Assembly: GCA_903906365.1 (NCBI GenBank)
Contig: CAIVKC010000043.1
Location: 124,001 to 188,000, forward strand
Length of the DNA stretch: 64,000 nt
Direction of reading: 5' to 3'
DNA from: an uncultured Bacteroidota bacterium
Lineage (GTDB): Bacteria; Bacteroidota; Bacteroidia; Chitinophagales; Chitinophagaceae
A program made the translations under genes and the position numbers. Of the stretch, positions 1 through 64,000 are shown one piece after another. Each line of letters begins with the position of its first letter. The first letter of the stretch is position 1. Under the pieces are notes generated by a model, which did not search any database, was not told where the DNA came from, and worked only from the letters and a program-made list of their open reading frames with translations.

Positions 1-851
1 CTGAACAGGGAAAGGACGAAGATACCCGCTCGGGCGCCCTCCAGCTGCTGATCGCAACCGGTGGCAGCGGCCTGGTTCAGCAGGCGCTACTGCCCCAAAC
101 CGAAACAGCCTTTAAAATCATTCAGACCCTGGGCCTTGCAGAGGATAAAAAAAACAAAGCCATACTGGAATGGGTCATGCTCAATCCCCATATGGGTGTT
201 TCCATCAGAAACGAGGCCACCAAAGCCATGGGCAGGGACTGGACGGGAGAGGACCGCCTGCTGATGATGGCCAGATCCAGGAAACTGCCTGCGGACCTGA
301 TGGATTCCACAGCCGCTATCCTGGCAGCCGCCGGAAGGGACAGTATTCGAAATGAGGCTGGCAGGTACCTGAAAACAGCCTCTGTGGCCAGCACGCAATC
401 CATTGCACCGCTGGAGCAACTGGTTAAACTTTCAGGAAATGCCCATATGGGCAGCAGCGTTTACCAGGCCTATTGCAGCAGTTGTCACCAGGTCGGCAGT
501 ATGGGGATCAATTTTGGCCCCAATCTATCTGAAATCGGGACCAAGCTGTCCAGGGAAGCCATATACACCGCCATCCTGCATCCCAGTGAAGGTATCAGTT
601 TTGGCTTTGAAGGATATATTTTCAAGCTCAAGGACGGATCCCAGCTCATTGGTTATGTAGCCAGCCAGAGCGGTGGGGAAATAACCGTCAAAATGATGGG
701 CGGACAGACCCGGAAAATCCCTGTGACCCAAATCGCTCAAAAAAAGGAATATGGCAAGTCCCTAATGACCGAAGGCCTGCCGCAGGCCATGGGTCAGCAA
801 AAGCTGGTGGACCTGGTGGAATATCTCAGTACGCTCAAAAAGAAAGGATAG
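1..851 (+). CDS. PVC-type CxxCH heme-binding protein (c-type cytochrome), C-terminal part
   Basis: The reading frame is open from the left edge, so the N-terminus is outside the window. The first ~130 residues are helical and HEAT-like. A cytochrome c domain follows, with the heme motif CSSCH encoded at 474-488 and a downstream Met/Gly/Pro-rich stretch (MGINFGPNL) that fits the axial-Met region. The last ~80 residues resemble the Pirellula/Verrucomicrobium-type putative heme-binding domain that often closes beta-propeller dehydrogenase-like proteins in Bacteroidetes. Role, inferred: periplasmic electron transfer linked to sugar or aldehyde oxidation. Neighbours are a GH5-like hydrolase, a DUF1080 protein and a propeller-cupredoxin, all predicted to be exported. 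The missing N-terminus (probably a propeller and signal peptide) limits certainty on substrate. Confidence 0.8.
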   Translation, partial: EQGKDEDTRSGALQLLIATGGSGLVQQALLPQTETAFKIIQTLGLAEDKKNKAILEWVMLNPHMGVSIRNEATKAMGRDWTGEDRLLMMARSRKLPADLMDSTAAILAAAGRDSIRNEAGRYLKTASVASTQSIAPLEQLVKLSGNAHMGSSVYQAYCSSCHQVGSMGINFGPNLSEIGTKLSREAIYTAILHPSEGISFGFEGYIFKLKDGSQLIGYVASQSGGEITVKMMGGQTRKIPVTQIAQKKEYGKSLMTEGLPQAMGQQKLVDLVEYLSTLKKKG

Positions 852-967
852 TAATACGAGGCTTTCACCCCCTGGGGGAAATGGCTGAACCAAGGGTCCG
901 GAGCGGCCAAAGGCAGACCGGATAATTCCCATGCATGGAAGAAGCCGGGAGTCAGGGCAATTTGATG

Positions 968-977
968 CAAACGTTTG
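968..977. promoter_or_regulatory. LacI/PurR-type operator, single copy
   Basis: A perfect 10-bp palindrome CAAACGTTTG lies 61 bp upstream of the GH5-like gene start at 1038. The central CpG and sequence match the core recognised by LacI/PurR-family repressors (E. coli PurR core GCAAACGTTTGC). The same 10-mer occurs twice upstream of the GH29-GH92 operon at 16997-17027. Regulator identity is inference; no lacI-family gene is in the window. Confidence 0.7.
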
Positions 978-1037
978 ACTGGGCATCATAATCAGCCTAT
1001 ATGTAAATTGAGTCATTGCAAAAACATTCCTACTATT

Positions 1038-2141
1038 ATGAGCAAATACGGCCTTATTGCTTTTTGCCTGCTGGTCCTGGCTTTGCCAGCCGTCATGGCA
1101 CAAAAGAAAAAACAGCCTCCTGCGTTGCCTGAAACAAAGGCAACCGTATGGACCCGGGAAAAAGCCAATACCTGGTATGGAGAACACCCCTGGCTGACCG
1201 GGGCTGATTATATTCCCCATACGGCCATCAACCAGCTGGAAATGTGGCAGGCTACCACCTTTGATCCCCAGACCATTGACCGGGAACTGGGCTGGGCCCA
1301 GGATATTGGATTCAATACATTGCGTGTTTTCCTGCACAGTTTGGCCTGGAAACAGGACCCGGAAGGATTCAAAAAACGCATGGACCAGTTTTTGGCCATA
1401 GCAGACCGACACCATATCCAGCCATTACTGGTATTTTTCGATGATTGCTGGAATGAGAGCGCCGCGCCTGGAAAACAGCCAGAACCCAAAGCCGGCAAAC
1501 ATAATTCCGGATGGCTGCAGGATCCTGGTATCAGGCTTTACAAGGACACCGGGGATTTAGCCGTATGGGCCGAACTGGAAAAATATGTCAAGGATGTGCT
1601 CACTTATTTTGCGCACGATAAGCGTATTTTACTCTGGGATTTGTACAATGAGCCGGGAAAAGGTCCTGATGGCAGCCTCAGCCTTCCTTTGGTCCGCAGG
1701 GTTTTTCAATGGGCGCGGGATATTAACCCCGACCAGCCTTTAACGGCGGGCATAAACAACTGGGATATGGAGGCCCTCAATACCTTTCAACTGAATAATT
1801 CCGATATCATTACCTACCATGATTATGAGAGCCCGGAATGGCATAAACTGGTTATTCAGCTGCTGAAAGCCTATGGAAGGCCCCTGATCTGCACCGAATA
1901 CATGGCCAGGCCCAGGAACAGCCGATTTTCCAATATCCTTCCCTTGTTAAAGGCCGAGCATGTGGGCGCCATCAACTGGGGCTTTGTTTCAGGAAAGACA
2001 AACACCATTTATGCCTGGGACACTCCCCTGCCAGACGGAAGTGAACCGGCCGAGTGGTTCCATGATATCTTCCGGGCGGACGGAACGCCATACCGACAGG
2101 ATGAAGTGAACCTGATAAAAAAGTTAAACGGAATCAAATAA
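1038..2141 (+). CDS. GH5-like (cellulase family) glycoside hydrolase, secreted
   Basis: 367 residues from the chosen ATG, which gives a clean signal peptide (hydrophobic core residues 5-18, cleavage near AVMAQ). An upstream in-frame ATG at 975 would add 21 non-signal residues and falls within the operator, so it was rejected. The body is a TIM barrel of the cellulase/GH5 superfamily. The acid/base Glu is E205 in LYNEP and the nucleophile is E287 in ICTEY, both at the expected strand ends. Databases often label relatives '1,4-beta-xylanase', but the substrate cannot be read from sequence. Probably acts in the periplasm or outside the cell on plant- or fungal-type glycans. A LacI-type operator lies 61 bp upstream and a hairpin terminator follows immediately, so it may be a single-gene transcription unit. 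Confidence 0.85.
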   Translation: MSKYGLIAFCLLVLALPAVMAQKKKQPPALPETKATVWTREKANTWYGEHPWLTGADYIPHTAINQLEMWQATTFDPQTIDRELGWAQDIGFNTLRVFLHSLAWKQDPEGFKKRMDQFLAIADRHHIQPLLVFFDDCWNESAAPGKQPEPKAGKHNSGWLQDPGIRLYKDTGDLAVWAELEKYVKDVLTYFAHDKRILLWDLYNEPGKGPDGSLSLPLVRRVFQWARDINPDQPLTAGINNWDMEALNTFQLNNSDIITYHDYESPEWHKLVIQLLKAYGRPLICTEYMARPRNSRFSNILPLLKAEHVGAINWGFVSGKTNTIYAWDTPLPDGSEPAEWFHDIFRADGTPYRQDEVNLIKKLNGIK

Positions 2142-2143
2142 TG

Positions 2144-2174
2144 CCAGGGCCCTTTGGGCAGACCCTCTTTTTTT
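2144..2174 (+). terminator. Probable Rho-independent terminator after the GH5-like gene
   Basis: A GC-rich imperfect hairpin (AGGGCCC, TTT, GGGCAGACCCT) is followed by a run of seven T at 2168-2174. It starts three bases after the stop codon. Confidence 0.55.
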
Positions 2175-2475
2175 CGCGGCCGGCCGGATGGTGGGTTGGT
2201 CACCGGGAACATGATTGACCTTAATCAAAACCAATGCATATAAAAGTGGTCCTGATTATTTCTTAATCTTTGTGTACATTCATTGCCGGACATGCATGCT
2301 TTGCTTTTCCCTTTAATCTCTCCATTCCCCGGCCGCCGGGAAGGGGGCATTGGATGTCAGACCGGAGACGAGGATAACCCCTGAAAGTCAAACCTTATTT
2401 TAGAAAACGGCCACAGCTTCCTGTTGGGGGAAGAGGGTGGATTTTTTTAATGGACCTAATTCAATTTTAAAGAAA
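2175..2475. other. Intergenic region, no gene seen
   Basis: About 300 bp between the terminator and the DUF1080 gene. It probably holds that gene's promoter; a TTAATCTTTG stretch near 2264-2273 resembles, but does not match, the Bacteroidetes -7 consensus TAnnTTTG. Nothing else supported. Confidence 0.5.
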
Positions 2476-3915
2476 ATGAACCAACTGAGTAAAATGGCTC
2501 GATTAGCCAGATTTGTCCTTATTTGCCTGCCGTGGCTGATAGGCACCCCTGAAACAGGCCAGGCACAGCCCTCCGACCAAAGAGGCGTCATTGCCCTGAG
2601 CGGACTCGGAGCATTTCGGGAACCGGGTCCCAACTGGGTCCTGTCTTCGGATGCGGTCGCAGATCTTTCCAAAGATAATTTTTTGCGCCCGGTTCCTGGT
2701 ACCGGGGTGGTGGTAAATAATATGCATCCCGCCGGCAATACCCACCTGGTCACCCAAAAGGAATTTGGGGATATGGACCTGGAACTGGACTTTATGATGT
2801 CTAAAAACGCCAATTCAGGGGTATACCTGCAGGGCCGCTATGAAGTCCAGTTACTGGACAGCTGGACCAGGCTTGATCCGGCTTTTTCGGACTGTGGCGG
2901 AATTTACCAGCGATGGGATGAATCCCGGGGTGAGCAAAGGGAAGGCTATGAGGGGGTAGCCCCGCTGATGAATGTGGCCAGGGCACCCGGACTGTGGCAG
3001 CATTTAAAGGTTTCATTCCAGGCCCCAAGATTTGATGACAAGGGACACAAGATTGAAAATGCCCGCTTCAAAAGAGTTTACCTCAACGGCGTACTGGTAC
3101 AACTGGAAGCGGCCGTGACGGGCCCGACCCGTTCATCCTATTACGGCGATGAAAAACCCCTGGGCCCCCTGGTCCTGCAGGGTGATCATGGCAACGTGGC
3201 TTTCCGCAATATCCGGTATGCTCCCCTGGATACCGCTTCGGTGGAAATTAGCACCGATGACCCTATTTTGGTCAATCCCCAGGGAAAGCCCTATTTGCTC
3301 AGAAGCTTTCTTAATTACGGAGAAAAAAAACTCACCCACGTCATATCGGCCGGTTATCCAAATCAGTCGAATTTTTCCTATGATCTCAAAGAGGGCGCCC
3401 TGTTCCAAATCTGGCGGGGTAAATTCCTGGATGTAACCGATATGTGGCATGAAAGGGGGGAACCTCAGCTGGCTAAACCGCTTGGCAGCGTGATTGTCCT
3501 TTCAGATGGTCCTTCCGTGGCGGTGCTGCCTTCACCGGCTGCGCCATGGCCCGACTCGGTGGCTTTTGATGATTTTAACAACAAAGGGTATGTGCTGGAT
3601 GAAAACAGGTTCCCCACTTTTGAATACAGCTACGGGGGCATCGAAGCCAAAGACAAAATATCCGCCGCTCAGCCAGGTTCGCTGACCCGCGTCATTTCCA
3701 TCACCAGCCCACCGCCCGGACTATATGGCCGGATTGCCCTTGCGGCCCGCATTGAATCGCTGGGAAACGGATGGTATGCGGTCGGGGATAAGTCCTATTA
3801 TCTCCAGCTGGATGCCAAATACAAGCCCCTGATCCGGCAAACGCACTCAGGACAGGAAATCCTGGTTCCCCTGACCAAATCGTCTTCCCAGATAACTTAT
3901 TCCATAACCTGGTAA
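2476..3915 (+). CDS. DUF1080 (3-keto-disaccharide hydrolase-type) secreted protein
   Basis: 479 residues from ATG 2476; an in-frame ATG at 2437 adds 13 residues ahead of the signal peptide and is less likely. The signal peptide ends near GQAQ. Residues ~35-235 form a DUF1080/LamG-like jelly roll, with typical segments such as GDMDLELDF, NSGVYLQGRYEVQLLDS and GPLVLQGDHG. Family members include periplasmic hydrolases that cleave 3-keto-glycosides made by sugar 3-dehydrogenases. The remaining ~240 residues form a second beta-rich region unlike the short DUF1080 proteins and of unknown role. The next gene starts 14 bp downstream, so the two are probably co-transcribed. Function as a keto-glycoside hydrolase is family inference. 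Confidence 0.8.
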   Translation: MNQLSKMARLARFVLICLPWLIGTPETGQAQPSDQRGVIALSGLGAFREPGPNWVLSSDAVADLSKDNFLRPVPGTGVVVNNMHPAGNTHLVTQKEFGDMDLELDFMMSKNANSGVYLQGRYEVQLLDSWTRLDPAFSDCGGIYQRWDESRGEQREGYEGVAPLMNVARAPGLWQHLKVSFQAPRFDDKGHKIENARFKRVYLNGVLVQLEAAVTGPTRSSYYGDEKPLGPLVLQGDHGNVAFRNIRYAPLDTASVEISTDDPILVNPQGKPYLLRSFLNYGEKKLTHVISAGYPNQSNFSYDLKEGALFQIWRGKFLDVTDMWHERGEPQLAKPLGSVIVLSDGPSVAVLPSPAAPWPDSVAFDDFNNKGYVLDENRFPTFEYSYGGIEAKDKISAAQPGSLTRVISITSPPPGLYGRIALAARIESLGNGWYAVGDKSYYLQLDAKYKPLIRQTHSGQEILVPLTKSSSQITYSITW

Positions 3916-3929
3916 TACAAACGCTCATC

Positions 3930-5960
3930 ATGCATATTCGTACAAAATATATACTGCTTCGATTCATAAGCATCGGCATGCTTTACTGGACCTTGGTTCA
4001 GCCACAGACAGCAATGGCCCAGGCCAGACAGGATACGGCGGGTCATTCCCAAAAGGAAGAGGACTTTTATCAGATAATGACCCTTCCCATCCGCGAAGAC
4101 GTGGCCCTGGAAGTGGGGGGGATGACCTTTCTGCCCAATGACCAGCTGGCTGTCTGTACCCGGCACGGGGAGGTGTGGATCATATCCAATCCCTATATGA
4201 AAAACGGCCTGCCGCCGTCCTACCGGCTCTTTGCGCAAGGGTTACATGAAGCTTTAGGCCTTAATTATATCAAGGGGGACCTGTATTGCACGCAGCGCTC
4301 CGAACTGACCCGGTTGCGGGACCTGGACGGCGACGGAGTCGCCGATGAATATAAGACCATTTATTCATGGCCCCTGTCGGGTAATTACCATGAATACGCC
4401 TATGGGCCCGTGCTGGACCGGGACAGCAACATGATTGTTAACCTCAATCTGGGCTGGATAGGGTACGGGGAAAGTTTATCGAAATGGCATGGATGGATGC
4501 TCAAAATTACCATGGACGGAAAAATGAAACCCTTTGCAACGGGTCTTCGCTCCCCGGCTGGTTTTGGACTCAATGACCAGGGGGACATATTTTATGCCGA
4601 AAACCAGGGTGACTGGGTGGGATCCGGCAGTATCACGCATGTGGAGGAGGGGGATTTCATGGGAAACCCGGCCGGACTGATCTGGGCAGGGGAACCGGGT
4701 TCTACGGTCAAGTTGCGTAAAAAAGATATTCCTGATTCCGGTGAACCCAAATATGAAGTAGCCAAGAGGGTACCCGGTCTCAAGACCCCTTCAGTCTGGT
4801 TTCCTCATACTATTTTGGGGGTATCGACCTCCGGTATTTTAAATTATGGGTCCATGGGAAAAATGGGACCTTTTGAGGGACAGCTCTTTGTTGGGGACCA
4901 GGGTCAAAGTAAGATCATGCGGGTCTACCTGGAAAAGGTAAAAGGTGTTTACCAGGGGATGGTATTTCCCTTCCGTGAAGGGTTTAACTCCGGCATCCTT
5001 CGGATGAACTGGGGTTCGGACGGAAGCATGTTTGTAGGGATGACCTCGCGCGGATGGTCATCCACCGGCCCTGCCCTTTATGGTTTGCAACGCCTGGTAT
5101 GGAATGGAAAAACACCTTTTGAAATGAGAACCGTACAGGCGAGGCCAGATGGATTTGAAATTGAATTTACCCAGCCGGTTGATGAAAAAACGGCAAGGGA
5201 TATCTCATCCTGGAAGATCTCCAGCTTTACCTATATGTATCACCATGAATACGGCAGCCCGGTCATCAACCAGGGCGGATGCCCGATCAGGGCCATAGCC
5301 GTTTCTGCGGATCACATGAAAATACGCCTGGTGGTGGACAGCATGAAGCTGGGCTATCTCCATGAGATCAGGGCCGAAGGGTTGAGATCCGCCGAGCAGT
5401 TTACCTTGTTGCATAATTACGGATATTATACCCTTAACCGTTTTCCAGACGGGGCCAAAATGGCCATCACGGCCGAAAACAGGGTCCAATCCAGTGTGCC
5501 GGAACATCACCACATGATGGACATGGAGAAAAAAGCGCCGGTCTCCAGGCATCCCAACAAACAGCCTGCGGACTGGACCAAGGGCCCTGACCGCGTCATA
5601 ACGATTGGAACCAAGCCGGGTCTTAAATTTGATCAGGAAACCATCACGGTGAAAGCGGGTGACCGGGTTAAGCTTACCTTTCACAATAACGATGATATGC
5701 TGCATAATTTTGTCATCGCCATGCCAGGCACGGCAGACAAGGTGGGTGAAGCGGCTTTGAAACTCGGTCTTAACGGGGAGAAACAGTATTTTGTCCCCGT
5801 GATGAAGGAAGTGCTATACCACACCATACTGCTGCATCCCAAGGAATCTGATACGATCTATTTTACAGCACCGGAAAAACCCGGTTCCTTTGTATTTATA
5901 TGCACCTACCCGGGTCATTACCTGGTAATGAGGGGCATTTTTATAGTGACAGCGCGCTAA
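3930..5960 (+). CDS. Beta-propeller dehydrogenase-like protein fused to a cupredoxin
   Basis: 676 residues with an N-terminal signal peptide (cleavage near AMAQ). Residues ~45-400 are a beta-propeller of the sorbosone/PQQ-dehydrogenase-like type (GGMTFLPND, TRLRDLDGDGVADE, LRSPAGFGLNDQGDIFYAENQGDW). A ~150-residue linker domain follows. Residues ~555-676 are a type I copper (auracyanin/plastocyanin-like) domain with all four ligands visible: H592 (DMLHNF), C658 and H663 (ICTYPGH) and M667. Such fusions are known in Bacteroidetes and Planctomycetes. Role, inferred: periplasmic oxidation of a sugar or aldehyde with internal electron transfer to copper. It follows the DUF1080 gene by 14 bp, and the cytochrome at 1-851 is a plausible further carrier. 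Confidence 0.82.
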   Translation: MHIRTKYILLRFISIGMLYWTLVQPQTAMAQARQDTAGHSQKEEDFYQIMTLPIREDVALEVGGMTFLPNDQLAVCTRHGEVWIISNPYMKNGLPPSYRLFAQGLHEALGLNYIKGDLYCTQRSELTRLRDLDGDGVADEYKTIYSWPLSGNYHEYAYGPVLDRDSNMIVNLNLGWIGYGESLSKWHGWMLKITMDGKMKPFATGLRSPAGFGLNDQGDIFYAENQGDWVGSGSITHVEEGDFMGNPAGLIWAGEPGSTVKLRKKDIPDSGEPKYEVAKRVPGLKTPSVWFPHTILGVSTSGILNYGSMGKMGPFEGQLFVGDQGQSKIMRVYLEKVKGVYQGMVFPFREGFNSGILRMNWGSDGSMFVGMTSRGWSSTGPALYGLQRLVWNGKTPFEMRTVQARPDGFEIEFTQPVDEKTARDISSWKISSFTYMYHHEYGSPVINQGGCPIRAIAVSADHMKIRLVVDSMKLGYLHEIRAEGLRSAEQFTLLHNYGYYTLNRFPDGAKMAITAENRVQSSVPEHHHMMDMEKKAPVSRHPNKQPADWTKGPDRVITIGTKPGLKFDQETITVKAGDRVKLTFHNNDDMLHNFVIAMPGTADKVGEAALKLGLNGEKQYFVPVMKEVLYHTILLHPKESDTIYFTAPEKPGSFVFICTYPGHYLVMRGIFIVTAR

Positions 5961-6134
5961 GCGCAGCCAAGGGGGGGAGTGGTTCCTGGCAGAATAATTA
6001 CCCTGTTGGAAAACCGGGCCGCCAGGGTCAGCTTTGTCTGGGGCACAGGAAAGATCACTGGAAGGGAAATTCACCCGCCCTCAATATGGAATTGGGTGTA
6101 ACTTAGAGTTTGAACAAACAAAAATTAATATGTT

Positions 6135-6506
6135 ATGGCACTGGTTATCCTGAATGGATTTTTTTGTGTGGCATTCCTGCTTTTCGCCTATGTCAACCTC
6201 AATGACCCCGACGCCTGGTTATGGGTCACCATTTATTTGGTAGCTTCCGCAGGCTGTGGACTCGCGGCATTTAAAATGTATTTTCCGACTGTCTACCTGG
6301 TTGCCATCATTTTTTACCTGATTTATGCCATTCAGCTTTTTTTTAGCAAGGATGGAGTGCGTGACTGGATAATTAAGTACAAAAGACCCAGTATCGTGGA
6401 AAGCATGCAGGCCACCAAGCCGTATATTGAAAAAACCAGGGAGTTTTTCGGACTGCTCATCATCAGTGCTGCCCTGGGCATGAATTATTTTGTGGCGGTG
6501 GGATGA
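6135..6506 (+). CDS. TMEM220-like four-helix membrane protein
   Basis: 123 residues with four predicted membrane helices (about 1-20, 26-46, 50-70 and 101-121) and the conserved NLNDPDAW loop after helix 1. It matches the transmembrane protein 220 family in length and pattern. Function is unknown. Its stop overlaps the eboA start by 4 nt (ATGA), so it is translationally coupled to the ebo genes and appears to belong to that operon. The gap to the upstream propeller-cupredoxin gene is 174 bp, where an operon promoter could lie. A membrane partner for the otherwise mostly soluble Ebo proteins is an attractive inference. Confidence 0.8.
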   Translation: MALVILNGFFCVAFLLFAYVNLNDPDAWLWVTIYLVASAGCGLAAFKMYFPTVYLVAIIFYLIYAIQLFFSKDGVRDWIIKYKRPSIVESMQATKPYIEKTREFFGLLIISAALGMNYFVAVG

Positions 6507-7387
6507 CAAATACACTGGGTATGAATAAAGAAATTTCTATTGAACAGATCATCCGGGGGCAGGTGCAGGAAGATACCTGGAACTACCTCTCCGGCGCGGC
6601 CGCTAAGGTAAGGCAGGAAAAAGGGCCTGCCACCCTGTATAAAACCTTTGCCTTTATTCCCCGAAAGACCGGTAGCGAAACCGTCCATTCCACCGGGCAT
6701 CGGTCCACAGAGGGGTTGACCTTCAACGACTGGTCCATCGACAGGCTATGCCGGGTCTGGCTGCTGATGCAGCTGGATTCCGCTGACCGGCAGGCCTATG
6801 TCAGGATCATAGAGGATCTTTTTGCCGGCGCAACCATGAATGAGCTGATTGCCCTGTACAGCGCCCTTCCCGTGCTGGCCTATCCCCAGGATTGGAAGCT
6901 TCGCTGCGCGGAAGGCATCCGCAGTAATATAGGCGGCGTGCTGGAAGCCATTATGTATGAGAACGAATTTCCTTTCCAATACCTGGAGCTGCCGGCCTGG
7001 AACCAAATGGTGCTAAAAGCCATTTTTACGGAAAAAAACATAGGCCGGATAACCGGTATTGACCAGCGGGCCAACCGGGCACTCGCTGAGGTTCTCTTTG
7101 ATTTTGCCCACGAGCGATGGGCCGCCGGCCGGTCCCTCCCTCCCCAAATATGGCGGCTGACAGCGCCCTTCCTGGATGCGGTTAATTTTCCTGATATTCA
7201 AAGATTAATCAACAGGGGGACCCCGGCAGACAGGAATGCGGCGTTGCTGGCCTGTTCACTGAGCCCTTACGGTCCGGCCCTTGAACTGCTGGATGCTTAC
7301 CCTGCCATCAAAGCGCGTATTGACCGGGGTGAAATTACCTGGGATAACCTGCTGCCAGATGCTGAGCAGGCTCCTGTCAATGTATAA
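6503..7387 (+). CDS. eboA: EboA-like protein
   Basis: 294 residues, helical, no signal peptide. Start ATG 6503 overlaps the stop of the TMEM220-like gene; ATG 6521 is an alternative 6 codons in. Recognised mainly by position as the first ebo gene plus the EboA-type stretch FNDWSIDRLCRVWLLMQ and a C-terminal segment ending with many aligned hydrophobics. No catalytic motif is evident. In cyanobacteria and algae the ebo cluster is tied to trafficking or processing of a metabolite precursor (scytonemin monomer export is the studied case), and the biochemical role of EboA is unknown. Gap to eboB is 20 bp. Confidence 0.8.
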   Translation: MTNTLGMNKEISIEQIIRGQVQEDTWNYLSGAAAKVRQEKGPATLYKTFAFIPRKTGSETVHSTGHRSTEGLTFNDWSIDRLCRVWLLMQLDSADRQAYVRIIEDLFAGATMNELIALYSALPVLAYPQDWKLRCAEGIRSNIGGVLEAIMYENEFPFQYLELPAWNQMVLKAIFTEKNIGRITGIDQRANRALAEVLFDFAHERWAAGRSLPPQIWRLTAPFLDAVNFPDIQRLINRGTPADRNAALLACSLSPYGPALELLDAYPAIKARIDRGEITWDNLLPDAEQAPVNV

Positions 7388-7407
7388 ACCAGAAAAAACA
7401 TTCGAAT

Positions 7408-8400
7408 ATGTGTTGCAGTCATTCCTCCGAACAAGACATGATTCCAAGCGGGAAACCGGATATCGCCGATTTAGCCCTCAATAAAGGAAGGCTTTTTTTT
7501 GATCCGCATGTCCACATGAGTTCCCGGACAACCGATGATTATCAGGCCATGGCAGATGCCGGTATTGTTGGCCTGATCGAACCTGCATTCTGGCTGGGCC
7601 AGCCCCGTACAGGGCCCGATAGTTTTAGGGATTATTACAGCAGTTTGGTCGGGTGGGAAAGATTCCGCTCTTCCCAGTTTGGTATCAAGCATTATTGCAC
7701 CATCGGCCTCAATTCCAGGGAAGCCAACAACGAAAAACTGGCTGCCTCCGTCATGGAGATGCTTCCCCTGTTCATATTCAAAGAAGGGGTGGTGGGGATT
7801 GGAGAAATCGGATTTGATGACCAGACCCCTGCCGAGGAGAAATATTACCGCCTGCAACTGGAACTTGCCAAAGAGGCCCAGTTGCCGGTCCAGGTTCATA
7901 CCCCCCACCGCGACAAAAAGAAGGGAACCCGCCGGAGTATGGATATTGCCATTGAACACGGACTGCCTCCCTCCATGGTCATCATAGACCACAACAATGA
8001 AGAGACGGTGAAAGAAGTGCTGGATAGGGGGTTTTGGGCGGCGTTTACCATTTATCCGTTTACCAAAATGGGCAATGAACGCATGGTAGAAATTGTCCGT
8101 TCCTATGGCTCGGCCCGTATCATGGTCAATTCAGCGGCCGACTGGGGCATCAGCGATCCACTGGCCGTTCCCAAGACGGCTGCCCTGATGCAGATACGGG
8201 GAATTGCCCAGGAGGCCATTGAGGAGGTTACCTACCTCAATGCGATTCGCGCATTTGGACAAAGCGGCCAGTTGGCAGCATCCGATCTGGTGGCGATGGC
8301 AGCGGCTCCGGTAGACCAGAGCCTTAAATTCGAAGGCAATACGGTATTAAGGGGCGGGCAGCAACCCCGGATAGATAAATCTTCCATCATCATCGGATAA
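7408..8400 (+). CDS. eboB: EboB-like TatD-family metal-dependent hydrolase
   Basis: 330 residues, TatD/amidohydrolase TIM barrel. Metal-site motifs are visible: HVH at residues 34-36, the conserved Glu in GIGEIGF, the His in QVHTPH, IIDHN, and a late Asp in NSAADWG. It differs from housekeeping TatD DNases in the insert MSSRTTDDY after the HVH motif, as in the Ebo subgroup. The stop codon abuts the eboC start with no gap, so translation is coupled. The native substrate is unknown; a hydrolase step on a cluster-specific metabolite is inferred. Confidence 0.87.
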   Translation: MCCSHSSEQDMIPSGKPDIADLALNKGRLFFDPHVHMSSRTTDDYQAMADAGIVGLIEPAFWLGQPRTGPDSFRDYYSSLVGWERFRSSQFGIKHYCTIGLNSREANNEKLAASVMEMLPLFIFKEGVVGIGEIGFDDQTPAEEKYYRLQLELAKEAQLPVQVHTPHRDKKKGTRRSMDIAIEHGLPPSMVIIDHNNEETVKEVLDRGFWAAFTIYPFTKMGNERMVEIVRSYGSARIMVNSAADWGISDPLAVPKTAALMQIRGIAQEAIEEVTYLNAIRAFGQSGQLAASDLVAMAAAPVDQSLKFEGNTVLRGGQQPRIDKSSIIIG

Positions 8401-9309
8401 ATGAAACAAAAGTCCCCCAGCAAAATCAAGGGTTATTTAAGGCTGATGCGGCCTGCAAATATCATTACCTCCGTGGCTGATGTGGCGGCCGGAATAACCC
8501 TTTCCGGCTTTTTCCAGCAACTCTCCGAAGGGAACAGGGTGCCCCTCCAGCCGGTACTGGCCCTGATGATATCCACCATTGGTTTATATGGGGGCGGTGT
8601 GGTCTTCAACGATGTTTTTGATGCCCGGCTTGATGGGGTGGAAAGGCCGGAAAGGCCCATTCCCTCCGGCCTGGTAAGTATTGGGGAAGCTGCCCTGCTG
8701 GGCAGCCTCCTGCTGCTTGCCGGCATGGCTGCGGCCTGGATCGTCAACCCCCTGACCGGCTTCATTTCCATTGGGATTTCCCTGGCGGCCCTTGTGTACG
8801 ACAAATGGGGCAAACACCACAGCCTGCTGGGTCCGCTCAATATGGGGCTCTGCCGGGGCCTGAACCTGCTGCTGGGCATGGAAATTACAGCCCATGCCCC
8901 CGGAACCGGGTGGCTGATGGCCCTTATTCCTGTCATTTACATTGGCGCCATCACTACCATCAGCCGGGGAGAAGTGCATGGCGGAAAAAAGGAACCCTTG
9001 TACCTGGCAGCGCTGCTTTATGGTCTGGTGATTGGCAGCATTTTATATTTTGCAGCGGCAAGGGGAACCATTCCCTTCACCCTGCTTTTTCTGCTGTTCT
9101 TTGCCTGGATGATCTTCCAACCCCTGGCCAAAGCCATCCGGGAGCCGGCAGGCAGAAATATCGGAAAGGCAGTCAGGGGCGGGGTGATTGCGTTAATTAT
9201 TATGGATGCTTCCTGGGCTGCGGCCGTGGGTTCGGTACCTGCTGCTGTGGGCATCATCCTGCTATTGCCAATTTCTTTATGGTTAGCCGGCCTCTTTGCC
9301 GTAACCTAA
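8401..9309 (+). CDS. eboC: EboC-like UbiA-family prenyltransferase
   Basis: 302 residues with about eight membrane helices. The first Asp-rich motif is NDVFDARLD (residues 70-78) and the second is in YDKWGKHHSLLGP near residue 138, matching UbiA-type prenyl transferases. The adjacent GVERPERPIPSG loop is typical of the family. It should transfer a prenyl group within the cytoplasmic membrane; donor and acceptor are unknown. Fifth-codon-level coupling is seen on both sides: it starts directly after the eboB stop, and eboD begins 15 bp after it. Confidence 0.88.
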   Translation: MKQKSPSKIKGYLRLMRPANIITSVADVAAGITLSGFFQQLSEGNRVPLQPVLALMISTIGLYGGGVVFNDVFDARLDGVERPERPIPSGLVSIGEAALLGSLLLLAGMAAAWIVNPLTGFISIGISLAALVYDKWGKHHSLLGPLNMGLCRGLNLLLGMEITAHAPGTGWLMALIPVIYIGAITTISRGEVHGGKKEPLYLAALLYGLVIGSILYFAAARGTIPFTLLFLLFFAWMIFQPLAKAIREPAGRNIGKAVRGGVIALIIMDASWAAAVGSVPAAVGIILLLPISLWLAGLFAVT

Positions 9310-9324
9310 TATTATTTTTATTGT

Positions 9325-10476
9325 ATGGATCATTTGGTACAGTCTTTTCGTGTAGCGTTTGAATATAAAGTTTACTTCACTTCAGGTCTTTTTGATGTCT
9401 CCAATATCCTGCTTCGGCGGTTTTTGGAAGAAAAAAGGGGCGATCAGACTGAACAGAAGATTCTTTTTGTCATTGACCGCGGCGTGCTGGAAGCCCACCC
9501 CGGCTTGCAGCAGGACATCATTACCTATTTTGACAATTTCCCCCTGGTGAAGCTTGCCGCCGCATTTGTGGTAATCCCCGGAGGGGAAGCAGCCAAGAAT
9601 GATCCGGCCTTTTTTGACCAGATAGTGGAAGCCGTTCACCGCTATGGAATAGACCGGCACTCCTATATTGCAGCCATTGGGGGCGGCGCGGTCCTGGATG
9701 TGGCCGGGTATGCTTCGGCTGTATCACACCGTGGAATCAGGCATATCAGGATACCTACCACCGTATTGTCACAAAATGATTCGGGCATCGGGGTTAAAAA
9801 CGGGATCAACCACGGGGGGAAGAAGAATTTTCTTGGAACCTTCGCCCCGCCGGCAGCGGTATTTAATGACGATCATTTCCTTACCACCCTTGACCAGCGC
9901 AACTGGCGCAGCGGCATAGCCGAAGCCATCAAAGTGGCCCTGATCAAGGACGGTGCTTTTTTTGAGTGGATCGAAAAGCATACAGGCGCACTCTGCGGGA
10001 GGGATCCGGTCGTCATGAACGAGCTTATCCGACGCTGTGCCATCCTTCATCTACAGCATATCTCCGGCGGTGATCCTTTTGAACTGGGTTCATCGCGTCC
10101 ATTGGATTTTGGCCACTGGAGCGCCCATAAGCTTGAACAGCTCACGGGGTTCAGCCTGCTTCACGGAGAGGCGGTTGCCCTTGGCATTGCCCTTGACACC
10201 GTATATTCCACCCTGTGCGGTTACCTTCCGGCGGAAAAGGAAGAAAGGATTATCGGGGTACTGTCTGCCCTGGGTTTTGCCATTACCCACCCCCTTCTTC
10301 AGCCCGAAAATGCGGGCAGCCCGGTGTTGGCGGGCCTGCAGGAATTCAGGGAACATCTGGGGGGACGTCTGACCATTATGCTGCTGACCGATATCGGACA
10401 GGGGCTGGAAGTTCATTCCATGGATCCCAGTCTGCTCATGGAGGCGGCTCAAAAACTAAAAACATATCGATGCTGA
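9325..10476 (+). CDS. eboD: EboD-like 3-dehydroquinate-synthase-family enzyme
   Basis: 383 residues, AroB/sugar-phosphate cyclase fold. NAD-binding signatures are GGGAVLDVAGYAS and IRIPTTVLSQND. The metal ligands are the Glu of GIAEAIK, the second His in FGHWSAHKLE and the His of LLHGEAVALG. It is distinct from shikimate-pathway AroB by context and by the long N-terminal segment. A cyclitol-forming reaction is the family expectation, but the substrate in ebo clusters is not established. The eboE start lies inside its last codons (7-nt overlap). Confidence 0.87.
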   Translation: MDHLVQSFRVAFEYKVYFTSGLFDVSNILLRRFLEEKRGDQTEQKILFVIDRGVLEAHPGLQQDIITYFDNFPLVKLAAAFVVIPGGEAAKNDPAFFDQIVEAVHRYGIDRHSYIAAIGGGAVLDVAGYASAVSHRGIRHIRIPTTVLSQNDSGIGVKNGINHGGKKNFLGTFAPPAAVFNDDHFLTTLDQRNWRSGIAEAIKVALIKDGAFFEWIEKHTGALCGRDPVVMNELIRRCAILHLQHISGGDPFELGSSRPLDFGHWSAHKLEQLTGFSLLHGEAVALGIALDTVYSTLCGYLPAEKEERIIGVLSALGFAITHPLLQPENAGSPVLAGLQEFREHLGGRLTIMLLTDIGQGLEVHSMDPSLLMEAAQKLKTYRC

Positions 10477-11693
10477 CCAGTTCAGGACACTTGACCTATT
10501 GCACCAACATACACGCCGGGGAAAGCTGGCCGGATCATTTCAGGGCCATCCGGGACAATTTTCCCGTTATCAAAAGAAACTGCAGCCCAGATACACCCAT
10601 GGGCATGGGACTGCGTTTGTCCAACGAAGCCTCCGAATACCTGATGGCGGAAGCTCCACTGCAGGAATTCAGGGAATGGCTTACCCAAAATGGCTTGTAT
10701 GTGTTCACCATGAACGGATTTCCTTACGGCGGCTTTCACAGGACCCGCGTAAAGGAACAGGTACATGCCCCCGACTGGACCACCCCGGAAAGGCGCTCCT
10801 ATACCCTTAGGCTATTTGACATCCTGCAGCAACTGCTGCCCCAGGGCATGGAGGGAGGGGTGTCCACCTCCCCGCTTGGTTACCGTCATCTCTATAACAC
10901 ACCCGAATCGGCTGCTGCCGCCAGGCGCCAGGCGACCCTACATATCATTGAAGTAGCGCAGGAACTTTCCGCCATCGCCTACCGGACAGGCAAGGTATTG
11001 CACCTTGATATCGAACCGGAGCCGGATGGCATGATGGAAACAGGCCAGGAATTCATAGACTGGTTCGAACAGGACCTGCTGGTAATGGGCAGGCCTTTTT
11101 TGGCCGGCAATCTCTCGATTGATGAAAGCCAGTCCGAGCAAATACTCCGGGACCACATCCGTTTATGCTATGATGTTTGCCATTTTGCTATTGGCTTTGA
11201 GCCCCATGAGCAGATCATCACCCGGTGCAGTGAAAAGGGAATCCGTATTGGCAAAATACAGATCAGTGCGGCATTAAAAGCTTCCGCCAAAACGGCCATC
11301 GCCAAAGAGGCGGTTAAGGAGGCGTTTAGGGCCTACGATGAACCCGTGTACCTGCATCAGGTGGTGGCCAGGACCGGCGATGGCCGCCTGCTCCGGTATC
11401 CCGACATGTCATTTGCCATAGCCGATTTTGATCAGCCAGGAATAGAGCAATGGCGGGCCCATTTCCACGTTCCTGTATTCCTGGAGGATTTTGGCGTTCT
11501 CCAATCCACCCAGTCTGAAATAAGTGAGGTACTTGCCCTACAGAACCAGCGGAAATTCACCAGCCACCTGGAAATTGAAACCTATACCTGGGAAATTCTC
11601 CCGGAGCCGCTGAAACTTCCCATGCAGGAGTCTATTACCCGGGAACTGAACTGGGTCATCGAAGAATTGAAAAAAACGGATTCCAAACGCTAA
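10470..11693 (+). CDS. eboE: EboE-like TIM-barrel (xylose-isomerase-like) metabolite traffic protein
   Basis: 407 residues from ATG 10470, which overlaps the eboD stop by 7 nt. The frame is open further upstream to 10215, but that part lies inside eboD and was rejected. The opening LTYCTNIHAGE and the LHLDIEPEPDG and YDVCHFAI segments fit the sugar-phosphate isomerase/epimerase superfamily as used in the EboE family. Conserved Glu/Asp/His residues consistent with a metal site are present. The substrate is unknown. eboF follows after 15 bp. Confidence 0.87.
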   Translation: MLTSSGHLTYCTNIHAGESWPDHFRAIRDNFPVIKRNCSPDTPMGMGLRLSNEASEYLMAEAPLQEFREWLTQNGLYVFTMNGFPYGGFHRTRVKEQVHAPDWTTPERRSYTLRLFDILQQLLPQGMEGGVSTSPLGYRHLYNTPESAAAARRQATLHIIEVAQELSAIAYRTGKVLHLDIEPEPDGMMETGQEFIDWFEQDLLVMGRPFLAGNLSIDESQSEQILRDHIRLCYDVCHFAIGFEPHEQIITRCSEKGIRIGKIQISAALKASAKTAIAKEAVKEAFRAYDEPVYLHQVVARTGDGRLLRYPDMSFAIADFDQPGIEQWRAHFHVPVFLEDFGVLQSTQSEISEVLALQNQRKFTSHLEIETYTWEILPEPLKLPMQESITRELNWVIEELKKTDSKR

Positions 11694-11708
11694 ATTAAAT
11701 GGCGCACC

Positions 11709-13085
11709 ATGAACAAGACCGCAGTCATTGATGTCGTAGGCCTTTCCGCTTCCCTGATTGGCGACCACATGCCTTTTCTCAAAGCCTATACTTCCTCCAG
11801 AAATCTTGTTACCATAGAGCCCATGCTGCCTGCAGTTACCACCGCAGTGCAGTCCACCTACCTTACGGGCAAATGGCCTTCCGAGCATGGTATAGTGGGT
11901 AATGGCTGGTATGACCGGGAAGAATGCGAAGTCAAATTCTGGAAGCAGTCCAATAAATGGGTGCTTGCTGAAAAGATTTGGGAAAAGGCAAAAAGGGAAG
12001 ACCCCTCATTTAGCTGTGCCCAGATGTTCTGGTGGTACAATATGTATTCTTCGGCTGATTATTCGGTAACGCCCCGCCCCAATTACCTGGCGGACGGCCG
12101 CAAGATACCCGACTGCTATTCGCACCCCGCCGGCCTTCGGGATTACCTGCAGGAAAAACTGGGGCAGTTCCCCCTGTTCCATTTCTGGGGTCCGGGAGCA
12201 GATATCCGTTCCACCCGCTGGATCGCCGATGCCTCCATCCTGACAGACCAGCAGTACGACCCTACGCTTTCCCTCATTTACCTGCCCCACCTGGATTACT
12301 GCCTGCAAAAATACGGGCCGGACCTCTCCAGGATATCAGCAGAATTACAGGCCGTGGACCAGGTGATAAAAGACCTGGTGCAATACTATGAAGGCAGGAA
12401 GGCGGAAGTAATCATCTTGTCCGAATATGGCATTGCGCCCGTGAGCCGGCCCATTCACCTCAACCGCCTGTTTAGGGAGCAGGGCCTTTTGCAGATCCGC
12501 GTGGAAAGAGGCCTGGAATTACTGGACGCCGGGGCATCCCGGGCTTTTGCGGTGGCAGACCACCAGGTGGCCCATGTATACATCAATGATCCATCCTGCA
12601 CCGGGGAGGTTCTGTCCCTGCTGGAAAAAGTGAAGGGGGTGGATCTGATAATGGACAGGGAGGCGCAGGCTGCCCATCATATCGATCACCAAAGGGCCGG
12701 TGACCTGGTGGTAACGGCCGACAGGGACAGCTGGTTCACTTACTATTTCTGGCTTGATGATGCAAAAGCACCTGATTATGCCCGTTGTGTGGACATACAT
12801 AAAAAACCCGGATACGACCCGGTGGAAATGTTCATGTCTTCCAAATGGAGGGCCGCCTATAAGCTGCTGCGCAAAAAAGCGGGATTTCGATATGTGATGG
12901 ATGTGATTCCACTGGACGCCACCCTGATCAAAGGATCCCATGGTATCACCGGGACCGATACCTCCTTTCATCCGGTTCTCATCAGCGGCCGGCGGCCGCT
13001 GCAATCACCCCTGCAGGCCATTGACGTCTTTGATGTGCTATGGCAGACCCTGTCTGCTCCTGCGCATGATAAGCCGGGCACTTAA
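11709..13085 (+). CDS. eboF: EboF-like alkaline phosphatase / type I phosphodiesterase family protein
   Basis: 458 residues, nucleotide pyrophosphatase/phosphodiesterase fold. It starts ATG 11709 with VIDVVGLS, the first metal-binding strand. The Thr nucleophile is in PAVTTAVQSTYLTG, followed by PSEHGIVGNGWYD. Later metal-site residues are in LPHLDYCLQKYG, LSEYGIAPV and the HGITGTD segment near the C-terminus. No signal peptide, so it is probably cytoplasmic. It closes the eboABCDEF order and faces the GH92 gene tail-to-tail with 18 bp between. A phosphate-ester cleavage step on the cluster metabolite is inferred. Confidence 0.87.
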   Translation: MNKTAVIDVVGLSASLIGDHMPFLKAYTSSRNLVTIEPMLPAVTTAVQSTYLTGKWPSEHGIVGNGWYDREECEVKFWKQSNKWVLAEKIWEKAKREDPSFSCAQMFWWYNMYSSADYSVTPRPNYLADGRKIPDCYSHPAGLRDYLQEKLGQFPLFHFWGPGADIRSTRWIADASILTDQQYDPTLSLIYLPHLDYCLQKYGPDLSRISAELQAVDQVIKDLVQYYEGRKAEVIILSEYGIAPVSRPIHLNRLFREQGLLQIRVERGLELLDAGASRAFAVADHQVAHVYINDPSCTGEVLSLLEKVKGVDLIMDREAQAAHHIDHQRAGDLVVTADRDSWFTYYFWLDDAKAPDYARCVDIHKKPGYDPVEMFMSSKWRAAYKLLRKKAGFRYVMDVIPLDATLIKGSHGITGTDTSFHPVLISGRRPLQSPLQAIDVFDVLWQTLSAPAHDKPGT

Positions 13086-13103
13086 CCAAGCCGGCGGGTT
13101 GGG

Positions 13104-15407
13104 TTATTTCCAGTCCCGGTTCGGAGTGGGTCCCATCTCAAAAACCAGCCTTTTTCCGCCGGCCAGATCGGCATGACTGATAAAGGGCCTGTCAATGGCC
13201 TTTCCATCCAGGCTCACCCTTTGAACATATTTGTTTTCCTCCGTCAGGTTTTGGGCAATGATTTGCAGGCTGGCAGGGTTACCCTGGGGCGACTTGTACC
13301 GGATGGTTATTTCCGGGAATTGCGGCGCCCCGATGGCATACATGCCCGACCCGGGGACCGCGGGGTAGAATCCCATGACCCCAAAAAGATACCAGGCCGA
13401 CATTTGTCCGCAATCGTCATTTCCATTGATGCCCAAAGGCTGGTTGCGGTAGTTGATCCGGGTATGCTCCCGGACGAGCTCCTGGGTTTTCCAGGGCTGC
13501 CCGCAAAAATCGTACAGGTAGATATAATGGTGACCCGGTTCGTTGTCGTGATGGTAATGGTGGCCTGAAAAATTCGAATCCAGCATGGCTGCAAACTGTT
13601 GATTGCCTCCCATCAGTTCAATCATGCCAGCCGGATCATGCATGGCCCCGAAGGCATAAGTCCATTTATCCCCTTCGGTGAAACCCATGTTTTCATTTCC
13701 GGCAGGCAGGAAATCCCCGTTGAAGGTGCGTGGGGCAAAAAATCCGGTTTGCGGATTATAGAGATTCTTATAATTTTTTTCCCATATACTTAACTGCCGG
13801 TAATCGTCCATTTTGCCCATGGCCTTTGCCATTTGTGCGACCACGTAGTCATCGTAAGAAAATTCAATGGTCCTGGATACCGACTCATAGGTTTTATCTA
13901 CGGGCACATAACCCAGGGAATGATAATAACTAAGTCCTCCCCGGGCTTCACTGCCATACCAGGGGTCGCGGTCCTTCCAGGGGTGTTTGGTATCGGCATC
14001 GGGAGGAACCATGGCATCCTTGCGGAGGGCTTCATAGGCAAGCCGGTTGTCATAACCGCGGAACCCTTTGATATAGGCATCTGCGATGACAGCATCTGCG
14101 TGGGTACCCAGCATGATGTTGGTTTCTGCCGGATTGGGCCACATGGGAAGCCATCCCCCTTCCTGGTACATCTGCAGCAGGGAATTGATCATGGTATTGA
14201 CCCTGTCAGGCTGGGTAAAGACCAGCAGGGGATGCAGCGCCCGGTAGGTATCCCAGAGTGAATAGTCCGTGTAGGAATTACCAGCGTGTATCTTGTCATC
14301 AAAGGCGCTGTAATAGGTGCCGTTCTCGGAGAATTCGCGGGGAAAGAGCATGGTATGAAACAGGGCCGTATAAAAAACGGCTTTCTGGTCCCCGGTTATG
14401 CCCCTTACCTGAATCCTGGAGAGATTTTCCTGCCAGACAGCACGGGTGGAATCCACCAATTGATCAAAATTCCAGTCCGGCACCTCCTGGAGGAGGTTTT
14501 GCCTGGCCTGATCAAGGCTGATGAAAGAAGTGGCTATGCGCAGTTTGATTTGCTCATTTTTTGAGGTCTTAAAATTCACGTAGGCTCCCATCAGGGTGCC
14601 GAATTGTTCGGTGGAGGAGGGATTGATTTCCGAACCGCTCCAGGTACCATAGGAATCAAATGCCTTGTCAAACTGTATGATAAAATATCCCTTGAAATTG
14701 GAAAGTTCCGGTCCCAGCTGGGCTGACTGCCGGTCGGGATTGTAGCCGGTGATCTCACCTTGCTGCTGATCGATTTTCACATAGCCCTTGAGGGTGGCTA
14801 TACGATGACTGAGGTTGTTGTTGGAATCCGCCAGTTCCGGGTTCAGGTTGATCCCGTGAATGACAATATGGGACTGGTCCGATTTTGGAAAAGTGAACCG
14901 AAACATCCCGCAACGGCTTGCAGCAGCAATTTCGCCCCGGATGGTCTGTTTGTTGGGGGCCTGCAGGTAAACGGAGTAGTAATAGGGTTTGGCTATTTCA
15001 CCGGAATGACTGAAGGGGAGGGCTCTGTCTTTAGGACGAATCTTCAGCGCGCCCACTTCGGGCATGACGGAGACATAACCGTAATCACCCATCCATACCG
15101 TAGGCTGGTGCGTAGCCATAAAACCGATCACGCTGCTGTCTTCATAGATATAGGGCATCCTGCTCATTTTATTTTCATGCGTTTGCAGCACAAAATTGGT
15201 CATGGCATAGGGACGGCCCACAACGGGGGTAGTTCCACCGCCTTCCAATCCCGGCGCAAAGCCGCCGAAGGGTGAACCGATCAGCGGGTTGACCGCATCC
15301 ACTTCCTGGGTGGATTTTGACTGCCTCTGGGCCTGGAGTGCCGTCAGCAGGGAACAAAACAGGAGCGTCAGCAACCGGGTCTTGGGGTTCAATCGGCAAG
15401 AGTTCAT
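13104..15407 (-). CDS. GH92 alpha-mannosidase, secreted
   Basis: 767 residues, usual length for the family, with a signal peptide ending near ALQAQ. Typical GH92 blocks are visible: VDAVNPLIGSPFGG at the start, SLWDTYRALHPLL, GGWLPMWPNPAETNIMLGTH, and GNDDCGQMSAWYLFGVMGFYP near the C-terminus. GH92 enzymes are calcium-dependent inverting exo-alpha-mannosidases, mostly acting on alpha-1,2/1,3/1,6 linkages in N-glycans or yeast mannan; linkage cannot be told here. It lies 35 bp downstream of the GH29 gene on the same strand, so the two probably form one operon controlled by the palindromes at 16997-17027. Confidence 0.93.
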   Translation of the reverse strand: MNSCRLNPKTRLLTLLFCSLLTALQAQRQSKSTQEVDAVNPLIGSPFGGFAPGLEGGGTTPVVGRPYAMTNFVLQTHENKMSRMPYIYEDSSVIGFMATHQPTVWMGDYGYVSVMPEVGALKIRPKDRALPFSHSGEIAKPYYYSVYLQAPNKQTIRGEIAAASRCGMFRFTFPKSDQSHIVIHGINLNPELADSNNNLSHRIATLKGYVKIDQQQGEITGYNPDRQSAQLGPELSNFKGYFIIQFDKAFDSYGTWSGSEINPSSTEQFGTLMGAYVNFKTSKNEQIKLRIATSFISLDQARQNLLQEVPDWNFDQLVDSTRAVWQENLSRIQVRGITGDQKAVFYTALFHTMLFPREFSENGTYYSAFDDKIHAGNSYTDYSLWDTYRALHPLLVFTQPDRVNTMINSLLQMYQEGGWLPMWPNPAETNIMLGTHADAVIADAYIKGFRGYDNRLAYEALRKDAMVPPDADTKHPWKDRDPWYGSEARGGLSYYHSLGYVPVDKTYESVSRTIEFSYDDYVVAQMAKAMGKMDDYRQLSIWEKNYKNLYNPQTGFFAPRTFNGDFLPAGNENMGFTEGDKWTYAFGAMHDPAGMIELMGGNQQFAAMLDSNFSGHHYHHDNEPGHHYIYLYDFCGQPWKTQELVREHTRINYRNQPLGINGNDDCGQMSAWYLFGVMGFYPAVPGSGMYAIGAPQFPEITIRYKSPQGNPASLQIIAQNLTEENKYVQRVSLDGKAIDRPFISHADLAGGKRLVFEMGPTPNRDWK

Positions 15408-15442
15408 AACATTAATTTTTTAAGGCCATTTTATGGGCGGGA

Positions 15443-16909
15443 CTATTGGTTGAAAGTGATCTGATAGGTGACGGCATTTTCAGAAGGGTAGGTTGCCGAA
15501 GGCAGAATGGAAAGGGCCGTTTCATTTCTGGACCATTTTATCTTTTCGGTACTTCCCAGCAGGGAGATGGCAGCGATGCTTCTTTTTTCGGTTTTGGACC
15601 CCAGGGATTTTATGACGGTCTTTTCCCGAGGCAGTCCCAGGGCTATGGCGTATAAGGTGTCGGATTTGGTGGTGAAGCGGATGTCCCTGGCGTTGAAGGG
15701 ATCGGTCTGGTAGGCAAAGGCCCCGCTGGCCGATCGGGTCGGTCCTTCGCCGTATATACGGTAAGGCCGGGTGCCATAAATGGCTGCCCCGTTCACCTCC
15801 AGCCATTTTCCAGTCTCCAGCAGCACCCTGGTTTCCTCCTCGGTAATGGTACCATCGGAGCGGGGCCCGATATTGAGCAGCAGATTGCCATTCTTGCTGA
15901 CTATATCAATCAGGTTGGTGATGACGTACTTGGAGGATTTGAAAGTGTTTCCGTTTGCATAGCCCCAGGAACTGTCGCCGATGGCATCATCGGTCTGCCA
16001 GGCCAGTTGCCGCACAGAATCCAGCTTACCCCTTTCCAGGTCCAGGACCGCCACTCCTTCCGGAAAGGCCTTATCATATTTGTAATTGATCACGACCTCT
16101 TTATTCCATTGCAGCCCTTTATTGTAATAATAGGCGGCAAAGGATTTACGGTAAGGATCCAGTGCAGGCTGTTCAATCCACCAGTCGAACCAGAAAAGCT
16201 GCGGCTGGTAATTATTGACCAGTTCCGTCGAACGCAGGAGCCAGTCGTTCATGTACTCCTGGGACATACTTTCCTGTTCTTCGTTGCCCCTGGCAGGGCC
16301 GTAGAAATCAGCGTATTTTGGATCTAGTACATCGGATATGAACTGACGGCCCGGGTTAAAGAAAAACCAGTGTTCTATCCGGTGGGAGGAGAGCCCGAAA
16401 ATAAGCCCCTGTCTGCGGATTTCAGTGGCCAGTTCTCCCAATATATCTCTTTTGGGTCCCATTTCAAAGGCATTCCAGCGTGTCATGGCCGTTTTATACA
16501 TGGCGAAGCCGTCATGATGTTCGGCCACGGGGACCACATAGCGGGCACCAGCCTTTTTAAACAGGGTTACCCAGGCGGCAGGGTCAAATTTTTCCGCCTT
16601 GAACATGGGTATGAAATCCTTATAGCCGAATTTGTCCTGAGAACCGTAAGTGGCACGGTGATGTTTGTATTCCGGGGTGGTGGAATCGTACATACTATGG
16701 GGATACCATTCGTTGCCAAAAGCAGGAACGGAGTATACGCCCCAATGGATGAATATCCCGAATTTAACATCCCGGAACCATTCTGGGGTTTTGTATTTTG
16801 ACAGGGATTCCCAATTGGCCTGAAAGCGTGCCTGGGCAAAAATTTGGCCATTGTAAATGAGAGAAAATAACAAGGCCGTCGTAACAAAAATGGTTGTCGT
16901 TTTTTTCAT
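15443..16909 (-). CDS. GH29 alpha-L-fucosidase, secreted
   Basis: 488 residues from the ATG at 16909, which gives a signal peptide MKKTTTIFVTTALLFS... cleaved near IFAQ. The frame extends 98 codons upstream through the operator region, which was rejected. Catalytic TIM-barrel features are FGIFIHWGVYSVPAF (residues 50-64), the HHDGFAMY block (131-138), and the nucleophile D242 in LFWFDWW. The general acid is poorly conserved in GH29 and was not assigned. It should release terminal fucose from glycans, and with GH92 forms a small N-glycan-type degradation operon. Two CAAACGTTTG palindromes lie 88-118 bp upstream. Confidence 0.93.
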   Translation of the reverse strand: MKKTTTIFVTTALLFSLIYNGQIFAQARFQANWESLSKYKTPEWFRDVKFGIFIHWGVYSVPAFGNEWYPHSMYDSTTPEYKHHRATYGSQDKFGYKDFIPMFKAEKFDPAAWVTLFKKAGARYVVPVAEHHDGFAMYKTAMTRWNAFEMGPKRDILGELATEIRRQGLIFGLSSHRIEHWFFFNPGRQFISDVLDPKYADFYGPARGNEEQESMSQEYMNDWLLRSTELVNNYQPQLFWFDWWIEQPALDPYRKSFAAYYYNKGLQWNKEVVINYKYDKAFPEGVAVLDLERGKLDSVRQLAWQTDDAIGDSSWGYANGNTFKSSKYVITNLIDIVSKNGNLLLNIGPRSDGTITEEETRVLLETGKWLEVNGAAIYGTRPYRIYGEGPTRSASGAFAYQTDPFNARDIRFTTKSDTLYAIALGLPREKTVIKSLGSKTEKRSIAAISLLGSTEKIKWSRNETALSILPSATYPSENAVTYQITFNQ

Positions 16910-17462
16910 ATTATTTTTATCTGCCCGTTGAAGGTAATGAACAAAACCATGTTTTCCTTGTTGGTCTGCGATTAGCAGCTCAGCTGACTTTTCAGACAAA
17001 CGTTTGCGTGCTCCTGACAAACGTTTGCATGATATTGTACAGGGTTCCGGGTCTGCCCCGCAGCCGTTCCTCGGCGAAGGACCCGAACCATGGGGGTGGG
17101 GAAGCTGGCCGGCTCCAGGAGTAGGCTTGCAGACTGAAAGGCAGTCCTGAACCAATGGGTTATTACTTTTAAATAAAGCAGTGGCGGGATTTTGCAGCAG
17201 CACACTTTTTAAGTACCCGGTATCGAAGTTTTAGGTATTTTTGACCGGATGGCGCATGAAATCCGCCCTTGGGCTGGTTCAAAAGGTCTGATGGCCGGCG
17301 GGGCAGGAAAAAAAGAACCGGTACCGGTGGAATAAAATCCCATGAGTCCCTCAAACAAAGACCTTTTACAGGTTTATGGAGAGTCAACAGGCGGAAGGCC
17401 CCTGACCGGAACATATACGGGTATGAGGGTTCCGGGAGTGAACAGTTAATCATTAAATTATT
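16910..17462. other. Divergent intergenic region
   Basis: About 550 bp between the GH29 start (minus) and a small membrane protein gene (plus). It holds the tandem operators at 16997-17027. I see no further gene or RNA in the rest. Confidence 0.6.
16997..17027. promoter_or_regulatory. Tandem LacI/PurR-type operators upstream of the GH29-GH92 operon
   Basis: Two perfect CAAACGTTTG palindromes at 16997-17006 and 17018-17027, centres exactly 21 bp apart (two helical turns, same DNA face). The same palindrome precedes the GH5-like gene at 968-977. A dimer-of-dimers LacI-family repressor is the simplest reading. Confidence 0.8.
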
Positions 17463-17858
17463 ATGAAATATTCGACTTCCATAGGAATAACCGCTGCCCT
17501 GCTGCTGGTTATAGCGTGTTTTCTTCCCTGGGCCTATTATCCGGACCTTCATTTGTCATTCACCGGTTTTTTTTCCCAGGACAACTATTATGGAAAACCC
17601 GGGAAATTATTGGTGTTTTTCGCCCTCGTGGCCATCATCCTTTTTTTAGTACCCCGGATTTGGGCCAAACGATTCAATATACTGTTTACCGTACTGGCCT
17701 TCTCGTTTTCGGTAAAGACGTATATGTTATTCACGGCATGCTATAAAGGCATCTGCCCGGAAAAAAAGGCCGGTATTTTTCTGATCCTGGTGGCAACGGT
17801 CATTATGGTGGTGGCCGCCGTGTTACCGGACCTGAAACTGAAAGAGGAAAATAAGTAG
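17463..17858 (+). CDS. Small integral membrane protein, unknown
   Basis: 131 residues with four predicted membrane helices (about 5-25, 47-65, 70-90 and 103-122) and a short polar tail KLKEENK. The loop between helices 1 and 2 is aromatic (YYPDLHLSFTGFFSQDNYYG) and probably periplasmic. I do not recognise a family. Preceded by an A/T-only leader, usual for this genome. The following SDR gene is 75 bp away. Confidence 0.6.
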   Translation: MKYSTSIGITAALLLVIACFLPWAYYPDLHLSFTGFFSQDNYYGKPGKLLVFFALVAIILFLVPRIWAKRFNILFTVLAFSFSVKTYMLFTACYKGICPEKKAGIFLILVATVIMVVAAVLPDLKLKEENK

Positions 17859-17933
17859 GGGCTAAGCAGGCGGGTCCGATGGCCTAAGGAATGCTGCAGC
17901 CGGGGTTTTACAGGCAGTTTAAAAATAAGGAAA

Positions 17934-18623
17934 ATGAAAACCATACTCATTACTGGAGCCAGCGGCAACCTGGGTGTTGCCAGCGTAAAGAAGTTCCTGG
18001 AATCGGGCTGCCGTGTCATCGCGGTCGGGTCGGATAGCGGGCATTTGTCATTTGCCCGGGAAAACCCGCTTTTTAATTTGCATAATACAGACCTTTCCGA
18101 TGAAAGCCTGACAGATGCCTTTATACAGGAATTGATTGAAAAATATAAAAGGATTGACGCGGCTGTTCTGCTGGTAGGCGGATTTGCAGCGGGGGATATC
18201 AGCGCTACCTCAGGGGCCGATCTGGACAAAATGATTTCACTAAACTTCAAAACGGCCTATTTTGTCACCCGGCCGCTCTTGGAGCACATGGTCAACAACG
18301 GATACGGCCGGATCATCTTTACGGGAGCCAGGCCCGCCCTGAAAGCCGAGCAGGGTAAGGATCTACTCGCCTACTCCCTCTCAAAATCCCTGTTGTTCAA
18401 ACTGGCTGACTTCATCAATGAAACCATGAAGGGTAAAAACATCATGGCTTCCGTGGTGGTGCCCAGTACCATCGATACGCCGGCCAACCGGTCAGCCATG
18501 CCCGGGGCAGATCCATCCAACTGGGTAAGGCCCGAACAGGTTGCCGCCGCCATGGAGTTCATCACCTCAGAGCAGGGTTCGGCCCTGCGGGAAACCGTAT
18601 TGAAAGTATATCACAATGCCTGA
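17934..18623 (+). CDS. SDR-family NAD(P)-dependent oxidoreductase
   Basis: 229 residues, classical short-chain dehydrogenase. The cofactor motif TGASGNLG is at residues 7-14 and the catalytic YxxxK is in AYSLSKS (Tyr ~145, Lys ~149). The usual catalytic Ser position reads TGARPA, so the Ser is replaced or shifted, as in some SDRs. Substrate cannot be told. It appears monocistronic or loosely linked to the GreA-like gene 68 bp downstream. Confidence 0.85.
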   Translation: MKTILITGASGNLGVASVKKFLESGCRVIAVGSDSGHLSFARENPLFNLHNTDLSDESLTDAFIQELIEKYKRIDAAVLLVGGFAAGDISATSGADLDKMISLNFKTAYFVTRPLLEHMVNNGYGRIIFTGARPALKAEQGKDLLAYSLSKSLLFKLADFINETMKGKNIMASVVVPSTIDTPANRSAMPGADPSNWVRPEQVAAAMEFITSEQGSALRETVLKVYHNA

Positions 18624-18691
18624 ACCGCGCCACCGCCGGTAAAGACCCCGGAGAACCTGTGGGTTATACCTGTAGCATCCATAACTCCCCG

Positions 18692-19159
18692 ATGACTGAC
18701 GAACAGAAAATTGCCTTTAAGGACAGTCTCAAAAAGACCTGTATTTCCCTGATTTCCGAGCGGATTGAAAAGGCAAAGGAACTCATGAAGGAGGTTCAAC
18801 AGGCTGCCAACGGGGAACAGAAAAGCTCGGCGGGAGACAAATATGAAACGTCCAGGGCTATGGCCCACCTGGAAAAAGACATGAATGCCAGGCAACTGGC
18901 TGAAAACCTAAAAGAACTGGCCCGTCTGCACAGTGTGGAAACAGGGACCCTGTACACCCGTTGCCAGCAAGGGTCTTATCTGGAGACTCCGTCCGCCTGT
19001 TTTTTTATTGGTTGCGGGCTTGGCCGGGTAAGGATCGGCGAAAAGATGGTTTTCATGCTTTCCCCCCAGGCCCCGCTGGCCAGGTCTTTGATGGAAAAGG
19101 AAAGCGGGCATCGCTTCGTTTTTCAGGCCATGGACCTGGTCATAACGGATATTTTTTAG
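18692..19159 (+). CDS. GreA/GreB-like C-terminal domain protein
   Basis: 155 residues from ATG 18692; a GTG at 18659 would add 11 residues. An N-terminal helical hairpin with the motif SSAGDKYETSRAM is followed by a GreA/GreB C-terminal FKBP-like fold (FFIGCGLGRVRIGEKMVFMLSPQAPLA). Relatives in Bacteroidetes are frequently named '3-oxoacyl-ACP synthase' in databases, which nothing in the sequence supports. A role in binding the RNA polymerase secondary channel is inferred from the fold only; the acidic tip residues of GreA are not clearly conserved. Confidence 0.7.
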   Translation: MTDEQKIAFKDSLKKTCISLISERIEKAKELMKEVQQAANGEQKSSAGDKYETSRAMAHLEKDMNARQLAENLKELARLHSVETGTLYTRCQQGSYLETPSACFFIGCGLGRVRIGEKMVFMLSPQAPLARSLMEKESGHRFVFQAMDLVITDIF

Positions 19160-19203
19160 TTTGACCGGCCGCCTTACCTGCACAAAGGGTACTATTTTCG
19201 GTT

Positions 19204-19842
19204 ATGAGCATTATTACATTCATCCTGGTTACGCTGAGTCTGGCCCTGTTGCTTATCCATGCACTGCGCAGGAAACTTTCAGGAGGGTCCTTGAGTACTT
19301 ACCGGGCAGGAGTCAGGCCCCCTTTGGATGCCTTCCCGGCAAAGACCAGGGAAAATGATAAAATGATCATCATCCGGGGCGTTTCCCGGTCGGAATTGCA
19401 CCAGGTAATCCAGGAGTTCTGCGATCTGTATAATAGGGATGAGTACCAGGTAATCACCCGGGTGACGCTGGTCTCAGAAAAGGATTACTGTCTGACCTTC
19501 CCTTATGACATGGCTTTTGAGCGGTTCTGCCTTTTGGTCAATTATCTGCAGTACCCCTTGGAAAGGCAATGGCCGGCCCAGGTCATAGGATGGTTATCCA
19601 TTCAGCCAGGGGCGCCCGGAATCGGTGGTGTATATGTGCCCAAAAAGCTGATGATTTTTATACCGCCCGATGACGGGGAGGGTGACCAGGTCTGCATAAG
19701 CTCCGAAGACCGGCTGGGATACAGCATGAAACTGTCCAGGCAGCCGGATATCCGGATGCTTCCAGGCCCCCGCAGGGACTTTGAACAGCCTCCCTTCCAG
19801 CCAGGAGCGCTTAGAGGAACCACCTTCAGGGAGTTCAGCTAA
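19204..19842 (+). CDS. Hypothetical membrane-anchored protein
   Basis: 212 residues. One N-terminal membrane helix (residues 2-20) is followed by a short basic stretch and an alpha/beta soluble domain (IIIRGVSRSELHQVIQEFC, TRVTLVSEKDYCLTFPYDM). No family recognised. It starts 44 bp after the GreA-like gene and may share its transcript. The tail is Pro/Gly/Arg-rich. Confidence 0.55.
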   Translation: MSIITFILVTLSLALLLIHALRRKLSGGSLSTYRAGVRPPLDAFPAKTRENDKMIIIRGVSRSELHQVIQEFCDLYNRDEYQVITRVTLVSEKDYCLTFPYDMAFERFCLLVNYLQYPLERQWPAQVIGWLSIQPGAPGIGGVYVPKKLMIFIPPDDGEGDQVCISSEDRLGYSMKLSRQPDIRMLPGPRRDFEQPPFQPGALRGTTFREFS

Positions 19843-19939
19843 AAGCCGCTGGTCAGTATTTCCTACCTGACCCACCCGCCTTGCATCATAAACAGCCAAG
19901 GTCACCGTTAAAAACGGGCAGAGGGAAGCATCGGGGTAA

Positions 19940-20167
19940 TCAGATGGTCTTTTTGGGAGGCAGGTCGAAGGCAACGGCTTCATGCTCAAAATGACCGTTG
20001 TGGGAACCATCACAGAAGGGTTTATTCTTGGATAACCCGCAGCGGCAAAAGGACACGATTTCCCTGCCCCCCAGGCCGTAGAGGTTTCCGCTGCGGTCTG
20101 ATACTTCAAAATCACCTTCAATCTTCAGGGAACCGTTGTTATTGACCGTAATTTTTGTTTTAGACAT
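19940..20167 (-). CDS. CDGSH iron-sulfur domain protein
   Basis: 75 residues from ATG 20167 (an upstream ATG at 20239 adds 24 unlikely residues). It contains one CDGSH motif with ligands C41, C43, C52 and H56 (FCRCGLSKNKPFCDGSH), which binds a redox-active 2Fe-2S cluster. Single-domain bacterial CDGSH proteins are small cytosolic electron or cluster carriers of unknown partner. It stands alone on the minus strand between two plus-strand genes. Confidence 0.9.
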   Translation of the reverse strand: MSKTKITVNNNGSLKIEGDFEVSDRSGNLYGLGGREIVSFCRCGLSKNKPFCDGSHNGHFEHEAVAFDLPPKKTI

Positions 20168-20329
20168 CTTTATCTTGGTTTTACAGCAAAAATAAGGAAA
20201 CCCCCTGAACGGGATTGGCAAACAATGAATTATATCCATCAGGGACAGCCAATCCGGATATTTTTAGAATATGCTTAACTTACTTGTCCGGGTTAGGGGC
20301 GCTCAATCGTCTATATTAAAATTCCGGCT

Positions 20330-20764
20330 ATGCCAAAAACGATTCTCCAGAAAGTGCTTTTCAAAAATACCCGGCCCATGGTCCTCTATGAACTGTACAT
20401 GGATTCCAGCATGCATGCGGCAGTTACCGGGGCCCCGGCCCTGATTTCGGGGAGGACCGGGGGAAATTATTCAGCCCATGGCGGATATATGAAAGGCAGG
20501 AATCTGCAGCTGATCAGGGGCCGGCTGATCGTTCAGAGCTGGCATGCCTCGGACTGGCCTGCGGATGCCGTGGATTCCACATTTATCCTGCTGCTGGAAC
20601 AAAAAGGACAAGACACCCTGCTGCATTTGTGCCATGCCCATGTTCCGGACGGGGAATATGAAGGGATCAAGGAAGGCTGGCATACCTATTACTGGAAGCC
20701 TTGGAAAAAGTACCTGTCGGCCGCCAAGGCTGCAAAGAAAAAAACGGGTAGCCCTGCCGGTTAG
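20330..20764 (+). CDS. SRPBCC (AHSA1-like) domain protein
   Basis: 144 residues, START/AHSA1 fold: an N-terminal strand with a helical PMVLYELYMD segment, GGYMKGRNLQL, and the final helix HTYYWKPWKKYL. Lysine-rich tail. Proteins of this kind often sit next to DGPF/YciI proteins and ECF42 sigma factors, as here (next genes at 20849 and 21187). Ligand unknown. Confidence 0.8.
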   Translation: MPKTILQKVLFKNTRPMVLYELYMDSSMHAAVTGAPALISGRTGGNYSAHGGYMKGRNLQLIRGRLIVQSWHASDWPADAVDSTFILLLEQKGQDTLLHLCHAHVPDGEYEGIKEGWHTYYWKPWKKYLSAAKAAKKKTGSPAG

Positions 20765-20848
20765 GAATGGAAGAACCCGACAGGGTGGCGGGGGCCTCCT
20801 TTCCTAGAGTCAACTTGCAATATTTCCATCATCATAAAACAATCCATC

Positions 20849-21187
20849 ATGAAAGAGTTTATGCTATTATTCAAGAGCCCCGTTGGGGGCAGCGGGCTGA
20901 GCCCCGAAGGGGCCCAGGCCCAGATGCAAAAATGGTTTGATTGGGTAAACCTGCTAAAAAAGGAAGAGATCTACGTGGAAGGACGGCCGCTGATTCCAAA
21001 GGGTAAACTGATTTCCGGGAAAAACCAGGTCGTTACCGACGGACCCTTTGCCGAAAGCAAGGAACTGGTGGCCGGGTATTTCATTGTCAAGGCTGCCGAT
21101 ATGGAAGGGGCCGTGAAGATATCCGGTGGTTTCCCCGATTATGAACTGGGGGGAAGTGTGGAAATCAGGGAAGTCCAATCAATGTAA
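20849..21187 (+). CDS. YciI/DGPF-domain protein
   Basis: 112 residues, YCII-related dimeric alpha/beta barrel fold with the diagnostic DGPF sequence in VTDGPFAESKELVAGYF. Its last base (TAA) overlaps the first base of the sigma factor ATG at 21187, so the two are coupled. ECF42 sigma factors are known for near-obligate linkage to DGPF proteins, thought to be their regulated targets or partners. Confidence 0.9.
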   Translation: MKEFMLLFKSPVGGSGLSPEGAQAQMQKWFDWVNLLKKEEIYVEGRPLIPKGKLISGKNQVVTDGPFAESKELVAGYFIVKAADMEGAVKISGGFPDYELGGSVEIREVQSM

Positions 21188-22458
21188 TGGCAGCCTCCAG
21201 ACCTGCAGGCCCCCATCCCCTGGTTGACCATCTTTTCCGGCACGAAGCGGGAAAGATGGTTGCTGTGCTTACCAGGATATTTGGGGTTCATAACCTGCAA
21301 ATGGCGGAAGATGTCGTGCAGGAAGCCTTCCTGAAAGCATCCCAGTCCTGGGGATATCATGCCATTCCGGAAAATCCATCGGCCTGGCTGATGCTGGTCG
21401 CAAAAAACAAAGCGCTCGATATCCTGCGGCGTAAGACGCATTATGACCGCTTATCTGCTACCCTCCAATCCCGGTTTCGCGACCAGCCCCTAACCACCCT
21501 GGAGCATTTTTTCCTGGACTCCGAAATTGCAGACAGCCAGCTGCGCATGATTTTTGCCTGCTGCCATCCTGCGCTAAAACAGGAAGACCAGGTTGCTCTG
21601 ACCCTCAAGACTGCATCGGGATTCGGCATTGCAGAAATCGCAAAAGCCCTCCTTACCAGTGAGGCCGTGATTGAAAAAAGACTATACCGGGCCAGGGAAT
21701 TCATCCGGTCCAACCAGATCAGTTTTACCATTCCTTCCGGTAACCAGTTAAGGCAGCGTCTGGAAACAGTCTATCGGGTCTTATACCTGATTTTCAATGA
21801 GGGATACAATTCACTCAAATCAGATGAACTGATACGTAAGGATGTTTGCGCGGAGGCCATGCGTCTCTGTATCCTGCTTTGCGAACACCAGGTGGTGGGT
21901 GAACCGGCGGGTTTTGCCCTGCTGTCCCTAATGTGCTTTCATGCCTCCCGGTTTGACAGCCGGATCGATGAAAACAAAGACATCGTCCTGCTGCAGCACC
22001 AGGACAGGAGTAAATGGGACCGTGCGCTCATGGAAAGGGGCTACTATTACATGAATCTTTCCTCCAAAGGGAAGTATCTGTCCGCCTATCACATCGAGGC
22101 GGCCATTGGGGCTGAATATTGCCTGGCCGCAGATTTTGAAAACACCAACTGGGAAAGGTTATCAGAACTCTATGATTTGCTTGCCCAAAAAAAGCCCTCT
22201 CCCGTGGTATGGCTCAACCGGGCAGTTATACGCGCTCAGAGGGGGCTTGTTTACCAGGCCATCGGGGAGATCCTGGCCATTGACCACATCGAAAAACTGC
22301 TTGCCACACAGTATATATACAATGCCGTACTGGGCGATTTGTATATGAAAGGGGAGGATCGCGAAAAAGCCCTTCATTACCTGGGGAAAGCCAGGGACCT
22401 TACCCCTTCACAGGCAGAAAAAAAGCTGATCGGTGATAAAATGAATTCCCTCCTGTGA
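21187..22458 (+). CDS. ECF42-type RNA polymerase sigma factor with TPR-like C-terminal extension
   Basis: 423 residues, twice the length of an ordinary ECF sigma. Region sigma-2 is at about 20-85 (MAEDVVQEAFLKA, NPSAWLMLVAKNKALDILRR) and sigma-4 at about 120-175 (LTLKTASGFGIAEIAKALL). The remaining ~250 residues are the DUF6596/TPR-like extension typical of ECF42. No anti-sigma gene is present, in keeping with that group, where the extension controls activity. Overlaps the DGPF gene by 1 nt. Confidence 0.92.
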   Translation: MAASRPAGPHPLVDHLFRHEAGKMVAVLTRIFGVHNLQMAEDVVQEAFLKASQSWGYHAIPENPSAWLMLVAKNKALDILRRKTHYDRLSATLQSRFRDQPLTTLEHFFLDSEIADSQLRMIFACCHPALKQEDQVALTLKTASGFGIAEIAKALLTSEAVIEKRLYRAREFIRSNQISFTIPSGNQLRQRLETVYRVLYLIFNEGYNSLKSDELIRKDVCAEAMRLCILLCEHQVVGEPAGFALLSLMCFHASRFDSRIDENKDIVLLQHQDRSKWDRALMERGYYYMNLSSKGKYLSAYHIEAAIGAEYCLAADFENTNWERLSELYDLLAQKKPSPVVWLNRAVIRAQRGLVYQAIGEILAIDHIEKLLATQYIYNAVLGDLYMKGEDREKALHYLGKARDLTPSQAEKKLIGDKMNSLL

Positions 22459-22558
22459 ACGGGTGGGGACCACCGGTTTAACATATTTTTCTGGAGCCTC
22501 CCTGTTCCTTTGTCCCGGAAAGGACGTCTTAGTTATGAGAGCCTAAATATCTCAGCAC

Positions 22559-22885
22559 ATGGAAGCCCATATCACCCAACAGGAGATTTTACTGATGACA
22601 GGAACCACCTTTTCCCGCCAGGAATGGTCAAAATCCCCTGATAACAGGGAAAGCAGACCCCTCACGGAAAAAGAGCTGCTGGAGGAAGCCTGCTGGAACG
22701 GGCTGTTCCGGGAATTGCTTCCCGAAATCTTTTATGGCAGCCAGGATGGAAAGCCTATTTACCTGTGGAATATCAGGGAAGGAAGGTCATTTATTGAATT
22801 GGAAATGGGGGACCGCCCGGTTAAAAAGGAAGATTACTATTCCATCGACCCCTATGCCTGCATGGTCACGGAAAATTTCAATTGA
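22559..22885 (+). CDS. Hypothetical cytosolic protein
   Basis: 108 residues, acidic and helical/beta mixed, with the segment TEKELLEEACWNGLFRELLPEI. No signal peptide, no membrane helix, no family recognised. Codon use resembles neighbouring genes, and it ends 25 bp from the convergent amidase gene. It starts 100 bp after the sigma factor gene. Confidence 0.5.
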   Translation: MEAHITQQEILLMTGTTFSRQEWSKSPDNRESRPLTEKELLEEACWNGLFRELLPEIFYGSQDGKPIYLWNIREGRSFIELEMGDRPVKKEDYYSIDPYACMVTENFN

Positions 22886-22910
22886 CCAGCCGGGGACCCA
22901 TCCCACCCTG

Positions 22911-24536
22911 CTAAGCGCCGAGACTCGGCCGGAAAGAAGGGGGCCTTCTGTTTTTACTCCGCTGTTCATAACTGTAAGCCATTTCAATCAGCTGGGGTTC
23001 AGTATAGGCTGTTCCCATAAAGGACAGCCCGATGGGAAGGTCATGGACAAATCCCATGGGAACTGTTATATGCGGGAATCCGGAGATGGCCGCGGGCGTT
23101 GAAAATGAAAATCCCGTATCATAATCCCCGTTCACCAGGTCTATACAACAGGCCAGCCCGTTGGTCACGCCGCAGATACAGTCCAGCCTGTTTTGAGCAA
23201 TCAGCTCTGCAATGAGTTTGCGGGAAGACAATGTTTTTGTGAGTGCATCTGTATATTCTTTTGTTTCGAGGTTACCTTTTTGCTGGCAGGTCAGAAGCGT
23301 TTCCTGTTTGAAATAAGGCATGGCAGCCTCTTCGTGCGCTTTGTTAAAGGCTATGACATCTTCGAGCGTTTTCATCCGGGTATTAGCTTCTGCCAGGTAG
23401 CGGTTGACGCCGTCTTTAAATTCATAGCATAGTACCTGGAATTCAGCATTTCCGATTTCTCCGATTGGCTTCATCAGGTCAATTTCCACCACTTCAGCCC
23501 CTGCATCCTTGAGGGCTGTTATGGCCTGTTGATATAAACCAACCACTCCTTCATGACCTTTGAGATGCGATTTCTCCAAACCGATCCTTTTGCCCTTTAA
23601 ACCGTCTTTTTTCAAAAAAGGGGTATAATCTGTCAATGACCGGCCCCGGCTCTCGGCGGTAACGGGATCTTTTGCATCCACGCCCGTCAGCGCGCCCAGC
23701 AGCAGGACGGCATCTGTGAGGGTCCTTGCCATCGGACCGGCTGTATCCTGGGTGGCCGATATGGGAATAATACCCGACCGGCTCCACAGTCCTACGGTTG
23801 GCTTAATGCCTACCAGGCCATTTACCGAAGAGGGGGAAACGATGGACCCATCTGTTTCGGTTCCAATGGAAACAGCACAGAGGTTGGCCGCCGTGGCAGA
23901 ACCCGAACCCGCACTGGAACCGGAGGGATTCCTGTCCAGGATATAGGGGCATTTGGTCTGGCCTCCGCGGCTGCTCCATCCGCTGGTGGATCTGGAGGAT
24001 CTGAAATTGGCCCATTCGCTGAGGTTGGTCTTGCCCAGCAGGACAGCCCCGGATTCCCTGAGCCGCTGGACAATAAAGGCGTCTTTGGCTGCTATATGGC
24101 CCTGGAGGGCCAAAACCCCTGCCGTTGTCATCATTTTATCGGCTGTATTGATATTGTCCTTGATGAGGACAGGAATACCATGCAAGGGCCCGCGCAGTTT
24201 GCCGGACTTTCTTTCAGTGTCCATGGCAGCTGCAATCTGAAGGGCATCCGGGTTCAGCTCAATCACCGCATTGAGGCGGGGTCCGTTTTTGTCGATGCTT
24301 TCAATGCGCTTAAGATAAAGCCGGGTGATGTCAACAGAACTCAATATCCCCTGCTTCATTTTTTGCTGTAAATCTTTTATGGTCAGTTCATCCAGGGCAA
24401 ATGCACCACCGGCCCATCCATTTCCGGAGGTGGCTGACTCGACTGAATCTGACTGACCGGATAAGGGCCGCAGGCTGGCAGCCGTTAGACCAAAACCCAT
24501 GAGAGAACCATTGCGTAGGAATTTCCTCCTGTCCAT
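22911..24536 (-). CDS. Amidase signature family enzyme with Tat-type signal
   Basis: 541 residues. N-terminus MDRRKFLRNGS carries a twin-arginine motif and a hydrophobic stretch, so export by Tat is likely. The Ser-cisSer-Lys triad is visible: K126 in PVLIKDN, the Ser pair 207-208 in NPSGSSAGS, and S231 in GTETDGSI. Extended-length relatives hydrolyse aliphatic or aryl amides in the periplasm; this is not the cytosolic GatA of tRNA amidation. Two short palindromes lie just upstream (24565-24592). Confidence 0.9.
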   Translation of the reverse strand: MDRRKFLRNGSLMGFGLTAASLRPLSGQSDSVESATSGNGWAGGAFALDELTIKDLQQKMKQGILSSVDITRLYLKRIESIDKNGPRLNAVIELNPDALQIAAAMDTERKSGKLRGPLHGIPVLIKDNINTADKMMTTAGVLALQGHIAAKDAFIVQRLRESGAVLLGKTNLSEWANFRSSRSTSGWSSRGGQTKCPYILDRNPSGSSAGSGSATAANLCAVSIGTETDGSIVSPSSVNGLVGIKPTVGLWSRSGIIPISATQDTAGPMARTLTDAVLLLGALTGVDAKDPVTAESRGRSLTDYTPFLKKDGLKGKRIGLEKSHLKGHEGVVGLYQQAITALKDAGAEVVEIDLMKPIGEIGNAEFQVLCYEFKDGVNRYLAEANTRMKTLEDVIAFNKAHEEAAMPYFKQETLLTCQQKGNLETKEYTDALTKTLSSRKLIAELIAQNRLDCICGVTNGLACCIDLVNGDYDTGFSFSTPAAISGFPHITVPMGFVHDLPIGLSFMGTAYTEPQLIEMAYSYEQRSKNRRPPSFRPSLGA

Positions 24537-24564
24537 ACAAAGTGCTTTTTTATAAAAATAAAGG

Positions 24565-24592
24565 TATTTGCAAATAGAAAAAACAATTGTTT
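24565..24592. repeat. Two adjacent 12-bp palindromes upstream of the amidase gene
   Basis: Perfect palindromes TATTTGCAAATA (24565-24576) and AAACAATTGTTT (24581-24592), 29 bp upstream of the amidase start. They could be protein-binding sites, but the AT-rich context makes chance occurrence possible. Confidence 0.3.
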
Positions 24593-24618
24593 AGCCCAAA
24601 ACTGCACCGGACAGGGGT

Positions 24619-24654
24619 AAAAAAATGCGCATGTCCTGTGTTGACATACGCATT
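24619..24654 (-). terminator. Rho-independent terminator on the minus strand
   Basis: A 12-bp stem with one mismatch (AATGCGCATGTC at 24624-24635 with GACATACGCATT at 24643-24654) and a 7-nt loop. Read on the minus strand it is followed by seven T (A-run 24619-24625). It should end a leftward transcript before the amidase promoter. Confidence 0.8.
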
Positions 24655-24763
24655 CAAAATAACAGATAGTATTGGGTTATAGGTTGTCCCTCCAGCAGGG
24701 TGCAACGGAAATCCTTAAGTAGTTGCCCTAACAGACAACAGCCAGATTAGCCAGTAAACGGAA

Positions 24764-25087
24764 ATGAGCAAAAGCAGGACAATTCTATATTTCCTGTTGG
24801 GTTTCATGTTCCTGGCCCTTTTTCTGGATAATTTCGGTATAGGCAAGCAGCATACCTATAAAGGAGGTACAGATAAGTATATGTTGTATCATGTTTACTT
24901 AAATTTAAGCGTTGACAAATCACTTCGGTTCAACTCGTATGAGAAGAATTGGGGGGCCTTATATCCAGTGGGGACCTGTTTTTCAATTTCCCTGTTCCTG
25001 GTTCTCCGCCTTTTCCATATCCCCGGTCCTGAGGGTATTGATGCAAAGCGAGATGCAAATGATACAGGTAGCCGTCAGCATGCCTGA
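24764..25087 (+). CDS. Hypothetical small membrane protein (doubtful)
   Basis: 107 residues with two hydrophobic stretches (about 7-24 and 68-83). ATG is preceded by GGAA. No family recognised. Its 3' third overlaps the opposite-strand gene 24983-25180, and a minus-strand terminator at 24619-24654 suggests leftward transcription through this region, so one of the two ORFs may not be real. Confidence 0.35.
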   Translation: MSKSRTILYFLLGFMFLALFLDNFGIGKQHTYKGGTDKYMLYHVYLNLSVDKSLRFNSYEKNWGALYPVGTCFSISLFLVLRLFHIPGPEGIDAKRDANDTGSRQHA

Positions 25088-25180
25088 AACCGTGTAATTG
25101 TCTTTTAGATAAAAAGAGAAGCTAAATGCACCGCTCAATACGATGAGGATTGCGGTAGCCAGGGTAATTACTGTTTTCAT
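24983..25180 (-). CDS. Small two-helix membrane protein
   Basis: 65 residues from ATG 25180 with the A-rich leader AAACACAAAA usual for this genome. Two predicted membrane helices (about 4-24 and 34-52) and a charged Glu-rich tail. No family recognised. The strong minus-strand terminator 330 bp downstream is consistent with its transcript having a long 3' UTR. Overlaps 24764-25087 in antisense. Confidence 0.5.
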   Translation of the reverse strand: MKTVITLATAILIVLSGAFSFSFYLKDNYTVSGMLTATCIICISLCINTLRTGDMEKAENQEQGN

Positions 25181-25723
25181 TTTTGTGTTTTTTTGATTGA
25201 AAAATAGAGGGCTATGATGAAAAAAATAAGCTATCTCAATGACCGGTGTATCCACTGCGGGCATGCGTGGTCATGGCCTCTCCATAGTAATTGGGCTATA
25301 CATACGGGTCCTTCAGGATATGTGGAAGTATCCTATCGTTGATGGGGCTGTAAATTTTTTCTTAGGTGTGGAAAGGAGGAATCTTGGAAATAAAGGTCAT
25401 TAGGGGAATTGGGGTAAGCGGCCGGATGGCTTGCTGTCATAAAGATTGGTATTTTATTTGAAAGATGCAAGTCCCCCCCAAAAAATTACCTGTACTTCCC
25501 TGCGTTTCATCACCAGATGATTGTATTTCTATTTCGGACTGTTCGCAAACCGGGCCGGTTTTATTCCGGATCCGGGATCCCCGATCAAGGTCCCGGCCGG
25601 CCCGATAAACTGCCGGCTGGAAAGGAATTTTTTTAGCCCTTTCCGGAGGACCGGGCGGCTGAATGCGATCCGGTCTGAATCGGTTTGGGTTTTCGGTAAA
25701 GGGTATTTGACTAAATTGCGGCA
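25181..25723. other. Intergenic region, no gene seen
   Basis: About 540 bp between the small minus-strand gene and the ABC transporter. Short frames on the minus strand run into the ABC gene and have no recognisable content. It probably holds both promoters. Confidence 0.5.
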
Positions 25724-27583
25724 ATGAATCTGCGGACCTTCTCCAGAAAAAAGAAAACGCCCCCTGCCAACGGCCAGCCGGCCGCCTCTTTCGGTGAGCG
25801 TATAGCGGCACTGGAGAATATCCCCCGATTTTTTCGCCTGGTTTGGAATACCAGCCCCGGCTTTACCCTGCTCAATGCCCTGCTGCGCCTGGGCAGGAGT
25901 GTGATCCCCCTGGCCGTGCTCTATACGGGCAAACTGATTATAGACCAGGTCGTGCTGCTGGGTAAGTCCCCCTCCAACCATTCCCACGCCTTTTTGTGGA
26001 AACTGGTGGCCCTTGAATTTGCGCTGGCCCTCCTGAACGATATGCTAAGCCGCGGGATCAGCCTGGTGGATAGTTTGCTGGGCGACCTGTTTTCCAACCA
26101 TACTTCGGTGCAGATTATGCAACACGCCGCCACCCTGGACCTGGACCAGTTTGAGGACTCGGTCTTCTACGATAAACTGGAACGGGCAAGGCAACAGACG
26201 ATGGGCAGGACTGTTTTATTGTCACAGGTGATGAGCCAGGTTCAAGACCTCATCACCATGGGTTTTCTGGCAGCCGGACTGATGGCTTTCAATCCCTGGC
26301 TCATTTTACTGCTGCTGGTGGCGGTGGTACCGGCTTTTTTGGGAGAGTCCTATTTCAATGACAGGGGATACGCCCTTACCCGTGGCCAGACTCCTGAACG
26401 GCGCGAGCTGGATTACATACGTTATATCGGCGCCAGTGATGAAACAGCCAAGGAAGTGAAGATATTTGACCTTTCCGGTTTTCTGATCGACCGTTTCCTC
26501 CAGCTCTCCGGACGATTCTACCGGGCCAACCGTCATCTGGCCACCCGGCGCGCAGCCTGGGGAACCTTTTTTGCCCTACTGGGGAGCGCAGGGTATTATG
26601 GCGCCTATGTATTCATTATCCTGAAAACAGTGAATGGGAACCTCTCCATTGGAAGCCTGACCTTCCTGGCGGGTTCTTTCCGGCAGCTAAGAAGCCTGCT
26701 GGAAGCAATACTCGGACGGTTTACCAGTGTCTCCCAGGGGGCCATTTACCTGCGGGATTTTTTTGAATTCTTTGAAATTAAACCAAGGATTGCGGTTCGC
26801 CCCCAGCCAAGGCCTTTTCCAAATCCGATCAGGGAGGGTTTTGTATTTGAGCAGGTTGGTTTCAGATATCTCCATTCCGATAAATGGGCCATCCGCGGCC
26901 TGCATTTTACCTTACAGGCAGGAGAAAAGCTGGCCCTGGTAGGGGAAAACGGAGCCGGAAAGACCACCCTGGTTAAATTGCTGGCAAGACTGTATGATCC
27001 GACCGAGGGCCGGATATTGCTGGATGGGTTTGACCTGCGCGAATATGATCTCAGGCAGCTCCGGCTGCAAACAGGGATCATATTTCAGGACTTCCTCCGT
27101 TACCAGATGAGTTTTGCCCAAAATATTGCAGTCGGCAATATCAGCCAAAAAGACAACAGGGATCTTATAGTGGCCTCCGCCAGACAAAGCCTGGCGGATG
27201 GACTGGCCGAAAAACTGCCCAATAAATACGATCAGGCCCTTGGCCGCCGTTTCAACGAAGGCATAGATCTGTCCGGCGGGGAATGGCAAAAAATTGCCCT
27301 TGCCAGGGCCTATATGAAAGACGCCCAGTTACTCATTCTGGATGAACCCACAGCAGCCCTGGACGCCAGGGCTGAATATGAAGTGTTTCAGCGCTTCGCT
27401 GAATTGACCCTGGGTAAGTCGGCCGTCCTGATTTCCCACCGTTTTTCTACCGTCCGCATGGCTGACCGTATCCTGGTTTTGGAAAATGGGCAACAGATTG
27501 AATTGGGAAGTCATGCCGAATTGCTGGAACAAAAAGGCCGCTATGCAGAATTGTTTCAATTGCAGGCAAAGGGATACCGCTGA
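25724..27583 (+). CDS. ABC exporter half-transporter (permease-ATPase fusion)
   Basis: 619 residues. N-terminal ~350 residues form an exporter membrane domain of about six helices; the C-terminal domain is the ATPase. Walker A GENGAGKTTLVK, signature LSGGEWQKIALARAY, Walker B LLILDEPTAALD and H-loop ISHRFST are intact. It should work as a homodimer, since no partner gene is adjacent. Substrate unknown; similar proteins export lipids, peptides or drugs. It ends 104 bp before the TetR gene, separated by that gene's operator. Confidence 0.9.
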   Translation: MNLRTFSRKKKTPPANGQPAASFGERIAALENIPRFFRLVWNTSPGFTLLNALLRLGRSVIPLAVLYTGKLIIDQVVLLGKSPSNHSHAFLWKLVALEFALALLNDMLSRGISLVDSLLGDLFSNHTSVQIMQHAATLDLDQFEDSVFYDKLERARQQTMGRTVLLSQVMSQVQDLITMGFLAAGLMAFNPWLILLLLVAVVPAFLGESYFNDRGYALTRGQTPERRELDYIRYIGASDETAKEVKIFDLSGFLIDRFLQLSGRFYRANRHLATRRAAWGTFFALLGSAGYYGAYVFIILKTVNGNLSIGSLTFLAGSFRQLRSLLEAILGRFTSVSQGAIYLRDFFEFFEIKPRIAVRPQPRPFPNPIREGFVFEQVGFRYLHSDKWAIRGLHFTLQAGEKLALVGENGAGKTTLVKLLARLYDPTEGRILLDGFDLREYDLRQLRLQTGIIFQDFLRYQMSFAQNIAVGNISQKDNRDLIVASARQSLADGLAEKLPNKYDQALGRRFNEGIDLSGGEWQKIALARAYMKDAQLLILDEPTAALDARAEYEVFQRFAELTLGKSAVLISHRFSTVRMADRILVLENGQQIELGSHAELLEQKGRYAELFQLQAKGYR

Positions 27584-27654
27584 TTGACATATATCTTATC
27601 TATTATTATTTTAAAAATACGATAGGCTGCAGGCCGTAAGTGATAAATTTTCGA

Positions 27655-27682
27655 TAAATGAACAAAAGTTCATTTAGTTTTG
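27655..27682 (+). promoter_or_regulatory. TetR operator overlapping a TAnnTTTG -7 box
   Basis: A perfect inverted repeat with 9-bp arms, TAAATGAAC (27655-27663), AAAA spacer, GTTCATTTA (27668-27676), lies just upstream of the TetR-family start at 27687. TAGTTTTG at 27675-27682 matches the Bacteroidetes -7 consensus TAnnTTTG and overlaps the right arm, so repressor binding would block the promoter. Confidence 0.8.
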
Positions 27683-27686
27683 CGGG

Positions 27687-28259
27687 GTGAAAGCGAGGGA
27701 TGAAACGAAAATAGGACAAATTTTTGCTGCCACCCTGCAGCTGGTGGTTGAAATGGGCATAGCGGGCATCACCATGCGGCAGATTGCTAAAAAGGCCAGG
27801 TTGGCAACCGGTACACTTTATATCTATTTCCGCGACAAGGACGACCTCATTCACCAGCTATATGAAGATTGCCGCAACGCCTCCATCAATGCTTATTTTA
27901 AAGGCTATGACCCGGACCTTCCTTTTAAGGAAGGTTTCAGGATAATCTGGATAAATATCCTGCACTTCCGGATCGAAAATTTCGATGCAGCGGTATTTAT
28001 GGAACAATCCTATCATTCCCCTTTTATTTCCGAATCCTCCAAGGAAATGAGCCGTGACCTGCTGAGGCCCCTGTTCAAACTGATGGAAAGGGGAAAGGAA
28101 GCCAAGGTGGTAAAGGAACTGGATACCGTACTGTTGCTGATGTTTATGGTCGGCAGCACCAATGACGTGATCAAATATATAAAGTACCACCAACGAAAGC
28201 TAACCGATGACATTATTCAACAGGCGTTTACCCTCTGCTGGGATGGATTGAAGCGTTAA
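27687..28259 (+). CDS. TetR/AcrR-family transcriptional regulator
   Basis: 190 residues from GTG 27687; the next in-frame ATG would remove helix 1 of the DNA-binding domain. The HTH is at about residues 20-55 (GIAGITMRQIAKKARLATG, TLYIYFRDKDDLI). The C-terminal part is the ligand-binding domain. It heads a plus-strand run of USP, TolC, HlyD and DHA2 genes, and the palindromic operator immediately upstream argues for self-repression and control of this efflux operon. If the -7 box at 27675-27682 is used, the mRNA would begin at or next to the GTG, i.e. nearly leaderless. Confidence 0.9.
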   Translation: MKARDETKIGQIFAATLQLVVEMGIAGITMRQIAKKARLATGTLYIYFRDKDDLIHQLYEDCRNASINAYFKGYDPDLPFKEGFRIIWINILHFRIENFDAAVFMEQSYHSPFISESSKEMSRDLLRPLFKLMERGKEAKVVKELDTVLLLMFMVGSTNDVIKYIKYHQRKLTDDIIQQAFTLCWDGLKR

Positions 28260-28287
28260 TTTGAACGGGATCAGAAAATTTTTAATT

Positions 28288-29121
28288 ATGGCTACCATCA
28301 TCGTCGTCACTGATTTTTCCGCCTCCGCCGAAAATGCGCTCAGATATGCCTGCTCCTTTGTCGGCCAGCGCGGCGGAGTGGAGCTGCTGTTGCTCAATAT
28401 ATTTGCCGTACCTCCTTCCTATTCGGGGGAAGGGGTCTCCCTGGCCGCGGTCGGCGAAGCCATCGGGGAAAATGAAAACCAGCTTCGGGATGAATTTGAC
28501 TGGATCTCCCGGGAGTTTCCAGGGGTAAAAATCAATTATAAAGAACTGATCGGCGATTTTGTGGAAAGGCTGCAGCAGGAGGTAGACGAACAGCAGTCGC
28601 CGTTGGTGATCATGGGCACCCCGGACAATTATGGTGATCTCAGGTTATGGGGCCCTGACATATTGAATGCCCTGACCAGTCTCCCGGTTCCTGTCCTCAC
28701 CATCCCGGCCGGGGTGAGTTATAGGAAGATTGCGCATATCGCCTTTGCCTGCATTATGGAAAACATCAGCAGCCGCACGCCGGTTGAAGCCATCCAAAAA
28801 CTGGTAGACTTTACGGGTGCCAGGCTCCACGTGGTTGAAGTCGTACCTCCTGAAGAACCCGGAGAAGCAGGCAGGCAGGGTGAAGCGATCCTGAGAAACC
28901 GGCTCCCGGAACCTCCTGCCTTCTACCATAAGTTAGCTGAAAAACATGTGGTGGAAGCCATCGGCCATTTTGTGGCCGAACAACACATAGACCTCCTGCT
29001 GGTCAGGCCAAGAAAACACGGCGTCTGGTATAATTTGTTCCACAAGAGTTATTCCAAGGAACTGGCTAGGCTCAACCTGATCCCCGTGATGGCCCTCCAT
29101 GAGAAATGGGATATAAATTGA
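28288..29121 (+). CDS. Universal stress protein, two USP domains
   Basis: 277 residues from ATG 28288 (an in-frame TTG at 28261 adds 9). The first USP domain (IIVVTDFSASAENALRYA) covers residues 1-~145, and the second, more diverged, covers the rest and ends in IDLLLVRPRK...LIPVMALH. The G-2X-G-9X-G(S/T) ATP signature is not intact in the second domain. It lies between tetR and tolC in an apparent efflux operon, and its 3' end overlaps an upstream in-frame ATG of tolC. Confidence 0.88.
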   Translation: MATIIVVTDFSASAENALRYACSFVGQRGGVELLLLNIFAVPPSYSGEGVSLAAVGEAIGENENQLRDEFDWISREFPGVKINYKELIGDFVERLQQEVDEQQSPLVIMGTPDNYGDLRLWGPDILNALTSLPVPVLTIPAGVSYRKIAHIAFACIMENISSRTPVEAIQKLVDFTGARLHVVEVVPPEEPGEAGRQGEAILRNRLPEPPAFYHKLAEKHVVEAIGHFVAEQHIDLLLVRPRKHGVWYNLFHKSYSKELARLNLIPVMALHEKWDIN

Positions 29122-29141
29122 ATTTGAATTTTAAAAAAAAT

Positions 29142-30521
29142 ATGGACAGCATGAATCATCTTATCAGAAAGAAACCTTTCCTAACCTGGCTGGTCGTGTT
29201 ATTATGCCTGCGGGGGGAACTAATGGCCCAGGATACCACGGTAAACCTTACCATGGAGTCGGCCATCGCCCTGGGTCTGAAAAACAGCAAGCAGCTCAAG
29301 GGAAGCCTGGCCAAAATGGAGGCGGCCGCAGCCGTCCTGCAACAGGCTAAAGACCAACGGCTGCCTGATTTTAAGGTCAGCGGATCCTACCTCAGGCTGG
29401 ACAATCCAAATATTGACCTGAAGGTGAAATCCAATGGTTCGGGCGGGTCAACCGGCAACAACATCAATGTTTCCCAGGCATTTTACGGGATCGCCAGTAT
29501 ATCCTATCCGATTTATTCGGGACTTCGGATACAAAACGGAATTGCTGCTGCAAAATTCCTGGAAATGGCTGCCAGGCTGGATGCAGACCATGACCGTGGC
29601 TCGGTCATGCTCAATACCATCAATACCTATATCAATTTGTTCAAGGCCAAGGCTGCTGTCCTGCTGGTAAAGGAAAACCTGGAGCAGTCCAGGCAGCGGG
29701 ATACGGATTTTGCCAGCCTGGAAAGAAACGGGGTACTTGCAAGAAATGACCTGCTCAAGGCCCAGTTGCAGACCTCCAATATTGAGCTATCCCTGCTGGA
29801 CGCTGAAAACAACCTTAAACTCGCCACCCTGGCTTTGAACCTCCTGCTGGGCCTGCCTGAAAAATCCGAGCTGAACCTGGACTCTAACAGCCTCCACCCG
29901 CCGGCCCAAATCAAGGGAGTAGCAGAATATGAGGCCCTGGCCGCCAGGAGCCGCGCGGATGCACGGGCACTGGAGATGCGACGCCAGGCTGCCGGGGCGG
30001 GTATCCGTGCAGCCAAAGGAGAATACTATCCGAGTCTGGCCCTGACGGGTGGATATATCGCTGCGGATATTCCAGGTTTCTTTTCAGTTACCAATGCAGT
30101 GAATATCGGAGTGGGTTTACAATACAACCTTTCCTCCCTGTGGAAGACCAACGCAAAAATTCAGGAGGCCAGGGCCAAGGAACGCCAGGTTCTTGCCGAG
30201 GCAGAATATATGGATGACAACATAAAATACCAGGTCAATGAAGCGTACCAGGCTTTCGAGTTAAGCCGGAAGAAAATAGAAGTATACTCCAAGGCCATTG
30301 AACAGGCGAAGGAGAACTACAAGATCACCAAAAACAAGTATGATAATTCCCTGGCCACCACCACTGACCTGCTGGAGGCTGACCTGGCCCAGTTGCAGGC
30401 AACACTAAATCATGCCTTTGCCCAGGCCGAGTCCACAGCGGCCTATAACCGGCTGCTGCAGGCAGCGGGACTGCTGACAGGGGGCGTTTCAGACAATTCA
30501 TTTTCCAAGCCAAACAATTAA
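29142..30521 (+). CDS. TolC-family outer membrane efflux protein
   Basis: 459 residues from ATG 29142; an ATG at 29106 inside the USP gene is possible but adds an odd leader. Signal peptide ends near LMAQ. Two OEP repeats of long amphipathic helices (TMESAIALGLKNSKQLKGSL, NKYDNSLATTTDLLEADLAQ) form the periplasmic tunnel. Forms the outer channel for the HlyD/DHA2 pair encoded next. Confidence 0.92.
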   Translation: MDSMNHLIRKKPFLTWLVVLLCLRGELMAQDTTVNLTMESAIALGLKNSKQLKGSLAKMEAAAAVLQQAKDQRLPDFKVSGSYLRLDNPNIDLKVKSNGSGGSTGNNINVSQAFYGIASISYPIYSGLRIQNGIAAAKFLEMAARLDADHDRGSVMLNTINTYINLFKAKAAVLLVKENLEQSRQRDTDFASLERNGVLARNDLLKAQLQTSNIELSLLDAENNLKLATLALNLLLGLPEKSELNLDSNSLHPPAQIKGVAEYEALAARSRADARALEMRRQAAGAGIRAAKGEYYPSLALTGGYIAADIPGFFSVTNAVNIGVGLQYNLSSLWKTNAKIQEARAKERQVLAEAEYMDDNIKYQVNEAYQAFELSRKKIEVYSKAIEQAKENYKITKNKYDNSLATTTDLLEADLAQLQATLNHAFAQAESTAAYNRLLQAAGLLTGGVSDNSFSKPNN

Positions 30522-30534
30522 GAATCTAATTTAT

Positions 30535-31644
30535 ATGCAAACTAATTCAAACGAAACCAAACAACCCGCCACTCCCAAGAAAACCAATAGAACCTTCCTC
30601 ATCGTGCTGATACTGCTGGTCATTGCGGGGGGCTGGTTTGCCATCTCCAATTATATCCATGGCCTACATCACGAGGAAACCGAGGATGCCCAGGTAGAAG
30701 CCAATATCAGCCCGGTGATACCACGGATATCGGGGTACGTTACCCAAATCCGGGTGCAGGATAACCAAAAAGTCAAAAAAGGCGATACCCTGCTGGTACT
30801 CGATGACCGCGAACTGAAAATCAGGCTCGATCAGGCAGAAGCAGCCCTTGCCACGGCAAGGGATAATATGGAGGCAGCCCGGGCTACCACTTCTGCAGCG
30901 GATGCCAATATTGCCACCTCACAGGCAGGTATCACCACCGCTGATGCCCAGATAGAAGCCGCAAAAATAAATGTATGGCGCACCTCACAGGATTATGACA
31001 GATATGCCAACCTGATAAAAGACCATTCCATCACCCAGCAGCAATTTGAACAGGTACTGGCTGCCAAACAAACCGCTGAAAAACAGCTGCAGGTCCTGGT
31101 GGAACAGAAAAACCAGGCACTGAGACAGACTAATGCGGTAGCATCCCAGTCCCATGCCACCTCCCGGCAGATCACCGTAGCCGGTTCCGGTGTGAAGCAG
31201 CGTCAGGTGGATGTGGATGATGCCCGACTGAATCTTTCCTACGCTGTCATTACAGCACCTGAGGACGGGCTGGTTTCAAAAGTGAATGTCCAGGAAGGGC
31301 AGTTTATTACAGCAGGCCAGTCCCTGTTCAGTGTGGTCCTGGACCAGCAAATATGGGTGGTTGCCAATTTCAAAGAAACGCAGTTGGACAGGATGAAAGC
31401 GGGTCAGCGTGCCATTATTAAGGCAGACGCTTTTCCAGGTCATGCATTCGAGGCGACGGTTTCTTCCTTTGCCGCAGCCACCGGAGCAAGATTCGCCCTG
31501 TTGCCCCCTGATAACTCAAGCGGCAATTTCGTAAAAGTAGTCCAGCGCCTACCCGTAAAGATTGAATTCACTCAACGGGCTGACTCCCTGGTCAGGCTGC
31601 TGCGGGCAGGCATGAATGTTACCGTTGACGTGCACCTTGATTAA
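30535..31644 (+). CDS. HlyD/EmrA-family periplasmic adaptor
   Basis: 369 residues: one N-terminal membrane helix (about 23-43), a lipoyl half-motif (VIPRISGYVTQIRVQDNQ), a long coiled coil (about 95-215), the second lipoyl half (ITAPEDGLVSKVNVQEGQF) and a beta-barrel domain. EmrA-type adaptor of the DHA2 pump encoded downstream. Starts 13 bp after tolC. Confidence 0.93.
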   Translation: MQTNSNETKQPATPKKTNRTFLIVLILLVIAGGWFAISNYIHGLHHEETEDAQVEANISPVIPRISGYVTQIRVQDNQKVKKGDTLLVLDDRELKIRLDQAEAALATARDNMEAARATTSAADANIATSQAGITTADAQIEAAKINVWRTSQDYDRYANLIKDHSITQQQFEQVLAAKQTAEKQLQVLVEQKNQALRQTNAVASQSHATSRQITVAGSGVKQRQVDVDDARLNLSYAVITAPEDGLVSKVNVQEGQFITAGQSLFSVVLDQQIWVVANFKETQLDRMKAGQRAIIKADAFPGHAFEATVSSFAAATGARFALLPPDNSSGNFVKVVQRLPVKIEFTQRADSLVRLLRAGMNVTVDVHLD

Positions 31645-31649
31645 TATTC

Positions 31650-31669
31650 GGCCCCCGGCTTCTGGGGCC
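31650..31669 (+). other. Intercistronic hairpin between adaptor and pump genes
   Basis: A 6-bp GC stem GGCCCC/GGGGCC with an 8-nt loop and no following T-run. Too short of a terminator; it could stabilise or attenuate the operon mRNA. Confidence 0.4.
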
Positions 31670-31686
31670 CTCAGATAGATTATCTT

Positions 31687-33240
31687 ATGGAACAACAGAA
31701 TTCATTAGTTACTTACGGGGCAGCCAGGGTTATTATCACCCTGACCGCCATTATGTGTGCGCTGCTTGAAATAGTTGATACAACTATTGTCAATGTTGCC
31801 CTCAATGACATGAAGGGAAACCTGGGGGCCAGCACCTCGGAAGTGGGATGGGTGGTGACTTCCTATGCCATTGGCAATGTCATTATCATCCCCATGACCA
31901 GCTGGCTTTCCCAGCAGTTTGGCAGGCGGAATTATTTTGCTGCCTCCATCATGCTGTTTACCCTTTGCTCATTTTTATGTGGCAATGCCAATGGCATCTG
32001 GGAACTGGTGTTATTCCGCTTTCTGCAGGGAGCAGGCGGGGGAGCCCTGCTGGTGACCTCCCAGACGATCATTACGGAGAGCTATCCGCCGGAAAAAAGA
32101 GGGATGGCCCAGGCCATCTACGGGCTGGGCGTTATCATTGGCCCGACACTGGGGCCGCCCCTGGGGGGCTACATCATTGATCACCATTCCTGGCCATATA
32201 TCTTCTATATCAATATCCCAATAGGCGTCATTGCCACGCTGCTTACCCTGCAGTTTGTCCGCAGCCCGAAATATGGTGAAAAAAGCTCCGTCCGGGACGT
32301 TGACTGGCTCGGCATCGGACTGCTTGCGGCCTGTGTGGGCTCCCTGCAGTACGTACTGGAAAAAGGACAGGATGATGACTGGTTCAATGACCGGGCGATT
32401 GTCCTTTTATCCGTTGTAGCAGTCTTTGGGTTTTTCTTCTTCATCTGGCGGGAACTGACCTACCATAAACCCATTGTGGAACTGCGGGTGTTAAAAAATG
32501 GAAACCTGCGGGTCGGCACCATGCTTTCCTTTATTATGGGGTTTGGACTCTATGGTTCCACCTTTATCATACCGCTTTATACCCAGTCCACCCTGGGATG
32601 GACTGCACAGCAGGCCGGGATGCTGATGATCCCCGCCGCAGTGACCACCGCATTCATGATGCCCATTATTGGCCAGTTATTGCAAAAGGGGGTACCCCAG
32701 CAATACCTGGTAGCCCTGGGTATGTTGCTTTTCTTTGTATACTCATTATGGGGCTACAAGATATTAACGCCCGATACGGGGGCACCCAATTTTTTCTGGA
32801 TGCTGATTGTACGCGGTGTCGGCCTGGGCATGTTGTTTATACCCATCACCACCCTGTCCCTTTCTACCCTCAAAGGGCAGCAGATTGGTCAGGGGGCTTC
32901 TTTTACGGGTATGATGCGTCAATTAGGGGGGTCATTCGGGGTGGCGCTGGTAACCACCTTCATGGCCAGGCGTAACATGACCCACCGCAGTGACCTGGTC
33001 ACCAAACTGGATATTTACAACCCGGCAGTTCAGCAGCATGTGGCGGGTATACAGCAAAGTTTCATGGCCAAGGGGCTTGCTTCCAATACGGCCCTTCAAA
33101 GCGCTTATCAGTCCATGGATTATGCGATTTCCAAGCAGGCAGCGGTGCTGTCCTATATGGATGTTTTTCTTTATCTGGGCATCCTGTTCCTGATCTGTGT
33201 TCCCTTTGTGCTCCTGGTAAAGGGTAACAAAGGAAAATAA
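31687..33240 (+). CDS. DHA2-family (EmrB/QacA) drug:H+ antiporter
   Basis: 517 residues, 14 predicted membrane helices. Motif D1-like LEIVDTTIVNVAL in helix 1, motif A region WLSQQFGRRNYF, and motif C-like GLGVIIGPTLGPPLGGYI. Inner-membrane pump of the TetR-USP-TolC-HlyD-EmrB set; export of hydrophobic toxic compounds is expected, substrate unknown. Confidence 0.93.
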   Translation: MEQQNSLVTYGAARVIITLTAIMCALLEIVDTTIVNVALNDMKGNLGASTSEVGWVVTSYAIGNVIIIPMTSWLSQQFGRRNYFAASIMLFTLCSFLCGNANGIWELVLFRFLQGAGGGALLVTSQTIITESYPPEKRGMAQAIYGLGVIIGPTLGPPLGGYIIDHHSWPYIFYINIPIGVIATLLTLQFVRSPKYGEKSSVRDVDWLGIGLLAACVGSLQYVLEKGQDDDWFNDRAIVLLSVVAVFGFFFFIWRELTYHKPIVELRVLKNGNLRVGTMLSFIMGFGLYGSTFIIPLYTQSTLGWTAQQAGMLMIPAAVTTAFMMPIIGQLLQKGVPQQYLVALGMLLFFVYSLWGYKILTPDTGAPNFFWMLIVRGVGLGMLFIPITTLSLSTLKGQQIGQGASFTGMMRQLGGSFGVALVTTFMARRNMTHRSDLVTKLDIYNPAVQQHVAGIQQSFMAKGLASNTALQSAYQSMDYAISKQAAVLSYMDVFLYLGILFLICVPFVLLVKGNKGK

Positions 33241-33379
33241 CCCACCCTGGCAGGCGGGGCCCACTAAATCAACCGGGGGGCAAATGCATGCAGGATCCAA
33301 GGGGCGTAAAAGGTCGGTCCGTTTTTCATGCGGCCGATGAAGGGTGCGGACCCTTGGTAAAGCAGTTCCCGGCCGGCCG

Positions 33380-34018
33380 TTAATGGGTAAAGCCGAAATC
33401 CACGACCCGGCGGAGGTATTTTTTGTCCTGAATCACCCAGGTTACTTCATAGCTGCCGGTATCATCCCGGCTGAGCATATAAATATAAATATTTCTTTTA
33501 TCTGCCGATAAATACACCGCATCCTGCGATTTGATGACACCACCCTCCAAATAGGTAAAGCGCGGGTTATACAGATCGCCATAAGCGGCAGGGGGAATGG
33601 CAATGGTGTCCTTACCGGTGATGACGGTTACTGCAGAAATGGTTACCTGCGGCACTTTGGTGTAGTTACCATAATATGGCTTATTATCAATTTTAACCAG
33701 CCGTTTTCCTTCATATCCCATTTTATGTTTTCCGGCAAAAAAAACACCGGACTGGATGATGACCTGGATTCCCGCGCTGTCAAAGCGTATGTAGTTATCG
33801 CCGAATTTGGTAATGGGCAGCTTTTTGAGGGGCTGGGAATTAATGCTTTCCCCTATACCCGATAAGGTAAAGGATGCCAGATCCCTGCGAATATCCTTAT
33901 CATATATACGGGTAAAACTTTCACGCGTGTTACGCAGGTCCGTAAAATCAGCGTCCTGACCCTGGGCGGAAATATGGCCTGTGAATAGCAGAAATAGCAA
34001 TAGTTTACGCATCATCAT
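33380..34018 (-). CDS. Hypothetical secreted protein
   Basis: 212 residues with a signal peptide (MMMRKLLLFLLFTGHISAQG; three consecutive possible start codons). The mature part is beta-rich with no motif I recognise (ITKFGDNYIRFDSAGIQVII, YMLSRDDTGSYEVTWVIQD). Periplasmic or outer-membrane location is likely. It is convergent with the pump gene and 94 bp downstream of the DinB gene on the same strand. Confidence 0.65.
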   Translation of the reverse strand: MMMRKLLLFLLFTGHISAQGQDADFTDLRNTRESFTRIYDKDIRRDLASFTLSGIGESINSQPLKKLPITKFGDNYIRFDSAGIQVIIQSGVFFAGKHKMGYEGKRLVKIDNKPYYGNYTKVPQVTISAVTVITGKDTIAIPPAAYGDLYNPRFTYLEGGVIKSQDAVYLSADKRNIYIYMLSRDDTGSYEVTWVIQDKKYLRRVVDFGFTH

Positions 34019-34112
34019 TGATTTTCATTTTAATGGCATGGTTTTACGCACGGCCCTCCTGCAAGCGGCGGAGCCCGTTAAAACAGAAAGACTTTTGGAT
34101 GCCCGAAGGCTT

Positions 34113-34619
34113 TCAAAGGAAAGCCATTTGTCCCAGATGGTAACTCTGATGGCTGGTCCGGCTGATCAGGATACTGAGCTTGTTTCGGTGGGGTTCCTTT
34201 TCAAAATCAGCCTCAGAGACTGCGGTATGCCGGGTGAACCATTGATCGGCTTCCATGTTGGCCATATGCCCGGACAGCGCTGCATTTACATCCAGCCAGC
34301 ATTTTTTCAATTCCGCAACGGCGGGTTTGGGAAGTCCCGATTTGTCCGGGCCGGTCAGGAAAATGGGATCCAGCCAGGGAAACAGTTTTTCCCCGAAACC
34401 AAGCAGTACAATAATACCATCATTCACGGCCGCGAGATGCCCCAGCAGGTAAACGCCGCTGTTTCTTCCCGGCGCAACTTCCCGGGCCAGCTGTTCATCA
34501 CTGAGTTTTGAAAGCAGGGTATCCAGCCTTTTATTCTGCGCTTCCCAGGCGCCAATGGTCATTTTAATGCATAATTCCTTGTAGAAGGTATCGGAAAATG
34601 CGACAGGCAGGGTTGACAT
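34113..34619 (-). CDS. DinB-family (DUF664-like) four-helix protein
   Basis: 168 residues. The DinB metal-site histidines are visible in GVYLLGHLAAVNDG and the C-terminal SHQSYHLGQMAFL. The fold is a four-helix bundle of the DinB/YfiT type, which includes thiol transferases and unknown enzymes. Nothing in the context gives a substrate. Confidence 0.85.
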   Translation of the reverse strand: MSTLPVAFSDTFYKELCIKMTIGAWEAQNKRLDTLLSKLSDEQLAREVAPGRNSGVYLLGHLAAVNDGIIVLLGFGEKLFPWLDPIFLTGPDKSGLPKPAVAELKKCWLDVNAALSGHMANMEADQWFTRHTAVSEADFEKEPHRNKLSILISRTSHQSYHLGQMAFL

Positions 34620-34753
34620 GATTTTTTTTTACCAATATACAATCTATTTTGCTATTCAGTGGTATCCACTGCCGGGGTCGGCTGCTTTTGGGCAGCAGCC
34701 CCCCTGATGGAAGCAGGCAGTGGTCGCAAACAATAGAATGTTTAATTTCAGGG

Positions 34754-36594
34754 ATGAATTCACCTTCCATTGGCAAGTACCTGCTGTTGCTGTTGTTGCC
34801 GGCTGGTCCTATGGCCCTGCCTGCCCAGCAGGACATGAAAATCCTCACCAACCAGGTTGGGTATGAAACCCTCAAATCCAAGCGGGCAGTCATCGTCGCT
34901 CCAGGCCCGGTGCCGGTGGCCGACATAGAACTCGTCAACCTGGGCACAGGCAAGCCGGTTTTTCATACAGCTGCTGTATACAGCGGCCCGGTCCAGCGCT
35001 GGAAAAAAGGGGTGTTTTATACCATTGATTTTTCCGGTTTCCGCGGGGCGGGCAGCTATTGTCTGAGGGCCCGGGTACATGGATCGGATATTTGTTCCCA
35101 TCCCTTTATCATCGAAGAGGATGTACTGGAACAGTTCACCCTCTCTGATGTGCTGTATTATTTGAAAGGGCAGCGCTGTTCCGGGCTTTTCGATCAAGCA
35201 GACCACCGGCTTATGCCCAACGGACAACCGGGCCCTCCCCTGGATGTTCATGGCGGCTGGTATGATGCGACCGGGGACTACGGGAAACATTTATCCCACC
35301 TTTCTTTTTCCTCTTTTTTCAATCCGCAACAGATTTCACTCACCGTCTGGAGCCTGTTTAAAAGCTACGCATTGCTAAAGGACAAGCCGGAGAAGGGGTT
35401 TCGTCAAATTAAGCGCAGGATGCTCGATGAAGCCATGTACGGGGCGGACTACCTGGTGCGTATCCAGGCCAGGGGTGGTTCTTTTTACCGTTCTGTATCC
35501 GCCCCAGGCCCGGGTAAACTGGCTAAGGACCGCGTCATCAGGCCCGAGGATAAGGGGTATCGTATCCGTCAAAGCGCTGACCAGTCCCTTTCCAGCGGCA
35601 GCGCTGAAAATAACTGGAGGAGTTACCAGTCGAGTTTTCGTTCAGGCGCCGGAATGGCGATAGCCGCCCTTGCCATGGCTTCCACCTATGATACTTCGGG
35701 GGATTTTAGCCCGGGGGATTACCTGAAGGCAGCTGAAAACGCCTTTGAATTTTTAGACAGCAACAATGAGTCGATGACCAATGACGGCAAGGAAAACATA
35801 CTTGATGATTATTGTGCCCTTTCTGCGGCTACTGAACTGTACCGGGCCACAGGCCATGAAAAGTACAAGAAGGCGGCTGACAAAAGAGCCTCTAACCTGG
35901 TGGGAAGGCTTTGCTCCTGGGAGCATTACCAGGATTATTGGCGTGCCGATGGAAAGGACAGGCCATTTTTCCATCCCTCTGATGCGGGGCTGCCCGTCAT
36001 CAGTTTATTGTATTATTATCCCCTGGCCAGCCCCGGGTTTCAGCAGCAGATCAAAGCGGTCCTCAAAAGATCCCTGGATTTTGAGCTGGCACTCACCCGG
36101 GAAGTGAACAATCCATTCGGATACAGCCGCCAGCTGGTTCAGGATACGGCCGGTCTGAGACACAGCGCTTTTTTTTCCCGCATGGCAGTGAAGCCTCTCC
36201 CTGGTGGCAGGGTGAAAACGCCAGGCTTTCCTCCATGGCTGCGGCTGCCAGGCTTGCCTGCAGGCTGTTTGCAACCCAAGACGCGTTCCGGGACAGCCTG
36301 GAGCATTTTGCCACAGACCAGCTCAACTGGATTTGTGGCCTCAATCCGTTTGATGCCTGTATGCTGCAGGGCCGGGGATACAATAATCCCGTCTATGGTT
36401 TTTTTGGGACTTTTGAATATGCCAATGCACCCGGCGGGATTGTAAACGGAATAACTTCCGGACTGCTCGATGAACAGGACATAGATTTCAATATCCCCTT
36501 TAAGGTTAGTGGTAAAGACTATGACTGGCGGTGGGCCGAACAGTGGCTTCCGCATGCCAGCTGGTACCTGCTTGCCATTTCACTGAAGCCCTAG
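34754..36594 (+). pseudogene. GH9 family cellulase, interrupted by a -1 frameshift at a T8 run
   Basis: The start at 34754 gives a signal peptide (MNSPSIGKYLLLLLLPAGP..., cleavage near LPAQ), an N-terminal Ig-like domain (about 28-120) and a GH9 (alpha/alpha)6 barrel. The catalytic base region GGWYDATGDYGKH (D171, D175) is in the first frame. At T8 (36169-36176) the frame shifts: the first frame ends at 36445, while the -1 frame continues with PHGSEASPWWQGENARL, LNWICGLNPFD and WAEQWLPHASWYL to 36594. The last Glu-containing segment holds the expected catalytic acid, so the unshifted product would be inactive. A ninth T, or -1 slippage on the heptamer T TTT TTT, restores a 613-residue enzyme. 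Assembly error, true mutation and programmed slippage are all possible. Confidence 0.85.
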
Positions 36595-36859
36595 GCAGGG
36601 CCCAATCAGGCCACCAATGGCCAAAGGCTGCTGGTTACTGCCCCCGGAACCCCGCTTAAGGAAAAGGGTTAAAACCACCCTTTGTGTACCCCTTACCATG
36701 CCCCCGAAAACCGGTTTGCTGCCTGTGGCGGGACACCCGGGCCGGACAGCCACTTAGGTAAAATTTGCCTGGCCTTTTCTTAAGACCCTGGATTTACTGC
36801 TTACTTTTGTGAGCGCAACCCCTGTAGGCACAGAAACGGGGGCCTTAAATCTTTCATCC

Positions 36860-38128
36860 ATGGAAATCAATCAAAAGAAAAAGTTGGTGATAGTAGGCGG
36901 TGGCTTTGGTGGCATTAACCTGATAAAGCATCTGCAGAAAGACGCCCGTTTTGATATTACGCTGGTGGACCGGAATAATTACCATTTTTTTCCGCCCCTG
37001 CTCTACCAGGTGTCCACCTCTTTCATAGAACCTTCAAACATCAGTTATCCATTCCGCAGAATGTTCCAGGACAGGGGCCATGTCCATTTTTTCATGGGTG
37101 CACTGCTTGGCATTGACCCTGCTACCAACCAGGTTCATACCGACCACGGTTCACTGGGCTATGACATCCTGGTACTTGCCATGGGGACGGAGACCAATTA
37201 TTTTGGCATGGAAAATCTCCGGCAGCGGGCCCTTCCCATGAAAACCATTGATGACGCGCTGAATCTGCGCAATCACCTGCTGCTGAATGTGGAAGAGGCG
37301 GCCAGGACAACCGACCCGGTGGAAAAGGCCAAAAGGCTCAATATAGTGATCGCAGGCGGAGGGGCTACCGGGGTGGAGATTTCCGGGATGATTGCTGAAA
37401 TGGGCCGGCATATTCTGTTAAGGGATTATCCGGAAATAGCCGGGGTCAAAGGCAATATATACCTGGTGGATGCAGGACCCGCCCTGCTGGGACCCATGAG
37501 CAAGCAATCCCAGGAAGAAGCGCTCAAGGTACTGACCGAATTGGGTGTCCAGGTCAAGTCCCATACGGCAGTTAAGGATTATGCCGACAACAAAGTGGTA
37601 TTTTCCAACGGAGAATCCATTGATTCCCATACCCTGATCTGGGCTTCCGGAGTCATTGCCCGGGAGGTCCCCGGACTTCCTGAGAAGAGCACAGGAAGGG
37701 GCAGAAGAATTATGGTGGATGCTTTTAACAAGACCCCTGGGAGCGAAAACATATATGTCATAGGCGATCAGTGCCTGCTTAGCGGTGATGCAGCTTATCC
37801 GGACGGGCATCCCCAACTGGCGCAGGTGGCTATTCAGCAGGCGGCCCTGCTGGCAGCAAACCTGAAACGGCAGGCTTCCGGCAAGAGCGCCAAACCTTTC
37901 CGCTACAGCAATAAAGGAACCATGGCCATCATTTCCAAATACAAGGCAGTGGTTGATTTGCCAGGGTTCTTTTTCAAGGGTTTCCCGGCCTGGTTTGTAT
38001 GGTTGTTTATCCATATCATTCCTATTGCCGGATACCGGAACAAGGCCAAGCTGGCCTTTAACTGGTTTTGGAGTTTCATCACCGACAATCCGACCCTGCG
38101 GCTCATCATCCGCCCTGGAAAAGACTGA
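36860..38128 (+). CDS. ndh: Type II NADH:quinone oxidoreductase-like FAD enzyme
   Basis: 422 residues from ATG 36860 (GTG 36809 is in frame and would add 17). FAD dinucleotide motif IVGGGFGGINLIKHL at the start and the NAD(P)H motif VIAGGGATGVEISGMIAEMG near residue 160. ENIYVIGDQCLLSG and the C-terminal FFKGFPAWFVWLFIHIIPI stretch fit the NDH-2 membrane-binding end. It should oxidise NADH and reduce quinone without proton pumping. TACTTTTG at 36802-36809 matches TAnnTTTG and is a possible -7 box. Confidence 0.88.
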   Translation: MEINQKKKLVIVGGGFGGINLIKHLQKDARFDITLVDRNNYHFFPPLLYQVSTSFIEPSNISYPFRRMFQDRGHVHFFMGALLGIDPATNQVHTDHGSLGYDILVLAMGTETNYFGMENLRQRALPMKTIDDALNLRNHLLLNVEEAARTTDPVEKAKRLNIVIAGGGATGVEISGMIAEMGRHILLRDYPEIAGVKGNIYLVDAGPALLGPMSKQSQEEALKVLTELGVQVKSHTAVKDYADNKVVFSNGESIDSHTLIWASGVIAREVPGLPEKSTGRGRRIMVDAFNKTPGSENIYVIGDQCLLSGDAAYPDGHPQLAQVAIQQAALLAANLKRQASGKSAKPFRYSNKGTMAIISKYKAVVDLPGFFFKGFPAWFVWLFIHIIPIAGYRNKAKLAFNWFWSFITDNPTLRLIIRPGKD

Positions 38129-38216
38129 CGCCCCCAAACACCCGGGCCATCATGGATAAAAGGATGGGCTGCCCAATTACTTTAAATATTAGATTGCAGT
38201 TATTTATTGATATTTT

Positions 38217-38537
38217 ATGGCCTGGTTATTCCTGATTTTTTCAGCCCTCTGCGACTCCTGTTATAATGTCTTTCTGAAAAGGACCCACAGCTTTCAGGAT
38301 TATGGCAACCTTTTTTTTGTAATTGTATTTCTGAGCGGCAGTGTATTTGGATTTAAAAAAGGAATTGACGGCATACAGCTCGGGATAGCCATGGTGGTGT
38401 GGTCAGGGGTTGCCATCACTGGGACTATTTTACTGGATATTATTATTTATAAGGCCAAAATTGATTTCAGGATTGCCTTTTTTATGCTGCTTTGTATTGT
38501 CTCCATTGCAGGTCTTAATTATTACTCCGGGAAATAA
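38217..38537 (+). CDS. SMR-family small membrane transporter with Asp in helix 1
   Basis: 106 residues, four membrane helices. Aligns with EmrE-type proteins at AMVVWSGVAITGTILLD (helix 3) and ends with a helix 4 ISIAGLNYY-like segment. The essential Glu14 of EmrE is replaced by D13 in FSALCDSCYNVFLK. Homologous position and charge suggest a working proton/substrate site with altered pKa. It could be a drug/quaternary-ammonium or guanidinium type transporter; no partner gene is adjacent. Confidence 0.75.
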   Translation: MAWLFLIFSALCDSCYNVFLKRTHSFQDYGNLFFVIVFLSGSVFGFKKGIDGIQLGIAMVVWSGVAITGTILLDIIIYKAKIDFRIAFFMLLCIVSIAGLNYYSGK

Positions 38538-38570
38538 TACCCAACAGTTTTTCAATCCAACCCACCAAGT

Positions 38571-39908
38571 CTACTTTACCAGCCGGTATATATCCCTGTA
38601 GATGCGAACGCTGTCACCGGCCACGGTCTCTGCCGGCAAATAAAGGACGAATACAGGAACCGGTTTTTCAAGCGGCAGAGGGACCGGAGCCTGCCCCTTC
38701 AGGCAGGATGCAATGAGGTCCTGGTCTATATGGCCATTGAGCAGAAAAAAAGCCAGTTCATAGGGCTTTTCAAGCCGGATGCACCCGTGGCTGCGGAAGC
38801 GGTATGAGGAAAGGAATGCCCTTTTCAGGTTGGTGTCGTGCATATATACATCAAAAGGATCCGTCAGATTGAATTTTATTACGCCCAGGGAATTATCACA
38901 GCCCGTGCTTTCCCGGAAGTGGTAAGGGAAATTATCTCTATTGTAGGTTGACCAGTCCAGCAGGTGGTGGTTGATGATCCGGCCAGCGGCATCAATCACC
39001 TGCATGTTCATAGAATCTATCAGGGAAGGAGACTTTTTGAACTGGGGCAGCAACTCCCGAAGCGCAATTTTCCGGGGAACATTCCAATAAGGATACAATA
39101 TGATCTCATTGCAATAGGCGCCGAAGCGCGGCGTCTTCCAGTCTGGCTTTCCCACTACTGCTTTCATTTCCAGTTCCACGCTGTCCTGCCGGACATATTT
39201 CAGGCTGGCCGACGGGATATTTACCAGGATGTACCTGTCATAGTGAAAGTGATTGACCCATCTCAGCAGGTTAAGGGTGATTCCCAATTGCTTTATCTGC
39301 AGGATATATTGGTTATGTATGGCCTGTTTAAGGGATGATTTCAGCAGCCGGTAGGACTTATCCCGGGGCTCCAAGGATTGAAACAGGGACAAAAGGGCTG
39401 AATCTGAATCTGCTTCCGCGAGTTTATCGACGATATACCGGTCATCGCCCTGTTGGTGCAATCTCTCCAGACCGTCATAACTAAGCCATTGGTAAATATC
39501 GGATCCCTGGAAAAGATCCCGGCAAAACCCGAGTGCCAGGCCGGTGAGCAGGCTGTCCCTGGCGGCCAGGTCCATCCATGGCCCGGATCCGGGTATGGTA
39601 AATAGTCCGCCAGCCTGTTCCAGGGGCGGATAGCGGGTCCTGTCCAAACCAAACCAGGCGCAACTGTCCAGTGCCTCCCGGAGGACCCGGCGTTTGGCTG
39701 CGGCATAGGGCAGGGAGTCAAACCAAAATAACCTGCCTTTTCGCTGACGGTAAAACGCATTCACGAGGCTGGTATCCGGTGCATGAGCCAAATCCATGGC
39801 CGGGCCCTTAAAACAGACGGAGGAAAGGGGACCCGGTGTATGTAACAACGGGACATGACTTTGCAGGAAAGCGGGGATCATCAACCAGAAAAGACCTGTA
39901 ATTTTCAT
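38571..39908 (-). CDS. L,D-transpeptidase (YcbB-like), secreted
   Basis: 445 residues from ATG 39908 (GTG 39926 adds 6). Signal peptide or anchor at 5-20. The C-terminal YkuD domain holds the catalytic Cys376 in RSHGCIRLEKPYEL. A ~200-residue helical scaffold precedes it, as in YcbB. It should cross-link peptidoglycan (3-3 links) or attach proteins, outside the membrane. It is last in a minus-strand run starting at 43085 (OsmC, USP, baeRF, small unknown, this), 27 bp behind the small protein gene. Confidence 0.9.
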   Translation of the reverse strand: MKITGLFWLMIPAFLQSHVPLLHTPGPLSSVCFKGPAMDLAHAPDTSLVNAFYRQRKGRLFWFDSLPYAAAKRRVLREALDSCAWFGLDRTRYPPLEQAGGLFTIPGSGPWMDLAARDSLLTGLALGFCRDLFQGSDIYQWLSYDGLERLHQQGDDRYIVDKLAEADSDSALLSLFQSLEPRDKSYRLLKSSLKQAIHNQYILQIKQLGITLNLLRWVNHFHYDRYILVNIPSASLKYVRQDSVELEMKAVVGKPDWKTPRFGAYCNEIILYPYWNVPRKIALRELLPQFKKSPSLIDSMNMQVIDAAGRIINHHLLDWSTYNRDNFPYHFRESTGCDNSLGVIKFNLTDPFDVYMHDTNLKRAFLSSYRFRSHGCIRLEKPYELAFFLLNGHIDQDLIASCLKGQAPVPLPLEKPVPVFVLYLPAETVAGDSVRIYRDIYRLVK

Positions 39909-39935
39909 GCGTACTGCTTTAGACACCCCAGGCCG

Positions 39936-40355
39936 CTATTCTGCGTCCAGGCGGGTGTCTTCCATTCTTTCCTCCAGTGATTTTTCCACGGGCGGCAGAC
40001 TGTAGATTTCTCCTTCCTTATTTTGCCTTTCCAGCGACCAGTCTGTAGTAAGGGAGGTTTCAATCCAAAGCTTGCCTGATTTACGGTATAAATGCGCATG
40101 CAGCCCGAATTTTTTATAGAGGTCCCTTTGGAGGTCTGCCACTTTGCGGGAAGGCGAAATATCAATTTGCCCCTTTCTGGCAAAGTTGAAATTGGGGCCG
40201 GGCTCTTGTTTGCCGGGGTATTGGACATCCAGGTGTGCCTGCACGGCCGTGGGATTGCGCACCGCCTGGAAGGCCAGCTTTAGGTATGGGTATTGCTCCT
40301 GGAATGCCTGTTGCAGGGAGGATACTTTCTCCCCTTTTTGTATAATAAGTTTCAA
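39936..40355 (-). CDS. Unknown small protein, family member A
   Basis: 139 residues. Paralogous to the protein at 47318-47725: both contain a SLxxxFxxxYPxLKL block near the N-terminus and a KKFGL...R.G..W...T block in the middle, and both end acidic. The two blocks resemble each other, suggesting an internal alpha/beta duplication. No family recognised. It lies between the baeRF-like and L,D-transpeptidase genes (64 and 27 bp gaps). Confidence 0.65.
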   Translation of the reverse strand: MKLIIQKGEKVSSLQQAFQEQYPYLKLAFQAVRNPTAVQAHLDVQYPGKQEPGPNFNFARKGQIDISPSRKVADLQRDLYKKFGLHAHLYRKSGKLWIETSLTTDWSLERQNKEGEIYSLPPVEKSLEERMEDTRLDAE

Positions 40356-40419
40356 TGTGAAAAGTTTAGGCTGCTATTTATCATGTTGAAATGCTAATCT
40401 GCCCAATCTGGGCAACCGC

Positions 40420-41529
40420 TTATACGTACTGATTGAAAAATTGAATCAGGACAATGTGCTGATAATCTTTGAGGAGGCCATTTTCCACAAATTCAACGTC
40501 ACCGCCATTTTCAAGTACTTTTTCCATGGCATCATCCACTGCGTCTTTTATATAAAACGGATGCTGATCCGGCTGGCTTTCCCTGTAAATGGTTTCCGGA
40601 TGGCCACCCAGGTGTGCCGGATATACAAAATCCTTTTCCACCACCAGCAGCCGGCCGTTCTTATGGTAGGCGGACGCCCAAACATCTTTCATGCCATAAA
40701 CCAGTTTGTGATCATGGCCGGCCTGTTCTATTTGGTTTAATATATCATGGCCCTTGACTTTTTTCCAGTCTGCAATATAGGGTTGCATAATTTCCCGGAT
40801 CCGTGCCTCAGTGGCGTTCACATAATTGCCATGTACATATTCCACGATGCATTTCTCATTATGGGTTATCTTTTTAAAATGCCCCAGCACTTTTTCGGCG
40901 CCCAGCACAAAGACGGGCAGGGGATAGGCTTTCAGGATCAGGGAAAGGCCCTGGTCCATATGGTGCAGGAACTGATCCAGGAGCAACTCCTGGTGCTTGG
41001 CCGGTTCTGAAAAATTGGCCACTTTTTCCGGCATGTCGCGCTCGTATGCCTGGATATTGGCCGGAACATTGTACTTTATAAGCATAAATCTGGTGCAATT
41101 GCCCAGGTACATTTTGGAAGATTCGGCGCTCAGCAACAAAAGCAGGTACTCCATCGTCTGTTTTTTGGAATATACCAGATCCCGTATCTCAAAGGACTCA
41201 TCTATGATTATCCTTTCGTGCAGGGGAATATCCAGGTAAAACATCTTTTCAACTACAGGGGATACAAATATCGCCAGGCTTTTCTTGCGGGTATTGTAAT
41301 TAATTCCGCCGATGAGATGCTGCAGTTTATATATTACCGGCATGGCCTTGTCTTCCGGATAGATGGAAAGGAGTTCTTTTTTAACCTTTTCGCCCACCAG
41401 CTTCAGTTTGTGCTCCAGGTCACTTTTTAAGGACATGATGGTTTCAAATGGCATCGTGATGGAAACCGCCGGAGCATATGTTAGGCCACCTATGACCTGT
41501 TTTTCTTCATCGCTCAGATTCAAGTTCAT
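40420..41529 (-). CDS. baeRF-like (bacterial archaeo-eukaryotic release factor family) protein
   Basis: 369 residues. The C-terminal third matches the eRF1/Dom34 domain 3 pattern: KLVYGMKDVWASAYHKNGRLLVV, AVDDAMEKVLENGGDVEFVENG, then KDYQHIVLIQF. The middle domain starts with LLLLSAESSKMYLGN, typical of baeRFs. I see no GGQ tripeptide, in line with this family. A ribosome- or stress-related role is proposed for baeRFs but not proven. Between a USP gene (127 bp upstream) and small protein A. Confidence 0.75.
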   Translation of the reverse strand: MNLNLSDEEKQVIGGLTYAPAVSITMPFETIMSLKSDLEHKLKLVGEKVKKELLSIYPEDKAMPVIYKLQHLIGGINYNTRKKSLAIFVSPVVEKMFYLDIPLHERIIIDESFEIRDLVYSKKQTMEYLLLLLSAESSKMYLGNCTRFMLIKYNVPANIQAYERDMPEKVANFSEPAKHQELLLDQFLHHMDQGLSLILKAYPLPVFVLGAEKVLGHFKKITHNEKCIVEYVHGNYVNATEARIREIMQPYIADWKKVKGHDILNQIEQAGHDHKLVYGMKDVWASAYHKNGRLLVVEKDFVYPAHLGGHPETIYRESQPDQHPFYIKDAVDDAMEKVLENGGDVEFVENGLLKDYQHIVLIQFFNQYV

Positions 41530-41656
41530 GGCACGTCAATTTATACCAAATGTATTTTTAACCCCTTCATGTTACCCATGATGGATATCAGTGCTTCCAT
41601 TGATTGGTCTCAGGGACAGGGTTTTGCCCGGGCTTTGGCATGGGTTCCTTCGGTTT

Positions 41657-42493
41657 TTAAGAATGCGCTATGAACACGGGCGATTTGACTGCATTAATAA
41701 GCCTGTCGGCAAAACTGTGGTGGAACATCATGGATATATTGCTTCGGCTATAAGCCCCAGCAATGATCAGGGTTCCGGGATCCTCCGTTTCCAGCATGCC
41801 TGCGATTTCTTTTTCATAGGCCTTCAGAACCTTATAGCTTGCCCGCGGGTAATGCCTTTTCATCCATTCCTTGAGTAATTTGTTGTCCGGCAGGTGCATC
41901 GATAGGGTATCGTGTTTGGCACAAAGCAGGACAATCTCCATGCTCCCCATTTCAGGTAAAATGTAGTTCAGCATTTTAATGGCATAAAAAGAGGCGGGTT
42001 TGCCGTCATAGAGAAGGATCAGTTTGTCGATGGGATGAAATTTCTTTGGAACAATGATGGCCGGGCATTTTGTTTCATGAAGCACACTTTTGATGAACCA
42101 GCCGGGCATATGCCCTTCCATATAGGAAAATGACTCACTCCCATCAACAATCAGCAGGTCGGCAAAAATGGTTTCATGGATTAATTCGTCCACCGCGTTT
42201 TTTTTATCGCGGTGGATGGTGAAATTCAGCTTAGCCTCCCTGCATCTCAATTCAAAATCGGCCACGGCCTCATTGAGGGCAGCGGTATCATTTCTTTCTA
42301 TTTGCTGGAAAATCTCCCTTCCCGCCTCCGACTGTTCGGCAATCGTCGCATAAACGGCATAGCCAAGCCTGGTTGATTCCCGCAGAAATACGCCGGTAAG
42401 GTGTGCATGATAGGTTTTTGAAAGATATACTGCATAGTCCATCGTACTTTCTGATGGACGCAGGCCGTCGAATGCAGCGATAATTTTTTTCAT
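41657..42493 (-). CDS. Universal stress protein, two-domain
   Basis: 278 residues with two USP folds (about 1-150 and 151-278). The first starts KKIIAAFDGLRPSESTMDYA and the second KLILLYDGKPASFYAIKM. The ATP-binding G-2X-G signature is only weak in both. Second USP paralogue in the window (other at 28288). Lies 52 bp downstream of the OsmC-like gene on the same strand. Confidence 0.88.
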   Translation of the reverse strand: MKKIIAAFDGLRPSESTMDYAVYLSKTYHAHLTGVFLRESTRLGYAVYATIAEQSEAGREIFQQIERNDTAALNEAVADFELRCREAKLNFTIHRDKKNAVDELIHETIFADLLIVDGSESFSYMEGHMPGWFIKSVLHETKCPAIIVPKKFHPIDKLILLYDGKPASFYAIKMLNYILPEMGSMEIVLLCAKHDTLSMHLPDNKLLKEWMKRHYPRASYKVLKAYEKEIAGMLETEDPGTLIIAGAYSRSNISMMFHHSFADRLINAVKSPVFIAHS

Positions 42494-42545
42494 GTAATGT
42501 TTATTAAGATTATTTGAAATATTTGGTATGCCTACTCTTCAGGCA

Positions 42546-43085
42546 TTAGTATTCCTTGCCGGGGGTAACAAATAGCCTTTCTTTTTCCACTTTGGGTAAA
42601 GGTCCCCCGGGGTGGGCATTTCTTTGGGATTCCAGGCTGACTTCCGGATGATACCTGATCGCAGTTTTTATCGAATTGGAAATAAGACCAACAGTCTGGG
42701 TTTTTTTGAAAGCAAGGATGGCTTTTTCCCGGTCAGCCTCTTCCCTGATATAAATGTCCGGATACAGATCAATGGTTTCAAAATAACAGAGCCCTTCCAC
42801 ATTTTTTATACATCCAATGGCATTACACTCCAGATGGGTCACGGTAGCATTGAATTCGGAAAGCATGGATATATATGTTTTTACAAATCCCGAGGAAACG
42901 GAGGCCAAAAACAGATATTCTGGACTCCAGCATTGGTCTGTTTCCAGCTTATTTTCTTTTGTGAGGGAGACCCGGAGATTTTCCCCCACATTCCATGCAC
43001 TCAGGATACCCCTGCCGCCGCTGAGCCAGTTCACCTGTAATTCCAGCAGCATTTCACCGGCTTTTTTATTGATATTGCCTTTCAT
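42546..43085 (-). CDS. OsmC/Ohr-fold protein lacking both peroxidatic cysteines
   Basis: 179 residues, OsmC superfamily by WSPEYLFLASVSSGFVKTYISM and the C-terminal QTVGLISNSIKT helix. At the two places where OsmC/Ohr enzymes have Cys, the residues are Gly (VSSGFV and TVGLI), so a thiol peroxidase reaction is not expected. Could have become a ligand-binding or scaffold protein. First gene of a minus-strand run with USP, baeRF and others. Confidence 0.7.
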   Translation of the reverse strand: MKGNINKKAGEMLLELQVNWLSGGRGILSAWNVGENLRVSLTKENKLETDQCWSPEYLFLASVSSGFVKTYISMLSEFNATVTHLECNAIGCIKNVEGLCYFETIDLYPDIYIREEADREKAILAFKKTQTVGLISNSIKTAIRYHPEVSLESQRNAHPGGPLPKVEKERLFVTPGKEY

Positions 43086-43513
43086 GAATTTCTTATTTGG
43101 CTTCTTATAAATTTAATATAATGACCTTCCTGCACATATGACCAGGATCAACTATGCCCATGATATGGAGGCTTCCTGCTTCCGATTTTAATGTAATCTT
43201 CTCAGTTTGTATAAGTGGCTACCCTGGCAGGAGGACCCTTGCTGACATCTATGGCTGGACCTGCCCGAAACGGCGCACCCCTGTATCCCCAACGGCCGTT
43301 TTGAGGGAGTATAATAAATGGGTCCGCGGGTCCTATTTACCGGGTGGTTTCCGGCAAGGGTAATAGGCGCAGGCCGGCTCTTTTGGATTGCAGCCAGTTG
43401 TTGCGTTGCTGGGACCGGTCATGATGGCCCATGATAGGGCTCATAACCTGGCATACCGGACAGGGTTAATTTTAGCTTATTATTTTTTGGTCAACTAAGC
43501 AACCCTTGAATAT
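43086..43513. other. Divergent intergenic region
   Basis: About 430 bp between the OsmC-like gene (minus) and the kinase gene (plus). A 69-residue plus-strand frame at 43154-43363 has no recognisable content. No RNA or clear operator seen. Confidence 0.5.
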
Positions 43514-44029
43514 ATGTCAAAGGACTCCGGACTGCTCCTGGTTGTATATGGTTTGCCGGGCTCCGGCAAAAGCTATTTTGCGGCTGAACTCGCAAAGGCC
43601 CTGCGTGCAACCTATTTTAATACTGATATCATCCGCAAGACCATGTCGCCCCTTCCAGGCTATTCAGACAGGGAAAAGAGCCGTATTTATAATAAATTAA
43701 TCGGTGACATTGGCAGGCTGCCGGCTAAGGAGGAATTGGTCATTGCTGACGGCACTTTTTATAAAAGTAAATTCAGGAAATTGGTAAAGCGGGAACTGGG
43801 AGCCCGGTTCCGCATTAAGTATATTGAAGTTATATGCCCCACCGAAGAGCTGCGTAGCAGGCTTCAAATCAAAAGACCCTACAGCGATGCGGACTTTGAG
43901 GTTTACCAACAGATAAAACGAGCCTGGGAACCCATGAAAGGGAAACACCTGGTGCTGGTTTCGGGAAATGACAATCTGGAGGATATGATCAAAAAAACTA
44001 TGGCCTATCTGCTTGAAGATGTTAGATGA
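43514..44029 (+). CDS. P-loop kinase (COG0645-like)
   Basis: 171 residues. Walker A GLPGSGKS at residues 13-20, a following NTDIIRK motif and the adenylate/zeta-like region LRSRLQIKRPYSD. Resembles the AAA kinase half of proteins in which COG0645 and COG2187 domains are fused. Here the two are separate genes overlapping by 11 nt, in the order kinase then phosphotransferase. Substrate unknown. Confidence 0.78.
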   Translation: MSKDSGLLLVVYGLPGSGKSYFAAELAKALRATYFNTDIIRKTMSPLPGYSDREKSRIYNKLIGDIGRLPAKEELVIADGTFYKSKFRKLVKRELGARFRIKYIEVICPTEELRSRLQIKRPYSDADFEVYQQIKRAWEPMKGKHLVLVSGNDNLEDMIKKTMAYLLEDVR

Positions 44030-45041
44030 ACAGGTTCATATACTGATAAACCAGGGCGGGTTTCCGGAATTCACGGTGCGCAGGGACCTGGTGGAAACCC
44101 ATATTTCCTGGGTAATTATCTGTGATGCCTTCGTATATAAAATTAAAAAACCCGTTAGTTTTCCATTCCTGGATTTTTCCACCCTACAAAACCGAAGGTA
44201 TTATTGCGAGCGGGAGGTTGCATTGAATAGCAGGTTTTCAGATGGAATCTATCTGGGGGTGGTGGCAGTTAAGGAAGATCATGGGCATTGGTCCATTGGT
44301 TCGCAAAAAGGTGTAACAGTCGATTTTGCCGTTCGCATGCGAAAAATGGATCCTCAAAAACAAATGGATTTTCTGGTGTCCACCGGTCTTATCACCACCC
44401 GGGAGGTGGAAGACCTGGCAAAAAAAATCGCGGATTTTCATCGTTTGGCCCAGGTGGTCCATTCCGATTCCTTTCAAGAGTTGCCGGCCCAGTTCCGGGA
44501 ACTGGAGCAGGAGATGGGCTATTTGTCAGAAGCCACCCATTCGGATTGTGCCCTGCCTATCAGGGATGCCATTGAGTTTTCCGACCGTTTTATTCATGAA
44601 AGGTTCCATCTGCTGAAGCTGCGGATGGAACAGGGTTTTTTCCGGGACTGTCACGGCGACCTGCACACCAAAAATATATTTTTGCTTCCCAGCCCCCAGC
44701 CATTTGACTGCATTGAGTTCAACGATGGTTTACGGCAAATTGATGTGGCCAATGATATTGCTTTTTTATGTATGGACCTGGAGGTCATGGGAAGAAAGGA
44801 TTTGTCAGAGGTTTTTCTCAGCGCATATAATTCCCGTTTTCCGGTGTTGAACGGATTTGAAGACCAGCTCTTATTTATTTATTATAAGGCCTACCGGGCT
44901 AATATCCGGGCCAAGGTAAACAGCATTAAGTCCCGTAATACCTCCAGGCCACCAGACAAAAACAGGGCTTTGCAGGATACAGCCAGGTATATCCGGCTGA
45001 TGAGTTCCTATATTGCCCAGATGCGCCAATATACCCAATAG
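44019..45041 (+). CDS. COG2187-like aminoglycoside-phosphotransferase-fold protein
   Basis: 340 residues from ATG 44019 (an in-frame TTG at 44013 is possible). Kinase-like catalytic loop CHGDLHTKNIFLL and the metal-binding FDCIEFNDGLRQIDVANDI segment match COG2187/aminoglycoside phosphotransferase enzymes; VYKIKKPVSFPFLDFSTL holds the ATP-binding Lys. Coupled to the kinase gene before it. Role unknown; found in stress-type gene sets in other bacteria. Confidence 0.82.
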   Translation: MLDEQVHILINQGGFPEFTVRRDLVETHISWVIICDAFVYKIKKPVSFPFLDFSTLQNRRYYCEREVALNSRFSDGIYLGVVAVKEDHGHWSIGSQKGVTVDFAVRMRKMDPQKQMDFLVSTGLITTREVEDLAKKIADFHRLAQVVHSDSFQELPAQFRELEQEMGYLSEATHSDCALPIRDAIEFSDRFIHERFHLLKLRMEQGFFRDCHGDLHTKNIFLLPSPQPFDCIEFNDGLRQIDVANDIAFLCMDLEVMGRKDLSEVFLSAYNSRFPVLNGFEDQLLFIYYKAYRANIRAKVNSIKSRNTSRPPDKNRALQDTARYIRLMSSYIAQMRQYTQ

Positions 45042-45068
45042 GGGCATTCCGCCCTTTCATGGTTTTGC

Positions 45069-46856
45069 TTATGGAAGGCCCAGTTTTTTCAGTTTCTTTT
45101 TCTTGAAGGACTCGATCTGTTTCCAGGACAGGGTATTGAGCACATTGCTTTTTTCAGCAAACCCCCTTCTGGCAACAGCAATCCCAAGCTGCATATAGGA
45201 AAACTGGCTTAGTGCGTGCGAATCAGTGCTGATCGTAAGGGTCACACCCGCTTCAATGGCTGCTTTCACCAGTTCATCGGTAAGATCCAGGCGCAAAGGC
45301 TGGGAATTGATTTCAAGGGCTGTGCCGGTGTCCAGGGCAATCTTAAATAGTTCGGCCCAGTTCACAGGATATCCCGCTCTTTTGCCTATTAATCTGCCAC
45401 CTGGGTGTCCGATGCAGTGTACAAATCTGTTTTCGCAGGCTTTCCGGAGCCTTTTGGTATTATCCCTGGTAAAACCCGAGTGAATGGAGGCGGTTACCCA
45501 GTCAAATTGGGCCAGGAGATCTTCTCCGACATCGAGGTGGCCGTCGGCTAAAATATCCACTTCAATGCCTTTTTTAAGCAGGGGAGATCCCAGTTCCCGG
45601 TTTATTTTATCAATTTCCTCAAACTGGCGCAGGAATTCATCGGGTTGGAGTCCCCGGGCTATTTTTTCACTGGGAGAATGATCGCTTACAACAATGTACT
45701 CATAATTGGGATACACAGATTGTATGTGGGCTGCAATGTCTCCAATATCGGCTGCGCCATCACTCCAGGTAGAGTGCAGGTGCATGTCACCTTTCATTTC
45801 TTTTTGTTCGATAAGCTTTGGCAGGGAATGGTTCCTGGCAAGTTCCAGTTCACCCCTGCACTCCCTGAGCTCGGGGGGTATATAATCCATCCCCAGGGCT
45901 TTGTACATATCAGCTTCCGTGTTTCCTGCTATTCTATGATTTGATTTCAGATCAAATATTCCATACTCATTTAATTTCCAGCCCTTGTCCCTGGCCAGGG
46001 TACGCAACTGTATATTGTGCTCCTTTGACCCGGTAAAATAAAGAAGGGCAGCGCCATATTCCTCCTCCAGTACAACCCTCAGGTCCACCTGGATATCGGA
46101 CTGGGCAAGCAGGATGCTCGCCTTGGTGTCACCGCTTGCCAGTATTTTTCCGACGTCCCGCATATTTACAAAGAATTGGATGATGGGTTTCCAGTCCTTT
46201 TTGGCGGCGGTTACCACTGCATCAATGTCCCCGATGGTTTCTTTTCTCCTGCGCAGGCTGCCGCAAAGAACGGCCTGTTTGATACCTTTCATTTTCTGCA
46301 GTTCTTCCAGCACCCGCTCTCCGGCTTTGAGGGCCTCCCAGAGGTTCATGCGGGACTGGGTTTCCTTATGCATTTTCAGCGCCCTTTTTATATTTTCCAG
46401 TTTCTTGGAGCCAAATCCTTTGGTATGGTCAAACTGGCCGCTCCTGAGCGCTTCTTCCATTTGGTCCCGGTTTGAAATTCCCATTTTTTCATGAAAATAC
46501 CTCAGGGTGGCAGGGCCAATGCCATTGACTTCCAGTAAGGGAAGCAGTTCCTCGGGAACCTTCTTTTTGAGTTTCTCAAAGGTCCTGATCTTGCCGGTTT
46601 GCAGGAATTCGAGGATTTTTTCAGCAATACTTTCCCCTATACCGCTTAATTGATCCAGGGTGGAAATATCCTTTGCATAACCTGAGATGTCTTCTTTCAG
46701 GCCGGACAGGGTCCGGGAAGCCTTTTCATAAGCCTGCGCCCGAAACCGCTCCTCCTCGCCGAGGTACCGGTAACATAGGGCCATCTGGTGAAATAATCTG
46801 GCCAGCATTTCATTATGACTGTAAAAGGAGGGGCTATTTTCGGTGGAGGTTGCCAT
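45069..46856 (-). CDS. polX: DNA polymerase X with PHP domain (PolX)
   Basis: 595 residues. Helix-hairpin-helix blocks at about 50-115 (LSGIGESIAEKILEFL, VNGIGPATLRYF), the nucleotidyltransferase motif CGSLRRRKETIGDIDAV with the metal Asp pair, and a C-terminal PHP domain DMHLHSTWSDGAADI for 3'-5' exonuclease activity. Length is usual for bacterial PolX. A gap-filling repair polymerase. It is convergent with the COG2187-like gene and downstream of the thioredoxin gene (157 bp gap). Confidence 0.93.
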   Translation of the reverse strand: MATSTENSPSFYSHNEMLARLFHQMALCYRYLGEEERFRAQAYEKASRTLSGLKEDISGYAKDISTLDQLSGIGESIAEKILEFLQTGKIRTFEKLKKKVPEELLPLLEVNGIGPATLRYFHEKMGISNRDQMEEALRSGQFDHTKGFGSKKLENIKRALKMHKETQSRMNLWEALKAGERVLEELQKMKGIKQAVLCGSLRRRKETIGDIDAVVTAAKKDWKPIIQFFVNMRDVGKILASGDTKASILLAQSDIQVDLRVVLEEEYGAALLYFTGSKEHNIQLRTLARDKGWKLNEYGIFDLKSNHRIAGNTEADMYKALGMDYIPPELRECRGELELARNHSLPKLIEQKEMKGDMHLHSTWSDGAADIGDIAAHIQSVYPNYEYIVVSDHSPSEKIARGLQPDEFLRQFEEIDKINRELGSPLLKKGIEVDILADGHLDVGEDLLAQFDWVTASIHSGFTRDNTKRLRKACENRFVHCIGHPGGRLIGKRAGYPVNWAELFKIALDTGTALEINSQPLRLDLTDELVKAAIEAGVTLTISTDSHALSQFSYMQLGIAVARRGFAEKSNVLNTLSWKQIESFKKKKLKKLGLP

Positions 46857-47013
46857 GATGGGGGCCTATAAAGAAATATTCGGACAAAAATGGGTTGGTA
46901 TTGCTTCTGGGGGAAGGGGATCAAACCGGGGTTCAGGGATAGGGATACCCGCCTGGTTCCATTGACAGATCCGGGTTCCTATTGATCGCCAATCAGGGTC
47001 TGCCCGTTCATAA

Positions 47014-47316
47014 TTAAGTTATATACTGGGCCAGATGGGCCAGTATTTCCTTGGAAGAAGCGACGCCGCTTTTGCGCCAGATGATCCGCCCGTTTTTGAA
47101 AATAATCAGGGTGGGTATGGATTGTATCCCATACTTTTCCGCATAATGGGCATTCCTGTCCACGTCCATCTTAAGAATGGTAGCCCTGTCGCCAACCGCA
47201 TGCTTTACTTCCTGGAGAATGGGTGGCATCATTTTGCAGGGTCCGCACCATTCGGCAAAAAAATCCACCACCACCGGTGTGTCACCCTGAATATGGCCTT
47301 CAAAGTTATTATTCAT
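47014..47316 (-). CDS. trxA: Thioredoxin
   Basis: 100 residues from ATG 47316; the upstream frame to 47394 lies in the preceding gene. Active site WCGPC with C24 and C27, followed by the conserved IPTLIIFKNG (cis-Pro). A cytosolic disulfide reductase. Begins 1 nt after the stop of small protein B, so the two are coupled. Confidence 0.93.
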   Translation of the reverse strand: MNNNFEGHIQGDTPVVVDFFAEWCGPCKMMPPILQEVKHAVGDRATILKMDVDRNAHYAEKYGIQSIPTLIIFKNGRIIWRKSGVASSKEILAHLAQYIT

Positions 47317-47317
47317 C

Positions 47318-47725
47318 TCATAACAATTTTTCCAATTCTGTTTTCCTGTCGGTCCCATGCAGTTGGTCTTCGGTAGCGTGTTGCCCGATTTCATTTTGTG
47401 CAGAAAGGCTTAGTTCATCTGTGCCCACTGTTTGTACCCAGTTTTCTCCATGGCGACGGAAAATCTGGACGTTCAGGCCGAATTGTTTTTTGAATGCCTG
47501 CTCGACGGAACCGGTCTTCTGCCAACCTTGTATTTCTATGGCACCCGGATGTATCTTTCTTATTTCTCCCAGTAGCAGACCGGGATTCAAAATATGATCC
47601 AGGGGGGAGGCTTCCTGCCAGGAATGAGCCTTGTCGAAGAGTTCCAGCTTAAGAAACGGATAATATTTGGCAAATTCAATCCGAAGTGAATCGATGGTTT
47701 TGGTGGGATCAATTTCAATGATCAT
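47318..47725 (-). CDS. Unknown small protein, family member B
   Basis: 135 residues, paralogue of the protein at 39936-40355 (see there). Shared blocks are SLRIEFAKYYPFLKL and KKQFGLNVQIFRRHG.NW. Coupled to thioredoxin at its 3' end. An inverted repeat AAAGGA-5-TCCTTT lies 53 bp upstream. No family recognised. Confidence 0.65.
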   Translation of the reverse strand: MIIEIDPTKTIDSLRIEFAKYYPFLKLELFDKAHSWQEASPLDHILNPGLLLGEIRKIHPGAIEIQGWQKTGSVEQAFKKQFGLNVQIFRRHGENWVQTVGTDELSLSAQNEIGQHATEDQLHGTDRKTELEKLL

Positions 47726-47777
47726 TTTAAAAATGATTTTGTCTGAATGAATTGTTCATAGAGTTTCATCAATATAA

Positions 47778-47794
47778 AAAGGAATATATCCTTT
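47778..47794. repeat. 17-bp inverted repeat upstream of protein B/thioredoxin
   Basis: AAAGGA, 5-nt spacer, TCCTTT; 53-69 bp upstream of the protein B start. A candidate operator in the 289-bp gap 47726-48014, which has no gene. Confidence 0.35.
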
Positions 47795-48014
47795 ATGTAA
47801 GGAAAAAGAAATAAGAAAAATAGCAGGGTGACCCCCCAGGTAAAAACCGATCCGTACACACCGGTCATTGTCTTATTTACATAACCAAACATACAGGCCT
47901 AATTTAATATTACTTTTTAAAATGAAACCCTGTTGATGCGGTAAACATAAGTTTAAATAGGATCCGTAGCTATGATTATTGTCAATCTAAGGGATGATCA
48001 TGGCGCCCGGCCCT

Positions 48015-48401
48015 TCAAATGAGTGACCTGCCCTTCAATTGCAAGGAAATCAGCAGGATCATCAGGGCGGCGCCCAGAAAAAATCCCTGCATCCAGTGGA
48101 ATGCCTGAGAAATCAGCATTTGCACTAGGATACAGACAATGACCAATACGCCGGAGACCATGGAATAAGTAAAAGCACGGGCACCGCTTCTAACCAAATG
48201 CACCCAGGCCAGCAGGTTACAGGAGCCGATCACAAAAATCAGCAGCAACCCAGGGATGGTATAGTTGCTCAACCCGCTGCCTGTCAGCAGGGCAGGGGTA
48301 ATTCCCAAAACGTTGCCTGCCGGATACACCACCATCAGGATGCCGGTTACAAGGGCCGCAACCGCCATACCTCCTGTCAATAACTTTAAAATGAGTTTCA
48401 T
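48015..48401 (-). CDS. Four-helix membrane protein, unknown
   Basis: 128 residues from ATG 48401 (the upstream 53-codon extension overlaps the PEBP gene). Four predicted membrane helices (about 5-25, 43-63, 70-90, 95-115). No family recognised. Follows the PEBP gene by 29 bp on the same strand. Confidence 0.65.
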   Translation of the reverse strand: MKLILKLLTGGMAVAALVTGILMVVYPAGNVLGITPALLTGSGLSNYTIPGLLLIFVIGSCNLLAWVHLVRSGARAFTYSMVSGVLVIVCILVQMLISQAFHWMQGFFLGAALMILLISLQLKGRSLI

Positions 48402-48430
48402 ATCGTCAAGTGTTCCGTTATAAGGATCTC

Positions 48431-48922
48431 TCAGCCCATGGGGGCTTTCTGTTTGGTCCTGGAATAAAGGCCAATCAATTCGCCAAATGCCAGGATATGG
48501 CCACCCATGGCCTTTTCCAACTGATGTTTGGTTGTATCGGCGGGCAAATGCAGCAGGCAATCCAGGGCATATACCTTAAAAAAATAGTGGTGTACGCCCC
48601 CCGGGGGTGGACAGGGCCCCCGGTAAGAACGTACCTTAAAATCATTTTTTCCTTCCAATCCCGGTACGGAGGCTTCTTTTATATGATGGGTTACGGGTAT
48701 GTTCCACATGATCCAGTGGACCCAGGTGCCTGCCGGTGCATCCGGGTCGTCGACGATGATGGCAAGGCTGATGGCATCGGCCGCGATGTTCTCTATGAGC
48801 AGGGGCGGGCTGATGTTTATGCCGTCGCAGGTGTACCTGGAAGGAATAGGTTGCTGGTCCCGGAAGGCCGCACTACTGACCTTGAGTATTTTATAATGCA
48901 CTTCTTTGTTTAGATGATTCAT
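48431..48922 (-). CDS. YbhB/YbcL-type PEBP (Raf kinase inhibitor-like) protein
   Basis: 163 residues from ATG 48922 (ATG 48931 also possible). Ligand-pocket motifs of the PEBP family: YTCDGINISPPL, the DDPDAPAGTWVHWIMWNIP signature and the GPCPPPGGVHHYFFKVYAL block. Cytosolic; ligand unknown. The start lies against the stop of the Pro-rich peptide gene. Confidence 0.92.
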   Translation of the reverse strand: MNHLNKEVHYKILKVSSAAFRDQQPIPSRYTCDGINISPPLLIENIAADAISLAIIVDDPDAPAGTWVHWIMWNIPVTHHIKEASVPGLEGKNDFKVRSYRGPCPPPGGVHHYFFKVYALDCLLHLPADTTKHQLEKAMGGHILAFGELIGLYSRTKQKAPMG

Positions 48923-48923
48923 A

Positions 48924-49130
48924 TTAATCATATTTTGCGAGCCCGGTTTCGGGAACTTCCTCCGGAGGAATTTCCACTGGAGGCTTTTCAACGGGCGGTG
49001 GTTGGGGAATCGTTTCAGGTTCCTCTGAGGGACCGGATGGATTTTCCGGTCTGATGACTGGGCTAATTTCCGGGCGGGTCTTTGGTGAGGGTACCTCCGA
49101 GGGCCTGGAAGGGTTTGTATCTGGACTCAT
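48924..49130 (-). CDS. Proline-rich small protein
   Basis: 68 residues, about a third Pro and a fifth Glu, with repeating PP.E / PE.P units and no hydrophobic segment. Likely unstructured. Peptides of this composition occur next to stress genes in other Bacteroidetes, but function is unknown. Lies between the erythromycin-esterase and PEBP genes and nearly abuts the latter. Confidence 0.6.
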   Translation of the reverse strand: MSPDTNPSRPSEVPSPKTRPEISPVIRPENPSGPSEEPETIPQPPPVEKPPVEIPPEEVPETGLAKYD

Positions 49131-49239
49131 GGGCTTTATTTTCTTACATGTTTGAATTCATTGAATTGACCGGTTGAAAAGGGGATGTCCTCCCTTACCC
49201 GCCGGATTTTTCCTGCTACTTTCCCAAAGCGAATGGACA

Positions 49240-50577
49240 CTATACTCCAAATGGATAGGTTTCCGGCACCAGGTGTCCCACCGCCTCCATATGAAGGGGG
49301 TACAGATCCCTGGTTTTATCCAGAAACACGAACGCGTCATACCGTAAGGGCAATATGGATGGTACATAATTGCCATATTGTTCATATTGGGCGTTGTAAA
49401 CAACGCCTACGGCGCGGTGTCCTATATGTCTTTCCATGAAGGCATCCATGTTGGTATAATCTTCCATAATCAGCAGTTTGTTTTCTTTGCCCGCATGGTG
49501 CAGGATATATTCCCAGCTTCCGTTTCTGGCCTCCGGCAGTTCCATGGTTTGCATGGGGGCTCCCCATTTTCGGCCGGCAATGACCTTTCCGCTGTATGAA
49601 CCAAAACCTACCAGGAATACGCCTTTTTCATTATGATGTATCCTGGCCAGTTCCCCAATATTATACATTCCCTCCTCAGACATATCCGTAGCCCGGGCAT
49701 CCCCGACATGGGTATTATGCGCCCAAACAATTATCTTACTGTTTTCTCCATGAAACGCAAGCAGCCTTTCCATGGTATCAGCCATATGACGATCCCGGAT
49801 ATTCCAGGAATGGGGGCCTCCTCCAATCATGGCCCTGTAATACTGTTCGGCCTGCACCGCGATGCGTGCATTTTGCCCGGTGCTGAATACATTTTCATGA
49901 TCAGAATTATAGGTGGGTATTTTTTGTTGTATCTGCCTGAGTAATTCAATAACCTCCTGCTGGCATAATTCTGGTACAAACTGGGAGGCGGAGGCATATG
50001 ACTGCCCTTCATCTTTTCTGAAAGGTTCGAAACACTGGTAGGCTTCCTGGGCTATTTTCAGCGACAGCGGGTCTGTTTTTCGAAGGTATTCCATAATGCT
50101 TTCCATGCTCTCATACAGGCTGTAAACATCCAGGCCATAGAACCCGACTTTTTTGTTGACGGGAAGGCCGGTGTTGTAAGTTTTCATCCAATCGGCCAGC
50201 GCGACAGTCTCCCAGTTTGCCCACATCCAGGTTGGCCAGCGTTTAAATCCCTGGAGCACCTTAAGTGCGCTCTTGTTATCCTGGTCATAACCCTTGATGA
50301 ACCGGTTCAGTCTGTAACAATCCGGCCAGTCTCCTTCCACTGCAATGCAGTTGAAGCCTTTATTTTCAATCAGGTATTTTGAAATATGAGTCCTCCATGT
50401 GTAATACTCATGCGTGCCATGGCTGGCTTCCCCCAGCATCACAATCCTGGCATCTCCGATTTGTTTAAAGAGCGGATCCAAATCCGCCTTGCTGTTCAGT
50501 GTATACCCCCATTGTTTGACGGCACTTATCAATTCGGATTCCTGCAGGGGTGTCTCTTTGGTAAAATAGTGTCTCAT
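49240..50577 (-). CDS. Erythromycin-esterase-like protein
   Basis: 445 residues. The family active-site region LGEASHGTHEYYTWR with catalytic His and Glu, then IAVEGDWPDCYRLNRF and a later IIVWAHNTHVGDARATDM block. Only a few family members are real macrolide esterases; most stress-cluster members have unknown substrates. First gene of a minus-strand run and divergent from the DUF892 gene. Confidence 0.88.
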   Translation of the reverse strand: MRHYFTKETPLQESELISAVKQWGYTLNSKADLDPLFKQIGDARIVMLGEASHGTHEYYTWRTHISKYLIENKGFNCIAVEGDWPDCYRLNRFIKGYDQDNKSALKVLQGFKRWPTWMWANWETVALADWMKTYNTGLPVNKKVGFYGLDVYSLYESMESIMEYLRKTDPLSLKIAQEAYQCFEPFRKDEGQSYASASQFVPELCQQEVIELLRQIQQKIPTYNSDHENVFSTGQNARIAVQAEQYYRAMIGGGPHSWNIRDRHMADTMERLLAFHGENSKIIVWAHNTHVGDARATDMSEEGMYNIGELARIHHNEKGVFLVGFGSYSGKVIAGRKWGAPMQTMELPEARNGSWEYILHHAGKENKLLIMEDYTNMDAFMERHIGHRAVGVVYNAQYEQYGNYVPSILPLRYDAFVFLDKTRDLYPLHMEAVGHLVPETYPFGV

Positions 50578-50770
50578 TTTAAATGGATTTATCCTGCCAT
50601 TAAAAATTATTTCATTTCCCTTTACCCGGCTCTTTTATGTAGGCCTCCAACCCGGCTTAACGCTCATTTTTGCCTCGCTTTTGGAAGTATCTTCTTTAGG
50701 GAAAGAGACAAAATTTACTGCCCGCTGCCTATGAGATACATTGGATATTTTGCTGACCGAGATCATTTTT

Positions 50771-50782
50771 AGGTCTTGACCT
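50771..50782. repeat. 12-bp inverted repeat in a divergent promoter region
   Basis: AGGTC-TT-GACCT lies 37 bp upstream of the DUF892 gene, between it and the erythromycin-esterase gene. Could be an operator; short, so uncertain. Confidence 0.3.
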
Positions 50783-50818
50783 TGCCTATATTTTTGGCTT
50801 TATTTAAAATATACCGTC

Positions 50819-51340
50819 ATGTCAGATAATTTATTGCAGATAACCACACTTCGGCAATTACTGGAATTTGACGTCGCGCGTTTTATAGTTATTGAAAGGC
50901 AATTAGGTTCTTCTATCAGCCATTGGATCGATATGGCAGGTGCTGATAAGTTTAAGCAGGTCCTTTATAAATACAGGGATTTTATCAACGAGCATATCAG
51001 GAAGATGGAGGATTTTTTTGAAAACAAGGAATTCACCGGTCCGGCCGTTTCAAACAGGATGATGGAGGTTATTTTGGGAGAGGCCGAGCAGAAATGGGCA
51101 TGCTGTGCTGACCAGGCAATTAAGGATGCCTGTCTGCTGGCATCGATCCAAACCATCAATCATTTTAAAATCAGCGCATATGGCACGGCAGCTGCCTTTG
51201 CCACTTCCGTAGGGTTGGAAAATATAGCCGCCGAATTTCGTCTGGCGGAGGTCAATGAAAAGCAAATCGATGACAGGCTTTCACAACTGGCCATTTTTGA
51301 AATCAATGCCAGGGCCAAGGCCCCAATACTTGAAGCTTGA
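50819..51340 (+). CDS. DUF892 / YciF-like ferritin-fold protein
   Basis: 173 residues, four-helix bundle pattern of DUF892 (QLLEFDVARFIVIERQLG, then HIRKMEDFFENKEF, later IQTINHFKISAYGTAAAFA). Ligands expected for the diiron site (Glu/His on two helices) are only partly visible. First gene of the divergent plus-strand run. YciF-type proteins are induced by stress in other bacteria. Confidence 0.7.
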   Translation: MSDNLLQITTLRQLLEFDVARFIVIERQLGSSISHWIDMAGADKFKQVLYKYRDFINEHIRKMEDFFENKEFTGPAVSNRMMEVILGEAEQKWACCADQAIKDACLLASIQTINHFKISAYGTAAAFATSVGLENIAAEFRLAEVNEKQIDDRLSQLAIFEINARAKAPILEA

Positions 51341-51352
51341 AAATTATTCCCA

Positions 51353-52024
51353 ATGGCTGGTAATTATTACAAAGAAGTTCAGATCCCCGTGGATGATGTC
51401 ATTCTTCCCGGGGAGTTGGTGATACCCGAAGGGGCAGGCGCTATTGTTATTTTTTCCCACGGCAGTGGGAGCAGCCGGAAAAGCAAGCGGAATCAGGAGG
51501 TGGCCAGATACCTTCAGATGCATCATTTTGGAACCTTTCTCTTTGATTTATTGACCAGGGAAGAGGACCGTCACTATTTCAACCGGTTTAATATCGACCT
51601 GCTCGCTGCCAGGCTGTCGGGGGCAACCGATTGGCTTGAAAGGTATCCGGCTGCCGGAAATTGCAGCTTTGGATATTTCGGGGCGAGCACCGGGGCAGCA
51701 TCCGCCCTGCAGGCCGCTTCCTATCATCAATCCATAGCGGCCATTGTTTCCAGGGGAGGCAGGCCGGACCTGGCCATGGATTTCCTTCCAGAGGTGAAGT
51801 CTCCTGTTTTATTGATAGTAGGCAGCCTGGATGAGGAGGTTCTTGAATTAAACCGGAAGGCTTTTTCTGCATTACGAGCCGAAAAAAGACTGGAGATCGT
51901 GGAAGGGGCCGGTCATCTATTTGAGGAACCGGGCAAACTCTCCCAGGTCGCTTCACTGGCTACTTCGTGGTTTAATAAATATTTGAAATCCGTCCGGAAT
52001 TCCGAAGTACCCCAGGCAAGCTGA
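51353..52024 (+). CDS. Dienelactone-hydrolase-family alpha/beta hydrolase
   Basis: 223 residues. Catalytic triad S112 (FGASTGAAS), D160 (VGSLDEEV) and H188 (GAGHLFEEPG). A small cytosolic hydrolase of the DLH type commonly linked to a phosphoribosyltransferase. Starts 12 bp after the DUF892 gene. Confidence 0.88.
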   Translation: MAGNYYKEVQIPVDDVILPGELVIPEGAGAIVIFSHGSGSSRKSKRNQEVARYLQMHHFGTFLFDLLTREEDRHYFNRFNIDLLAARLSGATDWLERYPAAGNCSFGYFGASTGAASALQAASYHQSIAAIVSRGGRPDLAMDFLPEVKSPVLLIVGSLDEEVLELNRKAFSALRAEKRLEIVEGAGHLFEEPGKLSQVASLATSWFNKYLKSVRNSEVPQAS

Positions 52025-52156
52025 CGCAGCTGTTGGAAAAGCCGTTTTTTTTAGATTATTATGAGCTTATTCGGACAGCGGCCCGGGTTGGATTTTGGCA
52101 CTGGTAGTACATGCAGGCTTTTTGTTGAGGTCTATATTCTGTAAACTTACTGTATT

Positions 52157-52789
52157 ATGTTTCGCGATAGAATCGAAGCCGGAATAAGGCTGGCTTCCAG
52201 GTTAAAAAAATTCGAGAAGGACGATTCCATTGTCCTGGCAGTTCCAAGGGGAGGTGTTCCGGTGGCCTACGCTGTGGCCAGGGAACTGGGTTTTCCCGTT
52301 GACCTGGTTCTGACAAAAAAAATTGGCCACCCTGCCAACAAGGAATATACCATCGGTGCCGCCAGCCTGACAGATTATTTTGTAGTGCCGCATGAGGACG
52401 TATCCCAGGAATATATCAAGGAGGAACTGGCGGGCATTCGGGAGCGGTTAAAGAGGATGCATAAGGCCTTTTCGGGCGACCATGAGCCGGTCAGCCTGGA
52501 AGGAAAGACCGTTATTGTTATTGACGATGGCATTGCCACCGGAAATACACTGCTGGGAACCGTAGAGATTTTGAGACATGGAAAGCCCCGAAAAATAATA
52601 ATTGCCGTTCCAGTGGCTTCCAGGAGTGCCTTTCAAAAGCTTTCCCGGGAAGTGGATGAAGTCATAGCGGTCTTGATCCCTGAAAGCTTCCATGGGGTCG
52701 GCGCTTTTTATGAGGACTTTACACAGGTCAGTGATGAGGAAGTGATTTATTTACTCCAGAAATTGAAGAATCTTAAGAAAAGGGCCTGA
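52157..52789 (+). CDS. Phosphoribosyltransferase-family protein
   Basis: 210 residues. PRPP-binding loop VIVIDDGIATGNT at 119-131 and flexible-loop region; N-terminal VLAVPRGGVPVAYAVARELG. In many genomes this protein is fused with or next to a dienelactone hydrolase and near an erythromycin esterase, the same trio as here. Substrate base unknown. Confidence 0.9.
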   Translation: MFRDRIEAGIRLASRLKKFEKDDSIVLAVPRGGVPVAYAVARELGFPVDLVLTKKIGHPANKEYTIGAASLTDYFVVPHEDVSQEYIKEELAGIRERLKRMHKAFSGDHEPVSLEGKTVIVIDDGIATGNTLLGTVEILRHGKPRKIIIAVPVASRSAFQKLSREVDEVIAVLIPESFHGVGAFYEDFTQVSDEEVIYLLQKLKNLKKRA

Positions 52790-52947
52790 GGACTCCTATT
52801 TTACAGATTCAATCCCTGGCAGGCGCGATGGCTGACTGACGACTGACAATGGTCAATCAAAAGAGTGATGTAGTTCATCGGCCGACAGGTTCATTTTATT
52901 TCCCTTTGGTAAGAAAAGTTTTATTGATCACCATAAAACAGTTGGTT

Positions 52948-53616
52948 ATGAAAACAGATATTGAAATCCAAAAAGACGTGATGGAACAACTGAAGTACGA
53001 GCCATTTCTGAATGCTTCCCAAATCGGTGTGGCAGTAAACAAAGGCATCGTTACCTTATCGGGAATCGTAGACTCCTATTCTAAGAAATTACTGGCCGAA
53101 AGAGCCGCCAAAAAGGTTTCAGGCGTTAAGGCCATTGCCGAAAACATTCAGGTTGGAATTTCCCCGGCTTTTCATAAAACAGATGCGGAAATAGCCGAAG
53201 CCGTGGTGAATGCGCTGAAATGGCATACCATGATTCCGGAGGACAGGATAAGGGTAAGTGTCGAAAATGGAATTGTAAAACTGGAAGGAGAAGTAGAGTG
53301 GGAGTACCAGAGTACTCAGGCGAGGGCCTGCGTGGAATTTCTTTCAGGCGTAAAATTGGTCACCAATCTCATTACTGTCAAACCAAAGTTATCACCTTTG
53401 GAGATCAAACAGAAGATTAACTCCAGCCTCCTGCGGAGTGCTACCATTGATTCCGGGAAAATAACGGCCGAGGTAACTGGGAGTAAGGTGGTATTGCGCG
53501 GCAGTGTCAGGTCATTTGCGGAAAAAGAAGATGCTGAAAATGCAGCCTGGTCAGCTCCCGGTGTAACCAGCGTGGAAAGTAAAATTGAAATCGAAGAACC
53601 TGAGTATGCGTTTTGA
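52948..53616 (+). CDS. Triple BON-domain protein
   Basis: 222 residues from ATG 52948; the frame starts upstream at 52849 with no good N-terminus. Three BON domains in a row (about 1-70, 75-145, 150-222; e.g. [27 protein letters not shown]). Such proteins may bind membranes or phospholipids in envelope stress. No signal peptide from the chosen start. Last gene before a strong terminator. Confidence 0.88.
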
Positions 53617-53640
53617 GTGGTTTTTTTAGTAATTTCCAAG

Positions 53641-53671
53641 GCCCCGGCAGCAGTGACCGGGGCTTTTTTTT
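53641..53671 (+). terminator. Rho-independent terminator after the BON gene
   Basis: A perfect 7-bp GC stem GCCCCGG / CCGGGGC with a 9-nt loop and a run of eight T (53664-53671). Ends the DUF892-DLH-PRT-BON transcript. Confidence 0.9.
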
Positions 53672-53771
53672 GACAAATAGATAGAATCAGCTGTTCCTCC
53701 AGATCAGGGCGATACACGCTAAGGGCAGGAAGGACCTTATGAAATAAAAAGGGGTTGCTGCTGCCAGGAAA

Positions 53772-54845
53772 TTAGTATCTGTAACACACCGCATTGATAT
53801 TCATGCCTGCCCCAACAGAAGCGAAAAGTATAATATCCCCTGATTGCAGTTTATGTCCTTCCACCCGGCCTTTTCTTACCAAATCAAACAGGGTCGGAAT
53901 GGTGGCTACAGAACTGTTGCCCAGCCAGTGAATACTCATGGGAGCTATGTTTTGGGGGATCAGACTGATTCCATACAATTTGTAAAACTCCTTAATGATG
54001 GCCTCATCCATTTTTTCATTGGCCTGATGTATAAATATTTTCTTGAGTTCATTTATGGCGATCCCACTTTTATCCAGGCATTCCTTCATAGCCAGGGGAA
54101 CATGTTTGAGGGCATATTCATATACTTTCCTTCCTTTCATCTTGATGTAATGGAGGGCTTCGGTGGCATGGGGATTGTATGAATCGCCAAAATTGATATA
54201 ATTCACTTCCTGGATGCTGTCGGAGCGCATGCTATAGGAAAGTATTCCGGATGGGTCCTGGCTGTTTAGTCCTTTTTTTAAGATGCAGGCGCCTGCCCCG
54301 TCAGCAAAAATCATACTGTCGCGGTCAAAGGGATCAATGACCCTGGAAAGGGTTTCTGTACCGATGATCAGGCATGTTTTTGCAAGGCCAGACGTAAGGA
54401 AGGAATCCGCTTGGATGATTCCCTGAAGCCAGCCAGGGCATCCAAATATCAGGTCGTAGGGTATGCAGGCGGGATTGGTGATCCCCAGGTTGTGTTTTAC
54501 CCGGGAAGCCAGGGCAGGAACCGTATCTGACTGATGACAACCGGCATGTACGTTTCCAAAATTATGGGCCAGGATGATTTGATCAATTTCTTCCCTGTCG
54601 ATGCCGCTGTCTTCAATGGCCAGCCGCGAAGCCTCTGTCCCTAAGTCGGCTGCTGTTGTATTTTCAGGTGCATACCTTCTTTCGGCTATACCGGTAATTT
54701 GGCGCAGCTTTCCTGCGATTTCCTGAAACGGCCTGTCGATTTTCACCTTCTTTTCATCGTAGAATACCTGCTCCTGAAAATCCATATTCTGCTTGATTGT
54801 GGCAGGTATACAACAGCCTGTTCCGGTTATTACGGATTGTGACAT
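53772..54845 (-). CDS. 3-oxoacyl-ACP synthase III (FabH)-like enzyme
   Basis: 357 residues, thiolase fold. Triad C136 (FGCPGWLQG), H273 (FIHQANE) and N310 (LGNSSVATIP). Differs from housekeeping FabH in the surrounding NFGNVHAGCHQSD region and in length, so it may start a specialised acyl chain or act in secondary lipid metabolism. No acyl carrier protein or other fab gene nearby. Confidence 0.87.
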   Translation of the reverse strand: MSQSVITGTGCCIPATIKQNMDFQEQVFYDEKKVKIDRPFQEIAGKLRQITGIAERRYAPENTTAADLGTEASRLAIEDSGIDREEIDQIILAHNFGNVHAGCHQSDTVPALASRVKHNLGITNPACIPYDLIFGCPGWLQGIIQADSFLTSGLAKTCLIIGTETLSRVIDPFDRDSMIFADGAGACILKKGLNSQDPSGILSYSMRSDSIQEVNYINFGDSYNPHATEALHYIKMKGRKVYEYALKHVPLAMKECLDKSGIAINELKKIFIHQANEKMDEAIIKEFYKLYGISLIPQNIAPMSIHWLGNSSVATIPTLFDLVRKGRVEGHKLQSGDIILFASVGAGMNINAVCYRY

Positions 54846-54972
54846 GTTAACTGAGTCCTAATTAATGAATAATAAGATTTCGGGTGTTCTCTTTATGGAA
54901 CATGAGAATGAAGCCTTAATGCGAAAGTTACTTAGGTACTAAAGCCTGATTCAAAATAGTTTTTTACAATGT

Positions 54973-55218
54973 ATGCAATATTTCTGTTTTAGGGGAATAT
55001 TGACCGCAGTGACCATTTTTTTGATGAATCATACAGGTTCTTTGGCCCAAGCCTCTGGCCCATTCCCATTTTTCCAAATCAGCCATATTCACCACCCTGC
55101 ATGTCCAAAGTTATTGGTTGAATCTGGCAGTCAGTTGACGGCAATCATCCGCGCAGGTGACAGAAATAATGCAATTGCCCGGGGAAGGATGCTCCCCCCT
55201 GACTTAAAAATAAAGTAG
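54973..55218 (+). CDS. Possible small secreted protein (weak)
   Basis: 81 residues with a signal-peptide-like start (hydrophobic residues 8-20, LAQASG). No family recognised, little upstream or codon support. The surrounding intergenic region 54846-55270 has nothing else I can support. Confidence 0.25.
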   Translation: MQYFCFRGILTAVTIFLMNHTGSLAQASGPFPFFQISHIHHPACPKLLVESGSQLTAIIRAGDRNNAIARGRMLPPDLKIK

Positions 55219-55270
55219 CCGGCAGAAGGATATCCGCCCGTCGGGAAAGGAGCTTGCATTAACGGTGGCC

Positions 55271-55735
55271 TTATGTAGCCATCAGAAGCGCTGCAAGTTC
55301 ATTTAGCAGGGGTATCTGCCCGGGAATGATTTTCCTTTTCGCCTCCTGTAGACTAAACCAGCCAACCCGGTCAATTTCCGGGAAGTCCCGGAGATGACCG
55401 GACCCGGGCGGCCATTCCATGCGGAAAGTGTTACTTCGGAGCGCTTCGGGGTTAAAATCCCCCTTCCAGGCCCAGGCCAGGACCCGTTTACCGCTTTTTT
55501 GTTGTATGGGGCGCAGTTCGGTCATGGGCCCTGCTACCTGCAGGCCTGTTTCCTCCCATACTTCCCGGATAGCCGCCTCGATGGCTTTTTCATGATCCCC
55601 GACCTCTCCCTTGGGTATGGACCACGCGCCCCTGTCCCGGCTGGTCCAAAAAGGGCCTCCCGGGTGCGCGAGCAATACTTCGGCAGACCCTGAGCGGATT
55701 CTGTAAATGAGTATGCCGGTACTTTGTTTGGGCAT
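55271..55735 (-). CDS. Nudix hydrolase
   Basis: 154 residues with an intact Nudix box (residues 43-65: GEVGDHEKAIEAAIREVWEE followed by TGL). Hydrolyses a nucleoside-diphosphate-X-type substrate; identity unknown. Looks monocistronic. Confidence 0.9.
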   Translation of the reverse strand: MPKQSTGILIYRIRSGSAEVLLAHPGGPFWTSRDRGAWSIPKGEVGDHEKAIEAAIREVWEETGLQVAGPMTELRPIQQKSGKRVLAWAWKGDFNPEALRSNTFRMEWPPGSGHLRDFPEIDRVGWFSLQEAKRKIIPGQIPLLNELAALLMAT

Positions 55736-56028
55736 TGTAAAAGGAAGAATGAAAATAAATAACGGTAAGTTAACGCATTATGCTAATTCATAAAAGTGAA
55801 TGTCATCATGTAATGGATCTCGGCTGTGGCTGTAACTTTCGCCATACTCAAATGGGCCTTGTAAATGAGGCACGGCCCCTTTGGGGGTAAGCTGAGGGCT
55901 CGCACATGCCGGGATTTAAAGGGAACCACCTGGCCTCTTTACGGTGACAGTCCGGACAGATTTCCTGCCGATCCTTAGCATGGTTCATCATGAACGACAT
56001 GAAAAAAAGGTCGAAAGGAGCCGGGAAT
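55736..56028. other. Intergenic region, no gene seen
   Basis: About 290 bp. A 36-codon frame at 55780-55890 (MLIHKSECHH... rich in Cys/His) is too short to support. Confidence 0.4.
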
Positions 56029-56628
56029 TTAATATGGATTTGTTTTTAACCAGCCTGTAATGCTCAAACGGGCCTTGTTGGTGGGAAGTACCTCATGGAC
56101 CATTTCGGCACTTTTGAAAAATACGATCTTTCCATGCGAGGGGGAAATACGCCGGATGCCCTGGCTGGTTTGAATGCTCAGTTCTCCCCCGTCTTTTTCG
56201 TCCCAGTCCGGATTGAGGTATAAGATCATGGAAAACTGCCTGCTGTTGTTATTTTGGAACTGGTCTTTGTGCTTTGAATAGAAACTTCCTTTTTCGTACC
56301 TGGCATAATGAAATTCAAAATCGTTGATACCCGTATAACAGGTCGTATTCAAAAAAAGTATAAACCCGTCGACCAGTTCAAAGAACCTGTTTTCGTGGAT
56401 ATTCCCTTTATGGCGATCCAGCCAGCTGATCTCGTCTCCCCGGACGGTCTTGTCCACATGATTCCGCTGATCATTGCCCGTTCCGGCCTGTTCCAATTTA
56501 TGCAGGTCGAACAAAAGAAGTAAGTTCTCTTTCAGGCCCGTGGCCAGCGACTCACTGACTACACTGCTTGCAATACCAATATTGTCTTCTAAATAGCTGT
56601 CAATTAGTGTATTGTATAATTCCTGCAA
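56029..56628 (-). CDS. 2OG-Fe(II) dioxygenase
   Basis: 199 residues, double-stranded beta-helix. Iron ligands H120 and D122 (YSKHKDQF) and H178 (EMVHEVLP); 2-oxoglutarate-binding R187 (ARLSITGW). Prolyl-4-hydroxylase-like subfamily by these motifs. Substrate unknown. Confidence 0.88.
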   Translation of the reverse strand: MQELYNTLIDSYLEDNIGIASSVVSESLATGLKENLLLLFDLHKLEQAGTGNDQRNHVDKTVRGDEISWLDRHKGNIHENRFFELVDGFILFLNTTCYTGINDFEFHYARYEKGSFYSKHKDQFQNNNSRQFSMILYLNPDWDEKDGGELSIQTSQGIRRISPSHGKIVFFKSAEMVHEVLPTNKARLSITGWLKTNPY

Positions 56629-57730
56629 AGCAAATTGGTTAAGTTTCCCCTTTAATGTAAATGGGCGTCGCGTGAAGATAACCCTATTAGTCGGCCCTTA
56701 GTGCCAATTCATCGGAGGGGGCAGTTTTGCCAAGACATCGGTTTTACCACAATCCAGGAAGGGTCAGCCAAATCGGCGGTGGCTGGCATGGTCTGCAAAC
56801 ACTCCACAGGGGCCTTTTGCAAATTCCGGGTTGGGCTAATGCTTGCCTGGGTGGCAAAGGGGCCAGAGCCCGGAAAATGCCGCATTTATCTAGCAGGCTT
56901 CCTATTGCCATTCATCCGGAGATCATTCCAGGATACCCATTTTAAATGAAAATAAAATATGCCTTTACAAGGTATGCCACTCCTTTTTCCAGGGGTACTG
57001 GGATAATACCTGGCAGGGAGTAAGCCCCTGAACGGAACCTGATAGCTTTTTGGGCCGCTTCAACTGTGGGAACCGAGTTCCCTGGGGGTAGCCTGGTAGG
57101 CTGCCTTACCTACTTCCCGGAAAAACAGCATGGATGCTGCTGAACCGGGCAACAGTATGGTGAAGACCCATTCCCATTGGCTGAAGTATACAGGCAGGTT
57201 TTCCTTATTGGTGGAATATCCCAAGCGACAGGGTCTTCGTATTTTATACTTACACCTTCCTGGAAATTGCACTTAGTCTGGAACCAATTCCCGGATTAAG
57301 GTCCTGCTTTGAGTTGAAAAAGCCCCCTGTTGCATCCGGCCTGGCATGGGCACTTGCTGCTGCCCGGTGGATGCAAGAGCTCCCTGCTGGAACAGGCAGC
57401 TTCTTATGACAAATATATTTTCCATATTCAGGTATTTACAGTGAACTTTATACGGGCTGGTTGAACTCAGTGCGTTCCTGGTTTATTCTGGATGACCAAA
57501 ATCAATAAGGAAACTGACTCATATGACCTGTTTTGTAGCGGCAGGGACCTGAGATTTGCTGCGTTTTAACCTAAGGGGCAATGGTGATGACCGGAATCTG
57601 ATGAAAGCGGGACCTTTGGCGAGTACCCGTATGATTGGATGGTCAGGCAGGGGTAAAGATAATGGTTGGTATATGATTGGTTTGTGCAGTTGTAATTTTA
57701 TATTCTTTAATTAATTACTATTTTTTTTAC
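56629..57730. other. 1.1-kb stretch without a supported gene
   Basis: Several short frames (56701-56949, 56727-56945 plus; 57060-57272 minus) have no conserved content. The GC-richer patch at 56700-56900 could be a decayed gene. No tRNA fold or clear hairpin recognised. Confidence 0.4.
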
Positions 57731-58336
57731 ATGCATTCTGCCGCTAAGTCGCAAAACCCATTGTATGTGGCAGCCATTGGAGCCTCCGCTGGTGGACTGG
57801 AAGCCTTGCATAAACTGCTTGCCTATCTACCAACGGATATAGACAATCTCGCCATTGTCATCGTGCAGCACCTTAGTCCGGATTTTAAGAGTTTTCTCAT
57901 TCAATCCCTGACGGCCCATACAAGGCTGCAGGTGGTAGGGGCTAAGAATTCCCTATTGATGAAGGGAGGTTTTATTTATGTCACCCCTGCCGATTGTGAA
58001 ATTTCCACGCAAAACGGAAAAATCAGGCTCCTCAAATCGGGGCAGCTCAATTCCCCGCATCCCTCCATCAATTCATTCATGCATTCACTGGCTGCCGATC
58101 AGAAAGATAAGGCCATCGGCATAATACTCTCCGGTACGGGATCTGACGGAGCACAGGGCCTAAAAGAAATCAAGTTTGCCGGAGGCTGCACCATTGTCCA
58201 GGAACCATCGTCGGCAACTTATAACAGCATGCCCCTGGCTTCCATTAAAACGGGAGTAATTGATTATGTGCTCAATCCGGAAAAAATCGGTGAAACATTA
58301 AGGTTGCACTGTTTGGGTAAGGGCACAAAGACATAA
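57731..58336 (+). CDS. cheB: CheB-type methylesterase (no receiver domain)
   Basis: 201 residues from ATG 57731; the frame begins at 57677 but the extra 18 residues are hydrophobic and unlikely. Catalytic S19 (IGASAGGLEAL), H47 (VQHLSPD) and D139 (GTGSDGAQG). Lacks the N-terminal receiver domain of classical CheB, as in sensory phosphorelay CheB proteins. Followed 3 bp later by the CheR-histidine kinase gene. No chemoreceptors or che genes nearby. Confidence 0.9.
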   Translation: MHSAAKSQNPLYVAAIGASAGGLEALHKLLAYLPTDIDNLAIVIVQHLSPDFKSFLIQSLTAHTRLQVVGAKNSLLMKGGFIYVTPADCEISTQNGKIRLLKSGQLNSPHPSINSFMHSLAADQKDKAIGIILSGTGSDGAQGLKEIKFAGGCTIVQEPSSATYNSMPLASIKTGVIDYVLNPEKIGETLRLHCLGKGTKT

Positions 58337-58339
58337 CCC

Positions 58340-61300
58340 GTGACGGATAACGAAATAAGGGCAAAGCGATACCAGGCAATTATTGAAATGCTGGAGAGAC
58401 ATACCGGTACTTCCTTTAATAATTATAAGAAAAATACCATTTATAGGCGGATTTCCAAGCGGATTTTGGAACTAAAGCAGGAAGGCCCTGAGGGGTACCT
58501 GTCCTTTTTAGAAAAGTACCCTGCTGAAATAGAAGAGTTATACAGTAATGTGCTTATTGGTGTAACCTCATTTTTCAGGGATCCCCAGGTCTTTCGTTTC
58601 CTGGAAAAGAAAATGGCTGAATTGGTGGACCGAAAGCAGGATAATGAAGGATTGCGTATCTGGATTCCCGGATGTTCAACGGGAGAGGAACCCTATTCAG
58701 TCGGTATGGTCATAGCCTCTATACTGAGTAAGAAACAACGCAATATACCCGTCCAGATTTTTGCCACCGATATCAATGAACGATCCCTTCAAGTGGCCAG
58801 AAAGGGCATCTACCACTCTAAGAACCTGGCAGGTATTCCTGCGGGACTGCTGGAAAATTATTTCATCCGCCACAATGGATACCTGGAGATCAGCAAGAAT
58901 GTCAGGTCAATGATCTTATTTTCCAGGCATGACCTCACCCATAACCCTCCCTTCCTGAAACTGGACCTGATTGTCTGCCGGAATTTACTGATTTATTTTA
59001 ATAACAGGCTGCAGGAATATATCTTCCCCGTTTTTTATTCCGCACTGAAGCCAAACGGTTATCTCATATTGGGAAAATCTGAGACCATTGGTCAGTTTAG
59101 TAACCTTTTTTCAACCGCAAACAACCAGCTAAAAATTTACCAGCGCAAGGCGGGCAATGCCCTGCAGGGGATACGGTTTACCCCGGTGAAGGCAATTGAA
59201 AACACCTCACCTGCGTCCGATAAAAATGAGTTATCCATTTCCGAGATGGTGAAGGATACCGTTTTCAGTTTATTCAGGCATCCCTACGTAGTCATCAATA
59301 ATGCGATGGACATTCAGGAGATCGGTGGTGAGGTAGGCCGCTACCTTGGTTTGAAACAGGGTAAAATGAATGCCAACCTCCTGAAAATGGCCAATAAGGA
59401 CCTTAAAATCGAGCTTAGGAAATTGGTGAATAAATGCAGCCGTGAAAATCACGAAGTAGCAGGGGAATTGCAAAAAGTGAGAGCCGCCGATGGGGAACAA
59501 TGGCTGAAAATCATTGTCAGACCCTTATTGCACGCTGATAGTCCCAATGAATTTTACATAGTGATTTTTGAACAGTCCAGTCAGCAGGTTCGCTATAAAA
59601 AGAATACGGCGCCTGTTGTGGAGGAGTCTGCCAGCCAGCGAATCCAGGAGTTGGAGGCTGAACTCGAAGCCACCAAGGAGGATCTTCATTTGTTTGTGGA
59701 ACGACTGGAAAATACCAATGCAGAATTGCAGTCACTCAATGAGGAAATGCAATCAACCATTGAAGAGCTTAAAATATCCAATGAAGAACTGGAAACGACC
59801 AATGAAGAGCTTCAGTCAACCAATGAGGAAATAAACATCGCTTATACAGAACTGAGGGCGGCCTATGAAAAACTGGAAAGCCAGGAAGAACTCCTCAATC
59901 AGTCCCAGGCTAATATTAATGCCATGATGGCCAATACCATGCAGGCATTCATCTTAATTGATAAGAATTTCAGGATTATTACATTCAACCAGGTTACCAC
60001 CCAAATCCTGAAACGTGTATTTAATACGGATATTTCAGCCGGCGCAAGTTTTAAGAGCATTATTTCAAAGGAAGGTTTGGAGTTGTTTGCCAATGGTTAC
60101 AGAGATGCTTGCCGGGGGAAATTTGTGTCAGGCGAAAAATATTTTAAAAATAAGCAGGGAGAGCAGTTTTACCTGTTATTTAATTTTTCTCCGGTAGTAC
60201 GGGCAGATACTACGCCGGAATGCATATCACTGAGCATTTTGGATATCAGTGAACTGAAGGAAATCAAAAGGGAATTGCACAAGTCCGAGATATTGATGGA
60301 TTCCGTCTTTCATTCGGCCGATATTGGGATAGCCATCGTCGACAGTAAAGGATTGCTGGTGAAAGTCAATGACGGGCTCTGTAAATTGCTTGGATACCGG
60401 CAGCACGAAATCACTGGTATGAAATATTTGGATTTGGTCGCTGCCGATCAAAAAAGGCAGGCCAGGGTCCTGCACCAGAAGTTGCTGGCGGGTGAAAAGC
60501 GAAGTGATCAAAGAAGGATAATACGCAGGAACGGGCAGGTCATTGATACCTATGTAACCAACAACGCATTTATAGATGATCAGGGAAACCGTTTTCTGGT
60601 TAAAACCCTGCGGGACATTTCCGCGGAGAGCCAGCTAAAAAATCTCCTGGAGGAGGCAGAAAAAGCTGTTCAGATGGGCGGTTTTGAATATGATGTGAAA
60701 TTGAAAAGGATGATATGTACCGAGGAATTGTACCGTGTCTATGGGGTAAAAGCCAAAGATAAGCAAAGGCCAACGCTGAACCGGTTTATTACATGGGCCG
60801 ACCCGAAGTACCGGCCGGTACTGAGGGCTGCGATAATGGAGGCTGAACAAAGGGGTATTCATTTTGATAAGGAGATTATTATACGGACTGCTGAAGGTGA
60901 CAGGAAATGGGTCAGGGTAACCGCTACAGCCCGTAAAACGGCCAGCCGCGTCACCAGCCTAGTTGGTACTGTGCAGGATATCACCAGGAGCAAAGAATCC
61001 GAACTGCAACTGAAACGATTGTCCTATGTGGCCAGAAAGACGAACAATGCCGTAATCATTACCGATTCCAAAGGAAAGATTCAGTGGGTAAATGAGAGTT
61101 TTGAAAAAATGACCGGTTGGAATTTGCAGGAGGTCATCGGCAAAAAGCCCGGCACCTTCTTGCAGGGTGAACAAACGGATAAAGGAGCGATCAATGAGAT
61201 GACGGCCCAACTCAGCAAGCATAAGCCCGTTTCAACCGTGCTGCTGAATTACCGGAAGGATGGATCGGTTTTTTGGATCAATATGGATATTGCCCCTGTT

Positions 61301-62464
61301 TTTAAGGACAATGAGCTGATTAATTTCATCGGTCTGGGTACTGATATTACCGAAGTGCTGAAAGCCAGGGAGGAACAAAAACTAAAGGAGTCCTTGGAAC
61401 AGCAGCAGCAGTTGTTTGATGCGATTGCCATGAATTTTCCGGGAGGCATCATCGGGGTCTTGGACAAGGAATTTAACTATGTATATGTTGGCGGAGCTGA
61501 ATTGAATAAACTCGGCCTGAAGCGGGAAAGCCTGATAGGCGAACATTTGTTTGATTCTATTTCCGAAGGGGGCAACCGGGATGCCGAACCCCATCTGAAA
61601 AAGACTTTTGAGGGCGAGGGTACGGTTTTTGAGGAGTCCATCAGAGGAAGCACCTATTCCATACACGCAGTCCCACTATTTGGCCCTACCAACGCCGTGG
61701 AAAATATTTTGGTGGTTCTCCATAATATCACGGAGAGAAGAAAATCTGAAAATGAAATATGGGCTGCCCTTAATAAACAGCGGGAGTTAAATGAACTGAA
61801 ATCAAAATTTGTATCCATAGCCTCCCATGAGTTTCGAACCCCGCTGAGCGGAATCCTTTCTTCGGCTTACCTGATTGCCAAGTACAGCAGGTTGCATGAG
61901 GAGGAGCGGGTCCAAAAGCATACCGAACGTATCACCTCCGCGGTGAGTTCACTCACCGATATTCTGAACGATTTTCTTTCCATTGGTAAAATTGAAGAAG
62001 GCAAGCTGGAAAACAATGTGACGACTTTTGATATCAAGGAATTTTGCAATAAAATCACCGAGGATTTTATAAATAATCTCAAAAAAAATCAGACTATTGT
62101 CTTTGAACATACGGGCAGAAATGCGGCCGTTAAATTGGACAAACAGCATTTGAGTCATATTTTGGTTAATCTGATTTCCAATGCCATAAAATATTCCGGG
62201 GAGGGAAAACGGATATGGGTCAGTTCCTCTGTGACCAATAAGGCAGTTGAAATTACCATCAGGGATGAAGGTATCGGTATACCGGAGGATGACCAGCCGC
62301 ACCTGTTTCAAACCTTTTTCAGGGCCAACAATACCAACGATATTCAGGGTACGGGGATGGGGCTGCATATTGTAAAGCGGTACCTCGAAGTAATGGGGGG
62401 GACCATTGCCTATACCAGCAAGCTGGATGCAGGAACTACCTTTGTGGTCAGCTTTCCCCAATAA
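58340..62464 (+). CDS. CheR methyltransferase-coiled coil-PAS-histidine kinase fusion
   Basis: 1374 residues from GTG 58340, the first plausible start after cheB. Residues 1-~275: CheR with the SAM motif IPGCSTGEEPYSV near 110. About 430-525: a long coiled coil with repeating ELxxxNEE heptads. About 530-1140: roughly five PAS/PAC domains. HisKA with H1163 (SHEFRTPLSG) and HATPase with DEGIGIPEDD and GTGMGLHIVKRYL. A cytosolic sensor without membrane helix. With CheB this forms a split form of the CheB-CheR-PAS-kinase proteins known in other bacteria. No response regulator is adjacent. Confidence 0.92.
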   Translation: MTDNEIRAKRYQAIIEMLERHTGTSFNNYKKNTIYRRISKRILELKQEGPEGYLSFLEKYPAEIEELYSNVLIGVTSFFRDPQVFRFLEKKMAELVDRKQDNEGLRIWIPGCSTGEEPYSVGMVIASILSKKQRNIPVQIFATDINERSLQVARKGIYHSKNLAGIPAGLLENYFIRHNGYLEISKNVRSMILFSRHDLTHNPPFLKLDLIVCRNLLIYFNNRLQEYIFPVFYSALKPNGYLILGKSETIGQFSNLFSTANNQLKIYQRKAGNALQGIRFTPVKAIENTSPASDKNELSISEMVKDTVFSLFRHPYVVINNAMDIQEIGGEVGRYLGLKQGKMNANLLKMANKDLKIELRKLVNKCSRENHEVAGELQKVRAADGEQWLKIIVRPLLHADSPNEFYIVIFEQSSQQVRYKKNTAPVVEESASQRIQELEAELEATKEDLHLFVERLENTNAELQSLNEEMQSTIEELKISNEELETTNEELQSTNEEINIAYTELRAAYEKLESQEELLNQSQANINAMMANTMQAFILIDKNFRIITFNQVTTQILKRVFNTDISAGASFKSIISKEGLELFANGYRDACRGKFVSGEKYFKNKQGEQFYLLFNFSPVVRADTTPECISLSILDISELKEIKRELHKSEILMDSVFHSADIGIAIVDSKGLLVKVNDGLCKLLGYRQHEITGMKYLDLVAADQKRQARVLHQKLLAGEKRSDQRRIIRRNGQVIDTYVTNNAFIDDQGNRFLVKTLRDISAESQLKNLLEEAEKAVQMGGFEYDVKLKRMICTEELYRVYGVKAKDKQRPTLNRFITWADPKYRPVLRAAIMEAEQRGIHFDKEIIIRTAEGDRKWVRVTATARKTASRVTSLVGTVQDITRSKESELQLKRLSYVARKTNNAVIITDSKGKIQWVNESFEKMTGWNLQEVIGKKPGTFLQGEQTDKGAINEMTAQLSKHKPVSTVLLNYRKDGSVFWINMDIAPVFKDNELINFIGLGTDITEVLKAREEQKLKESLEQQQQLFDAIAMNFPGGIIGVLDKEFNYVYVGGAELNKLGLKRESLIGEHLFDSISEGGNRDAEPHLKKTFEGEGTVFEESIRGSTYSIHAVPLFGPTNAVENILVVLHNITERRKSENEIWAALNKQRELNELKSKFVSIASHEFRTPLSGILSSAYLIAKYSRLHEEERVQKHTERITSAVSSLTDILNDFLSIGKIEEGKLENNVTTFDIKEFCNKITEDFINNLKKNQTIVFEHTGRNAAVKLDKQHLSHILVNLISNAIKYSGEGKRIWVSSSVTNKAVEITIRDEGIGIPEDDQPHLFQTFFRANNTNDIQGTGMGLHIVKRYLEVMGGTIAYTSKLDAGTTFVVSFPQ

Positions 62465-62543
62465 AGGGGGATTGAATGAAAACCAGATCTACTCCTTGTT
62501 CCGCCCCGCCTACCTGGGGGGATTGATGCAGGGGGTCACTAGA

Positions 62544-63188
62544 TCAAAGTAATTTTTCTTCCAGGTTTATGTAATGAATATTACCTGTTTCCCTTTTATG
62601 CGCTGCGGGATGTTCATCTCCATAACCCAATATAATTCCCAGCTGTATTTGTTCTGTTTGGGGGATGTTGAGATGTGGATACAGGCTGGTATGAGATACG
62701 AATTTAGCCAATCCGATGGGACAACTCGCCAGGCCATAAGATTGGGCGGCCAGCATAATGTTTTGAGCGCACATACCGATGTCCAGGGCGGCCCATTCGT
62801 TGTCAATGGGTGCCGCTATCAGGATCACAACGGGCGCGTGATGGAAAATCGGATCCGCGCCTTGGAACAGACCCAGGTCACGGGAAAATTGAAACAGGCT
62901 AAGGGCAGCCTGTAGAAATTTATTGGGTTTTTTGGGGGAAAACTCGCTGGAAGATACTTTTGTGATGGCCTGGGAAACTTTCGCGATGGTTTTTGGATCA
63001 TGGAGGATATAGAATTTCCAGGGTTGCCTGTTCATGGCGGAGGGGGCCATGGTTCCCGCTGCTATGATTTCTTTGAGGACATTGGGATCAACCTCTTTTT
63101 TTGTGAATTTCCTTACTGCCCTCCGGCTGTAAATGGCCTGATGAACTGGATCTTTTGCCTGTACTTCAGGCTGTAGCGTGGTATTCAT
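62544..63188 (-). CDS. Nitroreductase-family FMN oxidoreductase
   Basis: 214 residues from ATG 63188 (the frame extends upstream to 63254). FMN-binding Arg cluster SRRAVRKF near residue 22, PSAMNRQPWKF, and GLASCPIGLAKF. Substrates for this family range from nitroaromatics to quinones; unknown here. Confidence 0.88.
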   Translation of the reverse strand: MNTTLQPEVQAKDPVHQAIYSRRAVRKFTKKEVDPNVLKEIIAAGTMAPSAMNRQPWKFYILHDPKTIAKVSQAITKVSSSEFSPKKPNKFLQAALSLFQFSRDLGLFQGADPIFHHAPVVILIAAPIDNEWAALDIGMCAQNIMLAAQSYGLASCPIGLAKFVSHTSLYPHLNIPQTEQIQLGIILGYGDEHPAAHKRETGNIHYINLEEKLL

Positions 63189-63645
63189 CGTAATTAGTTT
63201 ATGAAAGTGTATACAAACAGTTTTTGAAATCATCCGCCGGATCCATCCTGTCAATGCAAGGTTCCGATCCTGTTATGTAACAATGATTTTCCGCTGGCCA
63301 GCATAGACTGGCTGCCATTTCCTGCCTTCCGGCCTTCCGGTGTTTTAGGTCTGTAATGGAACCATACATGAAAAAATGGTAACTATCTATTACCCCCACA
63401 CCTATCTTTTAAGGCTAAATTAATCCGGACAATGGACCCTATCCAATGATATGTATCATTGATCGGGATGAGTTGAAGGAAACCAAGGGGGCAGTTGCAG
63501 CCAATAGACACTTATACCCGGCCTTGCTGAAACCGGGTTAATGGGACGGTGTAAGGACTGGACGGCATGCAATCGATGGTAATCAGAATGGATTATGATC
63601 GGTGTCATTTTTCTTAGCCATATAATAATTTAATTTAATTTTTAT
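63189..63645. other. Intergenic region upstream of ftsH
   Basis: About 450 bp with no supported gene. Very AT-rich just before the ftsH start. Confidence 0.4.
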
Positions 63646-64000
63646 ATGGAAAATAGGCCAGAAATCAGCAGGCAAAAGCCTGAGTTTAAAGAACCGCCAG
63701 GAGGCAGGGCTATTCGGGGATGGTGGCTCTACCTGTTTTTTCTGGCGATGCTGTTTGTGCCCGGATTGTTTTCCGGCTCCTCTGAGGGTAAGGAGATTAC
63801 CTGGCAGCAATTTGAAAAAGACGTGCTTCCCCGTAATGCAGTAGAAAAAATAGTTGTCCTGAACGGGGAGACCGCCGAAGTGTACCTGAAGCCTGAATTT
63901 TCTAAGGACCCGCAGTTTAAGGACCTTTATAAAAAGGGATGGACCCCTGAAAAGGAGCAGGAACCTCAATATTCATTCCCAATCGGTTCGGTGGAAACCT
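63646..64000 (+). CDS. ftsH: FtsH protease, N-terminal part
   Basis: 118 codons to the right window edge, where the frame is still open. A short cytosolic leader, a membrane helix (about 26-45, WWLYLFFLAMLFVPGLF), and the FtsH periplasmic domain (ITWQQFEKDVLP, VEKIVVLNGETAEVYL) typical of Bacteroidetes FtsH. The AAA and protease domains lie beyond the window. Membrane quality control and stress response are the family role. Confidence 0.85.
   Translation, partial: MENRPEISRQKPEFKEPPGGRAIRGWWLYLFFLAMLFVPGLFSGSSEGKEITWQQFEKDVLPRNAVEKIVVLNGETAEVYLKPEFSKDPQFKDLYKKGWTPEKEQEPQYSFPIGSVET

Follow-up and report, generated by a model that had tools for sequence, protein, structure and literature searches.

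Overlapping kinds of genes are already known under a single two-component system in Mycobacterium tuberculosis, whose DosR regulon includes universal stress proteins (USPs), PfkB (Rv2029c), the esterase and phosphoribosyltransferase (PRT) protein Rv2030c, Rv2031c, nitroreductases, the PRT Rv0571c and Rv2004c (PMC5309233, PMC4410610). The 50-gene, low-oxygen-induced lxa locus of Burkholderia cenocepacia was likened to DosR by its authors (PMC6127331, PMC9104464) and shares with the genes described here a grouping of USPs with a heat-shock protein, a BON protein, a flavin/nitro reductase and a phosphofructokinase; the term “Phosphoribosyl” is absent from the main text of PMC6127331. The ribosome hibernation factor Balon, which lacks the GGQ and NIKS motifs of aeRF1, generally has its genes in stress operons and in several copies, and Rv2629, a further gene in common with the M. 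tuberculosis set, is a homologue (PMC10901736); baeRF genes had previously been linked to the hibernation factor HPF (PMC6514570).

Here we describe a block of stress genes in a 64-kb window (the whole stretch of DNA analyzed) from an uncultured Chitinophagaceae bacterium. Judged by its promoters, the block is probably one stretch of a genome-wide stress and dormancy regulon with paired operators, likely under an activator that joins a receiver to a Crp-type output (REC-Crp). DosR is a NarL/LuxR-type regulator, whereas the candidate here has a REC-cNMP-Crp output and a paired TGAYN4RTCA operator, and belongs to a different phylum. Fnr and Crp class II activators, which have their core at about -41, share the TGA-N6-TCA core near that position; unlike them, the present system adds another dimer site at a constant 22 bp farther upstream, and its regulator has a receiver and lacks the Fe-S cysteine set.

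Every gene named in the initial annotation of the block was present, identified directly by Pfam or, for the proline-rich peptide, as a 68-aa open reading frame (Table 1). It had overlooked two paralogous proteins of unknown function (hyp139 and hyp139b), a small membrane protein and the rightward continuation of the gene set. The L,D-transpeptidase is the final gene of the Balon unit, 9 bp from its neighbor, and the BON start is placed near 52948 because a paired operator occupies 52844-52877. We label the APH-like gene COG2187 and take the DUF892 protein to be ferritin-like. The AlphaFold model of hyp139 (pLDDT 74.5) had no PDB match at E <0.4, giving weak ubiquitin-like matches only; the USP of the window had no PDB sequence match at 1e-4, and no RNA families (at gathering thresholds) or tRNAs were found within the window.

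Table 1. Genes and predicted operator elements of the block and the region to its right (window coordinates).
Feature	Position	Strand	Basis or remark
L,D-transpeptidase (LDT; Scaffold + YkuD)	38571-39926	-	Pfam PF03734/PF20142
hyp139-family protein, 139 aa, unknown function	39936-40355	-	no Pfam match; alignment A2
Balon-type ribosome hibernation factor, baeRF_family3	40420-41529	-	Pfam PF18845
USP, 278 aa	41657-42493	-	PF00582 across residues 1-149
OsmC-like protein	42546-43085	-	PF02566, 27.3 bits, just below 27.5 cut-off
P-loop kinase (AAA_33)	43514-44029	+	Pfam
APH-like kinase	44013-45041	+	Pfam 21.9 bits, below 23.2 cut-off; overlaps P-loop gene
PolX	45069-46856	-	Pfam
Thioredoxin (Trx)	47014-47394	-	PF00085
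Second hyp139-family protein (hyp139b)	47318-47725	-	alignment A2
Small membrane protein	within ORF 48015-48560, start likely ~48401	-	cluster 14
PEBP family protein	48431-48991	-	PF01161
Proline-rich peptide, 68 aa	48924-49130	-	ORF translation
Erythromycin-esterase-family protein	49240-50577	-	PF05139, E=1.5e-116
DUF892 protein	50819-51340	+	PF05974
Dienelactone-hydrolase-type (DLH) alpha/beta hydrolase	51353-52024	+	PF01738
PRT	52157-52789	+	PF00156
Triple-BON protein	ORF 52849-53616, start probably ~52948	+	PF04972, 3 stretches
KAS III-like gene	53772-54845	-	Pfam
CheB methylesterase	57677-58336	+	Pfam
CheR-PAS-histidine kinase	58340-62464	+	Pfam
Nitroreductase	62544-63254	-	PF00881
FtsH gene	start ~63646	+	downstream of paired operator 63574-63607
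Predicted -7 box TACATTTG of Balon promoter	41547-41554	-	6/6 match, offset 24
Operator upstream of Balon	41579-41612	-	score 27.0
Operator for OsmC-USP	43139-43172	-	score 13.7, -7 box 5/6
Operator for P-loop kinase-COG2187	43410-43443	+	score 14.9, -7 box 5/6
Operator towards hyp139b-Trx-PolX	47973-48006	-	score 14.1, -7 box 5/6
Operator for DUF892-DLH-PRT	50732-50765	+	score 10.3, -7 box 6/6 towards DUF892
Operator for BON	52844-52877	+	score 22.8, -7 box 5/6
Operator towards KAS III-like gene	55136-55169	-	score 16.0, -7 box 6/6 at offset 22
Operator for CheB / CheR-PAS-histidine kinase	57493-57526	+	score 17.8, -7 box 5/6
Operator towards nitroreductase	63447-63480	-	score 10.5, -7 box 5/6
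Operator for FtsH	63574-63607	+	score 21.1, -7 box 4/6

On both sequence and modeled fold, the gene that had been called “baeRF-like” is a Balon-type hibernation factor, and its product (P0001) is predicted to plug ribosomes. P0001 is homologous in sequence and in its three-domain fold to Balon and to Rv2629/Msmeg1130: phmmer matched residues 38-362 to PDB 8rd8_B (E=3e-11), and the best five Foldseek matches of its model were 8rdv, 8rd8, 8rdw, 8v9l and 8v9j (E 1e-22 to 2e-17), with the Rv2629 structure 8v9k at rank 9 (E 4e-13). The likeness is a distant one: structurally matched residues are 18% identical, TM is ~0.6 and the rmsd is high, at 8-12 A (~9-10 A against Balon and Rv2629; model pLDDT 76.5), and the NCBIfam NF052287 score of 194 lies below the cut-off of 330. 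The GGQ and NIKS strings are both missing, as in Balon. Balon, which under stress occupies the ribosomal A site, has an N-terminal HP motif at the decoding centre; a string check of P0001 gave no HP dipeptide towards its N terminus. Alignment A1 left out the second Balon copy of this genome (L001).

Co-occurrence was computed directly, with one set of tblastn criteria for all queries and 40 evenly spaced control regions (p-values are per query, uncorrected for query number). The conserved co-occurrence that the initial annotation had called for holds within Bacteroidota for the core families: 58/80 esterase loci vs 0/40 control regions held two or more of 16 block families, the esterase being one of the 16. 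PRT (48/80), DLH (37/80), BON (24/80), PEBP (17/80), DUF892 (16/80), Balon (11/80), USP (10/80) and nitroreductase (10/80) were each found near the esterase and in none of the 40 controls, and loci seeded with Balon carried USP (7/20), Hsp20 (6/20) and hyp139 (4/20), again vs 0/40. PolX (3/80), thioredoxin (7/80 vs 1/40 controls) and L,D-transpeptidase (1/80), which the initial annotation had listed in the block, showed no significant individual enrichment at esterase loci, nor did OsmC (5/80), the P-loop kinase (4/80) or COG2187 (6/80); a fixed 15-gene system was rejected because of these six families. At 11 Flavobacteriaceae loci the esterase stands without other block families, and gene order differs from locus to locus. 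Balon occurred in 5/10 genomes with a high-scoring esterase and in 17/60 genomes overall (a plain count), so linkage is argued from gene position.

Seven plasmid regions were also inspected (five of 205 esterase records and two of 103 COG2187 records). Partial versions of the block were found in four of them, from Sphingobium, Paraburkholderia, Rhodococcus and a haloarchaeon. The Deinococcus region had PRT and esterase and not much besides, the Methylovirgula region the esterase by itself, and the Amphritea region a COG2187-type gene with cbb3 oxidase genes 4-8 kb off; the wider set is missing from all three. For the COG2187 relative on Paraburkholderia pOLGA1 the annotation reads bifunctional phosphotransferase/ATP-binding protein.

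What appears to unite the genes is a paired palindrome, TGAYN4RTCA-N10-TGAYN4RTCA, in the intergenic DNA adjoining them. The TGAYN4RTCA palindrome occurs 199 times in the 70.4 kb that adjoin block genes, against 9 times in 67.3 kb of intergenic control sequence, a density that is partly circular because the motif was found in block-adjacent DNA (the held-out tests below address that). The junction RTCA-N10-TGAY occurs 126 times vs 0, and the neighboring spacers give 7 vs 5 (N9) and 7 vs 2 (N11); a palindrome spacing of 22 bp occurs 85 times and the second commonest spacing three times. A -7 box, TAnnTTTG, typically lies 23-24 bp beyond the operator (offset 23 in 44 and offset 24 in 11 of 301 site-gene pairs, other offsets at most two each). 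If the box begins at about -12, this distance would center the near palindrome at about -41 and the far one at about -63 from the predicted transcription start, a layout that matches two bound dimers of a Crp/Fnr-type activator; we infer activation rather than repression. Classical CRP sites (TGTGA-N6-TCACA) were sought and numbered zero in both the block-adjacent and the control intergenic sets, and the single sigma-54 pattern tried downstream of the operator gave no match.

The window was excluded from training; its ten sites with a score above 10 all fall within 41.6-63.6 kb, and nine of them have at least 5/6 of the -7 box, whereas none of the seven weaker sites (score above 4) to the left of 41 kb is accompanied by one. 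The control regions hold 12 sites in 796 kb, and 7/134 of their sites scoring above 4 (40 regions) have the box. The limits of 38571-53616 first given to the block thus need redrawing: the leftmost operator, at 41579, is that of the Balon promoter, and operators extend beyond the right end of the window, as far as ~99.5 kb in its coordinates. The operator ahead of DUF892 perhaps also serves the divergent esterase, which has no well-placed -7 box (4/6 in that direction), and the operator facing hyp139b is 247 bp from it, with a 56-aa ORF in between. Over the whole source genome the operator occurs 50 times vs 3 for the control, and elsewhere it stands ahead of genes for a COX1-family oxidase, a PEP-synthase-type enzyme and USP-like proteins and ahead of a pyruvate:ferredoxin oxidoreductase (PFOR) unit; in 60 genomes of the same family the exact pair occurs 341 times vs 9 for a mirror control.

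The motif foreground comprised 87 loci (L003-L068, L087-L107) and left out L069-L082 (14/80 esterase loci, mostly Flavobacteriaceae), which were restored in a two-fold held-out test that scored the upstream site gene by gene. Held-out sites preceded Balon (26/30), DUF892 (16/18), USP (17/22), Hsp20 (16/21) and the esterase (50/84), vs 4/632 control genes; own upstream sites were scarce or absent in related loci for PRT (7/53), PEBP (2/18), COG2187 (0/9) and PfkB (0/6). It is therefore very improbable that the genes are a loose stress cluster gathered by shared mobility on plasmids and islands, with no common regulation and with palindromes that serve some other global function: the shuffled order and the plasmid relatives in several phyla fit such clustering, but the operators lie at a fixed distance from the -7 box and point towards block genes, and the promoters of Balon, DUF892, USP and Hsp20 matched in 76-89% of held-out cases. 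The initial suggestion of a stress-linked set, whose integration as one system was put forward as conjecture, is partly supported: the shared promoter architecture speaks, at the sequence level, for co-regulation, and the set looks like a regulon rather than a single biochemical pathway.

The most likely activator is a candidate response regulator that combines a receiver, a cNMP-binding-like domain and a Crp-type helix-turn-helix. The source genome has two copies (C13:13160-14212 and C43:209806-210855), and the phospho-acceptor D52 and K104 of the receiver are invariant in 12 aligned sequences. A computed statistical association links the regulator to the operator: there are 320 sites in the 53 genomes that have a full-length match and 40 in the 46 that lack one (99 genomes, p ~9e-13), an association also found by family (22 vs 21 families, 13 mixed families excluded, p ~8e-8) and among Chitinophagaceae genomes (p ~1e-6). 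There are exceptions, with at least one site in 17/46 genomes without a match (one has 8) and none in 2/53 with one; some absences may be misses because at most 21 candidates per genome were scored.

A stand-alone Crp/Fnr protein such as P0006 might instead bind the operator, with the REC-Crp genes as mere targets or neighbors. An operator lies 27 bp ahead of the start of P0006, a cysteine-free protein whose orthologues show a weak association with the number of sites (p=0.03), and TGA-N6-TCA is the general Crp/Fnr core. Such a binder is nonetheless unlikely: REC-Crp tracks the sites better both within the family and across the class, and P0006 was demoted as master regulator, its orthologues (at least 54% identity) occurring in 9/60 genomes while genomes without one reach 29 sites. 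Its recognition helix, RE...R, is of the CRP type, so that GTGA half-sites would be its expected preference; in the REC-Crp alignment the corresponding stretch reads ESLIR, ESLNR or ESVSR, which is closer to Fnr. The REC-Crp protein P0007 has one cysteine, and the four-cysteine 4Fe-4S set of Fnr is absent from both.

With REC-Crp as the activator, a PAS histidine kinase would activate it, and it would then occupy both palindromes as two dimers 22 bp apart and turn on the block transcription units from paired-operator promoters with the TAnnTTTG box. The activated set would comprise ribosome plugging by Balon, USPs, OsmC, protection by DUF892 and BON, and the esterase-DLH-PRT set, and elsewhere in the genome Hsp20, FtsH, PfkB, the PEP-synthase-type enzyme, the COX1-family oxidase and the PFOR unit, with dormancy as the presumed outcome. 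Gene content is what suggests low oxygen or energy loss as the signal. A more general signal (stationary phase, heat or oxidative stress) seems rather unlikely, since operators precede the oxidase, the PFOR unit, the PEP-synthase-type enzyme and USP-like genes and the gene set resembles the hypoxia-induced DosR and lxa sets (PMC5309233, PMC6127331). In its favor, Hsp20, OsmC, DUF892, FtsH and thioredoxin belong to families of the general stress response, and the kinase adjoining P0007 has, by Pfam, only PAS folds as sensors and nothing specific to oxygen.

It is possible, though we put this forward tentatively, that a counterpart of DosR which evolved with another kind of switch operates in much of Bacteroidota: a histidine kinase and a Crp-type response regulator, the latter acting as two phosphorylation-coupled dimers about two helical turns apart, would directly command Balon hibernation, wall, protein and redox protection and a shift to low-oxygen metabolism. 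At 20 REC-Crp-seeded loci outside Chitinophagaceae there are 50 sites, 33 with the -7 box (4 and 0 in reversed sequence). This broad reading is weakened because these loci show only hyp139 (8) and a second USP type, USPb (9), by the tblastn cut-off (hyp139 in 0/40 controls); Balon, the window-type USP, Hsp20, esterase, DLH, PRT, BON and DUF892 fell below it. DosR-like kinds of genes (USP, PfkB, esterase/PRT, Hsp20, nitroreductase, kinase and Balon) stand beside operators here, matched by family name; from M. tuberculosis only Rv2629 was itself compared, by its fold match to P0001. In this comparison Rv2004c counts as a COG2187 protein, Rv2031c as an Hsp20 and Rv0571c in part as a hydrolase.

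An assortment of little-understood stress genes thus becomes a candidate regulon whose promoter code can be scanned for. The esterase-DLH-PRT set, DUF892, the COG2187 kinase and hyp139 gain a common regulatory context, and for dormancy and ribosome hibernation in this large phylum there is now a named regulator that can be tested. Should these kinds of genes prove to answer to a different switch in each of mycobacteria, Burkholderia and Bacteroidota, they would represent a conserved survival kit whose controls have been rewired. In the open-licence PMC literature on such regulation in Bacteroidota, surveyed by title, opening of the abstract and, for PMC11841059 and PMC9239204, passages of text, nothing recognizable as this regulon, operator or regulator was described, which weakly supports its novelty. 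Among the smaller members of the block, the small membrane protein (48015-48401) has relatives at 10 further esterase loci, and the proline-rich peptide gave tblastn matches at 15/82 loci (low-complexity filter off).

Each gene family named in the initial annotation of the block was found in the window (C43:124001-188000 of genome G000, 4.66 Mb in 69 contigs), and by their spacing the genes fall into units: OsmC-universal stress protein (USP; gap 52 bp), Balon-hyp139-L,D-transpeptidase (gaps 64 and 9 bp), P-loop kinase-COG2187 (overlapping), hyp139b-thioredoxin-PolX, PEBP with a small membrane protein, the esterase, and DUF892-dienelactone hydrolase (DLH)-phosphoribosyltransferase (PRT), followed by BON with an operator of its own. 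That annotation had also suggested, from gene neighborhood, a stress-linked set that might work as one system; judged from sequence, this reading is strengthened by an apparent shared promoter code on top of the neighborhood, while the boundaries differ from those proposed. We think it fairly probable that the block is part of a dormancy regulon in which a histidine kinase would act on a response regulator with Crp-type output (REC-Crp), and this regulator, through a paired operator, on Balon, protective proteins and low-oxygen metabolism.

Coordinates of the block and of individual features (window positions unless a locus is named)
Feature	Position	Strand
Block as initially delimited	38571-53616	
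hyp139	39936-40355	-
Balon (baeRF-like) gene	40420-41529	-
hyp139b	47318-47725	-
Small hydrophobic protein	48015-48401	-
Proline-rich peptide	48924-49130	-
Erythromycin-esterase-family gene	49240-50577	-
KAS III-like gene	53772-54845	-
CheB and CheR-PAS-histidine kinase pair	57677-62464	+
Third hyp139-like ORF (contig C13)	L176:3586-3954	-
Crp/Fnr-family protein P0006 (G000:C29)	L181:7070-7777	-

The Balon gene product (369 aa; Pfam match baeRF_family3) scored 194 of 330 bits, under the cut-off, against the NCBIfam ribosome hibernation factor NF052287, and phmmer matched it to Balon (8rd8_B, E=3e-11). The best matches to its AlphaFold model were the Balon and Msmeg1130 structures (E 1e-22 to 2e-17; TM about 0.6, rmsd 8-12 Å), with Rv2629 at rank 9. 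Neither GGQ nor NIKS was found in its sequence, a likeness to Balon, which is reported to lack both (PMC10901736). The same paper places Balon genes usually in stress operons, most commonly beside RaiA and also beside Hsp20 or OsmC, so the context of the window gene is partly known already. A second Balon copy in G000 lies on contig C57.

Block families were strongly enriched around the best 80 of 333 esterase relatives in genome contigs, the closest of which come from Chitinophagaceae and other Bacteroidota (on this basis the host is probably one of the Chitinophagaceae): at least two of 16 families (the esterase itself counted) occurred in 58/80 loci versus 0/40 control regions (20 kb, evenly spaced, from seven same-family genomes), 39 of which had none. 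For comparison, 19 control genes taken from the window's left part showed no such enrichment (one present in 9/80 esterase loci, one or two in 4/40 controls). Hsp20 (12/80), nitroreductase (11/80) and a second USP type (13/80) also recurred. Eleven Flavobacteriaceae loci carried the esterase without other block families, in a different gene order common to them, and no operator scoring >10 was found there. Loci seeded on Balon (20 of 21 places in 60 family genomes, window copy excluded) held USP in 7, Hsp20 in 6, hyp139 in 4, PRT in 3 and the esterase in 2; of the five genomes among the 60 with both Balon and a high-scoring esterase, three (G000, G002 and G045) had the two no more than 10 kb apart.

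Palindromes (arm 4-6, gap 0-12) were enumerated in 272 intergenic regions beside block genes (87 related loci) and 241 from control regions. The top form, ATCA-N10-TGAT, occurred in 55 regions versus 0 control and TGAT-N4-ATCA in 77 versus 6, with related forms next in the list; together the enriched forms give TGAYN4RTCA-N10-TGAYN4RTCA, with strict spacing (85 pairs at 22 bp; the next commonest distance, 3 pairs). A 40-column matrix built from 126 training sites (window and C57 locus excluded, same-genus loci included) scored ten window sites >10, every one at 41.6-63.6 kb; the control regions, with 12 in 796 kb, would predict about one. In two-fold testing on held-out data, a site was found for Balon (26/30), DUF892 (16/18), USP (17/22), Hsp20 (16/21), BON (19/29), esterase (50/84) and DLH (20/41), and rarely or never for PRT (7/53), PEBP (2/18), COG2187 (0/9) and PfkB (0/6); the rates were 151/1315 for other genes of the same loci and 4/632 for control genes. 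Some of these genes are presumably served from a promoter further upstream.

The Bacteroidota -7 consensus is TAnnTTTG. In a set of 301 site-gene pairs, taken where the site scored >14 and the gene began no more than 120 bp away (a single site may be counted for two genes), it lay past the operator at offset 23 in 44 pairs and 24 in 11, with at most 2 at any other offset. An assumed box start at about -12 would center the near palindrome at about -41 and the far one at about -63; a center near -41 is the activator position of Crp/Fnr proteins. Nine of the ten window sites have a -7 box of at least 5/6 letters (facing OsmC, Balon, P-loop kinase, hyp139b, DUF892, BON, the KAS III-like gene, the CheB/CheR-kinase pair and nitroreductase), and the FtsH site has 4/6. 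The KAS III-like gene has its operator about 290 bp upstream (box 6/6). The CheB/CheR-PAS-histidine kinase pair, downstream of a paired operator, could feed a signal into the regulon or be one of its targets.

With one mismatch at most, TGAN6TCAN10TGAN6TCA occurred 50 times in G000 versus 3 for the mirror control, with clusters on C13 and on the part of C43 reaching from the window to about 223 kb. Exact pairs numbered 341 in 60 same-family genomes (at least one in 52; mirror control 9) and 360 in 99 genomes of the class (at least one in 68; mirror control 10). In G000 loci chosen because they contain sites, genes after or adjoining them encode USP-like proteins (by eye), a PEP-synthase-type enzyme, PNPOx-like and PfkB proteins, a P-type ATPase, Hsp20, FtsH, a COX1-family protein (cbb3-type by eye), PFOR and partner, alcohol dehydrogenase, Balon 2 and P0006. 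Of two PNPOx-like ORFs, the Pfam-checked one on C43 has no site directly before it. P0006 is cysteine-free and its start lies 27 bp past a paired operator; it may add a second layer to the network.

Two candidate regulators are encoded in site-rich regions: P0007 (C13) and P0008 (C43), each combining receiver, cNMP-binding and Crp-type HTH domains; the P0007 gene follows a PAS histidine kinase gene that is itself behind an operator. The phospho-acceptor Asp, the Lys and the recognition helix E...R are kept in 12 aligned relatives. Within the family, the 47 genomes with a REC-Crp match (an open frame of at least 345 aa read by eye, domains unverified) account for 329 sites, the 13 without for 12. 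Across the class, with presence judged from at most 21 scored candidates per genome, 320 sites fall in the 53 genomes that have a full-length match (at least one in 51) versus 40 in 46 genomes without (at least one in 17), a comparison in which genome size and relatedness are only partly controlled and some regulator-less genomes are incomplete; families all with or all without the regulator (22 versus 21; 13 mixed excluded) differ likewise. Regulator-seeded loci outside the family (20 of 51 such genomes, mostly highest-scoring) held 50 sites, 33 with a -7 box, versus 4 and 0 in reversed sequence, with at least one site in 19/20. USPb occurred in 9/20, and at the cut-off used no Balon, window-type USP, Hsp20, esterase, DLH, PRT, BON or DUF892 was found; thus switch and sites extend beyond the family, with the full gene set not seen there. 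The uncharacterized hyp139 family (~139 aa) occurred in 8 of these 20 and in 4/20 Balon loci versus 0/40 controls; Pfam gave it no match and PDB fold comparison nothing significant. The likeness of the third hyp139-like ORF was judged by eye.

The esterase is related to EreB only distantly (66.5 of 750 bits, far under the EreB cut-off), and macrolide resistance is therefore not predicted. The small hydrophobic protein, probably a membrane protein, has relatives in 10 other esterase loci. The 68-aa proline-rich peptide had tblastn matches in 15/82 loci (35-55% identity, low-complexity filter off), 10 of them directly past the 3' end of the esterase; given these matches, it may be a real conserved peptide.

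By published descriptions, the gene list resembles both the Mycobacterium tuberculosis DosR dormancy regulon (PMC5309233, PMC4410610) and the Burkholderia cenocepacia low-oxygen-activated (lxa) locus (PMC6127331), whose authors had themselves remarked on its likeness to DosR. Because regulator type and operator differ, the block system is not DosR. Outside the phylum, we examined plasmid regions from 5 of 205 records with an esterase relative and 2 of 103 with a COG2187 relative. Those of Deinococcus, Methylovirgula and Amphritea held little of the wider gene set. Sphingobium pTK1 carries BON, USP, a PAS kinase, response regulators, esterase-hydrolase-PRT, hexose kinase and a CBS protein; Paraburkholderia pOLGA1, BON, nitroreductase, Hsp20, a bifunctional COG2187-type protein, USP, CBS and cydAB; and a Rhodococcus plasmid, USPs, Hsp20, a long esterase protein and BON. 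On a haloarchaeal plasmid (Salinigranum marinum, L086), several USPs, ribokinase, esterase, CBS, hydrolase and PRT lie inside 25 kb, which suggests that this stress gene kit crosses domains.
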